Shown here: positions 1 through 64,000 of the stretch, piece by piece | Numbering within the stretch: the first letter of the stretch is position 1 | Layout of the letters: each line of letters begins with the position of its first letter | NCBI GenBank assembly: GCA_001692895.1 | Contig: KV748194.1 | Span: 1,794,746 to 1,858,745, forward strand | DNA length: 64,000 nucleotides | Direction: 5' to 3' | Source: Cenococcum geophilum 1.58 | Lineage: Eukaryota; Ascomycota; Dothideomycetes; Gloniales; Gloniaceae | Made by a program: the position numbers and the translations under genes | The notes under the pieces: model-generated | What the model was told of the DNA's origin: nothing | Databases searched by the model: none | Seen by the model: the letters and a program-made list of their open reading frames with translations, nothing else

Positions 1-477
1 CTAATAATTAATAAATAAGCTAAAAGCAATAAAGTAGTACTTAATTAATAACCTAGATAAAGGGTTTATCGAGCTAAGTTAAGCCCCTTTTACTTCTCCT
101 ATTCTGTTTATAAAAAAGCCTAATAAAGGCCTTTACTTTTATATTAACTATTAGAAGCTAAATACTATTACTTAAAAGAATTAGTATCCTATTCCTTTAA
201 TTAATAAGACCCTCGCATATCTAAGCTAGGTAAAGATCTTTACTAAACTTAATATCCGTTAAGCTTTCTATCGAATTAGGATAGACCCTATATCTAAAGA
301 TTTAATAACGTTCTATACCTATTATAGTTCCTATAAATATAAAGTTCTTCCTTTTAGACTAATAAACGGACTAGCTATATATTAAAGGTATATAAATAAC
401 GTTCTTTTTTATTATCTAGACGAATTCTATATAGTATACTTAGACGATATTCTTATATACTTAGATTATAAACTTAA
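1..477 (+). pseudogene. Ty3/Gypsy reverse transcriptase fragment (Gypsy-X)
   Basis: Frames read with in-frame TAA/TAG as Gln give a Gypsy reverse transcriptase running off the left edge of the window. In order come a segment like APFTSPILFIKK, then DYRKLN (here NY-stop-KLN), YPIPLI, a KIFTKLNIR-like strand, YKVLPF, and the catalytic YLDD at 437-448, which is intact. The frame ends abruptly at 477, where a Gypsy-1-type LTR begins, so the insertion cut the polyprotein. The 5 bases before the junction are CTTAA; a matching duplication on the far side is not visible because that side was later replaced. Reverse transcriptase would copy element RNA inside virus-like particles. Stops at former Gln codons fit RIP. 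It is too short to assign to one of the other Gypsy families in the window; it is not the same sequence as any of them. Confidence 0.85.
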
Positions 478-898
478 TATAACGAAGCCTTGTAGTAGGA
501 ACTACGGTAAACTTATTAATAGGCTAGGTATATAGGTAAATAAGAAGTTAACAACGTAATAATAACTAGTGGAGTAGTTGCCTAATAGATTAACTCTAAT
601 TATATTCTAAGATTTACTATAAAGAAGAGAACTATCTAGGTAGGAACTGTAGTCCTTTAAATATATAATACTGTGCCTAGGAAATATACTAAATACATTA
701 GTATGTTAGTACGTCGGTACGTTATATTCCTATATTCCTACGTTTCTATATTCTAAACTTATAATATAACTAGCTATATAACTTAGCTACCCCTTATTAT
801 ATAGCTTAATCAGTTTTAATACCTCCTATACTATTTTAACTAACTTATTTATATCTCTTTTTAGTAGTTATACTACTGCTAATATAAGGTCCGTAATA
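478..898 (-). repeat. Diverged LTR of Gypsy-1 type
   Basis: Starts TATAACGAAGCCTTGTAG and ends GGTCCGTAATA, matching the TATAACGGAACC start and GTCCGTAACA end of the 425-bp Gypsy-1 LTRs at 14360, 25886, 39725 and 42167. Length 421 bp. The ends TA...TA are RIP forms of TG...CA. Confidence 0.8.
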
Positions 899-1292
899 CT
901 ATCCCCCTCCTCTTTATCTTTGTCCTTAAAGATATCTCTTATTTTTAAGTTATTTATTAGAGGTATAGCATTCCTATTTTTAATTTAATGACCTTCATTA
1001 TTTTTAATACCTTTTATTAGATCTTTTATATCTAACTATTATAATTAGCTAGTAACGTTTATTCTTTTACTTAGTAAAGTTATACTATCCTATTCTTATT
1101 ACATAGAGAAAAAGCTAGTATATATTATAATCGCGGCTCTATCTAGTTACTAATCTTCTTTTTATGCTAAGTGTATATAAGTAAATATTTAATTATCCTA
1201 TAATATTTAATCTATCTTTAACACTAAATATATACGTTTTATAATTCTTTATAACTGTCTAGTTCCTTATTTAATCTACTATAGGGTTTTAT

Positions 1293-1377
1293 ATATTAGT
1301 AGCGGCTAAAAGGTTAAAGGGTAAGCTAGTTAAGGCCCTAGCTAAAGTCTAACACCGTTTTAATAAAGCATCTTAGG
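1293..1377 (+). pseudogene. Truncated antisense coiled-coil frame of Gypsy-1 type
   Basis: The plus strand reads roughly RLKGKLVKALAKV, then a stop in a Gln position, then HRFNKAS. This aligns with LDSKLSQALAKLKRSYNAE at the start of the matching frames in Gypsy-1a (15206-15544) and Gypsy-1b (26732-27070). It runs antisense to the Gypsy gag-pol genes and lies inside the 3' LTR boundary. The Gypsy-3 insertion at 1378 removes the rest. Function unknown; the pattern of charged residues suggests a helix or coiled coil. Confidence 0.5.
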
Positions 1378-1737
1378 TATTATAGGACACCCCTATAACA
1401 CCTTATATACGTTTACCTGTTTTTACTAACTTAGTAACTAAAGACTAACTACAAAATAGCAACCTAATAGCAATCTGCGGCAATCTAACAGCAACTCGCT
1501 ATATTCTGCCATATTTTACTAAATCCTACTAATTTCTGCCAGGACTACTACCTTAATCCTATTTTACTCTATACATGTATTAACTAAGTAACTAAATCCA
1601 TAATATATACCCTTTCTTCCTATTTTTCTACCTTTTCTCCTTATATAATGTCTTAATCTTATTATATAGTTTATGTATATAGCTTAATAATATCTACTTT
1701 ACTATATATTATTGTTGCTTATACTTACTCCGTAATA
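1378..1737 (+). repeat. 5' LTR of Gypsy-3
   Basis: Begins TATTATAGGACACCCC (TG to TA at the end by RIP) and ends TACTCCGTAATA. It aligns along its length with 6916-7304 and with the partial copies at 7305-7455 and 59580-59995. It includes GCAATCTAACG-like units at about 1470-1495 and ATTCTGCCA/ATTTTACTAA decamer units at about 1500-1545. Confidence 0.85.
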
Positions 1738-1769
1738 CTATATTACATTAACTTTATATACCACCTCTA

Positions 1770-2960
1770 AAATATAAAACGACCCTAAAGCCCCTATAAC
1801 AGCCGCCGGTATTATATTTATATCTTAAGAATAACTAGTAGAGATATAGAAGTCTTTTATAGACGCCCTTATATAAAACTAAGCTACTTTAAATTAATAA
1901 TAAGCTAAATAAGAAGTATAATACTAGTAACTAATTAAGGACCTCTAAGAAGAAATCCGCACTCTTATAATGCCTATATTAGGGCCTTAAGACTAAATAC
2001 TATCTTTAGAGATAAATATATAGAATATAAGCCCTAAACCTATAATAGCTATTTACCCTAAACTAACTACTATATTATAATAATCTAAATAATTACCTAA
2101 CCCTCTAGTATTTATTAGTAAATGGTAAAAGCTCTAATTATTTCTAAGCTAGCTTAAGAATAAGCTAACTAGTAACGCTAAATATTACCTAACTAAAGCT
2201 AACCGACTCTATTACGCCCTAAGTTAACTAGAAGGAGAGGCAGCTAACTTTATTAAACCCCTTTAACTAAACTTAGTATAAAGCCTAGTTATACTTCTTA
2301 AAGCTATATATAGTAACCTAAACTACTAAGCTACTGCTTAGAGGAAAATAAACTGTATAGCTTAAGGAATAAAAAGTTTCCTAGTATACTTCTCCGAATT
2401 TAACCGTTACGTAAAGGAAACTAGCTAAAATAACTTTATACTAGTTAACAGTCTTATTAAATCCCTAAGCCTTAAACTAAAAACCTCCCTAATAGGCGTA
2501 GACCTACTAGAAGCCCTTAATACCTACGTAAATATTATTAATAAACGATATAATAATATACTATGCTTAATACCAAAATATGCTCCTTAATATAAGATAA
2601 TAGCTCTATAAACGTCTACTAAGTTATCTTAGCTTAAGCACCCTAACGCTATAGATATTAACACTATGACCCTAAAATACGCCCTACTAGAGTCCTTTAA
2701 ATAAGAATAATATATTAAGCTAGGCCTCTGCTTTAAATATAAAAGTAACTCCTACCTCTTTAACTACTACTCTATCCCTATACCTAAACACAATTTATAA
2801 ACGGTTAATACTAGTAACTATTTACCGTATTAATCTTTCGGTTACTATCCCTAATCTTTGCCTAGTTCTAGCCCTATATTTAGTAAGCACAACTTATAAG
2901 GGCGAAGCTATAACTAACGTCCTATAGGAACCCCTTCCTACTTACTACTAAAAGGTACGT
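1770..2960 (+). pseudogene. gag: gag of Gypsy-3
   Basis: A RIP-damaged Gag polyprotein frame, the capsid-nucleocapsid precursor that packages element RNA. The middle reads as a retrotransposon Gag (for example KYYLTKANRLYYALSQ and EGEAANFIKPL, then KSFLVYFSEFNRYVKE, reading stops as Gln). A nucleocapsid zinc knuckle of the form CX2CX4HX4C is recognisable at 2729-2770, but its second Cys, its His and its last Cys all read Tyr (TGC or CAC to TAC/TAT), so it could not bind zinc. The start codon is not certain: an ATG-like start near 1770 is plausible, shortly after the LTR and the primer-binding region. About half the Gln codons are now stops. It is followed directly by the protease and reverse transcriptase. 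Confidence 0.75.
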
Positions 2961-2969
2961 TTTAAAGTT

Positions 2970-3640
2970 AAGTTGCTTTCTAGAATGGCTCTACCTTAGA
3001 ATCTTATTAAATGCTTTAAATATTATAAACTCTAGCTCTTAGGATTATAGTATAAACCGTTAACTATTATCTTTAGTAGAATAATTAATAGGTTAATGCT
3101 TAAGTCCTAATTAATACAGAAGCTAGTAGTATAGGATATATTAATAAGATCTTTGTGTAAAATAATAGTTTTACCCTAATCCCCCTTAACTAGTATATTA
3201 ACGTATTTAGATTTAATAGTAAACGCATGGTCTTAGGCTAAATTACCTATATAGTATACCTAAAACTCTAATACCTAAACCACAAAGAACTAATTAGGCT
3301 TTTTGTTACTACCCTAGGCTACCTAATAATTCTTAAATAACCCTAGATAAAGCTATATAAGGTAACTATTAATTAGGACAACCTTAAGCTTTTATTTACC
3401 CCCCCTCCCGTTGTAAGTAGAAGTGCCTTATAACTTACTACTTTAGCCCTAAACTAAAATCTAGGAAATCTACTAAGATTTGCTAGCCTAAGATTTCTAC
3501 TAATATCTACTCTACGCCTAAGGAATCCACTAGATTTTACTAGTATAGGAATTCTACCAAATTCTACTAACATAAGAATTCTACTAATATCCACTAAAGA
3601 TCCGAAATTTTTATTAAATTCTATAAGTTATTACTAAGTA
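2970..3640 (+). pseudogene. Protease region and linker of Gypsy-3
   Basis: Between gag and reverse transcriptase the frame continues as a retroviral-type aspartic protease region (segments such as YIVYLKLQYLNHKELIRLFV near 3240-3310), which would cut the Gag-Pol precursor. I cannot see an intact D-T/S-G active site. It passes into a low-complexity linker at 3466-3620 built from the same decamer motif (ATTCTACTAA-like) that forms arrays in the LTRs of this and other elements. The protease assignment rests mainly on position; the linker is seen directly. Confidence 0.5.
3466..3620 (+). repeat. Decamer-type repeat inside the Gypsy-3 coding linker
   Basis: Repeated units like GATTTCTACTAAT, GAATTCTACCAA and GAATTCTACTAAT recur at irregular spacing of about 10-30 bases in the protease/RT linker. 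They translate to Ser/Thr/Asn/Lys-rich peptide such as NSTKFY and NSTNIH. The same decamer occurs outside genes in several unrelated elements of the window. Confidence 0.6.
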
Positions 3641-3989
3641 CTATACCGCCCCAAACTAAGTAGAAGCTTAAGCTTAGTATATAAAACTACTAGAAGAACT
3701 GGTACCCTATGATACAAAGAATACTTAAAAAACCTAAACCTAAACTTAAATAAGAAACTATAGACGATCTAAGCGAGCTCAGTACCCTAAATATCTGTAT
3801 AATTAGAGCTACTCCGTTAATATAACTTGTTAAAAACCCTAAATATACAATCTTTACTATTACTATAGCTAATATTAAGAAGGCCTTAGTACTAAAAAAG
3901 CATACTAACCCTACTATAAAGGTACTAGTAGAGTACTATAACTGCCTAGAGGTATTCTTATAGAAGGAAGCCAATAAGCTACTAAAATA

Positions 3990-4720
3990 CCAACCGTATA
4001 ATTATAAGATTGTACTTAAAGAAGGGAAGCAGCCTAGATTTAGACCCCTATATAGGATATTTTAAAATAAACTTTAAGTGTTATAGAAGTACCTAGACAA
4101 GAACCTAAGTAAAGGATTTATTAGAGTAAGCTCTTTACCTATAGCCGTATTAATAATCTTTATTAAGAAACTAGGCAATAGACTATAATTCTGCGTAGAC
4201 TACTAAGCTTTTAATACCGTTACCGTTAAGAACTAATATCTAATCCTATTAATATAAAAGATGCTAAACTAACTAAGTAAGGCTCGCTTTTACATAAAGC
4301 TTAATATTATCTTTGTATTTAACTGCCTTTATATTATAAAAGGAGATAAATAGCTTACTGCATTTATACCTAATATGGATTATTTAAGTACTTAGTAATA
4401 CCCTTTAGCCTCGCAAACGCTCTAAGCTTGTTTTAATATTATATAAATAATACTCTACGTCCCTACGTCCCTACCTAGATATCTTCTGTACTACTTATAT
4501 TAATAACATCTTAATATATAGTAATAACCTAACTAAATACCGGAAATATGTTGATTTTATTTTATAAGCTCTATAAGGAGCTCGTTTATAATTAAATATA
4601 AATAAATGCAAATTTTGTAAAATAGAAGTCCTATACCTTAGGCTTCTTATTTCTATAAATAGCGTATAAATAGACCTAAAGAAAGTTAAAGTAATTATAA
4701 ATTAGTAAGAAATTAAGAAC
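3990..4720 (+). pseudogene. pol: Reverse transcriptase of Gypsy-3
   Basis: Gypsy reverse transcriptase, reading stops as Gln: FIRVSSLPIAVLIIFIKK, FCVDYQAFNTVTVKN, a KARFYIKLNIIFVFN palm strand, YEYLVMPFSLANA, and the catalytic box as YINNILIY at 4495-4518. The YxDD aspartates are both Asn (GAC/GAT to AAT/AAC), so it could not polymerise. An 8-bp tandem duplication of CTACGTCC near 4455-4472 also shifts the frame just upstream of the catalytic box. The following segment contains VLYLRLLIS and VIINQQEIKNIKDIRAFIGFANFYQRFI, the usual connection to RNase H. RIP explains the stops and the D-to-N changes; the 8-bp duplication is a separate slippage-type event. Confidence 0.85.
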
Positions 4721-4779
4721 ATTAAGGATATAAGAGCCTTTATAGGATTTGCTAATTTCTACCAACGGTTTATTAATAA

Positions 4780-5250
4780 CTTCTCCGCCCTAGTTTTACC
4801 CCTTATAGCTTTAACCTAAAAGGATAAAGCCTTTATTTTTAATAAGGAATATAAGAAGGCCTTTACTTATTTAGAGGTTATATTTACTACTATACCTATA
4901 CTTTAACACTTTAACCTAAAATAAATAAGTGTTATAGAAGCCGACTTATTAGATTACGTTACTAAAGGCATTCTGTCTTAATATAATAAAGAAGGAGTAT
5001 TACACCCCGTAGTCTACTTCTTAAAGTAACTAAACCCTACTAAATATAATTATAAGATCTACGATAAAGAATTATTAGCTATTATTAAATGCTTTAAGTA
5101 ATAGTAACCTAAGCTAGAAAGCGCCAGATTTTTAATTAAGGTCCTTAGCGACTATAAGAACCTATAGTACTTTATAACCATAAAATAGCTAAGTTATTAA
5201 TAGGCTTACTAGTTAGAATATCTATCTTATTTCTAATTCTTAACTATATA
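4780..5250 (+). pseudogene. pol: RNase H of Gypsy-3
   Basis: Continues the pol frame: LKQISVIEADLLDYVTKGIL (family form DASDYAxGAIL), HPVVYFLK, YKIYDKELLAII and the KVLSDYKNL segment (usually HTDHKNL), then QLEYLSYFQFLTIYRLG (usually FEIxYRPG). RNase H degrades the RNA strand during reverse transcription. Several stops at Gln positions. The tail passes into the integrase N-terminal region. Confidence 0.8.
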
Positions 5251-5559
5251 CCGCCTAGGCGTTTAAGGTTAAAAGCCTAATACCCTAACCTAATACTTAT
5301 AAGACGCGCCAGCCCTAAAAGAAGCACGCTCTTACTAAAATTAAACCCTACTTTATCCTAAACTATTTAACCCTCCTACTAAAAACCTTATAGTATACGT
5401 CCTTAAAATAACAAATTAATTAATTAAATAGATTATAATTAACGAATACCTAAATAACGAGTTTATTTAAGAGACGCTTAAGCTAATATAAGATAGCATT
5501 AAACGCTCTAAAAAGATTTCTCTAAATAAATATAAAGCCCGCGGAAATTACTTATACTA

Positions 5560-6330
5560 CTAAAACCGCTTAATTATACCTAACTATAATAAACTTAAGC
5601 TTAAGCTTCTTAAATACGTATATAATTTACTAGTAGCCGGCTACCTAGGCTAAGGGAAAACCCTAGAGCTACTCTAATAAGAGTACTATTAGCCGAATAT
5701 ATATAATATAATATAAAGGTATATTTCTAGCTGCTATGTCTGCTAACGAGCTAAAGCTTTATATAAGATGTATAACGGCCTTCTAAAGCCACTACCTGTT
5801 CTAAACTAAAGATAGAAGAATATTTTAATTAACTTTATCACTAATCTCCCTATAAGTAAAGGCTATATAAATATTATAGTAGTTATAAACCAACTATTTA
5901 AGATAAGACACTTAATCGCCTGCCCCAATATATTAACACCTATTATCGCCTAACTATTCCTAGATTATATATAGAAACTCTATAAACTTTCTAAAATAAT
6001 TATCTCCAATAAAGGCAGCTAGTTTATCTCTATATTTTAGAAAAAACTAACCACCTAACTCCGTATTAAAGTACTGCTATTTATTATATATTATCCGAAA
6101 ATAGACGGTTAAATAGAATATGTAAATGCTATAATAGAATAGTATATCTAGATATACACGTTATATTTATAAGATAACTAGATTAACTAGCTTATATTTA
6201 CTAAGTTTACTATAAATAATTCTATCTTAGAAACTATAAAGGTCTCCCTATTTCTGGTTAATTACGGCTAGTATCTATAAATGGGGTTTAAACCCTTTAG
6301 TAATATTCCTCGCCCTACTTATTACGCCTT
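5560..6330 (+). pseudogene. pol: Integrase of Gypsy-3
   Basis: The zinc-binding HHCC domain is seen as YVYNLLVAGYLGQGKTLELL (both His read Tyr) followed by SCYVCQRAKA at about 5727-5750, where both Cys survive. The catalytic core follows: INFITNLPISKGYINIIVVI, where the first Asp of the DDE triad reads Asn (VVINQLFK); then IISNKGSQFISIF, where the second Asp also reads Asn; then DGQIEYVNAIIEQYI, where the Glu is kept. The enzyme would insert element cDNA into chromatin. Two of three catalytic residues are gone through RIP-type changes. Confidence 0.83.
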
Positions 6331-6539
6331 ATAAGTTATAAAAGTAAATAAATTTATAGAGAAGATAAAGGAACTATAATAATTCCTTACTAATAAAATA
6401 ATATAGGCCCAATTTATCTATAAAGCTATAGTAAATAAGAAATAAACCCTAGCACCAGCTTACTGAATTTGTAACTCTATTTAGCTAAATATAAGAAATC
6501 TAAATATAAAATAACCTGCTAAAAAACTTAATTAGAAGA

Positions 6540-6895
6540 ACGCTGGCCCTTATAAGGTTAAGAAGGTTATCTCCTCTTACGCCTACTAACTAAAGCTCCC
6601 TAATACTATTAAAATCCACCCCATATTTTATATATTAGTCCTTTACCCTACTACCCCTATATTAGATGCCCTGCCTAAATAGATATAAGACCCTCCCCTA
6701 TTAGTTAAAGTAGATAGCAAAAATAAGTACTTTATTAAAAGAATGAATAATATTAAGTATAATAAGCAGAAATGCTAATATATATACCTTATAAAATGGA
6801 GAGGCTTTATTAAGCCCTTATAGGAACCTGTTAACTCTATAGAAGACTTTTATAAACTCTACTTAGAACTACTATAGCTCTACCTCGCAAAAGCT
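6540..6895 (+). pseudogene. pol: Integrase C-terminal tail and chromodomain of Gypsy-3
   Basis: After a GPYKVKKV segment (typical end of the integrase SH3-like domain) comes IHPIFYILVLYP (usually HPVFHVSLLKP) and then a chromodomain: YFIKRMNNIKYNKQKCQYIYL, then IKQRGFIKPL and PVNSIEDFYKLYLE (usual form VKWRGY..PTWEP..NL..A...L..F). In chromoviruses this domain is thought to steer integration to heterochromatin marked by histone methylation. That fits the heterochromatin-like surroundings, but targeting here is inference. Confidence 0.75.
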
Positions 6896-6902
6896 TAAGT
6901 TT

Positions 6903-6915
6903 AAAGGGGGGGTAT
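6903..6915 (+). other. Polypurine tract of Gypsy-3
   Basis: AAAGGGGGGG just before the 3' LTR start at 6916, the primer site for plus-strand DNA synthesis. Its place and strand confirm that Gypsy-3 lies on the plus strand. Confidence 0.8.
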
Positions 6916-7304
6916 TATTATAGGATACCCCCGTAATACCTTATACACATCTACCTATTTCTACTAACTTAGCAGTTAAAGACCGACTATAAGACCGCAA
7001 TTTACTGCAATCTATAGCAATTTAACGGCAATCTGCCGTATTCTACTATATTCCATTAAGTTCCACTAAGTTTTACTAAGTTTTACTAAATCCTACTAAG
7101 TTCTGCTAAGACTACTACCTAAATCCTATTCTACTCTATGCACGTATTAACTAAGTAACTAAGTCTATAATATATACCCTTTCTTCCCGTTTTCCTACCT
7201 TCTTTTCTTACGTAACGTTTTAATCTTATTATATAGTTTATATATATAGCTTAATAATATCTACTTTGCTATATATTATTGTCGCTTATACTTGCTCTAT
7301 AATA
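6916..7304 (+). repeat. 3' LTR of Gypsy-3
   Basis: Begins TATTATAGGATACCCC and ends near CTCTATAATA. It aligns with 1378-1737 but carries an expanded array of ATTCCATTAAG/TTTTACTAAG units at about 7030-7100, which makes it about 30 bp longer. The exact right end is blurred because another LTR copy starts there. Confidence 0.8.
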
Positions 7305-7455
7305 GATACCCCTATAATACCTTATACACGTCTACCTATTTCTACTAACTTAGCAACTAAAGACTAACTATAAGACGGCAATTTAATAGTAATCTGCGGT
7401 AATCTAATGGCAACCTACCGCATTCTGCTATATTCTACTAAGTTTTACTAGGTTT
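7305..7455 (+). repeat. Partial second LTR of Gypsy-3 family, abutting the first
   Basis: GATACCCCTATAATACCTTA and the following 150 bases repeat the first half of the Gypsy-3 LTR, lacking its first few bases, and stop after the decamer units TATTCTACTAAGTTTTACTA. The two LTR copies sit head to tail with no internal region between them. Confidence 0.7.
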
Positions 7456-7466
7456 AAGCCTCTATT

Positions 7467-7471
7467 TAGCC
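7467..7471. repeat. Left TSD of Copia-1 (TAGCC)
   Basis: TAGCC directly before the 5' LTR; its partner CAGCC is at 61456-61460. The single difference is a C/T transition as made by RIP. Confidence 0.65.
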
Positions 7472-8689
7472 TAACAATGGTTTTAAAAAAGTCCTTTACA
7501 TACGTCTACACGCGTTTCCTGCTTACATAAGCAGACTCCTTTAGTTCGGTCTCCGCAGTAACTACTTCGGTATCCGTAGATATAGGCCTATATTAAGGCC
7601 TATATTCCTTATAGTTAGATTCTATAGATTTATTCATTTATTCTAATATTAATAATAATAATAAATTCAATTTACCGTCCGACCCGGTCCCCCTAATGGG
7701 TCCACGCAGACTAATTCCTATGGTAAAAACTTAATATACACACTGAGAAAAACCTATTTTTTAGGTAAATAAAAAACCCCTAAGGGAAACGTAAGAGGTA
7801 ATACTTCTAGATAGCATTTGTACTATATTAACGGGGGGAAAAACACCGTTAGGTTACTGCTCAGAGACCCCTAAGGAAGGTGTCTTAAATGCCTGTCTTG
7901 CCCTATCTGCCTTTTAAACCACTTTCCCTATCTATTATTGCCTATATAGAATTATATACCTACCTTTCCCCTACTCCGCCCTATATGCATATATATATGC
8001 TACTTATAGCTTCCCTACTTGCAGCATAATCCAATCTTATTATTATACCTTCTAGTATAATCTACTGCCCTCCTATATAATGCATTTATATCTAGTCCTA
8101 TATAATCTTTTTTTAAAACCAAAACAACGGGATAGTAATTGGTGCTAGGTGTCTTTTCCTAGGGCCCCAACCTAGGTCCTTTATAATATAAAGGAGGACA
8201 TATACCGCGTGCGGTAGGTCTAAGCTATTAAGTAATAATAAAGGCGGGTGGATAAGAGGCCTTAAAAGGCAATAGACGAGAGGCTTTTAGAAGGTAGGTA
8301 GATAAAGAGGCTTATTACGGGCTTTAGCCTATAAGGCGTACGTATATACTATATAGGGTCGTGTAGTATGGCGTACCATACTATATAGAAGGAGAACGCT
8401 GATTTAGATGCTGTGATTTAAGCAGGTCGACCGTATATAAAGACGAGTTAGTCGTGTTCCTAAGGCCTTGTTAGGGCTTACCCTCCCAATAGAAACTTCT
8501 TTCTTCGCGATTACCCGTCGCAGCGCCAGCGGTGCGCAGCCATACGGACGTCTCTGCGTTTGCTCTAGTAGTCTATTGACACGATCCTAATGGAACATTA
8601 ATAGTACTGCCAGGTTCCCGGGCTCCACCGCGTGGAGGTGCAGAGGCCGATTTCATGAAGCCCTTATTCTAATATTATTTAGTTCATTA
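7472..8689 (+). repeat. 5' LTR of Copia-1, interrupted
   Basis: Starts TAACAATGGTTTTAAAA and aligns with the 3' LTR at 61256-61455 (shared core: ACGCGTTTCCTGCTTA, then TTAGTTCGGTCTCCGCAGTA). The own sequence is 7472-7651 plus 8678-8689 (192 bp against 200 bp in the 3' copy, which has a longer TTTA run). It is split by a 1-kb insertion that duplicated 14 bp of the LTR. Confidence 0.8.
7652..8663. mobile_element. About 1-kb unclassified insertion in the Copia-1 5' LTR with a 14-bp TSD
   Basis: Flanked by an exact 14-bp direct repeat, TTATTCTAATATTA, at 7638-7651 and 8664-8677, which is single-copy in the intact 3' LTR. Such a long duplication is typical of target-primed insertion by LINE- or SINE-type elements and not of LTR or DNA transposons. 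The left end begins with (ATA)4-like repeats, which could be the simple-repeat tail of an element lying on the minus strand. No recognisable protein frame and no clear Pol III A/B boxes. It contains hairpin-prone stretches (GTCCTTTATAATATAAAGGA near 8175; AGTATGG/CCATACT near 8367-8384). It is visibly richer in G+C near its right end (8500-8650) and less altered by RIP than the neighbours. Family not recognised. Confidence 0.6.
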
Positions 8690-8704
8690 GGTTATAAGCA
8701 CTCA
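8690..8704 (+). other. Probable primer-binding site of Copia-1
   Basis: GGTTATAAGCACTC follows the 5' LTR directly, where the tRNA primer pairs. It resembles a RIP-altered GGTTATCAGAGC-type Copia site. The tRNA identity is not established. Confidence 0.45.
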
Positions 8705-8821
8705 TTACTACCAAGCTACGACGTTAAAAGATTAATACCTTACTATAGGTTGCATTAAGGGTTACCACACCCGTGCTAGGTCATTTCTTACTACTCTGCA
8801 TCATTTCTTATTATTAAATTA

Positions 8822-8869
8822 ACGCGTTAAGTTCGTGTATTTACGCGTCAAATTAATTTATTTACGCGT
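8822..8869 (+). promoter_or_regulatory. Three ACGCGT boxes at exact 21-bp spacing before gag of Copia-1
   Basis: ACGCGT occurs at 8822, 8843 and 8864, each 21 bp apart (two helical turns), inside a degenerate 21-bp tandem repeat ending 3 bases before the gag ATG. ACGCGT is the core of the MluI cell-cycle box bound by MBF in yeast. A regulatory role is inference. Copia-2 has three ACGCGT sites at the same place in its leader. Confidence 0.45.
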
Positions 8870-8872
8870 TAC

Positions 8873-9545
8873 CATGGGTAAAGACTATCCAGGCAGTTAA
8901 CGCCTCAAGAAAGATAGTTCAAATTGGCCTCAATATTGGACGCAGCTCAGCACGTACCTACGTGGTAAGGGCCTTCTATATATTATTTGGGAAGATATAG
9001 GCCTACTCCTCTACCCAAAGCTCTAAGAAGAAAAACCTATAATATCTATTAATCGAGTACCAAAGGACGCCAATAAGGAGGAGCGAGATGAGATTCTTAA
9101 GAGGTCCCAAATTATTGCGGATACTAATAATTTAATTCGCTTAACTAACAAGGTACTCTCTAATAAGTACGATAAGGAGCTTAAATAGTATAGTAAGGAA
9201 GACGGCAAAGTCTATTTAGTTATTCTTAGTATAATTAATAATAAGATCCTTACTGCCTTAGAGTACAAGCAGACAGTAAAGGACTATATTAATTACCTTA
9301 AGCAGACGTTTAAGGCCCGTGGCTTAATCCATAAGGTTAATATATAAAAGACTTTTATTAAGCTCCGCTTTTAATTAAACTAAGCAATTATTACTTTCTT
9401 AAGCCGTTACTAAGAAGCGGTTTAAGGAGTTAAGTAGGTAAAGCTTGCCCTAGATAACAAGATCATTAACTATTAATTTATTAACGCCGTTAACGAACAC
9501 TTCCCTATATAGGCTTAAATCTAATAACATGCGGATCGTTGGGGC
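8873..9545 (+). pseudogene. gag: gag of Copia-1, N-terminal part
   Basis: Start codon ATG at 8873-8875 in CCATGGGT. The frame reads MGKDYPGS, then a stop at a Gln position, RLKKDSSNWPQYWTQLSTYL, then WEDIGLLLYPKL, RDEILKRSQIIADTNNLIRL, YLVILSIINNKILTALEYKQ and DYINYLKQTFKARG. This is the fungal Copia-type Gag (a hydrophilic, helix-rich protein that forms the particle). The first 100 codons hold few stops, so this is one of the better preserved coding stretches of the window. The frame continues to a segment NEHFPI and QHADRW just before 9545, where the 2-kb repeat insertion starts; gag resumes near 11561. Confidence 0.75.
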
Positions 9546-11560
9546 CCGCCAACGAAAATTTTGACCCGAGCTTATAACCAATAAGCCGATCAATTAACCT
9601 AAAGCTTTAATTTAAAGGCTTATTATATAGAGTTTAATTAATATATATAGATATAAGGTTTCCTGGGGGGAGACCCCCTGGACCCCCCCTATATAGAGCT
9701 TTTACTTAATTTAGAAGTAGTAGTAAGGATAAGGCGCCTTAGTTACTGCTAGGTACATGTAGCTTATGTAGAGCTTTAGTAGAGCCTCGTGCAGAGCCTC
9801 GTGCAGAGCTTTGTGTAGAGCCTTGTGCAGAGCCACGTGCAGGCGTGCAGATGTACAGGCGTACAGACGTGTAGACGTGTAGACGTGTAGACGTGCAGAC
9901 GTGCAGACGTTTGTACTGGCGATTAATTTCAGAGACGTTTGTAGAGACGATTGTATAGTCAATTGTATAGACGTTTGATTGATCGTTTATATGGGCGTTC
10001 GATTGATCGATTGTATAGGTGTTTGATTAATTGATTGATTAATCATATGGGCGTTCGTACGGCCGATCGTGCAGACGTTCGTAGAGCGGTTGTAGAGCTG
10101 TTCGTATAGACGATTATAGAGCCTTCCTAGTATATCAGTTCTGCGTATTAGTAGAGCTTTAGAGCTCCGTATCAAGCTTCGAGTAGAATTTTGAGTAGAG
10201 CTTTAAGCTCAAGGGGGAGACCCCCTTGGACCCCCCCTGCGCACTGCGTGCTCTATTTACTGCATAGGCAGAGCTCTTATAGAGGCTTTAGTAGAGCAAT
10301 TAGTAGAGCTTTTGCAGAGCTTCGTGTAGAGCTTTATGTAAAGCTTTGTATAGAGCCTCTATAGAGCTACATGCAGGCGTGCAGACGTTCGTACGGGCGA
10401 TTAATCGTAGAGACGTTTATAGAGACGATCGTATAGACAATTGTATAGACGTTCGATTGATTGATTATATGGACGTTTAATTAATCGTTCGTATGGGCGC
10501 TCGTACGGGCGATTGTGTAAACATTTATAGAGCCGTTCGTAGAGCCGTTTATAGAGACGATTGTACGGCGATTAATCGTATGGGCGTTCGTACGGCCAAT
10601 TGTAGAACCTTCCTAGTATATTAGTACTGTGTGTTAGTAGAGCTTTAGAGCTCCGTATTAAGCTTTAAGTAGAGCTCCGAGTAGAACTTTGAGCTCAAGG
10701 GGGAGACCCCCTTGGACCCCCCCCTGCGCACTATATGCCCTATTTACTGCGTAGGCAGAGCTTTTGTAGAGCTTTGGTAGAGCTCTATGCAGAGCTTTAA
10801 TAGAGCTTCGAGTAGAGCTTCGAGTAGAGCTTCGAGCAGAGCTTTGTATAGGCGTTCGTGTAGGCGTTCGTACAGACGCTTGTAGAGATAATCGTACAGA
10901 CGATTGTAAGGACGATTGTATGGGCGATTGTAGACGTTCGTAGAGGCGTTTATAGAGACATTTATAGAGACGTTTATACGGGCGTCTGATTAATTGTATA
11001 GGCGTTTAATTAATCAATCGTATGGGCGTTCGTGTAGATGTTTGTAGAGCCGTTTATAGAGCATTTATAGAGCCGTTCGTACGGACGATTGTACGGGCAA
11101 TTGTAGAGCCGTCGTAGAGGTGTTTGTAGAGACGTTCGTAGAAACGATTGTGAGACTTCCTAGTATATTAGTGCTGCGTGTTAGTAGAGCTTTAGATCCG
11201 TATAGGGCTTTGAGTAGAGCTTCGAGCAGAGCTTCAAGGGGGAGACCCCCTTAGACCCCCCCTGCGCACTACGTGCTCCATTCACTGCGTGGCTAGTATA
11301 CTGGGTGGGCAGAGGTATTGCAAAGCCTTTGGTAGAGCTTTTGCAGAGCTTTGTACGGGAGCTTCGTGTAGAGCTTTTGCAGGGCTTTGGTAGAGCATAA
11401 TGTTTTAAAGTTCGTCACGTGTGTTCTGCAGGTAGATACCGCCCGCAAGTTTTTTTCTAACCAATTAGAAGCCAACTTTCAAACCAATCAAAAGCTGGCT
11501 TGGCGGGAGTTTGAAAATTCGAATACCCAACCTGAAAGTATAGACCACTCGTACCTCGGG
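9545..11560. mobile_element. 2-kb satellite-bearing insertion in Copia-1 gag
   Basis: Sequence foreign to Copia splits gag between QHADRW (about 9543) and IRDGYTI (about 11573). The core is a tandem array (separate entry). The ends are not resolved: an 8-bp inverted pair CCCGCCAA (9545-9552) / TTGGCGGG (11500-11507) and a 10-bp inverted pair TTGACCCGAG (9563-9572) / CTCGGGTCAA (11557-11566) exist but are not nested in a consistent way. No TSD was found. No coding frame longer than simple repeat translation. It could be a non-autonomous DNA transposon, a Helitron-like element or a captured satellite. Confidence 0.55.
9665..11400. repeat. Tandem array of roughly 0.5-kb units with G-tract/C-tract boundary motif
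   Basis: The motif GGGGGAGACCCCCTTGGACC occurs at 9665 (variant), 10213, 10699 and 11238, i.e. at intervals of 548, 486 and 539 bp. Each motif is followed by CTGCGCACT, GTGCTC/GCCC and ATTTACTGCGTAGGCAGAG. Each unit then runs through many degenerate 8-13-base steps (TAGAGCTTT; GTGCAGACG; ACGTTCGTA; GGGCGTTCGATTGATCG), then CTTCCTAGTATATTAGTRCTG, then GAGTAGAGCTTTGAGCTCAAG, and back to the motif. Three full units and a partial fourth. GGGGGAGACCCCC is itself a near-perfect hairpin. The array differs from the RIP-damaged neighbours in base composition, with many CG and GC steps kept. Confidence 0.8.
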
Positions 11561-11950
11561 TCAATAATAAGATTCGCGACGGCTATACAATTTTACTACT
11601 TTAATTAATCGCTAACCTCACTAATGAGGCTTAGTAGAAGGACTTACCTAAGAGCTTTGCCTTGGTTAATAAGCCACTGGGTAACTTATAATTGAATAAC
11701 CAGTCCGGTTAAGAACGCGGTAATAGTTATAGTCGCGGTAGAGGTGGCGGGAGAGCCAGCTATGGTGCCTTATTAGGCAATTAAGGCTCTACTAAAGATG
11801 CTTTAAATAAGTGTAAATAGTATAAGCAAGGTTATTTAGGTGGTGAGGAAGGCTGCTAAATAAAGCACGCTTACTTAAGGCCCAAATAGTGGAGACTAGA
11901 AGAGAAACGGCCTCCGCGCTTAGGTAATAGAGTAGCCTTAAATATAAATA
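11561..11950 (+). pseudogene. gag: gag of Copia-1, C-terminal part with zinc-knuckle remnant
   Basis: Resumes as IRDGYTILLL, LIANLTNEA, KDLPKSFALVNKPLGNL, then a basic Gly/Arg-rich stretch (SRGRGGGRASYG at about 11730-11770) and a nucleocapsid-like segment KCK-stop-YKQGYLGGEEGC at about 11812-11860, a decayed CCHC knuckle (second Cys and His read Tyr). The Gly/Arg-rich stretch plus knuckle is typical of RNA-binding Gag tails. It is continuous with the protease and integrase frame downstream. Confidence 0.7.
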
Positions 11951-11999
11951 AGGCCTCTAAGGGGATATCCAATCGCCCCTCTTAGGCTACTAATTTAGT

Positions 12000-12460
12000 A
12001 ATTAGATCAATCTTTGCTACGTAGGTTATTGGGCCAGTAGCTATAGCTTTAGGAATAAATATTAAGGACTCCTAGATAGCTAATAGTTGCTTAAATATTT
12101 ATATAAGCAATAATATTAGGAAGTTTGTCTAGTATAAAGAAATTAAACCTATCTAAATTTAGATAGGAGGAGGCCTAATAAAGGCTATTAGCGTTAGATT
12201 AGTTAAGCTTATAGTCGCCTAAACTAACTACTCGGCCTATATAATTATATTTACTAAAGTGTATTGCTATCCTAACTTCTTTATAAATGTTATCTCGCTT
12301 AGTATTCTATAAGGGAAGGGAGTCTTTTTTAACGGTCTCTATAATACAATTAACTTTATTAAAAATTAAGCAGAAATAGCCTATATCCCATATATTAACG
12401 GACTTAATTTATTTATACTAGTAGATAACCATATAGAGGTTCCTTTTATAATAGATCTAG
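12000..12460 (+). pseudogene. pol: Protease region of Copia-1
   Basis: The frame reads IANSC at about 12073-12090 where Copia proteases have IADSG, so the catalytic Asp and the Gly are both changed (Asn and Cys). It is followed by NNIRKFV, KEIKPI and IGGGLIKAISV (usual form with an IGG..I...G.G turn), and further by VISLSIL and the IPYINGLNLFI linker. The enzyme would cleave the Copia polyprotein. It is inactive as it stands. Confidence 0.65.
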
Positions 12461-12489
12461 CTACTATATAATCGCGCCTTTATAAAAAA

Positions 12490-13140
12490 GGCGTGCTTGC
12501 TAAAGCTACTATAAAGATTTAGTATAAGAGACTATAGCACCTTTCTTTTGCCTAAATACGTCTCCTCGCTAAAAGTATAAAGGGGATTATAGTTACTAAG
12601 GATAAGCTATTTTACTATAAGGATTGTTATCTTGGAAAGGCCAAGAAGCAAATATTAAGACGCCCTTAAAGACGCAGCAATAGTATATTTAAGAAGGTGT
12701 ACGTTAATATAGTTAGGCTATTAAAATACGAAGGCCTCTACGGTAAGAAATACTAGGTATTATTTACTAATAACTAAACACGCTTTAGATAGATCTACTA
12801 TATATTAAATAAAGGCTCTGCGGCCTCTACCTTAAAGTAGTTTGTTTATATAATTAGCTGCTTCCGATTAGATGGAGCTACTAAGTAGTTTAGTAAGGAC
12901 TTAACTAATTTCTTTAAGAACGAAGGCATACTTACTAAGGTCTTTACCCTATATACCATATACTAGAATAGAATAGTAGAGAAGGCCAACTACCTAGTTA
13001 AAAAAAGGGTTAGGGTAATATTAATTAAGACTTAATTACCACTAAAGCTCTAGCCTAAAGTTGCTAAGGTAGCTGTATACGGGCTTAATATATTACCTAT
13101 ATTAGTTAATAAGGACAAAGCTCTGCCCGCTTAAGTAATA
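12490..13140 (+). pseudogene. pol: Pre-integrase zinc region and integrase core of Copia-1
   Basis: HLSFAQIRLLAKSIKGI (about 12540-12590) followed by KDCYLGKAKKQ is the Copia GAG-pre-integrase HHCC domain, with one Cys replaced by Tyr. The catalytic core reads VNIVRLLKYEGLYGKKYQVLF, TNN-stop-TRFR (family TDxxTRF; catalytic Asp reads Asn), CFRLDGATK (second catalytic Asp kept) and NRIVEKANYLVKKRVR (catalytic Glu kept). Integrase lies upstream of reverse transcriptase, which is diagnostic for Ty1/Copia. After the core comes a long spacer typical of Copia (13140-13800). Confidence 0.8.
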
Positions 13141-13799
13141 GCTCTCGCCCTAAGTAATACTAATTATATAATTATATACGCCAACTAGAAGATCTATAGC
13201 TGTTCTACTTACGTCCTTATTAATAAAAAGACCCTTAGTAGTAATAGGGTAATAAGTTCGTTATAAGAGCTTAGAAAGGACGATTGGTTGGCTATAAAGG
13301 CTTATATATATATTGCGTCTATCTACCTTATAAGAATAGGGTTGTTCAATTAAGCAGCGTTACCTTTAATAAAGTAGGAACCTTTCTTACTACACCAATT
13401 AGTGAGGAAGAAGGTAGCGACAATAATATCTACTAGGTACTACTTAAGGAACTTCCTACTAAAGACACTATATTAAAGGTCTTTTGGTTATTATAGGAAG
13501 GAAGTAAAATTGCTTAGTTACTATAGGAGGTAGATAAGGTCTCTTGGGCCTTATAGTTAGGGGGTAACTTTTAGTTAGGGGGTGCTTCTGGCGATTATAA
13601 TATTGCACTATAACCTAATTAACCTCCCCTTACTAATAACAAATAGGTAGGCCTTAACTAGTAAGAGCTACCTAATCTAGAAGAATACCTTTACTAGAAA
13701 GGGACTCCCCTAAGGGATATTTACTAGGAGGATTTAGAATAGATTTTAACTAAGTACTTAAAAGAGGACGATAAACCTATAATAAGCACTTATATACGG

Positions 13800-14359
13800 C
13801 TAAAGCTATAGCTTAACTATAGCGTACTCTATAGAACCGGAAGGAAGGAGCTGGCTATAAAGGCTACCTATCTTACCCTATTCTTCACCTATACGTTTAT
13901 AGGTACTCTATTATAGCCTTAGTAGATAAGGATAACTAAAAAAACTACCTCCAGAGCTACGAAACTAAAAGGAAGCTATAAATTCAATATTTAAGAAGGA
14001 GTAGAAAGCTGCGGCGAATAAGAAATAAGAGTCTTAAATAATAAATATCTTATTTAAGATTATTAAACTTTTACTTAGAGCTAAGGCTCTACTTATTAAA
14101 TAGGTCTTTATATATAAATTCGATAAGAATAATGTTCTATTTAGATAGAAAGTATAGCTAGTATTATGCGGTAATAAGCAGCGCTTAGGAATTAACTATA
14201 GCGATATATTTATAAGTATTATTTAACCTAGTATATTTAAGCTACTAATAGCCCTAGTTACTATATACAATCTAGAGTATAAGCACTTAGATATAATTAC
14301 GGCCTTCCTTAATAGGAAGCTTAACCGTAAGAATATCTATATTTAGCTACTAAAAGGAT
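13800..14359 (+). pseudogene. pol: Reverse transcriptase of Copia-1, N-terminal part
   Basis: After the integrase-RT spacer, with KEDDKPIISTYIR and LYRTGRKEL segments, the frame reaches the Copia RT start: a fingers segment and YIQSRV (or YNLEYK in the other frame), then HLDIITAFLN (usual form QMDVKTAFLNG) and KLNRKNIYI-stop-LLKGL (usual form VYMxQPEGF) at about 14281-14362. The TAFLN box carries the first palm Asp. Gypsy-1a is inserted right after LLKG at the duplicated AGGAT; the frame resumes with GYHQ at 42597. Confidence 0.75.
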
Positions 14360-14784
14360 TATAACGGAACCTTGTAGCAAGAACTACGGTGGGCTTGTTA
14401 TTAGGCTAGGTATGTAGGTAATATAAGTAAAGAAGTTAATAACGTAATAATAACTGGTGGAGTAGTTGCTTAATAAATTAACTCTAATTATATTCTAAGA
14501 ATTACTATAAGGAAGGAACTATCTAGGTAGGGACTAAGGGTCCTTAAATACACAACTATACTCCTATAAAATCCTTCTTATACGTAATATACGTCTTATA
14601 TATAAGGTACGTAAGTTCCTCTTATTCCTCTTATTTAATATATAGTATATTATATAACCTTAGCTACTATTCCTTATTATATAGTTCTACCGGTTTTATC
14701 CTAAACTATACCTAAATTAATTAACTAGCTTCTTCTAACTCTTCTCTAAGTAGTTATAATATTATACTTAAAGCGTCCGTAACA
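14360..14784 (-). repeat. 3' LTR of Gypsy-1a (425 bp)
   Basis: Starts TATAACGGAACCTTGTAG and ends GCGTCCGTAACA on the plus strand. Preceded by TSD AGGAT at 14355-14359. All four Gypsy-1 LTRs in the nest have the same 425-bp length. Confidence 0.92.
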
Positions 14785-14812
14785 CTATCTCCTTCCTCTT
14801 TATTTTTGTCCT
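14785..14812 (-). other. Polypurine tract of Gypsy-1a
   Basis: CTATCTCCTTCCTCTTTATT on the plus strand, i.e. an A/G-rich tract on the minus strand directly before the 3' LTR. It fixes the element orientation. The same tract follows the LTRs at 25886 and 478. Confidence 0.75.
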
Positions 14813-15205
14813 TAAAGATTCCTAATATCTCTAAGTTGTTTACTAGAGGTAAAATATCCGTTTAATTAATTTAGTTAATATTATTACTTATTATACCTAA
14901 AGCAATTTCTTCTTTATACGCCCAATATCGTGCTTATACCGTTGCTGCGATATTATCTCTTAGTAAGATTATACTATCTTTATATTCTTATTATTTAAAA
15001 GAGGGGTTAGTTTATATTGCGTTAGCGAACCTATCTTTATAATAACTATCCTCTTACTTAAAGTACACTAAAGCGAATATTTGTTTATCCTGCGACGTTC
15101 GCTCTATCTTTAATGCTAAATATACGCAACCTATTACTCTTAATAGTCGTCTAGTTCCCTAATTAATTTGTCTTAGGGTCTTATATTTAATTTATTACTA
15201 TACAG

Positions 15206-15544
15206 CTAGATAGTAAACTATCCTAAGCCCTTGCTAAGTTAAAACGTTCTTATAATGCGGAATAGAAGGCTTTAGATACTTACATTACGGCATCTACTTA
15301 ATTACTTCGCCTTAAGAAGGTTTATAAAAAGGTTTATTTTAAGGAGTAAAAACTTATAGAATAGGGTCTATAGGAACTTAGTAATAAAAGAACGGATTTT
15401 CTTCTAGCTAAGAAGGAAATAGATCTAAGTAGTTCAGCAACTACTCTTCTTAGGTCCCCCTTAGGTAACTTATTCTTTAGTAATCCTTTTTTATTAATAC
15501 TACCTAACCTAATTTCTTCTAATACTCCTATACCTTTTCTATAG
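15206..15544 (+). pseudogene. Antisense coiled-coil-like frame in Gypsy-1a
   Basis: A plus-strand frame of 113 codons, opposite to gag-pol, between the chromodomain and the polypurine tract: LDSKLS, a Gln-type stop, ALAKLKRSYNAE, KALDTYITAST, LLRLKKVYKKVYFKE, KLIE, ELSNKRTDFLLAKKEIDLSS and TTLLRSPLGNLFFSNPFLL. It has six in-frame TAA/TAG, all where Gln would fit a helical charged protein. Gypsy-1b keeps the same frame, length and end, and the relic at 1293 keeps its start. I recall comparable helix-rich antisense ORFs near the 3' end of fungal Gypsy elements as unnamed hypothetical proteins, but cannot check it. The sequence TACAG before LDSK could be a splice acceptor, so a first exon may lie upstream. 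Function unknown. Confidence 0.55.
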
Positions 15545-15559
15545 CGTTTTTTTTTATTT

Positions 15560-15700
15560 CTTAGTAGTTCCTAGGTAGTTTTATTATAGCCTATTTACTT
15601 AACCTTATACTATATTTTATCGTTAATATTCTTATAATTAACGATCTTTAAAACTTACTATTTGTTTTCTTCCTATCCTCTATACGTATCTACTTTATAA
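15560..15700 (-). pseudogene. pol: Chromodomain of Gypsy-1a
   Basis: The minus strand reads VLKIVNYKNINDKI, a stop in an Arg/Gln position, YKVK-stop-IGYNKTTQELL, matching the retroelement chromodomain form with its YxVKWxGY core. Upstream is YKVDTYRG of the integrase tail. In chromoviruses this domain is thought to target heterochromatin. The key aromatic Trp of the VKW motif reads as a stop (TGG to TAG). Confidence 0.65.
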
Positions 15701-15949
15701 ACTAGTGGCTTAATATTCCCGTATACTAGCTCTAGTATTGCGATATGCTATATAAGGTAAATCTTTATTTTAGCTAGTAGGTTTAATTTAAACGTAACTG
15801 GCAAAATTCTCTATATAATTTTAAAAGGTCCTAGTCTAACATAGTCCAACTTTTTACTTAGTTATTAACTCTTGAAATTTTTATATAGTAGCTATACTTT
15901 ATCTCCCTTCTTAAGATTTGGTCCCTTAGATCTCTTAGTATTATAATAC

Positions 15950-16700
15950 TTTTTTATTTTCTCTTATACTTTCTTTACTAATTCTATAAGGTCTATATAA
16001 AGATTTATTAACGTCTTTATTCTTTCTTTAGCTATACTACTTATTTTCTTTACTTACCGTAGTAATAATAATAATATTTTTAGCTTATATCCGTAATTTG
16101 CCTTAAATAGTAATATACCTATTCCTTTTTAAGGTGTTGTATTGTATACAAACTATATAACTAGTAATAGTAATACCCAATTATTCTACGCGTGATTAAT
16201 ATAGTATCTTAGATACTGCTCTAGTGTCTAATTTAATCTTTCCGTTTAACTATCTGTCTGCGGATAATATACGGTAGAAGTTGCTACTATAACTCCTTAT
16301 TCCGCTAAGAATACCTCCTAGAATACTATTATAAATCTTAAATCTCTATCTAATATAATTTTACTTAATGCTCTATATTTTATAAATACTTCTTTAATAT
16401 AGATTTTAGCGACATCTTCTGCTAATATCTCTTCTATATATACTATAAAGTATCCCCACTTTATAAGCTTGTCTACTATTACTAAGATTGCGTTATAATC
16501 TTATCCGGTAATAGGGTCTTTTAATTTTAGTAACTTAATAATAAAGTCCTATAATATAACCTCCTATAGTCTCTTTAGTATTTTAATAGGTTATAGCCCT
16601 CCATACGGCTTATACCTTATTAGTTTATTTCTTTAGTAATTTAGATATTCCTTTATAACTTTTCTTACGATATTCTAGATTCTATTAATAATATACTCCT
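15950..16700 (-). pseudogene. pol: Integrase of Gypsy-1a, catalytic triad preserved
   Basis: Minus-strand core in order: RNKLIRYKPYGGL (end of the HHCC domain; its Cys and His are largely lost), then ILVIVDKLIKWGYFI with the first catalytic Asp, YRALSKIILDRDLRFI with the second, VYYPQTDS-stop-TERLN with the catalytic Glu, then EQYLRYYINHA and FVYNTTPQKGIGILLFKANYG. All three DDE residues are readable even though the frame has several stops and the reverse transcriptase of the same copy has lost both catalytic Asp. Confidence 0.8.
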
Positions 16701-16999
16701 CCTAGAGTCTTAACACTAAGCCTATAGCTCTATTATATCCCTAAGTTAATCCCTTATAGAAATCTTTCACGAATTACTCCGCTATGCTTTTTAGGATATA
16801 CTTTACTTTTTAATTTTCGTATATATCCGCCTATAGATCTTCTAGTTACGCCTCTAGAATTCTTTATGCCTAAAAGCTTTCTAATGTCTTGTAAACCTTA
16901 TTTAGTTTCTCTTAAGTTACTATAATTTTTAGATAATTATATCTAATTAATCCGTCTATATCTTTTCGCAGTAAAGCCCCTAATGGCTTTTTATTATTT

Positions 17000-17400
17000 T
17001 ATAGTTTAGCTTTTTAACTTAGAGCGTCTGCTCTTGGATTATCTATACCCTTTGTATACTAAATTTTAAAATGGTATTCTATAAGTATCTCTGCCTATCT
17101 AACCTATCTTTAGTTAAGTTCCTTTATTATTAGGAATCCTATTAGGTTTTTATAATCCGTCTTAACTATAAATAGTTTCTCTATACCTTATAAGAATGCT
17201 CTCTATTTCTTTAGTACTGTAACTATACCTAATAACTCCTTATTATAAATGTTATAGTTTAACTCTAGTAGTATTATCTTTTAACTATAGTATACTATTA
17301 GGTGCTATCTATCTTAATATTTCTATATAAAGTACGCCCCTAGTATAAAGTCCGATATATCCGTCTCTATAACCGCCTTTAGTCCTAGTTAATAGATCTT
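17000..17400 (-). pseudogene. pol: RNase H of Gypsy-1a
   Basis: The minus strand reads SDFILGAYF (usual SDxAxGAVL), YNIYNKELLGIVTVLKK, RAFL, KLFIVKTDYKNLIGFL (usual DHKNL), then FKIQYTKGIDNPRADALS (usual DxxSR). This continues the reverse-transcriptase frame. Several stops at Gln or Trp positions. Confidence 0.75.
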
Positions 17401-17559
17401 AAGAACTAGCTCCTAAGTAAACAATCTTTTAACCTCTTTAAACAATTTTTATTATTATTCTCCCCATACCTATAGTTCTTCTTTCTTTATTAATTGCGTA
17501 AATAGCTTAATATCTTTTAACTATTGCGCTATAAACCTTCTGCAGTAATTGCAAAACCT

Positions 17560-18078
17560 TAAAAACAATCTTAATTACGTAACGTTCTCCGGTTTTTGCT
17601 AATTTATTATAGCTTTAATCTTTTTTAGATCTATACTAAGTTAGCCTAGTTTAATAATAAATCCAACAAAATTAGTTTTCGTAGTAAAGAACTTGCATTT
17701 CTTAATTGCTACTAGCATCTGTTCTTCTTATAGTCTTTTTAAAACCTATTTAACGTGTTCCACGTGTTCTTCCTAAGTTATTAAGTAGATAATAATATTA
17801 TTAAGGTATACTATAACAAATTTATCCAAGTGTTCCCCTAACACATTATTAATACGCTTTTAGAACGTTGCTAGTGCGTTTATAAGCCTAAATTGNATAA
17901 CTAATGGTTTATATAGTCCTTTCTTTAACCTAAAGGCTGCCTTCCATTTATCGCCTTCCTTAATTCTAATCTAATAGTACGCCCATCTTAGATCTATCTT
18001 CGTAAAGATTTATACATTACCTATCCTATCTTAGATTTCGCTAATTAAGGGTAAAAGATACCTATCCTTTTTAGTAAT
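17560..18078 (-). pseudogene. pol: Reverse transcriptase of Gypsy-1a, C-terminal part
   Basis: On the minus strand: RYLLPLISEI, DRIGN, IFTKIDLRWAYY, IRIKEGDKWKAAFRLKKGLY, ALATF, RINNVLGEHLDKFVIVYLNN (about 17796-17812), HVEHVKQVL, CKFFTTKTNFVGFII and LSIDPKKIKAII. The YxDD box reads YLNN, so it is inactive. One N occurs at 17896. The upstream part (fingers, CIDYRQLN) lies at 24125-24300, across the Copia-2 insertion. Confidence 0.88.
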
Positions 18079-18272
18079 TGTTGGTTACACAAGGGGATAT
18101 CACGTAGCTACGGTTCGTAGATAGTATGATGATTATTATTCTCTTCTTAAAGAAAGGGGTGAGGAACTTAAGGTTCCTCACCACGCTAGTGCCGCGGCGG
18201 CACGTGATGGCAACTTGCTATACGTGACGGCAATATACCTTATATGGTGACTATTTGCCTTTATTCCTAACA
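18079..18272 (-). repeat. 3' LTR of Copia-2 (194 bp)
   Basis: TGTTGGTTACACAAGGGGAT ... TTATTCCTAACA. It holds hairpin-prone GGAACTTAAGGTTCC and GCCGCGGCGGC. It aligns over its whole length with 23926-24119, with transition differences only by eye. Confidence 0.92.
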
Positions 18273-18450
18273 CTGGTAACTCTTCTTTTATAGTTGCCAT
18301 CTATATATATATACCGCTTAACTAGCGGAATAAAAATTAATCCTTCTTACTTACTATTGCTATTGTAATATAAGTCTCGCTGTCCTAAAATTTGCCTCTT
18401 AGCACGTGGTGCTTTCTTGCTTATAAGTTATAGGTAGGTATCTTATTAGT

Positions 18451-18548
18451 AGGGCCGCTAAGGCGCTAGCGGTAAGCGAGCCAATAGCGATTTTCTATCC
18501 CGGGGATGGAAAATCCTAATTGGCTAGTTTAAGTTAGGGTCTGCAGAA
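18451..18548. repeat. 98-bp palindromic cassette, copy in Copia-2 3' untranslated region
   Basis: Contains CCGCTAAGGCGCTAGCGG (one stem) and then a long imperfect stem with arms AGCCAATAGCGATTTTC and GAAAATCCTAATTGGCT around CCCGGGG. An inverted copy of equal length is at 61991-62088 next to YR-2. It lies between the Copia-2 stop region and its 3' LTR and touches the 56-bp module. Confidence 0.75.
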
Positions 18549-18600
18549 TCTAACTAATTAGATAACTTTAACCGCCGGTTAAAGTTCCTAGATATCTTAA
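18545..18600. repeat. 56-bp palindrome module, copy in Copia-2
   Basis: AGAATCTAACTAATTAG, then the palindrome AACTTTAACCG-C-CGGTTAAAGTT at 18564-18586, then CCTAGATATCTTAA. Identical in length and differing only by transitions from copies in Gypsy-2a (33002-33057) and Gypsy-2b (44325-44380). Confidence 0.8.
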
Positions 18601-18639
18601 GACCTTATATAACTAAGAAATTTCTAGGGACTCCCTTTT

Positions 18640-19100
18640 AACCTAACCTTTAACTTATATACGTAGAGTATTTGTGTTAACAAACGTCTCTAGTGCCTTA
18701 TTTAGGTTCGCCTTCGTTATTATATCTGCTAGGTTATTTTGTCTATTAATCTATTAAATCTTAAAGAGTTTTTAACGCTTGTAGGATTGCTAAAGTGCCA
18801 TAATATTAATTATAAGGCGCTTCTCCTTTGTAGTACTAAGCTTAACTAAATACTTATAGAGGGAATATAAGTTGGTGTATACAATTATAGGGATAATAGA
18901 AAGTTTAAGTCGATCTATAATTATCTTTAGGGTAGTTCCAATTGTAATTGCTATATTAACTCCGCTAACTATTCTATATATCTCTAATACTAAAATACTT
19001 TAGGTAACGCGCTTGCTCTTAGTTAAGCTCTAATAGATAAGATTACTATAGATTATAAAGTTATTCTCTCTAGTAAATTCATTTGTGATAATAATTTTAT
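18640..19100 (-). pseudogene. pol: RNase H of Copia-2
   Basis: The minus strand reads LIYQSLTKSKRVTQSILVLE (usual SKSKRVTRSVLASE), then IYRIVSGVNIAITIGTTLKI, PIIVYTNLYSLYKYLVKLST (usual CTDSYSLYE), TKEKRLIINIMAL and NLADIITKANLNKALETFVN (usual NPADAMTK). This is the Copia RNase H, and it ends the polyprotein; a tail VKGQVKRESLEIS leads to the stop. The catalytic CTD reads YTN. Few frameshifts, many RIP changes. Confidence 0.85.
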
Positions 19101-19479
19101 ATCCTAACTAGGAGCTAAAATCTTTATTATTTATAAACAATTTATTAATAAATATAAAGAGCTTAGTAGTAGAAAGATTAATAGGCACGTAGAGTAGTCC
19201 CTAATTAAGATGGTTTATTTACTAGAAAAGATACTTATTTAGGGCAAGGATATCGTCCTTAGTTAGTTCCTGGTGTTAAGCCGTAATAGAGAGATTAAAT
19301 AAAGCCTTAGGTTAATAGATAGAAGTAATATAAGCTTCGCGAGCACGTTACTCTACGTATCCTTACTTTGGAGAATTAACGTTAATAATATTAATCTTTT
19401 TGCCTTAACCCTTCTGGCGTAAAGCAATAGAATCCTTGTTTAGGGAGAGGATATATCTATTAAAGAGTAATAGTATTAT

Positions 19480-20250
19480 TAAGTTAAGCTTTTCCTTTAG
19501 CTTTGCTATAAGATTTGCCTTTACTAGCTTATCCTCTTTAAGAGCTGAGAATTAGTCGTCTCGTAAGATAATTATATTATTAGTTTATATACTAACGATT
19601 CCGAATAGGGTTCCCGTGGTTATAATAAGGAAGTAGGGATTAAATATAGAAGTAGTTATTAAAAGCTTCTCTTTATAGTGCTTGCTGTAGGTAGCCTACT
19701 AGTAAGTTCCTGCCTCTGTAATTCTATATAATAGCTTAAGCATAACCATGATTATATCTTTAGGATACTAGTAACGAATTTGCTCTAGAAGGTATGCTAG
19801 TATTAAGCGCTAAAGGGGCGTCTCTAATTAAGTGTAGGCTTAAGTAATATCTCGTAAATAAACCGCTATTCTATTCTTTATTAAGGAGGGAGCTAGCGTA
19901 ATAATAACTTACTAACTAGCTTGTTAAATTATAGGAGATTACATAAGAATTACCTCCTTACTATTATTGTTGTAACCTTAGATAATAAGCCTTAATTTCT
20001 TAAATAGGGCGTTAATAGCTTTACCCTTAATCTCGTTAACCATTCTTAACTTAAAGATGCGAACTCTATTAAACTTAGTAGGGTTATACTTCTTGAATTT
20101 AAAGACTCCTCTTATAATAAGACCATTGATCTCCTGCTTATTGGATGCTTAGAAAGGAGCTCCTAGAGTTATAATACAACCTTCCTTTTAGAGCTATTTT
20201 GCGAGTTTAAAGTTAGCCTTCTCCTTAGCTGTTATAAAGGCCATTAATAA
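19480..20250 (-). pseudogene. pol: Reverse transcriptase of Copia-2
   Basis: The minus strand reads VRIFKLRMVNEIKGK (usual SRxVxEIKG), KKLRLIIQGYNN, PIIQQASQQVIITLAPSL, VYLRDIT-stop-AYTQ (usual LRDITQAYTQ), YPKDIIMVMLKLLYRITEAG (usual LYGIPEAG), then FGIVSIQTNNIIIL at about 19560-19610. In this branch the catalytic pair sits in GLQTDDT; here both Asp read Asn. Copying activity is lost. Confidence 0.82.
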
Positions 20251-20699
20251 CTTAACTCTATTCTTAATAGCAGTAATAAATTGTTCTTTAAAATTAATAA
20301 GATATTAGCGATTTTGTGATTCCTTTAGGCGACCTCTGCCGCGTTATAGTTATAGCGCATCTACTACAATTATATTAGGATTATAGTCGCCTTTTAGAGC
20401 ATATTAATTATAGTTCTCTTCTAAGGCATCTTCTAGGGCATCCTATAAAGGCTTAGAATTGTTATCTTTATAGTAAGGCTTAATAATAGTTAAATAGAAT
20501 TAAGTAGGTCCGTAAGGCATCTAAATAATATAAGTTTAACTATTAATTACAATAAGTTAGTATAGGCCTAACTATCCTCCCTTTTTACGCTATACGCGTA
20601 CCTTAGACTAAAGTGGCAGATTAAGCGTAGTTAAGGTATTTAGGCTATTTCTTATTTCTAGTACGTTGTTAACCTAGCGTGTAGCGTAGAGATATTATA

Positions 20700-21260
20700 C
20701 TTCCTTTATTGCCTTATAAATAGCCTCGGCTTATTATATAATAGAGGGAGATAGTAGAGAATTGTTAGTTATTTAAGGGTAGGCGCTAAAGACTAGTAAT
20801 ATAGGTACGAGTCTATCCAGGCTAGCGGAATTATTAACAGCTTTAATAGCCATTTATAAGGTAAGTTCTTTGCTAGCGTTTTTTAGTTTTAAAGAGATAA
20901 TCTTATATACGCGGCGTAATGGCGCGTAATATTATTTTACTTTTCTAATACTATTATATGCCTTAATAGGGACTTCCTTAACCTTAATTGCTATTGCCTT
21001 TGTCTGTTATTAAAACTCTATAAATAAGAAGTTCTTTTTTATATTATAGATAATTTAATTAGGGGGTCCTAAATAGATATTAATCTAGTATAACTAAAGG
21101 GTCTCCTATGCGTTTCTAGCTAATATATCTTTTAAGAAACGCGCGGCTTAGAAGGAGGTTAAGAAGTTAATAACTTAGAGTACTAGCTTACCGCTAAGAT
21201 ATATAACGTTAATAATAATATAGAAGTTAAAGTTGTAGTTATTCTTAAGGGTAAACTTAA
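20700..21260 (-). pseudogene. pol: Integrase core of Copia-2
   Basis: The minus strand reads NVIYLSGKLVLQVINFLTSF, KDILARNAQETLQLYQINIY, LGPPNQIIYNIKKNFLFIEF (usual IYDxGKNF; catalytic Asp reads Asn), KVKEVPIKAYNSIRKVKQYY (usual EAHNSIGKVERYH; catalytic Glu reads Lys) and LTLQMAIKAVNNSASLDRLV (usual AGPDGLVP). It lies upstream of the reverse transcriptase as in Copia. Catalytic residues are lost by G-to-A changes. Confidence 0.8.
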
Positions 21261-21699
21261 ATCGGCTAGGGGACTTCTAGTTTATTTAGTAGTAATAGTA
21301 ATACTTTATAAGATGCTTAATTGCCTTAACCTTAACTTTATAGCCTACTTACTAAAGAACCCTAAGTAATTAATAAACGGATAGGTGGCCAAAATAATAG
21401 TGTAGTTGGCGTAACTCTAACTTAGTTAAGTGGCTTTAAGTAATACTCTTTTCTAGTTAATAAAGGAGTAACTAAGGGTAACCCTACTTGCGCATAATAG
21501 GCACCTAATTATCTCCTTAGATAAGTATATTTTTAAGGTTATTAAGCTTAACGCCTAATTTATCTATATCTCTAATGTAAAATAGAAATGGGGTGTTTGT
21601 AGAAACAATATAAAAACTAATATACCCTAAGGGGGTTTAAACCCTAATTGTGCTAAGAGAGATTATAGTACCTTTGCTAAAATAAATCGTATGCTAGCC

Positions 21700-22260
21700 T
21701 GCTGTTAAATAGTTAATCTAAACAGAGCTATTAAGCTGCTAAAGGGCTTAAACTTAAGGTTCTTCTGCTATAGATACTCCTGCGGCTTTAGTATCCAGTA
21801 TAATACTATAGAAGACGTTCGCTGAGTATCTATTGTTAAAGGAAAACACGAAGCTCTCCTTTAGCTTATTAAAGATATTTAACTTCGTAATAGAATAGAG
21901 CGTAGATTAGTTATTAAGGATAGCGACAGTTTATATGCTATTTACCTCACTATACTTAGTAAAGTATTAGTTAGGTAAGTAGTCCTTAATTTCTATATTT
22001 ATAAGGAGTTGTTTAGTCTTATTAACCTTACCCTTAAGGTCTTTTACGCCTTTATATTAAACTAGGAAGCTTTAGAAGTAGGCCGTAGTAACCTCGCAAT
22101 TTCTAACGTTTTTTATACTCTAACGGAACTTATTATATGCCTCTTTTCGCTTATTAATGGAGTGTCTAATTAACTAGTAATTTAGCTTCTTATAAACATA
22201 GCATTTCTTTTAATAATTACTTTAAAATGAACCTTTATAAGGACCTCTATAATTACCTTA
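21700..22260 (-). pseudogene. pol: Zinc-knuckle remnant and protease of Copia-2
   Basis: At about 22180-22205 the minus strand reads KKCYVYKKLNYQLIRHS, a CCHC knuckle whose second Cys and His are Tyr. Downstream, VFYSIILDTKAAGVSIAE at about 21775-21815 is the protease active site, with D-T-G changed to D-T-K. Between them are KVNKTKQLLINI and IQTVAILNNQSTLYSITKLN. Confidence 0.7.
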
Positions 22261-22280
22261 TAGTTAACATTAATTATACC

Positions 22281-22355
22281 NTCTTCNNTATTCCCTACCG
22301 CGGCNACTATATATTTAATTAGTNTAGTTATAATNNTNTTNGTTAGGAATACTTN
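22281..22355. other. Cluster of ambiguous bases (N) in Copia-2 gag
   Basis: Single and double N bases are scattered through otherwise readable sequence, not as a gap run. Similar clusters are at 36211-36278, 37816-37883 and 44381-44442, and single N at 17896 and 48054. All lie in repeated elements, so unresolved differences between repeat copies are the likely cause. Confidence 0.7.
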
Positions 22356-22359
22356 GTTA

Positions 22360-23514
22360 GGTAGGGTTTTCGGTATAGAACTATTAAGATTCTTATATTT
22401 ATATTACAGTACCTACAGCAAAGCGTAGCTTAGTATATACTCCTTTAAATATATCTATAGGTTTATATAGCGCTAAGTTATACTTAGGAACGCTATAGCA
22501 TGCTAAGATAACCTAGTCCCTTAGGCTGTTCTTATTTTGGTAAGTTTTAGTAAGGCTATATTAGATTTTCTAGAGTTTATTAAAGAGTAGTTAAAGGTAC
22601 TCTAAATAAGTTTTTGTTAGGTTAAAAGTAATAACTCTCTAAAACGTAGTCTCCCGCTATTTAAATATATAAAGTTAGCGATTCTTATTAGTCTTAAAGT
22701 GGGCTCTAATAAGCTGAAGCATTATATTAAAGTTATAGTTTTTACCTATAATATAGTTGTAATAGAATATTACCGCCCGTCCCTTTAACATAATAGAGAA
22801 AGTATAATAGTACTAGTGGCGTTAAATTCTAACCTTATTATAATAGTTATAAAAGACCTATAGTTTTGCTCTAAGTATATTATACAGTTTTCCTCTAAAC
22901 TTTTTCTCTTTATCCGAATATACCTTTATTAGATTCGTGACTTCTTATAATAAAGGCTTACTAGTTAGCTAGAGTAGAGGAGGTAGAGGCGGAGTAACTC
23001 TAAGTAGGAGAGCACCTCTAGGTGGGAGAGTAGCTCTAAGTAGGGGGTTAGCGTTTTAGGGGTTTTAATATAAATTAAAGTTGCCTTCCGAAGAATATAG
23101 GTTGTTTTTAGGTTTCCGTAGTTAATGTATAATCTTAGCTTCTGTCTATATTGGTTCTTCTATACTAGTAATAACGGCCTAAATATTACTAGTAATTAGG
23201 TTACTATTCTTAGTAATATATACCCTATTCCTATAAAGGAAGTCTTAAAAGTTCCAAACAATATTAACATTGCTAAGTGCCTAGGTATTAGTAGTCCATC
23301 CTACAAAATCCTCCCTAAAATCCTCCTATAGTTATAAGTTAGCGTAATATCCATTTTAATATAATATAATATAGTGTAGGAGAAAGCCATTAACTTGTTT
23401 TACGGTATAAGTTGTTATATTAAAGGCGAATTCGTTCTAATCTTTATTAATAAGTTTCGTGTGCTTAGCTACCCCTAGTAGTAAAGAGTCTTTCTAGTTA
23501 TTTAAGGTAGGCAT
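22360..23514 (-). pseudogene. gag: gag of Copia-2
   Basis: Start codon on the minus strand at 23514-23512: MPTLNNQKDSLLLGVAKHTK, LINKDQNEFAFNITTYTVKQ, DFREDFVGWTTNTQALSNVN, then an acidic and Pro/Leu-rich stretch, IKVYSDKEKKFRGKLYNILR, FYNYYNKVRI, FSIMLKGRAVIFYYNYIIGK and FKTNKNRQLYIFKQREITF. This has the layout of fungal Copia Gag. The N-terminal 130 codons have few stops. The next part (22281-22355) carries many ambiguous N bases. The start is chosen because translation before it is not conserved and a repeat-rich leader precedes it. Confidence 0.75.
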
Positions 23515-23568
23515 AGCTATGTTTTCGGAGGAAGGGAAGTATTATTGGTGTAGGGATTATTATTTAGT

Positions 23569-23623
23569 ACGCGTTTGTAATGTGTATTTATTGTTTAGTA
23601 CGCGTTTGTCATTTAGTACGCGT
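23569..23623 (-). promoter_or_regulatory. Three ACGCGT repeats in the Copia-2 leader
   Basis: TTTAGTACGCGTTTGT-like units at about 23569, 23600 and 23618, between the 5' LTR and the gag start. The core ACGCGT equals the yeast MluI cell-cycle box. Copia-1 has three such cores in the same place. Any regulatory role is inference. Confidence 0.4.
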
Positions 23624-23649
23624 TCGTGACGTATATTTGCGGTTATAGG

Positions 23650-23818
23650 GCTTAGGACCAGTTCTAGCCTTAAATCGCGAAGACTTATAAAGCATATTGT
23701 TCTGTGTAATAAACGTAAGAATCTATAATCTTAGAAAGGCTTAGGACTAGTTCTAGCCTTTAGATCCTTAGATTTGTAAAAGAGTTCTATTTAAGGTTTA
23801 GGACCAGTTCTAACCTTA
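23650..23818 (-). repeat. Three copies of a 22-bp direct repeat in the Copia-2 leader
   Basis: GGCTTAGGACCAGTTCTAGC and variants at 23650, 23739 and 23796. They sit in the untranslated leader between LTR and gag. They could be RNA structure, packaging or promoter elements; the sequence alone does not say which. Confidence 0.6.
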
Positions 23819-23925
23819 AAAGATAGCTTTCTCTAGCATGAGTAGTACTAGTATAGTGGCTTATCTCTTCTTGGTGGAATACCTAGCTGTTTTATAATAT
23901 AATAGTAAAGTTAATTACTAATCAG

Positions 23926-24119
23926 TGTTAGTTATATAAGGGGACATTACGTAGCTACGGTTCGTAGATAGTATGATAATTATTATTCTCTTCTTGAAGA
24001 AAGGGGTGAGGAACTTAAGGTTCCTTACCACGCTAGTGCCGCGGCGGCATGTAATGGCAACTTACTATACGTGACGGCAATATGCCTTATATGGTGACCA
24101 TTTGCCTTTATTCCTAACA
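23926..24119 (-). repeat. 5' LTR of Copia-2 (194 bp)
   Basis: TGTTAGTTATATAAGGGGAC ... TTATTCCTAACA; the upstream end of the minus-strand element. Followed by TSD GTAAT at 24120-24124. Confidence 0.92.
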
Positions 24120-24124
24120 GTAAT

Positions 24125-24320
24125 ACTATTTAACTATCTATAGTCGATACACAGCCTTAGTTTACCGTTTTTCTTTGGTATAAATAGTACTGAATAACCC
24201 GCTAATAACTGTAATGGTCTAATATATCCTTTTTATAAAATTTTCTAAATAAACTCTTTTAGTGCTCTACCTTCTTCTTTAGTAAGCTTATAGATTGGAA
24301 AGAACCTTAGACTTATTCCT
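24125..24320 (-). pseudogene. pol: Reverse transcriptase of Gypsy-1a, N-terminal part
   Basis: The minus strand reads RFFPIYKLTKEEGRALKEFI, KGYIRPLQLLAGYSVLFIPK and [15 protein letters not shown], the classic Gypsy RT start (usual form FVKKKDGxLRxCVDYRxLN). The frame stops at the GTAAT duplicated by Copia-2 and resumes at 18073. CIDYRQLN is fully intact, and this stretch holds few RIP stops. Confidence 0.88.
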
Positions 24321-24559
24321 AGTTCTAATTCTATTTTATAGTTCTATGCTATATACTTTAATAACTTTTTACTTTCTAGTGACCATAGTTTTTTACTATA
24401 CTTGTGGTATTTCTTTAGTATATAACTTAGTCCCTTTTCTATTTCTTTATAGGTCGCTCCTACTTAGTACTATACTAACTTAGCTTATTGTTATATCTTG
24501 TGTTATTAAGTATCCCTAATATTAACCTAACCTATAACCCAATTAATCCTTAGATTGTA

Positions 24560-24850
24560 TTTTTGTAACTAAGGCATTCCTAATACTGCCTTATTATTCC
24601 CTAATAGTAATATATTAAAAGACATCTTAATCTATCTCCCTTTAATAGTTAACTAAATAGGTCCTGTTTTAAGATTAATAATACCTCCTTTATAGGCTAT
24701 TAGATCTCCTAAAATCGTAACTAATAGGTAAGGGTGTTCCTTTTTTCTATGCGGTAATCCCATTCTTTTAACTGCTGTTAGTAAGATATGGTTCCTTATT
24801 ACTCTACTATCTATTAATGCTTCAAACTGTTAATCTTGCTATTTAACTTA
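24560..24850 (-). pseudogene. pol: Protease of Gypsy-1a
   Basis: The minus strand reads FEALIDSRVIRNHILLTAVK, where the active site D-S-G has become D-S-R (GGA to AGA). Then come LVTILGDLIAYKGGIINLKT, KMSFNILLLGNNKAVLGMPQ and LGMPQL (usual ILGxPWL). It lies between gag and reverse transcriptase as in Ty3/Gypsy elements. Confidence 0.75.
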
Positions 24851-24859
24851 TAAATTTAG

Positions 24860-25885
24860 GTGTTATCCTTAAATTCCTTTAAGGGTTTAAGGCTTTACTA
24901 CTGGTTCCCTCTAGTTCCGTAGGCCTCTACTTTTCCTAACTATTGGCTGCTTAATCCTATTTATACTTAGTCCACGTTTAGCCAATACTTAGTTCGCTTT
25001 TTATTTTTAATATACTATAGACACGTATTCTCTAGGCACTCCCACTACTATCGTCCGTCTAGGTATTCTTCCGTAAGAAATCTTCCTAGTTAAAGTGTTA
25101 AGTCCCCTTAGCTTTATACTTCCATTAGGTGCTAACTATATTTCGCCTTATCTAATAACTAGTATATCCTTATTAAGTACTTCCGGTTCTTATCCTTGGG
25201 TGCTCTATATATATTATATATATTATCTATATATGCGATCCATGCTAATATATAATATGCTTAATGTCTTAGGTTAACTCTTAGCTCGTCTTTATCCTTA
25301 AGTTTAAACCTTTCTTATATTAATCTAAGCGTTGCAACTTCGTTCGCAGGTACTATAATTTGCCTCTCGCTTCTCTAGTCCTCTAATTGCTCCTCTAGAT
25401 CTTTTAACATTATAATTAAGGCTCCTTTAATATAACTTATAGCCTTTTCTATAATCGGGTGGTCTTGGATAACTTTCTTATCTAACTATATATAGAAATC
25501 TTCCTAGTCGTTATTATATCGTTGCCTATACCACTTTTAGTATAGCCCTTTAAGTATATACGGCTTATCCGTAAAGAAGTATCTTCTTATTACTGCGTCG
25601 TGACAGCCCTTTATATATCGTTTCTTAAACCTAGTAGGGATCACTAGATCCTCTTTATCTTCTAATTTAGTAAGCCACTTAGCTCTTAGTATGCCTATTC
25701 TAGGTCTATTAGTAATTCTTTATATAGGTACTCTATCCCTTATACGACCTAGTATACTAAATCTCTTATCTAGTTTCTGTTCTTGCTATAAGATAATTCT
25801 TACTCTAAATTCCTCTATAGTTTCTTTCCTTTCGCATCTTATAAGTGGATCCTTAAAGTCTTCCTACTTTTTAATCTTAGTATTG
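24860..25885 (-). pseudogene. gag: gag C-terminal part of Gypsy-1a
   Basis: The minus-strand continuation of gag between the protease and the Gypsy-1b insertion. Frame pieces are short and I cannot point to an intact zinc knuckle. It matches the 31367-30340 part of Gypsy-1b along its length. It stops at TATTG (25881-25885), the target-site duplication of Gypsy-1b, and resumes at 40155. Confidence 0.6.
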
Positions 25886-26310
25886 TGTAACGGAACCTTG
25901 TAGCAAGAACTACAATAGGCTCGTCAATAGGCTAGGTGTGTAGGAAAGGCAAGTATAAAAGTCAACAACGTAATAATAACTGGTGGAGTGGTTGCCTAAC
26001 AGATTAACTCCAATTATATTCTAAGAATTACTATAAGGAAAAAACTATCTAGGTAGGGACTAAGGGTCCTTAAATACACAACCATACTCCTATAAAACCC
26101 TTCTTATACATAATATACGTCTTATATATAAGGTACGTAAGTTCCTCTTATTCCTCTTATTTAATACGTAGTATATTATATAACCTCAGTTACTATTCCT
26201 TATTATATAGTTCTACCAGTTCTATCCTAGACCGTACTTAAATTAACTAACTAGCTTTTTCTAACTCTTCCCTAAGTAGTTATAATATAGTACTTAAAGC
26301 GTCCATAACA
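25886..26310 (-). repeat. 3' LTR of Gypsy-1b (425 bp)
   Basis: TGTAACGGAACCTTGTAGCA ... GCGTCCATAACA. It keeps the original TG end. Followed by the same polypurine tract as Gypsy-1a (about 26311-26335). Confidence 0.92.
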
Positions 26311-26731
26311 CTATCTCCCTCCTCTTTATCTTCGTCCTTAAAGATTTAAAACATCTCTAAGTTATTTACTAGAGGTATAATATCCGTTTAATTAATTTAG
26401 TTAATATTATTACTTATTATACCTAAAGCAATTTCTTCTTTATACGCCCAACGTCGTGCCCGCACTATTACTGCGATATTATCTCTTAGTAAGATTATAT
26501 TATTTCTATATTCTCGTTGTTTAAAAGAGGGGTTGGTTTATATTACGTTAGTAAATCCTACTTCGTAATAACCGTCCTCTTGCTTAGAGTGCACTAGAGC
26601 GAATATTTATTCGTCCTATAATATTCGCTCTACCTCTAATACTAAATATGCGCGACCTATTACCCTTAATAGTCATCTAGTTCCCTAATTAATTTATCTT
26701 AGGGTTTTATATTTAATCTACTACTACGCGG

Positions 26732-27070
26732 CTAGATAGTAAACTATCTTAAGCCCTTACTAAGTTAGAACGTTCTTATAATACGGAATAGAAGGCCCTA
26801 GATACTTAGATCGCGGCATCTACTTAATTACTTCGCCTTAAGAAGGTTTATAAGAAGGTCTATTTTAAGAAGTAGAAGCTAGTAGAATAAGGTTTATAGG
26901 AACTTAGTAATAAAAGAATAGATTCTCTTCTAATAGAGAAGAAAATAGATCCGAGTAGTTTAGCAACTACTCTTCTTAGGTCCCCCTTAGGTAACTCATT
27001 CTTTAGTAATTCTTCTTTATTAATACTGCCTAACCTAATCTCTTCCGATACTCCTATACCTTTCTTATAG
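26732..27070 (+). pseudogene. Antisense coiled-coil-like frame in Gypsy-1b
   Basis: The same plus-strand frame as 15206-15544, with the same 113-codon length and end: LDSKLS, ALTKLERSYNTE, KALDT, LLRLKKVYKKVYFKK, KLVE, ELSNKRIDSLLIEKKIDPSS, TTLLRSPLGNSFFSNSSLLI. In-frame stops are TAA/TAG at Gln-like positions. Amino-acid differences from Gypsy-1a are those expected from transitions (A/T, K/E, I/T). It lies antisense to gag-pol between the chromodomain and the polypurine tract. Function unknown. Confidence 0.55.
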
Positions 27071-27079
27071 CATTCTTTA

Positions 27080-27220
27080 AATTTTCTAGTAGTTCCTAGG
27101 TAGTCTTAGTATAGCCTATCCACTTAACCTTATACTATATTTTGTCGTTAATGTCCTTATAACTAATAATACTTAAAACTTGCCATTTATCTTCTTCTTA
27201 TCCTCTATACATATCTGCTT
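27080..27220 (-). pseudogene. pol: Chromodomain of Gypsy-1b
   Basis: Corresponds base for base to the chromodomain of Gypsy-1a (offset 11526). It shows the same order, integrase tail YKVD then the YKVK-type core, with RIP changes of its own. Confidence 0.6.
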
Positions 27221-27479
27221 TATAAACTAGTGGCTTAATATTCCTCTATACTAGCTCTAGCATTATAATATACTATATAGGGTAGATCTTTATTTTAGCT
27301 AATAGGTTTAACTTAAACGTGACCGGTAAAATCTTCTGCGAAATTTTAAAAGGTCTTAGTCTAACATAGTCCAACTTCTTACTTAGTTATTAACTCTTAA
27401 AATTTTTGTATAGTAGCTATACTTTATCTCCCTCCTTAAGATCTAGTCCCTTAGATCTTTTAGCGTTATAATACCTTTT

Positions 27480-28410
27480 TATTTTTTCTTATACCTTCTT
27501 TACTAATTCCGTAAGGTCTATATAAAGATTTATTAGTATCTTTATTCTTTCTTTAGCTATACTACTCGTTTTCTTTACTTGCTATGGTAATAACGATATT
27601 CTTAGCTTATATCTATAATTTACCTTAAATAGTAATATGCCTATTCCTTCTTAAGGTATTATATTATATGCAAACTATATAACTAGTAATAACAATACCT
27701 AATTATTCTATGCATAGTTAATATAATGCCTTAGATACTATTCTAGTGTCTAATTTAATCTCTTTATTTAACTATTTGTCTACGGATAATATATAGTGGA
27801 AGTTGCTACTTAAACTCCTTACTCTACTAAGAATACTTCCTAGAATACTACTATAAATCTTAGATCCCTATCCAATATAATTTTACTTAGTGCTCTATAT
27901 CTTATAAACACTTCTTTAATATAGATTTTAGTAATATCTTCCGCTAATATTTCTTTTATATATGCTATAAAGTATCCCCACTTTATAAGCTTATTTACTA
28001 TTACTAAGATTACATTATAATCTTGTCCGGTAATAGGATCTCTTAACTTTAGTAACTTTACGATAAAATCCTATAATATAACCTCCTATGGTCTCTCTAG
28101 TATCTTAATAGGTTATAGCCCTCTATATAGCTTATACCTTATTAGTTTATTTCTTTAGCATTCTAGATATTTCTTTATCACTTTTCTCGCAATATTCTAG
28201 ATTTTGTTAATAATATACTCTTCCTAGAGTCTTAACACTAAGCCTATAGCTCTATTATGTCCTTAAGTTATTCCCTTATAGAAATCTTCCATAAAATGCT
28301 CTGCTATGCTTCTTAGGATATACTTTACTTCGCGGTTTTTGTATATATCTGTCTATAGATCTTCTAGCTATGCCTCTAGAATTCTTTATACCTAAAAGCT
28401 TTCTAGTATC
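27480..28410 (-). pseudogene. pol: Integrase of Gypsy-1b
   Basis: The collinear counterpart of the Gypsy-1a integrase (15950-16880). The same landmarks are seen on the minus strand: the KPYGGL-type join, the core with VIVxKLIK, the LDRDLR-type strand and the C-terminal YNTTPQ-like segment. Independent stops and changes relative to Gypsy-1a show that the two copies were mutated separately. Confidence 0.72.
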
Positions 28411-28519
28411 TTATAGACCTTCTTTAGTTCGTTGTTTTTTTAAGTTGCTATAATCTTCGGATAATTATACCTAATTAATCCGTCTGTGTCTTTTCGCAGT
28501 AAAGCCCCTAATAGCTTTT

Positions 28520-28930
28520 TATCATTTTGTAGTTTAGCTTTTTAACTTAAAGCATCCGCTCTTATATTATCTATACCCTTAATATACTAAATCTTAAAAT
28601 AGTATTCTATAAGTATCTCTACCCATCTAACCTATCTTTAGTTAAGTTCCTTTGTTATTAGAAACCCTATTAGGTTTTTATAATCCATCTTAACTATAAA
28701 TAGTTTCTCTATACCTTATAAGAATACTCTTTATTTCTTTAGTGCTATAACTATACCTAATAACTCCTTATTATAGATATTATAGTTTAACTCTAGTAGT
28801 ATTATTTTCCAACTATAGTATGCTACTAGGTGCTATCCATCCTAATATTTCTATATTAAGTATACCCCTAGTATAAAGTCTAATATATTTATTTCTACAA
28901 CCGTCTTTAGTTATAGTTAATAGATTTTAA
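28520..28930 (-). pseudogene. pol: RNase H of Gypsy-1b
   Basis: Collinear with 17000-17400 of Gypsy-1a. The minus strand shows the YNIYNKELLGIV box and the DxKNLIGFL strand. RIP-damaged. Confidence 0.68.
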
Positions 28931-29089
28931 GAACTAGCTCCTAGGTAAACAATTCTTTAACCTTTTTAAATAGCTCTTATTGTTCCTTTCCCTATACCTA
29001 TAGTTCTTTTTTCTTTATTAATTACGTAAATAGTTTAATGTCCTTTAACTATTACGCTATAAACCTTCTACAGTAATTACAAACCCCTA

Positions 29090-29790
29090 AAAATAATCTT
29101 AATTGTATAACGTTCTCTAGTTCTTACTAATTTACTATAGCCTTAATCTTCTTTAGATTTATGCTAAGTTAGCCTAGTTTAATAATAAATCTAATAAAAT
29201 CGGTCTTCCTTATAAAGAACTCGTATTTCTTAATTGCTACTGGTATTTATTTTTTCTATAGTCTCTTTAAAACCCATTTAACGTATTCCCCGTATTCTTC
29301 CTTAGTTATTAAGTAGATAATAATATCGTTAAGGTATACTATAATGAATTTATCTAAGTGTTCTCCTAATATATTATTAATACGCTTCTAGAACGTTGCT
29401 AGTGCGTTTATAAGCCTAAATTGTATAACTGATAGTTTATATAGTCCTTCCTTTAACCTAAAGGCTGCCTTTTATTTGTCGCCTTCCTTAATCCTAATCT
29501 AATAGTACGCCTATCTTAGATCTATCTTTATAAAGATTTACGCGTTACCTATTCTATCTTAGATCTCGCTAATTAAGGGTAAAAAATACCTATTCTTTTT
29601 AGTGATGCTGTTTAACTGTCTATAGTTAATACACAGCCTTAGTTTATTATTCTTCTTTAGTACAAATAGTACTAAATATCCTACTAATAACTACGATAGT
29701 CTAATATATCCCTTTTATAGGTTTTCTTAAATAAACTCTTTTAATACTCTACCTTCTTCTTTAGTAAGCTTATAGATTGGAAAGAACCTT
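29090..29790 (-). pseudogene. pol: Reverse transcriptase of Gypsy-1b (uninterrupted)
   Basis: The same protein as in Gypsy-1a but without the Copia-2 insertion; the single GTGAT at 29602-29606 marks the empty target site. The minus strand carries the LTKEEGRALKE segment, the DYRQLN region, IRIKEGDK, RINNVLGEHLDKFIIVYLND (box at about 29322-29340) and the CxFF strand. Only the first catalytic Asp reads Asn here (YLND), while Gypsy-1a has lost both. Confidence 0.82.
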
Positions 29791-30039
29791 AAACTTATTT
29801 CTAGTTTTAATTCTATCTTATAGTCCTATATTATATACTTTAACAGCTTTTTACTTTCCGGTGACCATAGTTTTTTGCTATACTTATAGTATCTTTTTAG
29901 TACATAACTTAAGTCTTACTTAGTCTCCTTATATATCGCTCCAACCTAATACTATACCAACTTAGCTTATTATTATATTTTGCGGCGTTAAGTATCTCTA
30001 ATATTAACCTAACCTATAATCTAATTAATTTTTAGATTA

Positions 30040-30340
30040 TATTTCTATAACTAAGGCATTCCTAATACTGCCTTATCCCTTCCTAATAGTAGGATATTAA
30101 AAGATATCTCAATTTGTCTTTTTTTAATGGTTATCTAAATAGGTCCTATTTTAAGATTAATGATCCCTCCTTTATAGGCTATTAGATCTCCTAAAATTAT
30201 AACTAATAGGTAAGGTTGCTCCTTCTATCTATAAGGTAAACCTATTCTCTTAACTGCTGCTAGTAAGATATAGTTCCACGTTGCTCTACTATCTATTAGC
30301 GCTTTAAACTACTAATCTTACCATTTAACTTATAAATTTA
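30040..30340 (-). pseudogene. pol: Protease of Gypsy-1b
   Basis: Collinear with the Gypsy-1a protease (offset about 5482). The LIxS active-site region and the ILGDLIAYKGGIINLKT-like strand are recognisable on the minus strand. RIP-damaged. Confidence 0.6.
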
Positions 30341-30349
30341 GGTGTCGTC

Positions 30350-32664
30350 TTTAAATTCCTTTAAGGGTCTAAGGCTTTACTACTAGCTCCCTCTAGTTCC
30401 GTAGGCCTCTACTTTTCCTAACTATTAGCTACTTAATCTTATTACACTTAGCTTACTCTTTAGCTAGTATCTAGTTCGCTTTTTATCTTTAATATACCAT
30501 AGACACGTATTCTTTAGGCATTTCTACCACTATTATCCATCTAGGCATTCTTCCGTAAAGAATCTTCCTAGTTAAAATATTAAATCCCCTTCCTCTTAAA
30601 TCTCTGCTAGATGCCATCTATGCATATATTTAACATTCCTATACTATATCCTTATAGGGTATTTCCGATTCCTTTCTTTCGGATTCTTATATATTTTGTA
30701 TATATTATCCACGCATATAATCTATAATAGCGTATAGTATGCTAGGTGCTTTGGGTTAACTTTTAGCTTATCTTTACTCTTAAGTTTAAACCTCTATTGT
30801 GCTAATCTAAACGTTATAACTTTATTTGCAGGTACTAAGATACGTCTCTTACTTCTCTAGTCCTCTAATTATTTCTCTAAATCCTTTAATATTATAATTA
30901 AGGCTCCTTTAATATAAGTTATAGCCTTTTCTATAATTAGGTAGTCCTAAATAACTTTTTTATCTAATTATATATAGAAATCTTCCTACTTATTATTATA
31001 TCGCTGTCTATACTACTTTTAGTACAGCTATTAAAGTATATACGGCTTGTCCGTAAGAAAGTATCTTTTTATTACTATATTATAACAGCCCTTTATATAT
31101 CATTCTTCGAACCTAATAGGAATTCCTAAATCCTCTTTACCTTCCAGTTCGGTAAGCTACTTAGCTCTTAGTATGCCTGCTCTTAACCTATTAGTAATTC
31201 TTTATACTAGCGCTCTGTCCCTTATACGTCCTAATATACTAGATCTCTTATTTAGTTTCTGTTCTTACTATACAATAATTCTTTACCTAAATTCTTCTAT
31301 AGTTTCCTTTGGTTTATATCTTATAGATTAATCTATAAAGTCCTTATACTTCTTAATCTTTATATTAACATTTCGATCTTTAGGCTAAATACTACGTTCC
31401 CCTAGTAAGTCCTCTAAGTCTATATACCTATCTCCCAGTCTAATTACTATTTACGCTATAGATTCTCTAATCTATAAAGAAGCTCCTTGCCTCTTACTTA
31501 TAGGTGTCCTAATTTGTACTCCAAATTCTTAGTCCCTTAGATTCTTTAATCCTAAGCTTGCTTTTAGCTTAAGCTTAGCTCTAGCCTTAGTCTAACTAGG
31601 CTTGCTTAGTATTCTCATCTTATCTTAAAAGTCTTAAATCTCACTTATCTTATCTTAAGAGTCTTATGCCTTTAGGAAACTTCGTCCTAAGCTTATTTAT
31701 ATGTTAGTGAACTAAGCTATTGCTCTGCTCTATTGGTTATCGTCTATTATAGGTTCTTAAGCTTACCTTATCCCGTCTTAAAAATCTTAGTTATTTCGCA
31801 TCTCGTCTTAAGAATCTTAAGCCTTTAGCCTTTTGCCTTTATTAAGTGCTAAAGTGGCTTGCTATCCTACTTCCCTTACGTCTTATAAAGCAATAGACAT
31901 TGTGTCTAGTGGGGTCTTAATCCCTACTAAAATTCCTTATTCTATAGTGGAATTATCCTCTACCTCTAATGTAATATCTCCAATGGCTATATATTCCTAG
32001 TAAACCGCCTTTATTACCTTATTGTTACAGAATGCTTCGCCTTTGTTGAATTTATTGTCCTTAATATCCGATCTATAAGCTAGTTCGTTAGTTCCTTAAT
32101 ATTTTAATAAACTTGGCTCCTATAGCTAATAGCTTACGCTATACTTAGCGTCTTTATAAATTTGGCATGCGTTATTATAATAAAACGCAAAACTTCTAAT
32201 TAAATACTCTTTTGTTCCTTATAGTATATTATTGTCCCTCTATACGTATATATTATCTACTAGTTTTATCCCTTTTACTACGTAGTAACTTTAACTACTT
32301 CTATAGTTTCTAATATAATAACCCTATTTTCCGCAATTTATTTAAGCTTCCTCTTTAAACTATTTCTCTTATTATAGAGTCCGCCTAAACGTCTTCTGCT
32401 ATTAAGATCCCTGGTTTAACCTTTACTCCTTAAACCTTTAATTACTTAATCCTTATCCTCTAGGTTTTTATAGTTGTTTACTCTATCACTTATAGGCTTC
32501 TTTTATACCACTTAGGTCCATTAGCTCTACGCTATACTATAGTTTTTAACTTAGCTTTAGTTATTGCGTACTCTACGCCTTATATAACTATAAAACTCTA
32601 TCCTAGCCTCTCTTAGCCTGTTCCCTTTAGTAGATCCAATTATTAATCTTAATTACTTAATCTA
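30350..32664 (-). pseudogene. gag: gag of Gypsy-1b, C-terminal and middle part
   Basis: The minus-strand gag region running from the protease to the Gypsy-2a insertion. It aligns with 24860-25885 plus 40155-41450 of Gypsy-1a. It ends at ATCTA (32660-32664), duplicated by Gypsy-2a, and resumes at 39013. Confidence 0.65.
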
Positions 32665-32856
32665 TGTCACGGGACGGGGCAGTGGCTACAAGACGTATGT
32701 ATTCGAGGAGTCTATAAGACGTTACGCGATCGATTGTAAGGGTTAAGGGCGTAAGGAGGTGATATACCTACGCGTAGCTAATATAAGCTATACGCGAGGT
32801 GTACGCAAGAGCACGGGGCTCTCCTATGGAGGCCCCTGTGGTGGGGTTCCGTAACA
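32665..32856 (-). repeat. 3' LTR of Gypsy-2a (192 bp)
   Basis: TGTCACGGGACGGGGCAGTG ... GGGGTTCCGTAACA. Near its end is a strong hairpin, GGGGCTCTCCTATGGAGGCC followed by CC (about 32817-32838), perhaps linked to 3' end formation. GC-rich compared with its surroundings. Confidence 0.92.
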
Positions 32857-32882
32857 CTACCCCCCCTCCTATAGAGGCGGAG
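32857..32882 (-). other. Polypurine tract of Gypsy-2a
   Basis: CTACCCCCCCTCCTATAGAG on the plus strand gives a G-rich tract on the minus strand abutting the 3' LTR. The same tract is at 44178 in Gypsy-2b. Confidence 0.8.
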
Positions 32883-33001
32883 CTCCGGCGACGCTGTGGT
32901 TACTATATATATATAAAAGGGACACTTAGGGTATAGAAAAGAAGAAAGGGGGGTATTGCTAAAGGCTTAAAACAACGTTATATAATAAGGCTTAGCATCT
33001 A

Positions 33002-33057
33002 AGAATCCGACTAATTAGATAACTTTAACCGCCGGTTAAAGTTCCTGGACATCTTAA
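33002..33057. repeat. 56-bp palindrome module, copy in Gypsy-2a
   Basis: AGAATCCGACTAATTAG, then AACTTTAACCG-C-CGGTTAAAGTT at 33021-33043, then CCTGGACATCTTAA. It looks like the least altered of the three copies (C and G kept where the others have T or A). It lies in the 3' untranslated part, about 145 bp inside the 3' LTR. Confidence 0.8.
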
Positions 33058-33199
33058 CGATATTCCGGTTATATAATCGCACTTTACCGCAATCTAACGG
33101 CAATCTAATAGTAATTTGCCCCTATATAGTAATGTACAACGGTTTAACTCTATAAGGGCTCCTATAGAGGATTAGGTATAAAATCTCTACTTAAGCCCG

Positions 33200-33400
33200 G
33201 TTTCTATGGGTTCGCGTAGTAAAAGTCGCTAATTAGATCCTTTATATTTTTAAAGTTTTCCTATAGTTGCTATTCTAGCTGATCTATATTAAATCCTGTG
33301 TATATAGCTCTATAGTAGAGCCGTTATCCTCTGCCTTTGCTAAAGTATTTAGAGTTAATAATTCGTTTAACGGTCCACTCCTTATGGTTCTTATCTTCGT
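33200..33400 (-). pseudogene. pol: Chromodomain of Gypsy-2a
   Basis: The minus strand reads EWTVKRIINSKYFSKGRG, RLYYRAIYTGFNIDQLE and ENFKNIKDLISDFYYANP, then PGLS: the EWEVERIxDSK..xxLxYRxxWxGx-type retroelement chromodomain at the C-terminus of integrase, followed by the stop region. Two Trp positions read as stop or Tyr through RIP. Confidence 0.72.
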
Positions 33401-33559
33401 TCTTATCTTAGATTAGTACTAGTAGGGGTTTAGGCTATATCTGCTCCGGTAAGGGGTTAGGCTAGTAAAGGTATAGTAGCTATAGATAAAATATAGGCTA
33501 TATCCCGCGGGTAGCTAGGGCAGGCGGGAGCTCTAGCTCATATACGGCTCCCCTGTTAA

Positions 33560-34720
33560 TAACTTATTTAATTAGGTAGGGGCCAAGGTTCTTATAATCG
33601 AGTGACTTTATAGGCCTCTGTGTAGAGATATTACGTACATCTAGCTATACCTAGTCGCCAACACGTATCTCTAGTGGTAGCGTTCTATAACAGTTGGCGA
33701 AGTAAGCCTACTTTACTTAAGCCTAGGCCATTTCTCCCTTGCAGTAGTTGAGTAGATTTTTTATATAGTCTACATGCTGGTTAGTAAGTAGCATCTTAAG
33801 GCGTTTTCTATATGGTAGTTTCTTATTAATAGGTTCTGGTGGTTCTATGCCGGATTAGGGGTAATATCCCTTATTTGTAAAGAACGGGGTAAGTCCTATA
33901 GTAGTTAAGACGTAGTTATTCGCTATAAATTTACCTAGTAGGAGGTAATCCACCTAGTTATCTTAACTATAGGCAACTACCTATTATAGGTACGCTTTTA
34001 TGCTAGCATTAGCGTTTTCTGGTTGCCCAGCAGTTTTATAGTAGAAGGATGTAGATATCTTAATGGAGATGCTAAGGCGTTAGCAGATTTGTCTCTATAT
34101 ATTAGAGCTAAATTATATGCCTTAGTTGGACGTAATCGAGTTAGGTAACCTATATAATCGGTAAATTTCGCGGAGGAAGGCGTTAGTAACGTCACTAACG
34201 GCTACGCCTTCGGTTAGGACGTAGTGGCGCTCTTTTATAAGTTGGTATATTATTATAAGGATGTTCTTATAGGTACGGCTATATTGCTTATAGGGTAGTA
34301 GGTTAATAACAAAATCTATGGCGATATCTGCCCATTATTATATAGGTACTAGTAGAGGGTGTAGTAGTCCTTAGTACTTTATATTAAAGGCCTTAGCGCG
34401 CTTATAACCGTAGTAGGCGCCTATAAAGCGTTTAACTAAGTCTATTATTTTAGGCTAGAAGTAGTATTGGCTAAGAAGCTTATAGGTTCCTCCTCTACCT
34501 AGGTGGCCGCTTAATTAGAGGTCGTAGGCTATTTGGATTAGTTACTGTTATAAATTTTCTAAGTTAGGGATAAATAGACGGCCTCTATAATAGAGCCTAT
34601 TCTCTTTTACTTCTAAGGCTGCTATATTAATCTAGCCTAAGCTTTGGAGTTTAGTTGGTAGCGTATAGGCGCTAGCAGTCTTTGCGGTAATAAGTTAATG
34701 TAGTAATAGGTCAACAGAGG
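33560..34720 (-). pseudogene. pol: Integrase of Gypsy-2a
   Basis: Minus-strand integrase region between RNase H and chromodomain. The best preserved stretch is an open frame of 65 codons at 34195-33998, containing FTDYIGYLTRLRPTKAYNLA and the tail LGNQKTLMLA. It also covers the inter-copy match with Gypsy-2b at 45470-45290. I cannot read all three catalytic residues with confidence. The region aligns with 44880-46020 of Gypsy-2b. Confidence 0.6.
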
Positions 34721-34949
34721 TGTTATATACCGTAGTAATAAGCTTATTAATTTCGGGAGGTAATTCTAGTTCTGTAGTGTGGAGCTAAGGTATAGTTGGC
34801 TCTATTATAGGTAGCATACCTAGGGCCAAATTCCGTGCTTTTAGAATTGTCTGTTGTTGGAACTAGTTATAGGGGTTATCTTTAGACTAAGGAAGGTCTT
34901 GTAAGCGGCGTATTAGGCTATTAGGCTTAGTACCTTATACTCCTAGCCT

Positions 34950-35340
34950 ATATGCGATTTTAAAGTTAAAACCAGAGAGGAACTCGTTCTAGCGTACTTG
35001 GCATTAGTTTAGCTGTTTTATAGTTATAAAGTACTTAAGGTTATAATAATCCGTAAGGACTTTAGTTAGCTAGTTAGGTTCTACTAAGGAGAGTTCCGGT
35101 TAGAATTCCTTAAACGCTTATATAATTATAAGAAGTTCCTTATTATAGATTTTATAGTTACATTCTTATAGTATAAGCTTAGATAAATAGAATATAACTA
35201 GGTAGAGGAGACCGTCGTCACCTATCTAAGAAAGGACGCCTATGTTAACGTAGTCTAAGGAGTTAGTCTTAAGATAGAGTTGTCGTCCTAGTATAAAGTA
35301 AGCTAGGATAGGTGCTTTAGTAAAAGCATCTTTAAGGTCT
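34950..35340 (-). pseudogene. pol: RNase H of Gypsy-2a
   Basis: Lies next to the reverse transcriptase on the minus strand. The plus strand shows reverse-read landmarks such as CTTAAGGTTATAATAATCC (DYYNLKYF on the minus strand; usual DHxNLxxF) at about 35030-35055 and the CNYKIYNKELL-like strand at about 35135-35165. RIP-damaged. Confidence 0.65.
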
Positions 35341-35479
35341 TAGAACGCCTTCTTATATTTAGGCGTCTAGATAAAATATAAATATATTTTTCTTCCTTTT
35401 ACGGAAAGGCCCTTTATTCGCATTATTACTATAAGTGGTGCTATAACACCCAAGAAGTTGTATATAAATTTTTAATAGA

Positions 35480-36310
35480 TATTAGCGAAACTGAGGAAAG
35501 CTTATACATCTTTAATACAGTTAGGGGTTTACTATTTGGTAATTATACGTACCTTTTGGGGTCTATACGGACACCCTTAGTAGTAATAATTAGTCTAAGG
35601 TATTTTACTTCTATAACTAAGAATTCGCACTTCTTTAAATTAATATAAAGTCCTACGTCCCTAAGGCACTATAGGACCTTTTAAATGTGCTCGGTATGCT
35701 TAAAAGGGTTATTACTATAAATAAGTATATCGTCTAGGTACGTAGAGCAGAAGTTGTTAAGGTAGTTCCGTAAGGCGTTATTAATATAGCTTTAGAAGCT
35801 GCCTAGGCCGTTATATACGCTAAAGGGCATAACGGTATATTTAAATTAGCTAAAGCGCAATATAAATGCGGTTTTTTATTTATTACCTTCTCGTATTTAA
35901 AGGCGGTTAAAGGCGGCAATAATATTAAGCTTGGTATAGATTTTAGCTTAGCTAAGCCGCTTAAGAGTCTTATATATAAGCGGTATGGGGTATCAGTTCT
36001 TAATTATAATAGCGTTAAGTCCTCTATAGTTAACGCAGAATTAAATACCTCCTCTTAGCTTCTTAGTAAGGAGAATAGGGGCAGCTGCTAGGGATATACT
36101 GGGGCGAATAAACCCTTTATTAAGGTGTTTATTAATATACTTTTTAATAACTAGAAGTTCGTCTTTTAATATTAGGTAGGGTCTCTTATAGGGTAGCGTT
36201 TTTCCTTATTNNATATTAATNGNATAGTTATTAGGTNNATATAGGGGGAGTATATCTNCGCTCTTTTATAAGCANANNTTAATAAAGTTATANTACCTCT
36301 TAGGGAGGAG
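35480..36310 (-). pseudogene. pol: Reverse transcriptase of Gypsy-2a, YLDD kept
   Basis: The minus strand reads [98 protein letters not shown] with the catalytic YLDD intact at 35729-35740, LKKCEFLVIEVKYLRLIITT and GVRIDPKR. One of the few catalytic boxes in the window that RIP has spared. The upstream fingers region at 36211-36278 carries N bases. Confidence 0.86.
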
Positions 36311-36739
36311 CTTACGAAGTTCCTTATTAGTAAGTCCTTTTTTAAGCTTTATAAACTTCTTAAAGTCTAAAGGTAAAAGTCCATAGAGTTTTATAGGGGC
36401 ATTGTTTTCTAGGAGGTTAACTATATCTATCCTATTACTATAGAGGATGTGGTCCTATTCTTTATTAAGCTTATATAGTTATAATTAGGAGGCTACGGTA
36501 ACGGTCTAGCCTTTCCTATATACTATGTAGTAGAAGGCCGCGGCACTTATATAGTGGTAGTTAGTTATAGGTAGGGTAATAAGGGGTTTCTTAGGTTAGT
36601 ATCCTAGGGAGTAGATAGAGGTAGCTAGGCCATATCCTAGGTAGGTCTCTCTATAGTATTTAGAGTTAAAGGTTACCTCTCTCCTTTTCTAGTTAATAGC
36701 GGGGTTGTATTATTTAAGCTAGTTTATTCTAAGGATAAT

Positions 36740-36980
36740 AGGGTAGTTAGTAAGTGGTATAATATAGGCCTAGAGTTCTTCCTAGTGCCCATTTATATCT
36801 AGGTGGAGTTATACTATATAGGTAATCTTCTATACGGTATAACTACCATTAGCGAGTTATAGGGCGCGGGCTTTAGTAAGGGGTAAGGTAGGTAGGTTAT
36901 AAGTACGTATAAATTAGGTATCTATAAATTTATTAGTAGCTCCGCAATTAATTATAGAACGGCTTTTATATTGTTTTTTA
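36740..36980 (-). pseudogene. pol: Protease of Gypsy-2a
   Basis: The minus strand reads IINCGATNKFIDT (usual IDxGATxxFI; catalytic Asp reads Asn), FIRTYNLPTLPLTKARAL and LANGSYTV. It lies upstream of the reverse transcriptase and would process the polyprotein. Inactivated by one G-to-A change at the catalytic codon. Confidence 0.7.
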
Positions 36981-36999
36981 GCAGTAGTTCCTATTACGG

Positions 37000-38680
37000 G
37001 TAAAACTATCTATTTCCGTCTATTTATCTTTACTAAGTTATCTATTAAGTAGGCCGATATGTAGATCCCCTTATTATTAGGGCGTCCTAACCTATAACTT
37101 AGGGCTAGAACTTAGTGTTTTCCGTTTCCGTATCTAACTCTACTGCTATTACTATATCTTTGTCTTATATAGTAGTGGCACATAGTAATATATTTAGTAT
37201 TTAAGGTACTAAGTTAGGTATTAGGCGGCAGCTGCTAAACCTAACCATTAGGCAGTTTAGGCTATAGCTATAATAGCCTTCTTAACAATATCTATAGTAA
37301 CGCTTTAGCTTCCAGAGTAGCTCGCATTCTCTATCTAGTAGCTTCTGCGGGAAGGTTAGTATAAAAAGGTCAATATTAGGACCAGTAGTGTTGCTTAGGG
37401 TAATAGGCGTTAGTGGTTTAGTAGGTCCGAAGGGCTTCTATAAGGAGGTCTTTAGGTAGGGGTTTACAGTAGCGATCTAATTTAGTCGTTATTTAATCTT
37501 CCATATGGCTGCTACCATATTATAAACATTATTATAGTTATGGCTGGCGGCTGCGTAACTAAGGCAATAAGTGACTTTTTTAAGGAGATCTTTTTAGTCT
37601 TTAGTATCGTCTTAGGTAAGGGCTCCGGTATATTCCTAGAATTTAATATAAAACTTATTAAATAATTTAGTAAGGCTTATCTTTAGGGCACGTAGTTTAG
37701 CTTAGTTAGTGGCTAGTAGGTTGTGGTCGCGGTATATTAAGTTAAGATTATTAAGGACTTTTTAGTAGGACTGCCACTTCTAGGGGCTATTAGTCTCCTA
37801 TTAGGCGAAGAGTCTNTTAAATAGTNTACCCTTTATTCGCCNNATAATGTAGCNAATNTTAGTATNTTCNGTAGGAAAAAGGNAGGCGCTCTAAGTTAGT
37901 TTCTTACGGATTTATATCTTTTAGTAGCTATATTCTTTACGGTCTCCCTAAAAAACTAAGGGATTAGGGTAACATGCATTAGACCCTACGGTAGCAGCTT
38001 AGGTTCAGTTATTATAGCTTTTATTATTACTTTAGTAGGGGTTCCCGTTAGGTAAGGCTACTCGGCGCTAACCCTCTATTAAGTATTAAGTAGGTAAAGT
38101 TACCGGGGGCGTAAAAACTTAAGTGGCGTTATATATAGTAGAGAGGTATCTAGCGTTATTATAAATATACTTATTAAGCTAAGATTATAGGTATTTAATT
38201 ATGCCTTCTTTTTTAGTAACTATAGTAATAAGTATAATCTTAGCCTTCTTTAACTGTTGGATATCGCGTTTAGACACGCAGAGGTCATCTTTAGTTTCTT
38301 AACGCGTGTTATTGGCGAGCGCCTCGCGAGCTTATAGGTCTTAGATAATATCGCGATCTTAAGCAGCACGCATCTCGGCTCGTATAAGCTTTAGGTAGTA
38401 GTTTTATAAAAGGCGGTAGTATTTATTAGGTTCTTATGCTACTATTTTTATAAACGTCTCGGCGTCTTATATTTTAATTTTAATAGGTAGTAGCCCTTTC
38501 GCTTACTTATCCGTAGTTATATAGTTAATAAAAGATAAGATATTATTGGTGTCTATCTCCTTAGGGGTTAAGGCTAGGGCTAATAAATCGAATTCTCCTA
38601 GGATTAATTAGCGTCGTAGGTTAAGTATAGGTATTGGATTGTTCTTTAGGTTTAATATAGTGGCTAGTAAGGAATATCGT
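37000..38680 (-). pseudogene. gag: gag of Gypsy-2a
   Basis: Minus-strand Gag: a start region near 38680-38650 with ILNLKNNPIPILNLRRQLIL, then GEFDLLALALTPKEIDTNNI, LSFINYITTDKQAKGLLPIK, DAETFIKIVAQEPNKYYRLL, YYLKLIRAEMRAA, DRDIIQDLQAREALANNTRQ, ETKDDLCVSKRDIQQLKKAK and further. The zinc-knuckle region at about 37330-37240 reads RYYRYC-stop-EGYYSYS, a decayed CCHC. The first 180 codons have only a few stops. A cluster of N bases occurs at 37816-37883. Confidence 0.72.
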
Positions 38681-38815
38681 CTTACTATTATAGGTTCCTT
38701 AGAAGTATAAAGTGAGGTAACTTATAGGCACGCTGCTTTTGGCAGCGCCTATAGTATTACAAAGATATAGAATTGGTTATAGGCTGGGTGTTAGTAGTAA
38801 AAAGGCGCAACGTAA

Positions 38816-39007
38816 TGTCACGGGACGGGGCAGTGGCTATAAGACGTATATATTCAAGGAGTCTATAAGACGTTACGCGATCAATCGTAAGGGTCGAGGG
38901 CGTAAGGAGGTGATATACCTACGCGTAGCTGACATAAGCTGTACGTGAGGTGTACGCGAGAGCACAGGGCTCTCCTATGGAGGCCCCTGCGGTGGGGTTC
39001 CGTGACA
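38816..39007 (-). repeat. 5' LTR of Gypsy-2a (192 bp)
   Basis: TGTCACGGGACGGGGCAGTG ... GGGGTTCCGTGACA, keeping perfect TGTCACGG/CCGTGACA inverted ends. A small hairpin CGCTGCTTTTGGCAGCG lies just inside the element (about 38731-38747). The open plus-strand frame over this LTR is a by-product of its low TpA content. Confidence 0.92.
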
Positions 39008-39012
39008 ATCTA

Positions 39013-39724
39013 TTAGTTCCCCTAGGGTGTCTATATCTTCTATTAGAATAATTACGTCCTAGACTTTAGCCTTAAGTCCTTATTTATACTATGCTATAAG
39101 CGCCCTATTATTCCACTCTACTTATATTACTAACGTCTGGAACTGCGTTATATACTTAATTGCTAAGGTTTATTACGTAATATTTTAGAGTTTTCTTTCC
39201 GCCGTAGTTACTACCTTTAAATCTCTAAACATTTATATAAGTCGCTCTATAAACCCTTCCTAGCTTAAGAATATAAATCGCACCTCTTAATTAGTGGTCG
39301 TCATTTTATTTACTTATATCTCCGTAAGGTAAGGCTTAAACTATTTAAGTGCTCTTCCTGTTAGGAATAGTCCCGCATACGCTATTCGATCTATAGGTAT
39401 TGCCAGCTTTACTCTCTCTTACGCAACCTTAAAGTACATTTATATAAAAAATCCTTTAAGCTTTAACTTCTCTCCTAAGAATCTTTTAATTAATAGTAAC
39501 TTAACCTTTACTACGCCTATCCCGTTAATCCTATTTTCCAATATCGCATTATTTTCTATTAACTAGTTAACTATCTCTTATAGCTGTCCGACCGTTACAG
39601 GTTGCTATACTAGTGTCGTTACCTAACCTTAAAGTAGTTGCCGCCGTCAATGGCGTTATAGTGGCTGCCTTTAGTGGCATATTATTTAACTTTCTGTATT
39701 ACTACTATAACTGGGTAGTAATTA
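39013..39724 (-). pseudogene. gag: gag of Gypsy-1b, N-terminal part
   Basis: The continuation of Gypsy-1b gag across Gypsy-2a, up to the 5' LTR at 39725. It aligns with 41455-42166 of Gypsy-1a. The codon matching the start in Gypsy-1a reads ACG-like here (near 39645), so the start is lost. Helix-rich N-terminus with VTVRQL-type residues. Confidence 0.65.
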
Positions 39725-40149
39725 TATAACGGAACCTTGTAGCAAGAACTACGATAGGCTCATTAATAGGCTAGGTGTATAGGAAAGGCAAGTATAAAAG
39801 TCAACAACATAATAATAACTGGTGGAGTGGTTGCCTAATAGATTAACTCTAATTATATTCTAAAAATTACTATAAAGAAGGAACTATCTAGGTAGGGACT
39901 AAGGGTCCTTAAATACACAACCATACTTCTATAAAATCCTTCTTATACATAATATACGTCTTATACATAAGGTACGTGAGTTCCTCTTATTCCTCTCGTT
40001 TAATACGTAGCATGTTATATAACCTCGGTTACTATTCCTCGTTATATAGTTCTACCGGTTCTATCCTAGACCGTACTTAAATCAACCAACTAGCTTCTTC
40101 TAACTCTTCCCTAAGTAGTCGTAATATAGTACTTAAAGCGTCCGTAACA
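39725..40149 (-). repeat. 5' LTR of Gypsy-1b (425 bp)
   Basis: TATAACGGAACCTTGTAGCA ... GCGTCCGTAACA. Followed by TSD TATCG at 40150-40154. Confidence 0.92.
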
Positions 40150-40154
40150 TATCG

Positions 40155-42088
40155 GTTCTTTAATCTTTAGGCTAAATACCGTGTTCCCCTAGTAAGTCCT
40201 CTAAGTCTATATATCTGTCTCCTAGTCTAACTACTATTTATACTACAGATTCTCTAATCTATAAAGAAGCTCCTTACCTCTTTCTTATAGGTGTCTCTAT
40301 TCGTACCCCGAATTTTTAGTTCTTTAGATTCTTTAATCCTAAGCTTGCTTCTAACTTAAGCTTAGCTCCTACCTTAGTCTAACTAGGCTTAGGTATTCTC
40401 CTCTTATCTTAAAAGTTTTAAATTTCACTTATCTTATCTTAAGAGTCTTGTGCCTGTAGGAAACTCTATCCTAAGCTTATTTGTATATCTTTAAACTAAG
40501 CCGCTGCTCTGCTCCATTAGTTATTATCCATTATAGGTCCTTAAGCTTGCCTTATCTCATCTTAAGAATCTTAGTCGTCTCTTATCTTTTCTTAAGAATC
40601 TTAAGCCTTTGGCCTTTTGCCTTTATTAAGTGCCGAAGTAGTTTACTACTCTACTTCTCTTACGTCTCGCGAAGCGATAGATATTATATCTAGTGGGGTC
40701 TTAATCCCTACTAATGTTCCCTATTCTGTAGTGAAATTATCCTCTACCTCTAGTATAACATCTTTAAGGTCTGCATATTCCTAGTAAACTGCTTATATTA
40801 CCTTATTGTTATAAAATGTTTTACCTACGTTAAATTCATCGTCCTTAATATCCAATCTGCGAACTAGTTTATTAGTTCCTCTATACTCTAAGGATTTTGG
40901 CTCCTATAGCCAATAGCTTACGCCATACTTAGCGTCTTTATAAATTTGGCATGCGTTATTATAATAAAACGCGAAACTTTTAATTGAACATTCTTTTGTT
41001 CCTTATAGTACACTATTATCCCTCTATACGTATATGTCTTCTACTATTAGTCTAGTTCCCTTTATTACATAGTACTTCTAACCATGTTTATAATCTCTTA
41101 CGAAGTAACCTTATTTTCCGTAATTTATATAAGCTCTGTCTTTAAACTATTGACTTTACTATAGAGTCCGCCTAAACGTCTTCTGCTGCTAAGATCCCTA
41201 GTTTAGCCTCTGCTTCCTAGTCCTATAATTACTAAATTCTTAACCTCTAGGTTTTTATAGTTTCTTACTCCATCTCTTATAGGCTTCTTTAGTACCACTT
41301 AGGTTTATTAGCTCTACGCCATACCATAGTTTCTAATTTAGCTTTAGTTATTACGTACTCTACGCCTTATACAACTATAAAACCCTATCCTAGCCTCTCT
41401 TAGCCTATTCCCTTTAGTAGATCCAATTATTAATCTTAATTACTTAATCTATTAATTCCCTTAGGGTGCCCGTATCTTCTATTAGGATAATTACGTCCTA
41501 GACTTTAGCCTTAAGTCCTTATTTATACTATGCTATAAGCGCCTTATTATTCCACTTAACTTATATAGCTAACGTCTGGAACTATATTATATACTCTATT
41601 ACTAAGGTTTGTTGCGTAATGTCTTAGAGTTTTCTTTCCGTTATAGTTACTACCTCTAGGTCTCTAAATATTTATATAAGTTGCTCTATAAACCCTTTCT
41701 AGCTTAAGAACATAAACCGCACCTCTTAATTGGTGGTTGTTATTCCATTTGCCTATATTTCCGTAAGGTAAGGCTTAAACCACTTAAGTGCTTTTTCTAA
41801 TAGAAATAGTCCCGCATAGGCTATTCGATCTATAGGTATTAGTAGCTTTACCCCTTCTTATGTGACTTTAAAATGCATTTGCGTAAGAAATCCCTTAAGC
41901 TTTAATCTCTTAATTAATAGTAACTTAATCTTTACTGCTCCTATCCTATTAACCCTTTCCTCTAACGCTGCATTATTAGTTATTAACTAGTCGACTATCT
42001 CTTATAGTTGTCTAACTGTCACAGGTTGTTATAAGTTAGTATCTACTATACTAGTGTCGCCTCCTAACCTTAAAGTAGTTACCGCCAT
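40155..42088 (-). pseudogene. gag: gag of Gypsy-1a, N-terminal part
   Basis: Start codon on the minus strand at 42088-42086: MAVTTLRLGGDTSIVDTNL, PVTVRQL, EIVD, LITNNAALEERVNRIGAVKI, LKLKGFLTQMHFKVT, EGVKLLIPIDRIAYAGLFLL, EKALKWFKPYLTEIQANGIT and KGFIEQLI. From the EGVKLLIP strand on this is a Ty3/Gypsy Gag capsid (usual form with FLxGxAxxWxxP). It continues with ITERKL, DITQQTLVIEYIIQFQTLAI and KWNNKALIA, typical of the retrotransposon-gag domain. The start is chosen as the first Met after the 5' LTR in the conserved frame. Stops at Gln positions. Confidence 0.78.
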
Positions 42089-42166
42089 TAATAGCGTCGT
42101 GGTGGCTGCTTTTAGTAGTATATTGTTCGACTTTTGGTACTTAATACCGTAACTAGGTAGTAATTG

Positions 42167-42591
42167 TATAATGGAACCTTGTAGCAAGAACTACGGTAGG
42201 CTTGTTATTAGGCTAGGTATATAGGTGATATAAGTAAAGAAGTTAACAACGTAATAATAACTGGTGGAGTGGTTGCCTAATAGATTAACTCTAATTGTAT
42301 TCTAAGAATTACTATAAGGAAGGAACTATCTAGGTAGGGACTAAGGGTCCTTAAATACACAACCGTACTCCTATGAAATCCTTCTTATACGTAATGTACG
42401 TCTTATATATAAGGTACGTAAGTTCCTCTTATTCCTCTCGTTTAATACGTAGTATGTTATATAACCTTGGCTACTATTCCTCGTTATATGGTTCTACCAG
42501 TTCCATCTTAAACCGTGCCTAAATTAACCAACTAGCTTCTTCCGACTCTTCTCCAAGTAGTCGTAATATTGTACTTAAAGCGTCCGTAATA
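42167..42591 (-). repeat. 5' LTR of Gypsy-1a (425 bp)
   Basis: TATAATGGAACCTTGTAGCA ... GCGTCCGTAATA, followed by TSD AGGAT at 42592-42596, which matches the AGGAT at 14355-14359. Confidence 0.92.
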
Positions 42592-42596
42592 AGGAT

Positions 42597-43060
42597 ACCA
42601 CCAGTATTAAAAGGACAGCGTTGCTCTTATGGGCTTCCTACTTAAGGCTCTCTACAGTCTTAAGTAGGTCCTATATCTTTAGTATAAGGGGCTTAAGAGC
42701 TTCCTTATTACCCTTAAATATATACTAATTCTAGCTAACCTATACGTCTTTATTAGCCAGTAAAGCGGCTAAATTATTATTATCCACGTTAATAATTTTA
42801 TCTTAATTAGACGAGATATATCGATAATTAAACTACTTAAAGAAGCACTTAGGAATAAGTATAAAGTAAAAGACTTAAGCCTAATTGCGTACTACTTAGG
42901 TATTTAAATTATAAGAAACCGCTAGGCGCAATTAATTCGATTAGTATAAGACGCCTATATTAGGAAGATCCTATATATATTTTATATAGAAGACTACACA
43001 CTAGCCTCTACACTAATTTACCTATTTATAGTAGACTTTAAGCTACGTAAGCCTAAGGAT
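42597..43060 (+). pseudogene. pol: Reverse transcriptase of Copia-1, C-terminal part
   Basis: Resumes in frame with GYHQY, DSVALMGFLLKALYSLKQ (usual LNKALYGLKQ), YKGLKSFLITLKYILILANL, YVFIS, IIIIHVNNFILI at about 42775-42810 (usual YVDDFILxG; both catalytic Asp read Asn), LLKEALRNKYKVKDLSLIAY and YLGI-stop-IIRNR (usual YLGIxIxR). It joins LLKG at 14359 without loss of frame, apart from the target duplication. Confidence 0.87.
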
Positions 43061-43870
43061 TAAGCTCTATAGGAGCTAGTAAAACGGTATTAATCGCTAG
43101 TAGGCTCTCTACTATATCTATGCAATTAGACTTGGCCTAATATAGCCTAGGCTATAGGGAAGCTCCATTAGTTCCTATATAACCCTACTAAACTATATAT
43201 AAACGCCGCGATATAGATACTCGCCTACTATATAGGGACAATCAACTTAGGTATAGAGTTTGGCTTACCCTAAAGGCAGTAGCCACCTCCGAAAGCCTTC
43301 GCCGAGGCGTTGGCTATAAATTATACCACGCCTAATTACAATAGGGAGTATAGCGAAAGCGCACTAGGTAATATACCTAACCTATAACTATACAGCTATA
43401 GCGATATAGCGTTCGCAGATATAGTTAATAGGAAGTTAACTTTTAGCTATATCTATAAGCTAACAGGTAGCCTAGTTTTACATAAGTTAAGCAAGTAGTT
43501 AATTCTTATAACCTCTACTACAGAGGCTAAGTACGTAGCGATAACGTATGCGGCTAAGGAAGCCTTATAGCTCTATTAATTACTTACTAATTTAGGCTAT
43601 ACCGGAAAGGATCTACTACTGATATATTTATATGGCGATAATTAACCAGCTATTAGCCTTACTAAAAGCGACGACTACTATACGCGCACTAAGTACTTTA
43701 AGCTATACTAGCACTATATTTATAATAAGGTTTAAAGCGGCGTAATCTACTTATAGCACGTTTCTATAAGTAGTATAGTAGCAGACGGTTTTATAAAGCT
43801 ACTATTAACAACTTAGTTTAGGAACTTTGTTAAGCAGCTAGGCCTTATTTAATGCGACATAGATACTAAA
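43061..43870 (+). pseudogene. pol: RNase H and C-terminus of Copia-1
   Basis: Copia connection and RNase H: LVKRY-stop-SLVGSLLYLCN (usual YQxxVGSLLYL), TRPNIAQAIGKLH, FLYNPTKLYINAA, QLYSYSDIAFADIVNRKLTF (usual YSDADWAGD), SYIYKLTGSLVLHKLSKQLI, TSTTEAKYVAITYAAKEAL (usual STxEAEYxA), YLYGDNQPAISLTKSDDYYT (usual DNxxAIxLT), RTKYFKLYQHYIYNKV, ISSIVADGFIKLLLTTQFRN (usual ADxFTKPL) and FVKQLGLIQCD. The Asp of YLYGDN and the Glu of TTEAKY are present. A tail to about 43975 precedes the Gypsy-2b insertion. Confidence 0.87.
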
Positions 43871-43984
43871 CCTAAGTTGGAAATTGTATATAGGCTGGCA
43901 AATCCTTAAAGGGCACGCTATTTAATAATTCTAACTAATGCTAATAACTTTTAAATAGGGGATAGGAATAATATAGAGCTTATA

Positions 43985-44177
43985 TGTCACGGGACAGGGG
44001 TGGTGGCTATAGAGCGTATATATTTAAGGAGTCTATAAGACATTACGCGATCGATTATAAGGGTTAAGGGCGTAAGGAGGTAATATACCTACGCGTAGCT
44101 AATATAAGCTGTACGCGAGGTGTACGTAAGAGCACGGGGCTCTCCTATAGAGGCCCCTGCGGTAGGGTTCTGTAATA
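43985..44177 (-). repeat. 3' LTR of Gypsy-2b (193 bp)
   Basis: TGTCACGGGACAGGGGTGGT ... GGTTCTGTAATA. The polypurine tract follows at 44178-44203 as in Gypsy-2a. Confidence 0.9.
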
Positions 44178-44324
44178 CTACCCCCCCTCTTATAGAGGCG
44201 GAGCTCCGGCGACGCTATGGTTACTATATATATATAAAAGGGACACTTAAGGTATAAAAAAGAAGAAAAAGGGGGGTATTGCTAAAGGTTTAAAATAATA
44301 TTATATAATAGGGCTTGGTATCTA

Positions 44325-44380
44325 AAAATCCGACTAATTAGATAACTTTAACCGCCGGTTAAAGTTCCTAGACATCTTAA
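44325..44380. repeat. 56-bp palindrome module, copy in Gypsy-2b
   Basis: Same length and order as 33002-33057, with the palindrome at 44344-44366 unchanged. The following 60 bases (44381-44442) carry scattered N bases. Confidence 0.8.
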
Positions 44381-44479
44381 NNATATTCNNGTTACGTAAT
44401 NNTACTTTACNNNAATNTAACGGTAATNTAANGGCAATTTNCCCTTATATAGTAATATATAACGGTTTAACTCTATAAG

Positions 44480-46020
44480 GGCTCCTATAGAGGATTAGGT
44501 ATAAAGTCTTTACTTAAGCCTAGTTTCTATAAGTTCGCGTAGTAAAAGTCGCTAATTAGATCCTTTACATTTTTAAAGTCTTCCTATAGTTGCTATTCTG
44601 GCTAATCTATATTAAATCCTATATATATAGCTCTGTAGTAAAGCCGTTATTCTCTACCTTTACTAAAGTATTTAGAGTTAATAATTTATTTAATAGTCCA
44701 CTCTTTGTAGTTTTTATCTTTATTCTTATCTTAAATTAGTATTAGTAGGGGTTTAAGCTATATCTGCCCTAGCAAGGGGTTAGGCTAATAGAGGTATAGT
44801 AGCTATAGGTAAAATATAGGCTATATCCCGCGGGTAGCTAAGGTAGGTAGAAGTTCTAGTTTATATATAGCTCCCCTATTAATAACTTGTTTAATTAAAT
44901 AGGGGCTAAGGTTCTTATAATTAAGTAACTTTATAGGCCTTTATATAGAGATATTGCGTATATCTAGCTATACCTAGTTGCCAACACGTATCTCTAGTGG
45001 TGGCGTTCTATAATTATTAGCGAAGTAGGCCTACTTTACTTAAGCCTAGGCTATTTTTCCCTTGCAGTAGTTAAGTAGACTTTTTATACGGCCTGTATAC
45101 TAGTTAGTAAGTAATATCTTAAGGCGTTTTCTATATAGTAGTTTTTTATTAATAGGTTCTAGTGGCTCTATACTAGATTAGGGGTAATAACTTTTATTTA
45201 TAAAGAATAGGGTAAGTCCTGTAGTAGTTAAGATATAGTTATTCGCTGCAAATTTACCTAGTTATCTTAATTATAGGCAACTACCTATTATACTAGCATT
45301 AGCGTTTTCCGGTTACCTAGTAGTTTTATAATAAAAGGATATAGACATCTTAACGGAGATGCTAAGGTGTTAGTAGATTCGTCTCTATATATTGGAATTA
45401 AATTATATACCTCAGTTGGACGTAATTAAGTTAGGTAACCTATATAGTCGGTAGACTTTATAGAGGAAGGCGTTAGTAATATTACTAACAGCTACACCTT
45501 CGGTTAGGACGTAATGGTACTCTTTTATAAGTCGGTATATTATTATAAGGATGTTTTTATAGGTACGGCTATGTTATTTATAGGGTGGTAGGTTAATAAT
45601 AAAATCTATAGCGATATCTGCCTATTATTATATAGGTACTAGTAGAGGGTATAGTAATCCTTAGTACTTTATATTAAAGGCCTTAGCGCGCTTATAACTA
45701 TAGCAGGCGCCTATAAAGTATTTAACTAAGTCTATTATTTTTAGCTAGAAGTAGTATCGGCTAAGGAGCTTATAGGTTCCTCTTTTACCTAAATAGCCGC
45801 TTAATCGGAGGTTATAGGCTATTTAGATTAGTTGCCGTTATAGATTTTCTAAGTTAGGGATAAATAGGCGACCTTTATAATAGAGCCTATTTTCTTTTAC
45901 TTCTAAGGCTGCTATATTAATCTAGCCTAAGCTTTAGAGGTTAGTAGGTAGCGTATAGGCGCTAGCGGTTTTTGCGGTAATAAGTTAATATAGTAATAGG
46001 TTAATAGAGGTGTTATATAC
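44480..46020 (-). pseudogene. pol: Integrase and chromodomain of Gypsy-2b
   Basis: Collinear with 33200-34720 of Gypsy-2a. The chromodomain-like minus-strand segment lies at about 44490-44700 and the integrase upstream to 46020. Small deletions relative to Gypsy-2a occur near 45258 and 45290 (about 20 bp each). More stops than Gypsy-2a. Confidence 0.65.
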
Positions 46021-46299
46021 CGTAGTAATAAGCTTATTAATTTTAGGAGGTAACTCTAGTTCTATAGTATAAAGCCAAGGTATAGTTAGCTCTATTATAG
46101 GTAGTATACCTAGGGCTAAATTTTATGATTTTAGGATTGTTTATTGTTAGAACTAATTATAGGGGTTATTTTTAGACTAAGGAAGGTCTTATAAGTAGCG
46201 TATTAGGCTATTAGGTTTAATACCTTATACTTCTAATCTATATATAATTTTAAAGTTAAAACTAGAGAGGAACTTATTCTAATATGCATAGCGTTAGTT

Positions 46300-47700
46300 T
46301 AGCTACTTTATAGTTATAAAGTACTTAAGATTACAATAGTCTGTAAGGACTTTAGTTGGCTAGTTAAGCTCTACTAAGGAGAGTTCTAGTTAGAATTCTT
46401 TAAACGCTTATACGATTATAAGGAGTTCTCTATTATAGATCTTATAGTTATATTTTTATAGTATAAGCTTAGATAAGTAAAATGTGACTAAGTAAAGAAG
46501 ACCGTTATTACCTATTTAGGAAAGGACGCCTACGTTAATATGGTCTAAGGAGTTAGTTTTAAGATAGAGTTATTATTCTGGTATAAAGTAAGCTAGAATA
46601 GGTGCTTTAGTAAAGGCATTTTTAAGGTCTTAAAACGCCTTCTTATATTTAGGCGTCTAGGTAAAGTATAGATACATTTTTCTTCCTTTCATAAAAAGGC
46701 GCTTTATTTACATTATTGCTATAAGTAGTGCTACTACGCCTAAGAAGCTGTATATAAATTTCTAATAGAAGTTAGCAAAACTAAGGAAGGCTTATATATC
46801 CTTAATGTAGTTAGGGGCTTACTATTTAATAATTATATATACTTTCTTAGGGTCTATATGGATACCCTTAGTAGTAATAATTAGTTTAGGGTATTTTACT
46901 TCTCTAACTAAGAATTCGCATTTTTTTAAAATTAATATAAAGTCCTACGTCCCTAAGGCGCTATAGGACCTTTTAAACGTGTTTAGTATACTTAAAAGGG
47001 TTATTATTATAAATAAGTATATTGTCTAAGTATGTAGAGCAGAGGTTATTAAGGTAGTCCTATAAGGCGTTATTAATATAGCTTTAAAAGGTACCTAGGC
47101 CATTATATACGCTAAAGGGTATAATAGTATATTTAAATTAGCTAAAGCGTAATACAAATGCGGTTTTTTATTTATTACCTTCCCGTATTTAAAGATAGTT
47201 AAAGGCGGCAATAATATTAAGCTTATTATAGATTTTAGCTTAACTAAGCTACTTAAGGGTCTTATATATAAGCGGTATTAGGTATTAGTTTTTAATCGTA
47301 ATAGCGTTAAGTCCTCTATAGTTAACGTAGAATTAAATACCTCCTCTTAGTTTCTTAATAAGAAGGATAGGGGTGGCTGCTAGTAATATACTAGGATGAA
47401 TAAATCCTTTATTAAGGCGCTCGTTAATATATTTTTTTATAACTAAAAGTTTATCTTTTAATATTAGATAGGGTTTCTTATAAAGTAGCATTTTTCCTTA
47501 TTTAATATTAATAATATAGTCGTTAGGTTAATATAGGGGGAGTATATCTACGCCCTTTTATAAGCATATATTAGTAAAGTTATAGTACCTCTTAGGGAGG
47601 AGCTTGCGGAGTTTTTTATTAGTAAGTCCTTTTTTAAGCTTTATAAACTTCTTAAAGTCTAAAGGTAAAAGTCCGTAGAGTTCTATAGGGGCGTTATCTT
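46300..47700 (-). pseudogene. pol: Reverse transcriptase and RNase H of Gypsy-2b
   Basis: Collinear with 34950-36420 of Gypsy-2a. The catalytic box reads YLDN at 47021-47032, so one Asp is lost here while Gypsy-2a keeps both. Flanking strands such as LKKCEFL and DPKK are recognisable. A deletion removes the start of this region at 47709. Confidence 0.78.
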
Positions 47701-47709
47701 CTAGAAGGT

Positions 47710-49760
47710 TATATTATTTAAGCTAGTTTATTTTAAGGATAATAGGGTAGTTAGTAAGTGGTATAATATAGGCTTAGAGTTCTTCCTAATGCCTATTTAT
47801 ATCTAGGTAGAGTTATACTATATAGGTAATCTTCTATGCAGTATAACTACTATTAGCAAGTTATAGGGCACGGGCTTTAGTAAGGGGTAAGGTAAGTAGG
47901 TTATAAGTACGTATAAATTAGGTATCTATAAATTTATTAGTAGCTTCGCAATTAATTATAGAACGGCTTTTATATTATTTTTTGGCAGTAGTTCCTATTA
48001 TAGGTAAAACTATTTATTTCCGTCTATTTATCTTTACTAAGTTATCTATTAAGNAAGCCGATATATAGATCCCTCTATTATTAAGGCGTCCTAACCCGCT
48101 ACTTAAAGTTAAAACTTAGCGTTTTCCGCTTCTATGTCTAACTCTACCGCTATTACTGCGTCTTTATCTTATATAGTAGTAGTATATAGCAATATATTTA
48201 GTGTTTAGGGTATTAGGCTAGGTATTAGGCGGCGGCTACTAAACCTAGCTATTAGGCAGTTTAGGTTATTATAATAGCAGCCTTCTTAATAGTATTTATA
48301 GCAGCGTTTTAGTTTCTGGAGTAGCTTGCGCTCTTTACCTAGGAGTTTTTATAGGAAGGTTAGTATAGAGAAATCAATATTGGCTCCGGTAGCACTTAAG
48401 GTAGTAGGTATTAGTAGCTTAGTGTATATAGGTTTAGTAGGCCTAGAAGGCTTCTATAGAGAGGTCTTTAGGTAAAAGTTAGTAGTAGTAATCTAATTTA
48501 GTTGTTGTTTAATCTTCTATAGAGCTGCTACTATATTATAAACATTATTATAGTTATAGCTGGCAGCTGCGTAACTAAGGCAATAAGTAACTTTTTTAAG
48601 GAGGTCCTCTTAGTCTTTAGTATTATCTTAGGTAAGGGCTTTAGTATATTTCTAGAATTTAACATAGAATTTATTAATTAATTTAGTGGGGTTTATCTTT
48701 AGGGCATGTAGTTTAGCTCGGCTAGTAGCTAATAGGTTATAGTTGCGGTATATTAGGTTAAGATTATTAAAGACTTTTTAGTAGGACTGCTACTTCTAGG
48801 GGCTATTAGTCTTCTATTAAGCGAAGAGTCTATTAAATAGTATACCCTTTATTCGCCCAATAATATAACTAATCTTAATATCTTCTATAGGAAAAAGGCA
48901 GGCGCTCTAAGTTAGTTTTTTTATAGATTTATATTTTCTAGTAGCTGTATTCCTTACGGTCTCTCTAAAAGACTAGGGGATTAGGGTAATATATATTAGA
49001 CCCTATGGTAGCAGCTTAGGTTTAATTATTATGGCTTTTATTATCGCTACTTTAGTAGGGGTTCCCGTTAGGTAAAGCTACTTAGCGCTAACCCTCCATT
49101 AAGTGTTAAGTAGGTAAAGTTACTGGGGGCGTAGAGACTTAGGTGGCGTTATATATAGTAAAGAGGTATCTAGCGTTATTACAAATATGCTTATTAAGCT
49201 AAGATTATAGGTATTTAATTATACTATCTTTTTTAGTAACTATAGTAATAAGTATAATCTCGGCCTTCTTTAACTGTTAAACGTCGCGTTTAGACATATA
49301 GAGGTTATCTTTAGTCTCTTAGCGTGTGTTATTAGCGAGCGCCTCACAAGCTTGCAGGTCTTAGATAATATTACAATCTTAGGCAGTACGCATTTCAGCT
49401 TATATAGGCTTTAGGTGGTAGTTCTATAAAAGGCAGTAGTATTTATTAGGTTTTCGTACTACCTTTTTTACAAACGTCTTGGCGTCTTATATTTCGATTT
49501 TAATAGGTAGTAGCTCTTCCGCTTGCTTATCTATAGTTATATAGTTAATAAAGGATAAAACATTATTAATATCTACCTTATTAAGGTCGTTATAATCTTT
49601 TAAGCCACTAGGCTTTCCCTTAAGGGTTAAGGCTAGGGCTAATAAGTTAAATTCTCCTAGGGCTAATTGGCGGCGTAGGTTAAGTATAGGTATTAGATTA
49701 TTCTTTAGATTTAATATAGTGGCTAGTAAGGAATATTGTCTTACTATTATAGGTTCCTTA
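47710..49760 (-). pseudogene. gag: gag and protease of Gypsy-2b
   Basis: Collinear with 36709-38680 of Gypsy-2a. The protease strand AIxNCxATNKFIDT is readable near 47930-47970. The gag N-terminus has the same helix-rich sequence, with an insertion of about 30 bases near 49580-49615. One N at 48054. Heavily RIP-damaged. Confidence 0.65.
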
Positions 49761-49875
49761 GAAGTATAGAGTAGGGTAACTTATAGATATGCTACTTCTA
49801 GTAGCGCCTGCGGTATTACAGAGACGTAGAATTAGTCGTAGGCTAAGTATTAATAGTAAAAAAGGCGTAACGTAA

Positions 49876-50068
49876 TGTTATAGGACGGGGGCAGTGGCTA
49901 TAGAGAGTATGTATTTAAGGAGTTTATAAGACATTATGCGATTAATCGTAAGGGCCGAGGGCGTAAGGAGGTGATATACCTACGCGTAGCTGACATAAGC
50001 TGTACGTAAGGTATACGCGAGAGTACGGGGTTCTCCTATAGAGGCCCCTATGGTGGGGTTCCGTAACA
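49876..50068 (-). repeat. 5' LTR of Gypsy-2b (193 bp)
   Basis: TGTTATAGGACGGGGGCAGT ... GGGGTTCCGTAACA; followed by TSD TTATA. Confidence 0.9.
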
Positions 50069-50189
50069 TTATAACAGATAATTAATTATAGCTTAGGGAG
50101 AGATTAAATAGAACCTATAATACACTTAGAGGATTATAAGGTGTTTCTTTTATATATTAATAAGTTTAATACTAGTTTAGGAAGGATCT

Positions 50190-50360
50190 TGTCGGTATAC
50201 ATGCTTTAATCAACGTGCACAAGTATCACTGTATTGTAATACGTATGCGGTATTAGTTGTTAGATAATTAATTGTTTTTTAATATAGTGTTGGTAGTATA
50301 TATACGCGTCTTATGTAGGTTATATACTCTATATATATAACATGGATATATATACCAACA
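50190..50360 (-). repeat. 3' LTR of Copia-3 (171 bp)
   Basis: TGTCGGTATACATGC ... GATATATATACCAACA. Preceded by TSD GATCT. The same length and sequence are found at 61050-61220. Confidence 0.92.
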
Positions 50361-50479
50361 CTGGAGTAACTCTAAAAAAGAAACTAAATCGTGCTATTCC
50401 CGTTATTCGTAGTATATACGCAATAACTAGCCCTTCCGCCTATAATATGCAATAGCTGTAACGGCGCTAGGGCCCGTTA

Positions 50480-50640
50480 CATACTATATTCTGCCAACTT
50501 GCCGGATTTCTGCTAAATTCTGCTATGTTACTGAATTCTGCTAAGTTCTACTATATTGCTAAATTCTGCTAAGTTCTGCCGAATTCTGCTAAGTTCTGCT
50601 ATGTTGCTAGATTCTGCTAAGTTTTGCCAACCCTACTAAA
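50480..50640. repeat. Decamer array in the Copia-3 3' untranslated region
   Basis: A dozen units like ATTCTGCTAA, GTTCTGCCGA and GTTCTGCTAT, partly at 10-bp spacing, between the Copia-3 stop region and its 3' LTR. Confidence 0.75.
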
Positions 50641-50649
50641 CTAAAGTTG

Positions 50650-51160
50650 AATCCGTTCGCTTAACCCACTCTATAGCCCGTAATTTAACTTAATTTGTGT
50701 TAATAAGTTATAACAGTGCCGTATAGGGTTTATCCTTTGTTATAGCGTCTATAGGGTTGGCATCTCCATTAATCCACTTAACTTTAGTAATTTGTTTTCG
50801 CTTATAGGCTTACCGGAGGCATATTACATTGATTATAAGGCGCTTTTCTTAGGTGGTCCCTAATTATACGAGGTAATTATATAAGGACTTAGAATCGGTG
50901 CAAAGTATAAGTAGGAGGTTAACCTGTAAGATCTTATCCATAGTAGACTTAATTGCAGCACCGATATTAAAGCTATGGGCTATGCCGTACAACTCTAAGG
51001 CTAATACACTTTTAGTAACTCTTTTGCACTTAATTAAAGACCAATAGATAATATTTGCCTTATTTAAAGCGTCCGCTAGTATAAGTACGTAGCTAATTTG
51101 CGAAGATAGGTCCTTATTATTGGTGAAGGAAGCGTCTATAGATACAAGGAGTTGTAAGGT
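50650..51160 (-). pseudogene. pol: RNase H of Copia-3
   Basis: The minus strand reads LLVSIDASFTNNKDLSSQIS (usual FxDASFANNxDxSSQIG), YVLILADALNKANII, KCKRVTKSVLALELYGIAHS (usual KRVTRSVLAxELY), FNIGAAIKST, LCTDSKSLYNYLV (catalytic CTD kept), GTTQEKRLIINVICLRQAYK, VKWINGDANPIDAITKDKPY (usual NPADAMTK) and TALL. It ends with VKLRAIEWVKRT. The catalytic residues are largely retained; stops are few. Confidence 0.87.
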
Positions 51161-51349
51161 GTTAATATCTAGCTTAACGAACTTTAAGCCTCTATTTGCG
51201 TTTTTAATCTACTAACTTAATTGCTTATTAAGTCTCTTTATATCGTCTTTAACTAGGTTAATTACCTAGGCAGTAAAGGATAGGTTAAATAAGGCCTCTA
51301 GTTAATAAATAGACGCGATATATATACCTCTAGCACGTTAGGTAATATA

Positions 51350-52140
51350 CTGGTCTTTTAGTGTTAAAGTACGGGTAGCTCCTTTTAAGCCAGTACTCGT
51401 GGCTAGTTTAGTGCTAATTAGGCTAAGGTTTTTATATTACCGCTCCTAGGTAAGGGTAATTCCGTCCGGAATAAGTTAAATAAGGCCACTATTGAATTTA
51501 AGTGGTATATTAACCGTAAGTTGCTTATACTTTTTAGCTATAAACTTTACCTTATATAGCTTATTCTGCTCTACCTTTATAAAGGTCTTATCTACTAAGA
51601 ATAGAGTATTATTGGTCTGTAGGCCTATAATGCTAAAGGGTTTATTGCTTTAGAGAAGGTAAGAGTTGTATATAGATTGGTTTATATATAGCTGCTATAT
51701 GTAGTATAAATAATAAGTCTTAAACCAGTAGTTACTAGCTTCTGATACTCCGTATAAAGGCTTTAGCACCTTTAAGACTATATTCTTACTAATTCTAAGT
51801 TCGTTCTATAGTTTATAAGGTAGGCGCACATAGAATTTACGATTTAGGTTTATAGTGGACTGTATGTAGGCTTGTGATATATCCCGTAGATAAAGGCTAT
51901 ATAGCCCTATAGCAGCTATATATAGGATAAGTCGCTAGCTAACTTACTAAATAGTTAGTAATTAAGTTAATATAAGCTCTTTCTCTTAGTTATTATACGC
52001 CTGCATAACTAGTTAAGACTTCTTAAAGGCCTTATTAATACCTAGGTTCTTAATTTTATCTATAAAACGTGAGTTAAAGAGTTATATACCTTGGGGTATA
52101 TTTATAAGCTTTATAATCTTAAATACTCCTTTCTTAAGTA
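51350..52140 (-). pseudogene. pol: Reverse transcriptase of Copia-3
   Basis: The minus strand reads QLFNSRFIDKIKNLGINKAF (usual SRFVDEIK), KKSQLVMQAYNN, LLTI-stop-QVSQRLIL, YLRDISQAYIQSTINLNRKF, YVRLPYKL, KVLKPLYGVSEASNYWFKTY (usual LYGVPEAGNHWF), then PFSIIGL-stop-TNNTLFLVD at about 51600-51640, where the family has GLQTDDTLFLAD; both Asp read Asn. Downstream, VKFIAKKYKQL and KFNSGLI lead into RNase H. The frame is well kept apart from RIP stops. Confidence 0.85.
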
Positions 52141-52599
52141 GACCGGTAAGTTCCTTTTAACGGGAGGCGCTAAATTGAGTAACGTTGTTTTGTAAGTAGG
52201 TTATGGTATCTACTATAGCTGTAAGTAGGGGGTACTTATGTGGGCGACCTTGGCCTTATTTTAGTGCTAGTTAAGGGGCAGCTTCCTAAAATAGAGGCGC
52301 GGGTTCGTTTATTCGCGTAGGTTTTATGTGCTCTATAGCGTTATAGAGAGGAGGCTTTTTAGTTAGTTCTAGTTATAAGTATAGTTTAACAACCGTAGAT
52401 CGGAAAGATGTAGGTTTATTTAGTAACTTAACCGTATATATTTCTCCTTTAACCGTAAGCAGGTTATATAGTCCGTCCTAGTATCTAGCTTAACCCATAT
52501 TTCCTTCTCTCCATACTAGAATGGGTAAGTTTAGTAGTAGGTTATATATCGCGTTAGTTTTAGGTCCATTGCGCGTATTTAGGGCGTCTGCGATTTAAC

Positions 52600-53200
52600 G
52601 TTTAGCTTATAGTTTCTAAATTTCTACTATAGCCTTCTTAATTGCGTTTGCTTGCTATATTACTAACGGTAATAGTATATCTAATTTAACTATTTGGGGG
52701 TATGCGCCGAATACTAATAGTATAGGGACTAATCTATCCGGGCCAGCGGTGTTATTAATGGCCTTAAACGCTATTTATAGTACTATATCTTTATTAATAT
52801 TAGGGATCTTAATAGTAATTATTTAATATGCGTATTGTAGCGGTCTATAGTATCGTTTTACTATACTAATAGAGTTATGGGCTTTAACTAGAACTCCTTT
52901 TATATTAATACCTATAGTACTTACGTACTGTTTAAATTCCTTACTAATAAAGTTCTTGCCTGCGTTATATATGACTAAATCTAGTGGTCCTAGATATATA
53001 TTAATCCAGTACATCCGTAATACGTCCTATGTATATTTGGCGCTTATATTCTGTAACTACCTATTAGCTTAAAAGTGTGTTCCCTTATTAACTATATATA
53101 ATAACGGGCTTCCGCTAATATATATAATGTTGACAATAATATAGTAGTTAAAATTAATATTATCCCGTAAGGTAAAGCGGAACCGTCCTAGTGACTTTCC
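52600..53200 (-). pseudogene. pol: Integrase core of Copia-3
   Basis: An open stretch of 63 codons at 53014-52823 carries INIYLGPLDLVIYNAGKNFI (usual YDAGKNF) and KGVLVKAHNSISIVKRYYRP (usual EAHNSIxxVERYHxPL). Upstream, GSPLLYIVNKGTHF holds the first catalytic position. All three DDE residues are changed by G-to-A (D to N, D to N, E to K). Downstream, IAFKAINNTAGPDRLVPILL is the usual AVNDTAGPDGLVPTLLVFG strand. The open frame is a survivor of the integrase, not a separate gene. Confidence 0.85.
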
Positions 53201-53599
53201 GTGCTTTTAGTAATAGTAATAGTACTTAGTAAGATATTTAAGAGTCTTCTTGTTAGTATTATAGCTAGCTTAATTTAGTACTTTCTATAGCCTTTTAACT
53301 AATAGGTGGCCAAACCGACGGTATAATCGTTGTAATTCCGTGTTTATTAGGTAGTACGGGTTTAAATTAAAGGATTCTAAGAGATAAGTTTATAGGGAAG
53401 TGTTCTATACAAGGAAGGGGTGGCCGAACCGTTGTACTACTAGCACTTCCTTAATATAAGTGACGAGGACATTCTTAAGGTTATTATAGTATACCTATAG
53501 CTTATCCATATCTGCTAGGTAGAGTAGGAATAGTATATCGGCCTAAACGATATAAAACTGTATCTTGCCTATTGGGCTATTAATATATATAGTTCCGAT

Positions 53600-54330
53600 T
53601 AAGGAAGCGGTGCCTATTCCGAACTATATATTAACTTAGCCTTTTATTAAGGCGTCTAATTTTATAGATAAATCCATAGTTTGTAGTGCCTAAAATTGTC
53701 TATAACCAGCCGTAGACTTTCTTAAAGCTCCTGTGTCTATTATAATGCCTATAAATATAGTTAAGGTATATTATAATTTAGCGTTAGCACTGTATACGAA
53801 AGGATTGGTACTTAGGGCGGTTATAGCAATTTCTGTTATATCTACCGCTGTTAGTGAGTAGGTAAAGGCTTTATTGGCTAGCTCTATACTTATAAAGGTT
53901 GCTTTATTAGGTATAAGGTCTTTAAAGGTTATAAAGTAGGTGGTAAAGGGTTGCTTTGGCTTTTTTAAGTTAAGTTTAGATCTAATATCTATAATAAGCG
54001 TTTTGAAAATCTTATCGAAGTCCTCTAAATCCTTACTATTGTCTCCTTCGCAGTTAATAATATACTGCTTAAAGCGTTCCTTAAAGCGGTTATTAAACCG
54101 TCCTTTAGTATAATTGCTAAAGCGGCTTTTATATTCCTCCTTAGCCTTATTATATTCCTCCTCTATATATCTCTATAAATGGCAATCCTCTTTTTAGTAA
54201 ACGTAGTAACGTCCCTTAGATCTGCTGTTACTATTAGATTGTCCGTATATTTGGTTACAGCTAAGGTTTTAGTTATTTTAGGCGCAATTTCGGTTGTAGT
54301 AGCAGCGATCCGTAAAGAAGGTAGTATACC
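53600..54330 (-). pseudogene. pol: Protease and Gag tail of Copia-3, D-T-G kept
   Basis: The minus strand reads FIGIIIDTGALRKSTAGYRQ at about 53755-53695, an aspartic protease active site with D-T-G intact (usual IIDTGASxxSTAGY). Upstream is FKQYIINCEGDNSKDLEDFD and a Cys/Lys-rich region near 54330-54180 where a zinc knuckle is expected; only fragments of it are readable. Downstream, PIGKIQFYIV leads to the pre-integrase region. Confidence 0.72.
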
Positions 54331-54339
54331 CTTCTTAAC

Positions 54340-55501
54340 TAGGGTGTTCCTTCTCCCATATAATAATTAAAGACTGTAATTTATTAATTAACTAAGACAA
54401 GTCTTCTCTAGGGTTTAAGACGGTGATTCTATAGGTAGGAACTCCCTAGCAAGCTATAACTAGTTTATTAGTAAGAAATAGTGGTATTTAAAATTTAGGG
54501 TTAATTCTGTGCTACTGCTTATACAGCTTATCGATTAGTAGCTGGAGACACTAGTATATAGGCTTGTTGGTATTTGTGTTAATAACGCCTTATAGTGTAA
54601 TTATATTCTACTCCGTAAGGTTCTTTCTATAGAACTTAGGTCCTTTAAAGAAGTTCCGTATATGGGTATAGGCTTTTGGGTATATTCTAGTTAAAAGGGT
54701 ACGGTTGTAGTAATAATCTTATATAAGTCCCTTTAGTATAGTAGGGAATGCGATTATATAACCATTTAGTTATAGGCTAGCTCTTCTATAGATGTCTTTA
54801 AAAATAACTAATTTAAAATTAAAGCTCTCGCTAACTCTATTGTATTTCTAGCTGTCTGTATATATCTTTGCCACTATAGCAGCTTCCTTACTATAAAGGG
54901 CTGTTCCTCCTACTCCTAGGTCTAATTGCTGCTATAGGGTAGGTTGTACTAGGGTATGCTGCTATTAGCTAGGTTGCTAAGGGTTATGCTACTGCTAGGT
55001 AAGCTGCTGGGGTATATATTAAAGGTAATACTGCTATTAGGTAGCAGTTGGCGCAGTTTACTAGGGTATAGGTATAATAGATGGTTGAGGTGTTATAGGG
55101 GTAGGTGTCTATGTTCTGGGCGGTGTTAAAGCTATAGCTATAGGCTAAGCTAATTCCAGGCTAGTAGCTAAACCCGTAGCTAGATTGTTGCGGGTGGGAT
55201 TAAGTTGATCTTATAAGCTTCTAGTGTTTAGCGGTCCCTTTATCTCATTAATAGCTGCTATAAGGTCCTTATTCGTCTATTCGCGTTATTTTTCTTCTTA
55301 GATAATATCGAATAATATATTAGATAGGGTAATTCTAGCATTATACTTGGCAATATACACTCCTCTTTTAAGTAGGTGTTTTTATAGCTTAGCTCTAGTA
55401 TCCAAACGCATCTTTTGAAAGTCTTCTAGGGTAAACTCCTTAAATTCTTCTCGAAATATAGTCCACAGGGTATTGTCTAAGAAGTCCTCCTTTTCGTATA
55501 T
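54340..55501 (-). pseudogene. gag: gag of Copia-3, main part
   Basis: Minus strand from the YR-1 junction: IYEKEDFLDNTLWTIFREEF, KEFTLEDFQKMRLDTRAKL, KHLLKRGVYIAKYNARITLS, NILFDII, TNKDLIAAINEIKGPLNTRS, LNPTRNNLATGLATSLELA, a Gln/Pro/Thr-rich stretch (about 55100-54930), LDLGVGGTALYSKEAAIVAK, IYTDSQKYNRVSESFNFKLV, IFKDIYRRASL, YYYNRTLLTRIYPKAYTHIR, NFFKGPKFYRKNLTE and ITLQGVINTNTNKPIY. Typical fungal Copia Gag with a Gln-rich middle. The first 38 codons lie at 60676-60563. Confidence 0.82.
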
Positions 55502-55620
55502 ATGTTACGTGCCTATACATTGCTTGGCCGAAAACCCTGTAACTTAGGTATTTAACCAGATGTTTAACACGGTTAATAACATCATCGCTTGCAACTACAC
55601 TCAATAGGTCGTTCTTTTTA
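55502..55620 (+). repeat. A1 repeat of YR-1
   Basis: 119 bp, from ATGTTACGTGCCTATACATT to GGTCGTTCTTTTTA. It matches A2 at 60203-60321 with transition differences only. Confidence 0.88.
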
Positions 55621-55671
55621 TCATAGATTGCTTACGATTAGTGTTTATAGTGGCGATAATTATTAAGGCCT

Positions 55672-56760
55672 ATGACCGACTTTCTAGCTAATAGCACCCA
55701 TTTGAAAACTTCTTACTTAACCGCCCTATTATCTACCTCCTTATCTACGACTATCCCATCTACTAAATATACTATAGTTTTATCTTTAGAAGAAGAAAGA
55801 GCTAGGAAATAAGACGAGAGGGCCTAATAACTCTATAACCTAGAGATCCGAAAGAGAGAGTAGGAGGAATAGGCACGGATCCAAAAGACGGAATAGGAAG
55901 AGGAGTTTTACTAGGTAAGGCTAGCCGCTCTAAAGCAGCCTGCTCTACTAGAGCACACCTCTACTACTAAGGTAGATAAACTAGGTAAGTCCTATAACCT
56001 ACCGGAAGGCTTAGGCACGCTTAAGCTTAACCTCCCTAGCCTAGCCAGAAGAGACCTCTATAATATATAGAAAGGATCCTTTTGTTTAGAGAACCTAGCC
56101 CGTCTATAGGTATATGCTAGCTGCCCAGACCTTTCTAATATGGCTACTATTAAAAACGGAAAGCTTGTTTTAAAGAGACCTACTATTAGCCGCAAGGTCT
56201 ACAAGAATAAGGAGGTCTAGTTTACTGGATTTACGAACTACGTAGTGATTATAAGTACTCTCTATATATGCCTAACCAACCTCCATATAAGAATATTGCT
56301 CTAGATAAATAAGATCCGCGACTACTCCGCGACCTATAACTAGACCTCCATCCTAGACTTCGCGTTTAACTACTATAGGTATATTATAGATTGTAATTAG
56401 CTTAAGCCTAGTAACTAAAATATGCCTACCCAGTTTAAGGCCCTATACTGCTAGGCAGCTAATATAAAGGTATAGAGCCAGGGACTTAAAGTCCGTGGTA
56501 TAGCATTAAAAAGATCGCGAAAGAATACCTCCCCTCCCCTCCCCTTTAGTAAGCCCTGTTACAGCTAGAATAACTAGTAGGCTTATAGAGAAGATCTATA
56601 TTATTACTGCCACGCATGCTCTAAATGCGATAAAAACTACCTATTAAAGTCGTGCCCTAGGTAGCTTACCGCCGTGAGTAGTTAGACCTAGGATTCGATA
56701 GTAGATAAAGATATCTTCCTAGATTTAACTATCTAGATAGACCTACTATAGACGCCAAGG
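55672..56760 (+). pseudogene. gag-like ORF of YR-1
   Basis: ATG at 55672: MTDFLANSTHLKTSYLTALL, LSLEEERARK, then a charged helical stretch (ERA..LYNLEIRKREQEE), LGTLKLNLPSLARRDLYNI, GSFCLENLARL, FTGFTNYVVIISTLYICLTN, IRDYSATYN, TSILDFAFNYYRYIIDCN, and a Cys-rich end: KPCYS, then CHACSKCDKNYLLKSCPR at 56608-56661. The last part fits the Cys/His region at the end of the first ORF of DIRS-like elements (form CxxxHxCxxCxxxHxxxxCP), with its His read as Tyr. It probably forms the RNA-binding particle protein. Stops at Gln and Trp positions. Confidence 0.72.
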
Positions 56761-56879
56761 CTCCAAGGCAGGCCTAATTTAGTACCTCTTTTTAAAACTT
56801 ACTTATAAACGACTTTCCTAGCTAACTTACTATTACCTCTAAGACCTCTCACTTAGAGCACGCTCCTTTATAGGTACCC

Positions 56880-57680
56880 TAGAAATCTCCTAGCAATTTT
56901 ACAAGACATTCTTACCTATAGGGCGGAGATAGGTCCCTTGTTACCTATACTACCTAATATCTACAAAAACTACCTCTCCTTACACGATAACGAAGACCTT
57001 ATCTCTAAAAAGATTGTTATTAACCTGGCCCTAGGCCGTATACAGGCCACTAACTCTGCAGTTACCTTACCCCTAGGCCTAGTACCTAAGGCAGATAGCG
57101 GCTTCCGCCGTATTTACGACCTCTCTTTACCTAAGGGCTTCTTAGTTAATGACTTTATCGACCTAGCCTAGGTAGTACTACACTATACCCAGATAGAGAC
57201 TATACTAGCATACGTAATTACAGCTAGTAGAGGCTACTACCTAGTTAAACAAGACATTAAAGATGCCTTCTAGATGGTGCCCGTTTTAGTGCGGTCGCGT
57301 TACCTACTTAGCTTTATTTAGAAGGGAGTTATATATATTAAATGCTGTCTGCTATTTAGCTTACAAATAGCCCTATTCCTTTTTAACTTATTTACCGAAG
57401 GTTTCTACTAGATCCTAGCATAATAGATTAACTCCGCTATTAAGCACTACCTTAATAATTTTATATTCGTGGTTAAGTGTCTAACTATACTGCCGTTACT
57501 AAGGGAGGTATACCTCTTAGTTACTGACCAGCTAGGGGTACCCCGAAATAATACGAAGAATATTAAAGGTATAGAGGCGGAAGTATTAGGTTATACTATT
57601 AACACTATAGTAATAAAGATAAAACTCTCACTAGCTAAGTAATAGAAAGCTATTAATTAGGTAACTAAAGCCCTCTAAAA
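56880..57680 (+). pseudogene. Reverse transcriptase of YR-1
   Basis: An open stretch of 77 codons from 56938 reads LPILPNIYKNYLSLHDNEDL, NLALGRIQATNSAVTLPLGL, VPKADSGFRRIYDLSLPKGF (usual VPKxDGGWRxIHDLSxPxGxSVND). Then ITASRGYYLVKQDIKDAF (usual DIKDAFRxxP), SRYLLSFI, KGVIYIKCCLLFSL, LFNLFTEGFY, and the catalytic box as HYLNNFIFV at about 57445-57470 (usual HYLDDFxxV). Both Asp read Asn. The VxPKxDGGxRxIHDLS signature is that of DIRS-type reverse transcriptases, not of Gypsy or Copia. Confidence 0.85.
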
Positions 57681-57689
57681 GGGCTAGCT

Positions 57690-58360
57690 ATTATTACAGC
57701 AAGCCTAATAACTAGCGGGCCGCCTAGCATAGTATATAAGAGTTATCCGCCTTAGGCGCTCGTACTCTTGCTCCTTATAGGACTTTATAACAAAATGGCC
57801 TACTAGGTTATTAAAAAATATGCCCTAGCGCCTCCCCCTAGAGCTAAAAGAAGACCTTAACCTCTAGCTTAAGGTTCTTATATTAAGTAACGGTATACTA
57901 TTTTTTAATAATAAGGAGAGGCCGTAGTTTTACTTATTTACCGACGCCTTATTACTTAAAGGCTATAGAGGCTTCTACTTTAGTAGAGAGAACGGCCACT
58001 GGCCTAATTACGCGGCTTCCCTACCCTAGGCCTAGGCCTTTAACTATTATCCCCTACTAGACCAGGCGGATAACCATATTAACCTAAAAGTGATATATGC
58101 TATTACAAAGGCATTTAAAAAGTAGTTATTAGTCTGGCGGCATGGGTCTCTTTGTATTTATATAGACAATATAGTTACTTATAGCGGCATCTAGAATAAT
58201 ATTATAAAAGGTTCTAGAAACTAATTACTCTAAGAGATACTTATATCCTTAATAACAAATAATATTACTATAATAACCACATAGGTCTCTAGCGCCAACA
58301 ATAGGCTTACTAATGCTCTCTCGCAATTTAACCGCGAGAAATTATTATTACTGTGCCCTA
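57690..58360 (+). pseudogene. RNase H of YR-1
   Basis: Continues the pol frame: LYLFTDALLLKGYRGFYFSR at about 57930-57990 (usual TDASxxGxGGxx), NGHWPNYAASLP, NHINLKVIYAITKAFKK (usual INxxExxAIxxA), LCIYIDNIVTYSGI (usual DNxxxxxGI), ILISLITNNITIIT, VSSANNRLTNALSQFNREKL (usual ANxLADALSRF) and LLLCPK. The layout corresponds to the RNase H fused behind a DIRS reverse transcriptase. Confidence 0.78.
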
Positions 58361-58374
58361 AGTAGCAAATGAAT

Positions 58375-58484
58375 GACGGCTTCTTGCCAGATAAATAACG
58401 GCTTCTTGCCGGATAAATGACGGCTTCTTACCAAATAAAAGACGGCTTCTTGCCGGATGAATAAAGGCTTCTTACTAGAAAAAT
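58375..58484 (+). repeat. 22-bp tandem repeat, five units, between RNase H and recombinase of YR-1
   Basis: Units start at 58375, 58397, 58419, 58441 and 58463, each like GACGGCTTCTTGCCGGATAA. The period is exactly 22 bp and not a multiple of three, so it shifts frame from unit to unit and marks non-coding spacer. It is followed by a run of C (about 58546-58554). Confidence 0.85.
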
Positions 58485-58589
58485 AATATCTCTCCTCTAG
58501 GTAGCTGCTAACTCTTGCAGTTAACCCAGAGTCGTTTAATTAACCCCCCCCCCGACCTTCTAGAGTGAGATCGGTGGGTTTTATTACTT

Positions 58590-59515
58590 TTTACTACTTA
58601 TATGGCATGGCTTAGCAGCCAATATAAAGAAAGGCTACTCCTCCGCTATTAAGAGCTGGGAGGCCTTCTTAGCCCTAAATAGTTTATTACCGTATCCGGC
58701 TAAGAGGATAAACTTAGGGGAGTGAATTGCCTAACGAGTATTTAGTACAGCCGCCCCTCTAATGGGCAGGATTAAGCTAGAAACCCTCTCTAACTATATC
58801 TCCGTAATCCAATCTCGTTATATAGACCTAGGTCACTTAATCGCCGCCTTTAAAGACCATACTATTAAAAGGGCCTTAATGGGGGCTATATTACTATTCC
58901 TATCTACTAAAAAGACTAAACTACTAATTATAAAGGATATCTTAGACAAGATTGTTACCTCTAGACCCTATAAGGCGGATACAAACATAGACGCGGCATT
59001 TACGATGGCGTTTACGGGTTTCCTATATATAGGAGAGATTACGTACCCAAATAGGAAAGCTAAGGACTTTAGCACTACGAGGGCCCTCTATAATAATATT
59101 AGGATCGCCCCTAATAGCTATTTAATGGTCTTCTACCTAAAACGGAGCAAGATAGATAAAACCTATAGTGGTGTTAATATCTAGATCGCCGCTATACTAG
59201 GAGATCGTCTATACCCCATAGCCGCGATAATACGGTTATTTAACCGTAACCCCCGGCCTTTATTAGATCTATTATTTAGCGTTAATAATAAAGCATTTTC
59301 GGCGCTAGTAGTGCGTAAGATTCTATTAACCCACCTAGCCGCTGGCGGCATCCTACCTAACGGCTACTCTAACTACTTCTTTTATAGGGGTACAGCGTAG
59401 TATATACATAATTGTGGCTTTATAGAGTTATAAACAGCGTAGTTAGGTTAATAGATATTAGATACGGTAAAACTTTACTATAATACCTTAGAAACCGAAC
59501 GACTTTAATTAAACT
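58590..59515 (+). pseudogene. Tyrosine recombinase of YR-1
   Basis: The N-terminal core-binding part reads AANIKKGYSSAIKSWEAFLA, LPYPAKRINLGE and AAPLMGRIKLETLSNYIS. An open stretch of 140 codons at 58762-59184 covers AFKDHTIKRALMGAILLF, KLLIIKDILDKI, NIDAAFTMAFTGFLYIGEIT and MVFYLKRSKIDKTYSGVNI. After one stop come IAAILGDRLYPIAAIIRLFN and the catalytic end. Box I has Tyr instead of Arg (GFLYIGE; usual GFLRxGE). Box II reads SNYFFYRGTA near 59371-59395 (usual HSFRRGAA), so the His and first Arg are lost. The Tyr nucleophile remains in TVKLYYNT at about 59467-59487. It would integrate a circular DNA copy without a TSD. Confidence 0.87.
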
Positions 59516-59579
59516 TAAACTTCTAGCAGAGCATGCCTATACTAGCTAGGGAAGCCTAATATAGGGACTTTATACTTTC

Positions 59580-59995
59580 TGTTACGGGACTACCCTATAA
59601 CACCTTATATACGCTACCTGCCGTATTCTACCGTAATCTGCCGCATTCTACCATATTCTGCCTACCACCGCAAGATTATCCTATATTCGCAACACCTGTA
59701 ATATTAGTAATATCCATAACCTCTGCTAAGTTCTATTAAGTCTGCTAAATTCTGCTAAATTCTACCAAGTTTGCCGAATTCTGTAAAATTCTGCTAAATC
59801 TGCCGAATTCTGCCAAATTCTGCTAAATCTACCAAATTCTGCTAAATTCTGCCAAGTCTACTAAATTCTACTAGGACCGTGGTAACTTATTAACTAAGCA
59901 ACTAAGTTAACAATATATACCCATTCTCCTTACTTCCTTACCTTCTTTCCTTACATAATGTCTTAATTTTATTACACAGTTTATACTACGGAAAT
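59580..59995 (+). repeat. Gypsy-3-type LTR fragment inside YR-1
   Basis: Starts TGTTACGGGACTACCCTATA and CACCTTATATACG like the Gypsy-3 LTR, passes through a long decamer array (about 59620-59880), then GTAACTTATTAACTAAGCAA and CATAATGTCTTAATTTTATT as in that LTR, and loses similarity after CAGTTTATAC (about 59987). No internal region, so it is a solo LTR or a truncated copy. The right end and TSD are not resolved. Confidence 0.65.
59700..59880. repeat. Decamer array (ATTCTGCTAA type) in YR-1
   Basis: About 15 units such as ATTCTGCTAA, ATTCTGCCAA, TTTGCCGA and ATCTACCAA, mostly 9-11 bases apart. It is the longest array of this motif in the window. Confidence 0.8.
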
Positions 59996-60045
59996 AGCTC
60001 CTATTTTAACTTAATTCTTTATAGGTAGTAGGCGCTTCGCTAGTA

Positions 60046-60205
60046 GGTACTAGGTAGGATTTAGGCTAAATCTCCAAAGTTTAGGCCTAAAAAGCCTTAT
60101 AAACACTAGGATATTACCTAGATCCCGCCCTATAGGCCTACACCCCCTATAATCGATATATTTAAAATGGACTATAACCTATTCATGCCATACAAGAGAT
60201 AGATA
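60046..60205 (+). repeat. B1 repeat of YR-1
   Basis: About 160 bp, GTAGGATTTAGGCTAAATCT ... CAAGAGATAGATA; matches B2 at 60403-60562 (offset 357). It runs straight into A2 with a shared ATA at 60203-60205. Confidence 0.85.
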
Positions 60206-60321
60206 TTACGTGTCTATACATTGCTTGGCCGAAAACCCTATAACTTAGGTATTTAACCAGATATTTAACACGGTTAATAACATTATTACTTACAACTACA
60301 CTTAATAGGTCATTCTTTTTA
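60203..60321 (+). repeat. A2 repeat of YR-1
   Basis: 119 bp, matches A1. The B1-A2 junction (GATAGATATTACG) is where a circular intermediate would carry the recombination site. Confidence 0.88.
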
Positions 60322-60402
60322 CCCACCTACCCCCCTTACGATATATATTAGATTAGTTACTTGCAGTCCTGTTTAGGTCTAGCGGCGGGCTATTCTATTA
60401 GG

Positions 60403-60562
60403 GGCACCGGGTAGGATTCAGGCCAGATCTCCAAAGTTTAGGCCTAAAAAGCCTTATAAACGCTAGGATATCGCCTAGATCCCGCCCTATAGGCCTGTAC
60501 CCCCCACAATTAATATATTTGAAATGGACTATAACCTATTCGTGCCGTGCGAGAGATAGATA
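60403..60562 (+). repeat. B2 repeat of YR-1
   Basis: The right end of the element, GTAGGATTCAGGCCAGATCT ... CGAGAGATAGATA. The next base begins the Copia-3 gag continuation. Confidence 0.85.
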
Positions 60563-60676
60563 AATCTTTATTTCCACAAACTCCGCTAGTTTGTCCTTTA
60601 TAGTCTCGCCTAAATTAATTCCGCCGCCGTATTTCCTGACCTTTACGGCCTATTCTTGTTCTTTCGCTAATGCCAT
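60563..60676 (-). pseudogene. gag: gag of Copia-3, N-terminal 38 codons
   Basis: The minus-strand start codon at 60676-60674 opens MALAKEQE, a stop at a Gln position, AVKVRKYGGGINLGETIKDK and LAEFVEIKI. The frame then meets the right end of YR-1 and resumes at 55501 with IYEKEDFLDNTLW. The start is chosen because it sits at the end of the leader and the frame is open. The plus-strand open frame over this region is a shadow. Confidence 0.75.
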
Positions 60677-60689
60677 GGTTGTAGGTGTG

Positions 60690-60729
60690 AGGGTTAAGGT
60701 TAAGGTTAAGGTTGAGGTCGGGGTTAAGG
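60690..60729. repeat. Telomere-like GGTTAA repeat in the Copia-3 leader
   Basis: GGGTTAAGGTTAAGGTTAAG, then GTTGAGGTCGGGGTTAAGGG. It reads CCTTAA repeats on the coding (minus) strand, 13 bases upstream of the gag start. It resembles but does not equal the fungal telomere repeat TTAGGG. Confidence 0.7.
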
Positions 60730-61049
60730 GTTATATATACGTTCTCTACAGCCGTCGGGCCTGTAAAGTGTTCTTAGCAAGACTGCTATTCTCTTAGTAA
60801 TCTATTATATTGGCTATAAGGCCAGTACAAATTCTCTTAAGCTTAAGGGAGGTCGTAATCTTTTAAGCAAAGATACAATTCTCTAGGCGATCTAACGCGT
60901 CGGCGGTTAAGCTAATACGTGGTCTCAAGCTTTAAGGGTAATATAGCTTTCTCCTTTAACTAAAATAGGGCGATAACTTTGCGATCATTGAACACCAGGT
61001 AAGTAGTGCTGTTTCTGCGTATTTCCTAATCTATACGTCTACTAATTAG

Positions 61050-61220
61050 TGTTGGTATATATGCTTTAATTAACGTATATAAGTATCACTGTATTATAAT
61101 ACGTATGCGGTATTAGTTGTTAGATAATTAATTGTTTTCTAATGTAGTGTTGGTAGTATATATACGCGTCTCGCGTAGGTTATATGCTTTATACACGTGA
61201 CATAGATATATATACCAACA
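61050..61220 (-). repeat. 5' LTR of Copia-3 (171 bp)
   Basis: TGTTGGTATATATGC ... GATATATATACCAACA; followed by TSD GATCT at 61221-61225. Confidence 0.92.
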
Positions 61221-61255
61221 GATCTGCTTCTATTTTAGTAAAGTACTAAGGTATA

Positions 61256-61455
61256 TAATAATAGTTCTAAAAGAGTCCTCCATATACGTCTATACGCGTT
61301 TCCTACTTATATAAGTAGACTCTTTTAGTTCGGTCTCCGCAGTAATTACTTTAGTATCTATAAATATAGGCCTATATTAAGGCCTATATTCCTTATAGTT
61401 AGATTTTATAGATTTATTTATTTATTTATTTATTCTAATATTATTTAGTTTATCA
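61256..61455 (+). repeat. 3' LTR of Copia-1 (200 bp)
   Basis: TAATAATAGTTCTAAAAGAG ... TATTTAGTTTATCA. It aligns with 7472-7651 plus 8678-8689. It contains a (TTTA)n run at about 61410-61433 and keeps the empty 14-bp target of the 1-kb insertion once (TTATTCTAATATTA). Followed by TSD CAGCC. Confidence 0.82.
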
Positions 61456-61460
61456 CAGCC

Positions 61461-61680
61461 TACCTAAATAATAACTTCATAAGGTTCTTTAGGGTAGCTA
61501 TTATAGATTTATATAGGTTTTATATATATTAGCTAGTATTTAATAAAGTTATATATAGTCGCAGAATTGCTAATACCGCTTTTTTTTATTAATGAAAATG
61601 ATTATAAGACCTAGAAATACTTAAGTAATAAAAATAATATATTTTAAAAGCCTAAATTCTATTATCTATCTATCGCAGTC
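61461..61680. other. AT-rich stretch without recognisable gene
   Basis: The flank of Copia-1: dense TA, short A and T runs, no protein-like frame, no repeat partner in the window that I can see. It may be part of the 3' region of YR-2 or of an older element that Copia-1 entered. Confidence 0.5.
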
Positions 61681-61730
61681 ACGTAAGGGGATATTTTAAT
61701 TTTTGTATAATTAGGAGGCGCAGGGCTATA

Positions 61731-61810
61731 AGGTCGCTTTAGGGCTAGTTCTTAGCAGTTTTGCTAGTTCCTAGCACTCAAATCTGCTAAGGATTTGCCC
61801 TAAAGCGGCC
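61731..61810. repeat. Long hairpin (27-bp stem) left of YR-2
   Basis: Left arm AGGTCGCTTTAGGGCTAGTT then CTTAGCAG (61731-61758); right arm CTGCTAAGGATTTGCCCTAA then AGCGGCC (61784-61810). The arms pair with few mismatches around a loop of about 25 bases. The flanks GGGGATAT (61687) and ATATCCCC (61813) form a second inverted pair. MITE-like or the terminal structure of YR-2. Confidence 0.6.
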
Positions 61811-61854
61811 AGATATCCCCAAGTAAAGCTCCTACGCCCAACAAAACATTACCG

Positions 61855-61996
61855 CATTCTGCCATATTCTGCCAAATTCTGCCACATTATCGCATTCTGC
61901 CAAATTCTGCCACATTATCGCATTCTGCTAAATTCTGCTATATTGTTGTATTCTGCCAAGTTCTGCTATATTATTATATTCTGCCATATTCTGCTA
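61855..61996. repeat. Decamer array near YR-2
   Basis: CATTCTGCCATATTCTGCCA and following: about 14 units of ATTCTGCCA/ATTCTGCTA, several grouped as CACATTATCG plus CATTCTGCCAAATTCTGC. Confidence 0.78.
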
Positions 61997-62088
61997 ACCC
62001 TAAGTTATAAGCTAACTAATTAGGATTTTCTATGCCTGGTATAGAAAATCGCTATTAGCTTGCTTACCACTAGCGCCTTAGCGGCCCT
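61991..62088. repeat. 98-bp palindromic cassette, inverted copy beside YR-2
   Basis: The reverse complement of 18451-18548 in Copia-2 with mostly transition differences: TAGGATTTTCTATGCCTGGT, AGAAAATCGCTATTAGCTTG and CTAGCGCCTTAGCGGCCCT. It lies just beyond the end of the YR-2 recombinase. Confidence 0.75.
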
Positions 62089-62104
62089 CTTAACATCTTA
62101 ACCT

Positions 62105-62990
62105 ACTATATAGTAATTCTTACGCTAAGAGCGGTATACTACGCTAAAAGTAAGAGTTAAGGCAACGGAGGTTAGTAGTCTTAATCCTAATATATAGGCA
62201 AAAGGCTTCTAATAACTACTAACCTAGCTGCTAAATTTGCTAATATAAACACCCTAAATCTTTAGCGAACTAGGCAGCGCCCTAGCGGAAGAAGTAGTTT
62301 AAGTAACTACTTAGGTTAATCCCAGCAGCTACTAGATAGGAGGAAAGGATCTTATAAACCCCTAGAAAGGCAAAGGGTTTACCATTAAAACTAAATAAGG
62401 GAGAGTTAAGGGGTTAAGGGTCCCTATTAAATAGCTTTATTATAGCAGCGACTAGGTATAATAGGCCGCCTACCGCCGTAATAGCAACGTTAACGCCCTA
62501 GTGTTACTTATCGGCTTTACTCTATTTAAGGCGGAATGTTATCCTATTAGGCGTAAAGGTAATATTATATTAAGTAGCCTTTTTCGCTAGAAAGGTCGTT
62601 TAGTTCTTAAGCTCCGCCGTAGTATACGTAATCTCGCCTATCTATAGAAATCCAGCAAATATAAGGGTAAATACGTCATTAGTGTTGACATCTAGTAGCA
62701 ATAGGCCGTGTATTACTACCTAGGCTAGAATGTCCCTAGTAATAGGTTACTTATCCTTTTTTACTAAAGGAGAGATAGTAGCTGCTTTAGCAAGTAATTA
62801 GTGTACTATAGGATCCTTAAATGCTATAATTAAGATGCTGTAATCCATGTAATGTAAGCGAATTGCGGAAATATAGGCTTATAAGGTTTTGGCCTTAAGC
62901 CTACCTATTTATAGCTAGGAGGTACCAAACACGCGGTAAGTAATCTATTCGCCTAGTTTACGCGGCTTAGCCAGGTAGGGGGAGACTCCT
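62105..62990 (-). pseudogene. Tyrosine recombinase of YR-2
   Basis: The minus strand reads YLAKPRKLGE-stop-ITYRVFGTS, LKAKTL, AYISAIRLHYMDYSILIIAF, KDPIVH, LLAKAATISPLVKKDKQPIT, RDILA, VVIHGLLLLDVNTNDVFTLI, FAGFL-stop-IGEITYTTAEL, LFNRDP, PLNSPLFSFNGKPFAFLGVY, KILSSYLVAAGINLSSYLNY, FFR-stop-GAA and FAKDLGC. It aligns with the YR-1 recombinase (AYISxIxxxxxD, AFKD, GFLxIGEIT, LFNRDP). The box I Arg codon is a stop (62628-62660). Box II has Tyr for His and a stop for the second Arg; the first Arg remains. A candidate Tyr nucleophile lies in CLYIRI. Confidence 0.8.
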
Positions 62991-63189
62991 TTAAGTACGC
63001 AGTATAACTCCTAGCTGTTAACTACTAAGAAATAGTTCTTATAGGTTACTAGCGTAAAGACGTTTTAGAGAAGGAGCGCGTAGAGGTTAAATAGCGCGTT
63101 AATATTATCTTTAAAGTTTATAGGCGGTTATAAGTAGTCCATTAGGTTTACGGCACCTATTAAAAACTTATTAGCTTTAATAGTAATAA

Positions 63190-64000
63190 ATTAAGGGCCT
63201 AGTATAGGCAGAACTAATAGATAGCCGCGGCCTAGAATTAAGATAGTGTATTAGCTAAGCTATTTAAATCACCTAGGATCTACTTCGCGGATATTATAAT
63301 ATCGTAAGCTATAGTAGCTAGCATAATCTTACGGAGCGATTTATTTACTATACTATAGATAACGGTCTTTTTAATGCCCTAGTAAACTACTATACTATTA
63401 GTATAAATAGATAGCGCGCTATACTGCCAGTTAGTAGACTATAGATTAAATGCGTAAGTAATAGTATATATCTCTTTTAGATTAATATAGTCTACTTATT
63501 AACTGGGCTTAGGTAATATACTAAACGCCTAAAATTAAGGGAGGTTAGCTATATACTACTGCTAGTTATCCTTATATTTAAGTTCCTTAAAAAAGTAAAA
63601 GCCGCTAAACCTAAACCGGGTAGAGGCGTTAGTAAAAAGATAAATACAGGTACGCTTAACGTTGTTAAAGAATAATACCCTATTACTTATAGTAAGTAGG
63701 TTAAGCCAGATATATAAGTTACTTCGTAACTTAGTACTAAATTACCTAGGTTTATACTTGTTTGCTAGAGTCTTTAGCTAAGTAGTAATAAAGATCCAGA
63801 GAAATCTAAAGTAAGATTAACCAAGTCTAATTATATAGGCGTACTATATAAGGTAGCCCGCAAGCTGCTAGGCTTAAAGGAACAATAATAAGCCGTATTA
63901 GAGTGTAGTAGTGACTTTCTTAATAGCATATAATTGTTTCTATGGTAATAATCGCGTTTATATTTATATAGTGTTAATAGTATATTCTAAAACTTTAATA
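63190..64000 (-). pseudogene. Reverse transcriptase end and RNase H of YR-2, cut by the window edge
   Basis: The minus strand from 64000 leftwards reads IKVLEYTINTI (matching VLGYTINTIV of YR-1), AIKKVTTTL, QLAGYLI, RFLWIF, NRVLFFNNVKRTCIYLFTNA (usual FTDAS), TRFRFSGFYF, LPKPSQ-stop-VDYINLKEIY (usual INxxEIxAI), TITYAFNL, ALSIYTNSIVVY-stop-GI (usual DSIVVxxGI), LRKIMLATIAYDIIISAK and ILGDLNSLANTLS (usual PGxxNxLADALS). DIRS-type order: reverse transcriptase, RNase H, then recombinase. The 5' half lies outside the window. Confidence 0.78.

What the first reader, a model, noticed from the sequence alone, without database searches (positions are those of the whole stretch)
7472..61455. One 5.6-kb Copia element stretched to 54 kb by insertions nested four levels deep
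Every layer can be peeled off by an exact or RIP-altered 5-bp target duplication: YAGCC (Copia-1), AGGAT (Gypsy-1a), GTAAT (Copia-2), TATYG (Gypsy-1b), ATCTA (Gypsy-2a), TTATA (Gypsy-2b), GATCT (Copia-3). Reading frames rejoin after each removal, for example LLKG/GYHQ in Copia-1 and NSIT/RYLLPL in Gypsy-1a. This gives a relative insertion order for seven elements and shows that the locus kept receiving elements without loss of the oldest frame.
Basis: seen in the sequence. Interest (0 to 1): 0.82.

Follow-up and report, generated by a model that had tools for sequence, protein, structure and literature searches.

The report
Nested retrotransposons in a RIP-mutated fungus

Summary
The nest is real. 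Seven LTR retrotransposons sit at the stated places; their 5-bp target duplications are exact in five cases and one transition apart in two. Other copies in the genome show empty sites: Gypsy-1a 28 of 29 loci, Copia-2 29 of 29, Gypsy-2b 19 of 29 joined (4 one-sided, 6 not reaching), Copia-3 3 of 3 loci fetched for it; Gypsy-2a 39 of 39 best-scoring places. Depth is four layers, base included.

Corrections. (1) Three inserts are missing from the list: 7652-8663 and 9526-11564 in Copia-1, and 55505-60561, which splits a 6-kb Copia-3. (2) The last has no target duplication and shows the A1...B1-A2-B2 repeats of Ngaro-type tyrosine-recombinase retrotransposons; 17 other near-full-length copies were found. 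(3) No frame of 150 aa survives, and LTR divergence is no clock: 166 transitions, 1 transversion over 1,779 aligned bases.

The same architecture is in print for Mycosphaerella graminicola (PMC4522978), so this is a new member of a known kind. The Ngaro-like family is the more interesting part.

The parts
7472..61455 (+). Copia-1, base element, layer 1; 5,571 bp of its own in six pieces (7472-7651, 8664-9525, 11565-14359, 42597-43984, 50074-50189, 61226-61455)
   Evidence: LTR pair 7472-7651/61256-61443, 180 aligned, 20 transitions, 0 transversions, one 8-bp gap; duplication TAGCC/CAGCC; 29 other loci L010-L038; piece 13275-13433 weakly like SH3_retrovirus PF25597, E 0.011, below cut-off; strand from LLKG/GYHQ on plus
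7652..8663 (.).
   Evidence: L072 joins 7651 to 8664 with 13-bp overlap, 1 of 1 locus fetched; 13 other near-full-length copies and 1 partial at 90-94%; sequence read
9526..11564 (.).
   Evidence: 24 of 29 loci joined across it, the other 5 not reaching; 486-bp and 12-bp tandem units; partial copies on C4, C25, C78 and C84 that start at the same end
14360..42591 (-). Gypsy-1a, layer 2, inserted in Copia-1; 7,917 bp of its own
   Evidence: LTR pair 91.1%, AGGAT x2, empty site in 28 of 29 loci; minus strand from NSIT/RYLLPL
18079..24119 (.).
   Evidence: LTR pair 93.3%, GTAAT x2, empty site in 29 of 29 Gypsy-1 loci; 20 other copies scored, 19 of them in one match
25886..40149 (-). Gypsy-1b, layer 3, inserted in Gypsy-1a, same family as its host; 7,916 bp of its own
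   Evidence: LTR pair 92.9%, TATTG/TATCG; Gypsy-1b is itself unbroken across the site that it interrupts in Gypsy-1a
32665..39007 (.).
   Evidence: LTR pair 92.2%, ATCTA x2; Gypsy-1a tail unbroken across the site, and 39 of 39 other Gypsy-1 places scored (of 3,584 first-look candidates) unbroken
43985..50068 (.). Gypsy-2b, layer 2, inserted in Copia-1; same family as Gypsy-2a, lacking about 288 bp that Gypsy-2a has; 6,084 bp
   Evidence: LTR pair 83.3%, TTATA x2, 19 of 29 loci joined, 4 touching one side only, 6 not reaching; 39 of 39 other Gypsy-2 places scored (of 1,095 candidates) keep the stretch
50190..61220 (-). Copia-3, layer 2, inserted in Copia-1; 5,974 bp of its own in two pieces
   Evidence: LTR pair 88.9%, GATCT x2, empty site 3 of 3 loci fetched for it; 23 other loci end at the site; open piece 50867-51208 minus reads like a Copia RNase H by eye, no Pfam match
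55505..60561 (+).
   Evidence: 9 of 9 Copia-3 copies that hold both halves are contiguous across it; four empty sites read; 26 other copies scored, 17 near full length
55505..55620 (+). A1 repeat
   Evidence: 92.2% to A2
60053..60205 (+). B1 repeat
   Evidence: 88.9% to B2
60206..60321 (+). A2 repeat, directly joined to B1
60410..60561 (+). B2 repeat, 3' end of the element
56857..57168 (+). open piece of reverse transcriptase, 104 aa
   Evidence: 88 of 93 candidates are relatives at E <= 1; of 4 such relatives scanned, 2 (P0157, P0149) match RVT_1 at E 2.2e-5 and 3.2e-5, below Pfam's cut-off
58735..59397 (+). tyrosine-recombinase region, two open pieces (149 and 71 aa) separated by a stop
   Evidence: 76% and 85% identical to P0209; P0209 matches phrog_1 integrase at E 7.9e-4 over residues 2-295

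Best explanation
A 5.6-kb Copia element inserted in repeat-rich DNA and then served as the target for later insertions: five pieces went into it directly, three into those, and one into the next, giving four layers and 54 kb. The LTR elements went in with 5-bp target duplications (shown), the mark of the ordinary integrase route (established knowledge). One insert, 55505-60561, went in by a different route: its ends, repeats and lack of target duplication fit a tyrosine-recombinase retrotransposon of Ngaro type, whose circular DNA copy would recombine at an AT dinucleotide (anatomy shown, enzyme and circle inferred). Repeat-induced point mutation then hit the copies, closed the frames and produced nearly all LTR divergence (supported by composition and by the transition excess). 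Why the insertions landed on each other needs no special targeting: if about 80% of the genome is repeats, most insertions hit a repeat (inference).
For: LTR pairs and duplications. Empty sites in other copies; random-site control. The two Gypsy-1 copies check each other: Gypsy-1b is unbroken at both places where Gypsy-1a is interrupted, Gypsy-1a is unbroken where Gypsy-1b is interrupted. RIP: TpA/ApT 1.4-2.1 and (CpA+TpG)/(ApC+GpT) 0.23-0.71 per 2 kb, CpG observed/expected 0.65-1.21, similar by layer; 166 transitions to 1 transversion over 1,779 aligned LTR bases. Ngaro-like insert: A1...B1A2B2 repeats, no duplication at four empty sites, left flank ending in AT in 8 of 8 copies read, RT and recombinase pieces in the order RT then recombinase.
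Against: Only one assembly was available; no reads. The empty site for Gypsy-1b rests on one in-window copy. rank places by match to the query, so unbroken copies are favoured there. For the recombinase: PF00589 finds nothing in the whole genome, Pfam names none of the 7 recombinase relatives scanned and NCBIfam none of 3, PHROGs gives integrase below E 0.001 for 1 of 3, Cre appears only at E about 1, both predicted structures were of low confidence, and no recombinase is among the 50 rows shown by either fold search. The end of the protein that should hold the catalytic tyrosine was not found among the window's open pieces.
Confidence: 0.93

Rival explanations
1. The 54 kb is an assembly artefact: separate repeats collapsed or joined wrongly.
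For: 45 scattered N in the window, clustered in Copia-2, Gypsy-2a and Gypsy-2b; families with thousands of first-look candidates (3,400 and 3,584 for Gypsy-1).
Against: No N run longer than 3 bases; each LTR element is bounded by its own LTR pair and matching duplication, and the flanks meet in other copies; a misjoin would hardly give paired duplications seven times.
Confidence: 0.03
2. The insert 55505-60561 is not a tyrosine-recombinase element but another LTR or non-LTR element with rearranged terminal repeats.
For: No curated Pfam or NCBIfam match for the recombinase, none for PF00589 in the genome, uninformative fold searches.
Against: Near-full-length copies match from A1 to B2, no target duplication, phrog_1 integrase match over nearly the whole of P0209, weak alignment of its C-terminal part with the C-terminal part of Cre.
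Confidence: 0.12
3. The stack grew because of targeted integration into heterochromatin or into a hotspot inside Copia-1, not by chance.
For: Several elements in one base; in L011 another Gypsy-1 LTR lies about 20 bp from the Gypsy-1a site in the opposite orientation (distance read by eye).
Against: 28 of 29 Copia-1 loci have no insert at that site; a genome with about 81% repeats (the figure of PMC5023957 for Cenococcum geophilum, if this is that fungus; passages) makes nesting likely without targeting. No genome-wide test was made.
Confidence: 0.2

Closest known systems
Nested retrotransposon clusters of Mycosphaerella graminicola (Zymoseptoria tritici), PMC4522978
   Same: LTR retrotransposon as base in 49 of 78 clusters, short duplications (many of 5 bp), RIP-like signature, 7.5-63 kb; one cluster on chromosome 9 (1,052,214-1,078,572) is written base 242 with (49 (263 (623))), i.e. 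four layers (section 8 read; passages)
   Different: Different genome and families; clusters there hold 2 to 7 different elements, here nine inserts in one base; one insert here is of the tyrosine-recombinase type
Copia elements of filamentous ascomycetes (PMC5445492) and the Cenococcum geophilum genome (PMC5023957)
   Same: 177.57-Mb genome with probable RIP and many Copia families, 81% repeats (passages); the present genome has 177.19 Mb
   Different: The species of this genome is not given; the identification is a guess from size and composition and was not tested
Ngaro retrotransposons of fungi (PMC3783388; PMC4502367)
   Same: A-pol-B-A-B repeat order with RT and, probably, tyrosine recombinase (PMC3783388 abstract, introduction, section 12 and passages)
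   Different: PMC3783388 found one among Ascomycota (Neosartorya fischeri) in a survey of 177 fungal genomes; PMC4502367 later reports one complete family in Zymoseptoria tritici (passage). Automatic annotation lists Ngaro hits in some other Ascomycota (passages). Here 18 near-full-length copies including the window's were found

Membership tests
Nested LTR retrotransposon cluster (as in PMC4522978) | Pieces of the base element together form one element with its own LTRs and duplication | tested here: met
Nested LTR retrotransposon cluster (as in PMC4522978) | Each inner LTR element has its own LTR pair and short target duplication | tested here: met
   6 of 6 inner LTR elements; the three other inserts are not LTR elements
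Nested LTR retrotransposon cluster (as in PMC4522978) | Empty sites in other copies | tested here: met
   Gypsy-1b site by one in-window copy only
Ty1/Copia and Ty3/Gypsy superfamilies | Order of integrase and reverse transcriptase in pol, and RT phylogeny | tested here: inconclusive
   39 open pieces give no Pfam match above cut-off; RT motifs of Copia-1 and Gypsy-1 seen by eye only; no tree was made
RIP-mutated repeats | CpA to TpA transitions, high TpA/ApT, CpG not strongly depleted (criteria recalled) | tested here: met
Ngaro | Split direct repeats A1 ... B1 A2 B2 with the inner pair downstream of the recombinase (PMC3783388, PMC4157794 passages) | tested here: met
Ngaro | No target site duplication (recalled for this class; the passages that I saw do not state it) | tested here: met
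   four empty sites against the window's flanks, and, in 8 of 8 copies read, a 3' end that is constant but for transitions while the right flanks differ
Ngaro | Reverse transcriptase | tested here: met
   2 of 4 relatives scanned match RVT_1 at E 2.2e-5 and 3.2e-5, below Pfam's cut-off of 29.6 bits; one of the 88 listed relatives bears a precomputed PF00078
Ngaro | Tyrosine recombinase | tested here: inconclusive
   phrog_1 integrase E 7.9e-4 for 1 of 3 relatives and a Cre alignment at E about 1, but no PF00589; fold searches with a low-confidence model uninformative
Ngaro | No methyltransferase (separates it from PAT and DIRS1-like elements, PMC4157794 passages) | tested here: inconclusive
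   no such match among the ten open pieces scanned with Pfam, but the pieces are short and do not cover the element
Ngaro | Position in an RT or recombinase tree with reference elements | not tested
   no reference Ngaro proteins were fetched

The most novel reading that the evidence does not exclude
The overlooked insert belongs to a Ngaro-like tyrosine-recombinase retrotransposon family that multiplied to at least 18 near-full-length copies in a RIP-mutating, probably dothideomycete, ascomycete, integrates at AT dinucleotides without target duplication, and escapes PF00589. Described Ngaro families are few in Ascomycota, and the several hundred relatives in public genome and metagenome collections, none with a telling name among those listed, suggest that such elements are widespread and have been overlooked because RIP erodes their domains below profile thresholds.
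Probability: 0.6. Interest if true: 0.42.

Novelty: new member of a known kind. Interest (0 to 1): 0.3.

Why it matters
The locus is a clean worked example of how retrotransposons pile into each other in a RIP-mutated genome, with each LTR layer checked against an empty site. It also shows a practical trap: LTR identity does not give the insertion order here, because the substitutions are almost wholly transitions. Gypsy-2b (83.3%) lies inside Copia-1 (88.9%) yet looks older. The overlooked Ngaro-like insert shows that counting 5-bp duplications alone misses elements that integrate by recombination, and adds a multi-copy case to a group of which few families have been described from Ascomycota.

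Tried and rejected
Dating by LTR divergence: rejected, all but one of the substitutions are transitions. A first count gave 6 transversions for Copia-1; that alignment wrongly included 12 bases of the insert 7652-8663, and with the right boundary there are none, so I dropped the idea that Copia-1 is measurably older by this measure. Gap columns (22 in each Gypsy-1 pair, 8 in Copia-1, 2 in Gypsy-2b) were left out of these counts.

Extra 36415-36702 in Gypsy-2a as a fifth-layer insertion: rejected, 39 of 39 other copies scored have it, so it is most likely a deletion in Gypsy-2b (the ranking favours copies that have it).

Same-site insertion in L011: by eye it is about 20 bp away and in the opposite orientation, so an independent insertion.

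Literature searches: Ngaro with fungi and related terms, 23 papers, 10 listed; DIRS with Cenococcum, 0 papers; Ngaro with Pezizomycotina, 3 papers by listing; Ngaro with Ascomycota, 11 papers by listing, of which passages were seen in five; DIRS with Dothideomycetes, 2 by listing; Ngaro with Aspergillus, 17, 12 listed; Ngaro with Zymoseptoria tritici, 2. Three of the passages give Ngaro counts from repeat annotation tables, up to 126 in a Sporothrix genome, so 'few described' is not 'never seen'. Terms for nested insertions in fungi: 116 papers, 15 listed.
Full report
What is there. The window lies in a 177.19-Mb genome of 162 contigs without a name. It is AT-rich (33% GC); per 2 kb TpA/ApT is 1.4-2.1, (CpA+TpG)/(ApC+GpT) 0.23-0.71 and CpG observed/expected 0.65-1.21. 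That is the CpA-to-TpA bias of ascomycete RIP (recalled). Size and composition fit Cenococcum geophilum (177.57 Mb, probable RIP, PMC5445492 passages; 81% repeats, PMC5023957 passages), but that was not tested.

The seven LTR elements. Self-comparison gives an LTR pair for each, and the bases outside each pair match as 5-bp duplications, five exact and two with one transition. Two random 5-mers of the window match exactly in 0.26% of draws and within one transition in 1.0%.

Empty sites. The search with 12900-14359 scored 40 of 67 candidates, and 29 loci besides the window's own were held. Of these 29, 28 join 14359 to 42592 (the exception, L011, has another Gypsy LTR nearby), 19 join 43984 to 50069 (4 touch one side only, 6 do not reach) and 24 join 9525 to 11565 (5 do not reach). 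Three loci fetched for the purpose join 50189 to 61221, 3 of 3, while 23 others end at that site; one locus joins 7651 to 8664, 1 of 1. The search with 17079-18078 scored 40 of 3,400 candidates; of the 29 other loci held, 29 are unbroken across the Copia-2 site. For Gypsy-2a, 39 of 39 other places scored, of 3,584 candidates, are unbroken, though that ranking favours unbroken copies; Gypsy-1a in the window is also unbroken there. For Gypsy-1b the proof is in the window alone: Gypsy-1b is unbroken where it interrupts Gypsy-1a. With 2,000 random pseudo-sites, 1,996 gave no joined locus, and the other four gave counts equal to those of real sites.

A search with the whole of 50190-61220 splits it: of 22 places scored, 9 hold both 1-5314 and 10367-11031 of the query (some with small gaps near the start) side by side, and 13 hold only the middle, about 5309-10372, as a family of its own. 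So an element of 5,057 bp, 55505-60561, sits in a 5,974-bp Copia-3. A search with that element scored 27 of 1,860 candidates: the window and 26 other places, 17 of which cover at least 175-5041 of 5,057. Two further inserts lie in Copia-1: 7652-8663, with a 13-14-bp duplication and an AT-rich run at one end, hence probably non-LTR; and 9526-11564, minisatellite-rich with sharp ends.

The Ngaro-like element. Its repeats are A1 55505-55620, B1 60053-60205, A2 60206-60321, B2 60410-60561; B1 and A2 abut, so their junction repeats the element's end joined to its start. Four empty sites from Copia-3 copies show that nothing was duplicated. In 8 of 8 copies read (7 others and the window) the left flank ends in AT, if the element's first base is taken as changed by a transition in two of them, and the 3' end of the element is constant but for transitions while the right flanks differ. 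Its open pieces, used as they stand, find relatives: 250 of 270 candidates at E <= 1 for the 149-aa piece, 88 of 93 at E <= 1 for the 104-aa piece, 343 of the 7,995 scored at E <= 0.01 with the profile. Of those listed (120, 88 and 120) none bears a name other than hypothetical protein. Of four relatives of the 104-aa piece scanned, two match RVT_1 at E 2.2e-5 and 3.2e-5, below Pfam's cut-off. The relative P0209 (313 aa) matches phrog_1, integrase, at E 7.9e-4 over residues 2-295; two other relatives do not reach E 0.01. Residues 251-290 of P0209 align with the end of Cre at E about 1; that this part of Cre holds its catalytic His, Arg and Tyr is recalled. Against: no PF00589 match in the genome although PMC3783388 says that this profile detects such domains, no Pfam name for 7 relatives and no NCBIfam name for 3, and low-confidence models with uninformative fold searches. 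The repeats and the missing duplication are the strongest evidence; the enzyme is inferred.

Frames and dates. No frame of 150 aa is open between stops, and the three larger pieces of Copia-1 hold at least 108 stops in 1,680 codons. The seven LTR pairs differ by 166 transitions and 1 transversion over 1,779 aligned bases (Copia-1). Hence identity measures RIP more than time. Nesting gives the only order, and a partial one. The near absence of transversions suggests that the seven elements went in within a time too short for ordinary mutation to mark (inference).

Standing in the literature. PMC4522978 (section 8 read; passages) describes 78 putative nested clusters in M. graminicola, 7.5-63 kb, 49 with an LTR base, 35 of these with verified duplications, one written with four layers. 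The present nest is a new member of that kind. Ngaro in Ascomycota: one, in Neosartorya fischeri, in a survey of 177 fungal genomes (PMC3783388, abstract and passages), a complete family in Zymoseptoria tritici (PMC4502367, passage), plus counts in repeat annotation tables elsewhere.

Noticed in passing
55505-60561: Ngaro-like tyrosine-recombinase retrotransposon inside Copia-3, 17 other near-full-length copies found in the genome
   Followed up: yes
7652-8663: 1.01-kb repeat with a 13-14-bp duplication in the 5' LTR of Copia-1, 13 other near-full-length copies and 1 partial at 90-94%
   Followed up: partly
9526-11564: GC-richer (45%) insert of 12-bp and 486-bp tandem units with a hairpin-like stretch near one end; few partial copies found elsewhere, no clear duplication
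   Followed up: partly
61659-64000: Another repeat family starts 204 bp right of Copia-1: 39 other places scored at 88-91%
   Followed up: no
456-7455: Left flank holds a Gypsy-1-like LTR copy (456-1294, about 70%), a reverse-strand Gypsy-2-like stretch (4160-5305, 63-70%) and a repeat shared between 1378-1737 and 6916-7455
   Followed up: no
50508-50624, 59722-59873, 61856-61996: A similar 10-bp-based minisatellite (TTCTGCTAAA-like) occurs in Copia-3, in the Ngaro-like element and in the right flank
   Followed up: no
L011:1440-1540: In another Copia-1 copy a Gypsy-1 LTR lies about 20 bp from the Gypsy-1a site, opposite orientation (by eye)
   Followed up: partly
17896-48054: 45 scattered N bases, mostly in clusters (for example 22281-22355, 36211-36293, 37816-37883, 44381-44441), no run longer than 3
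   Followed up: no
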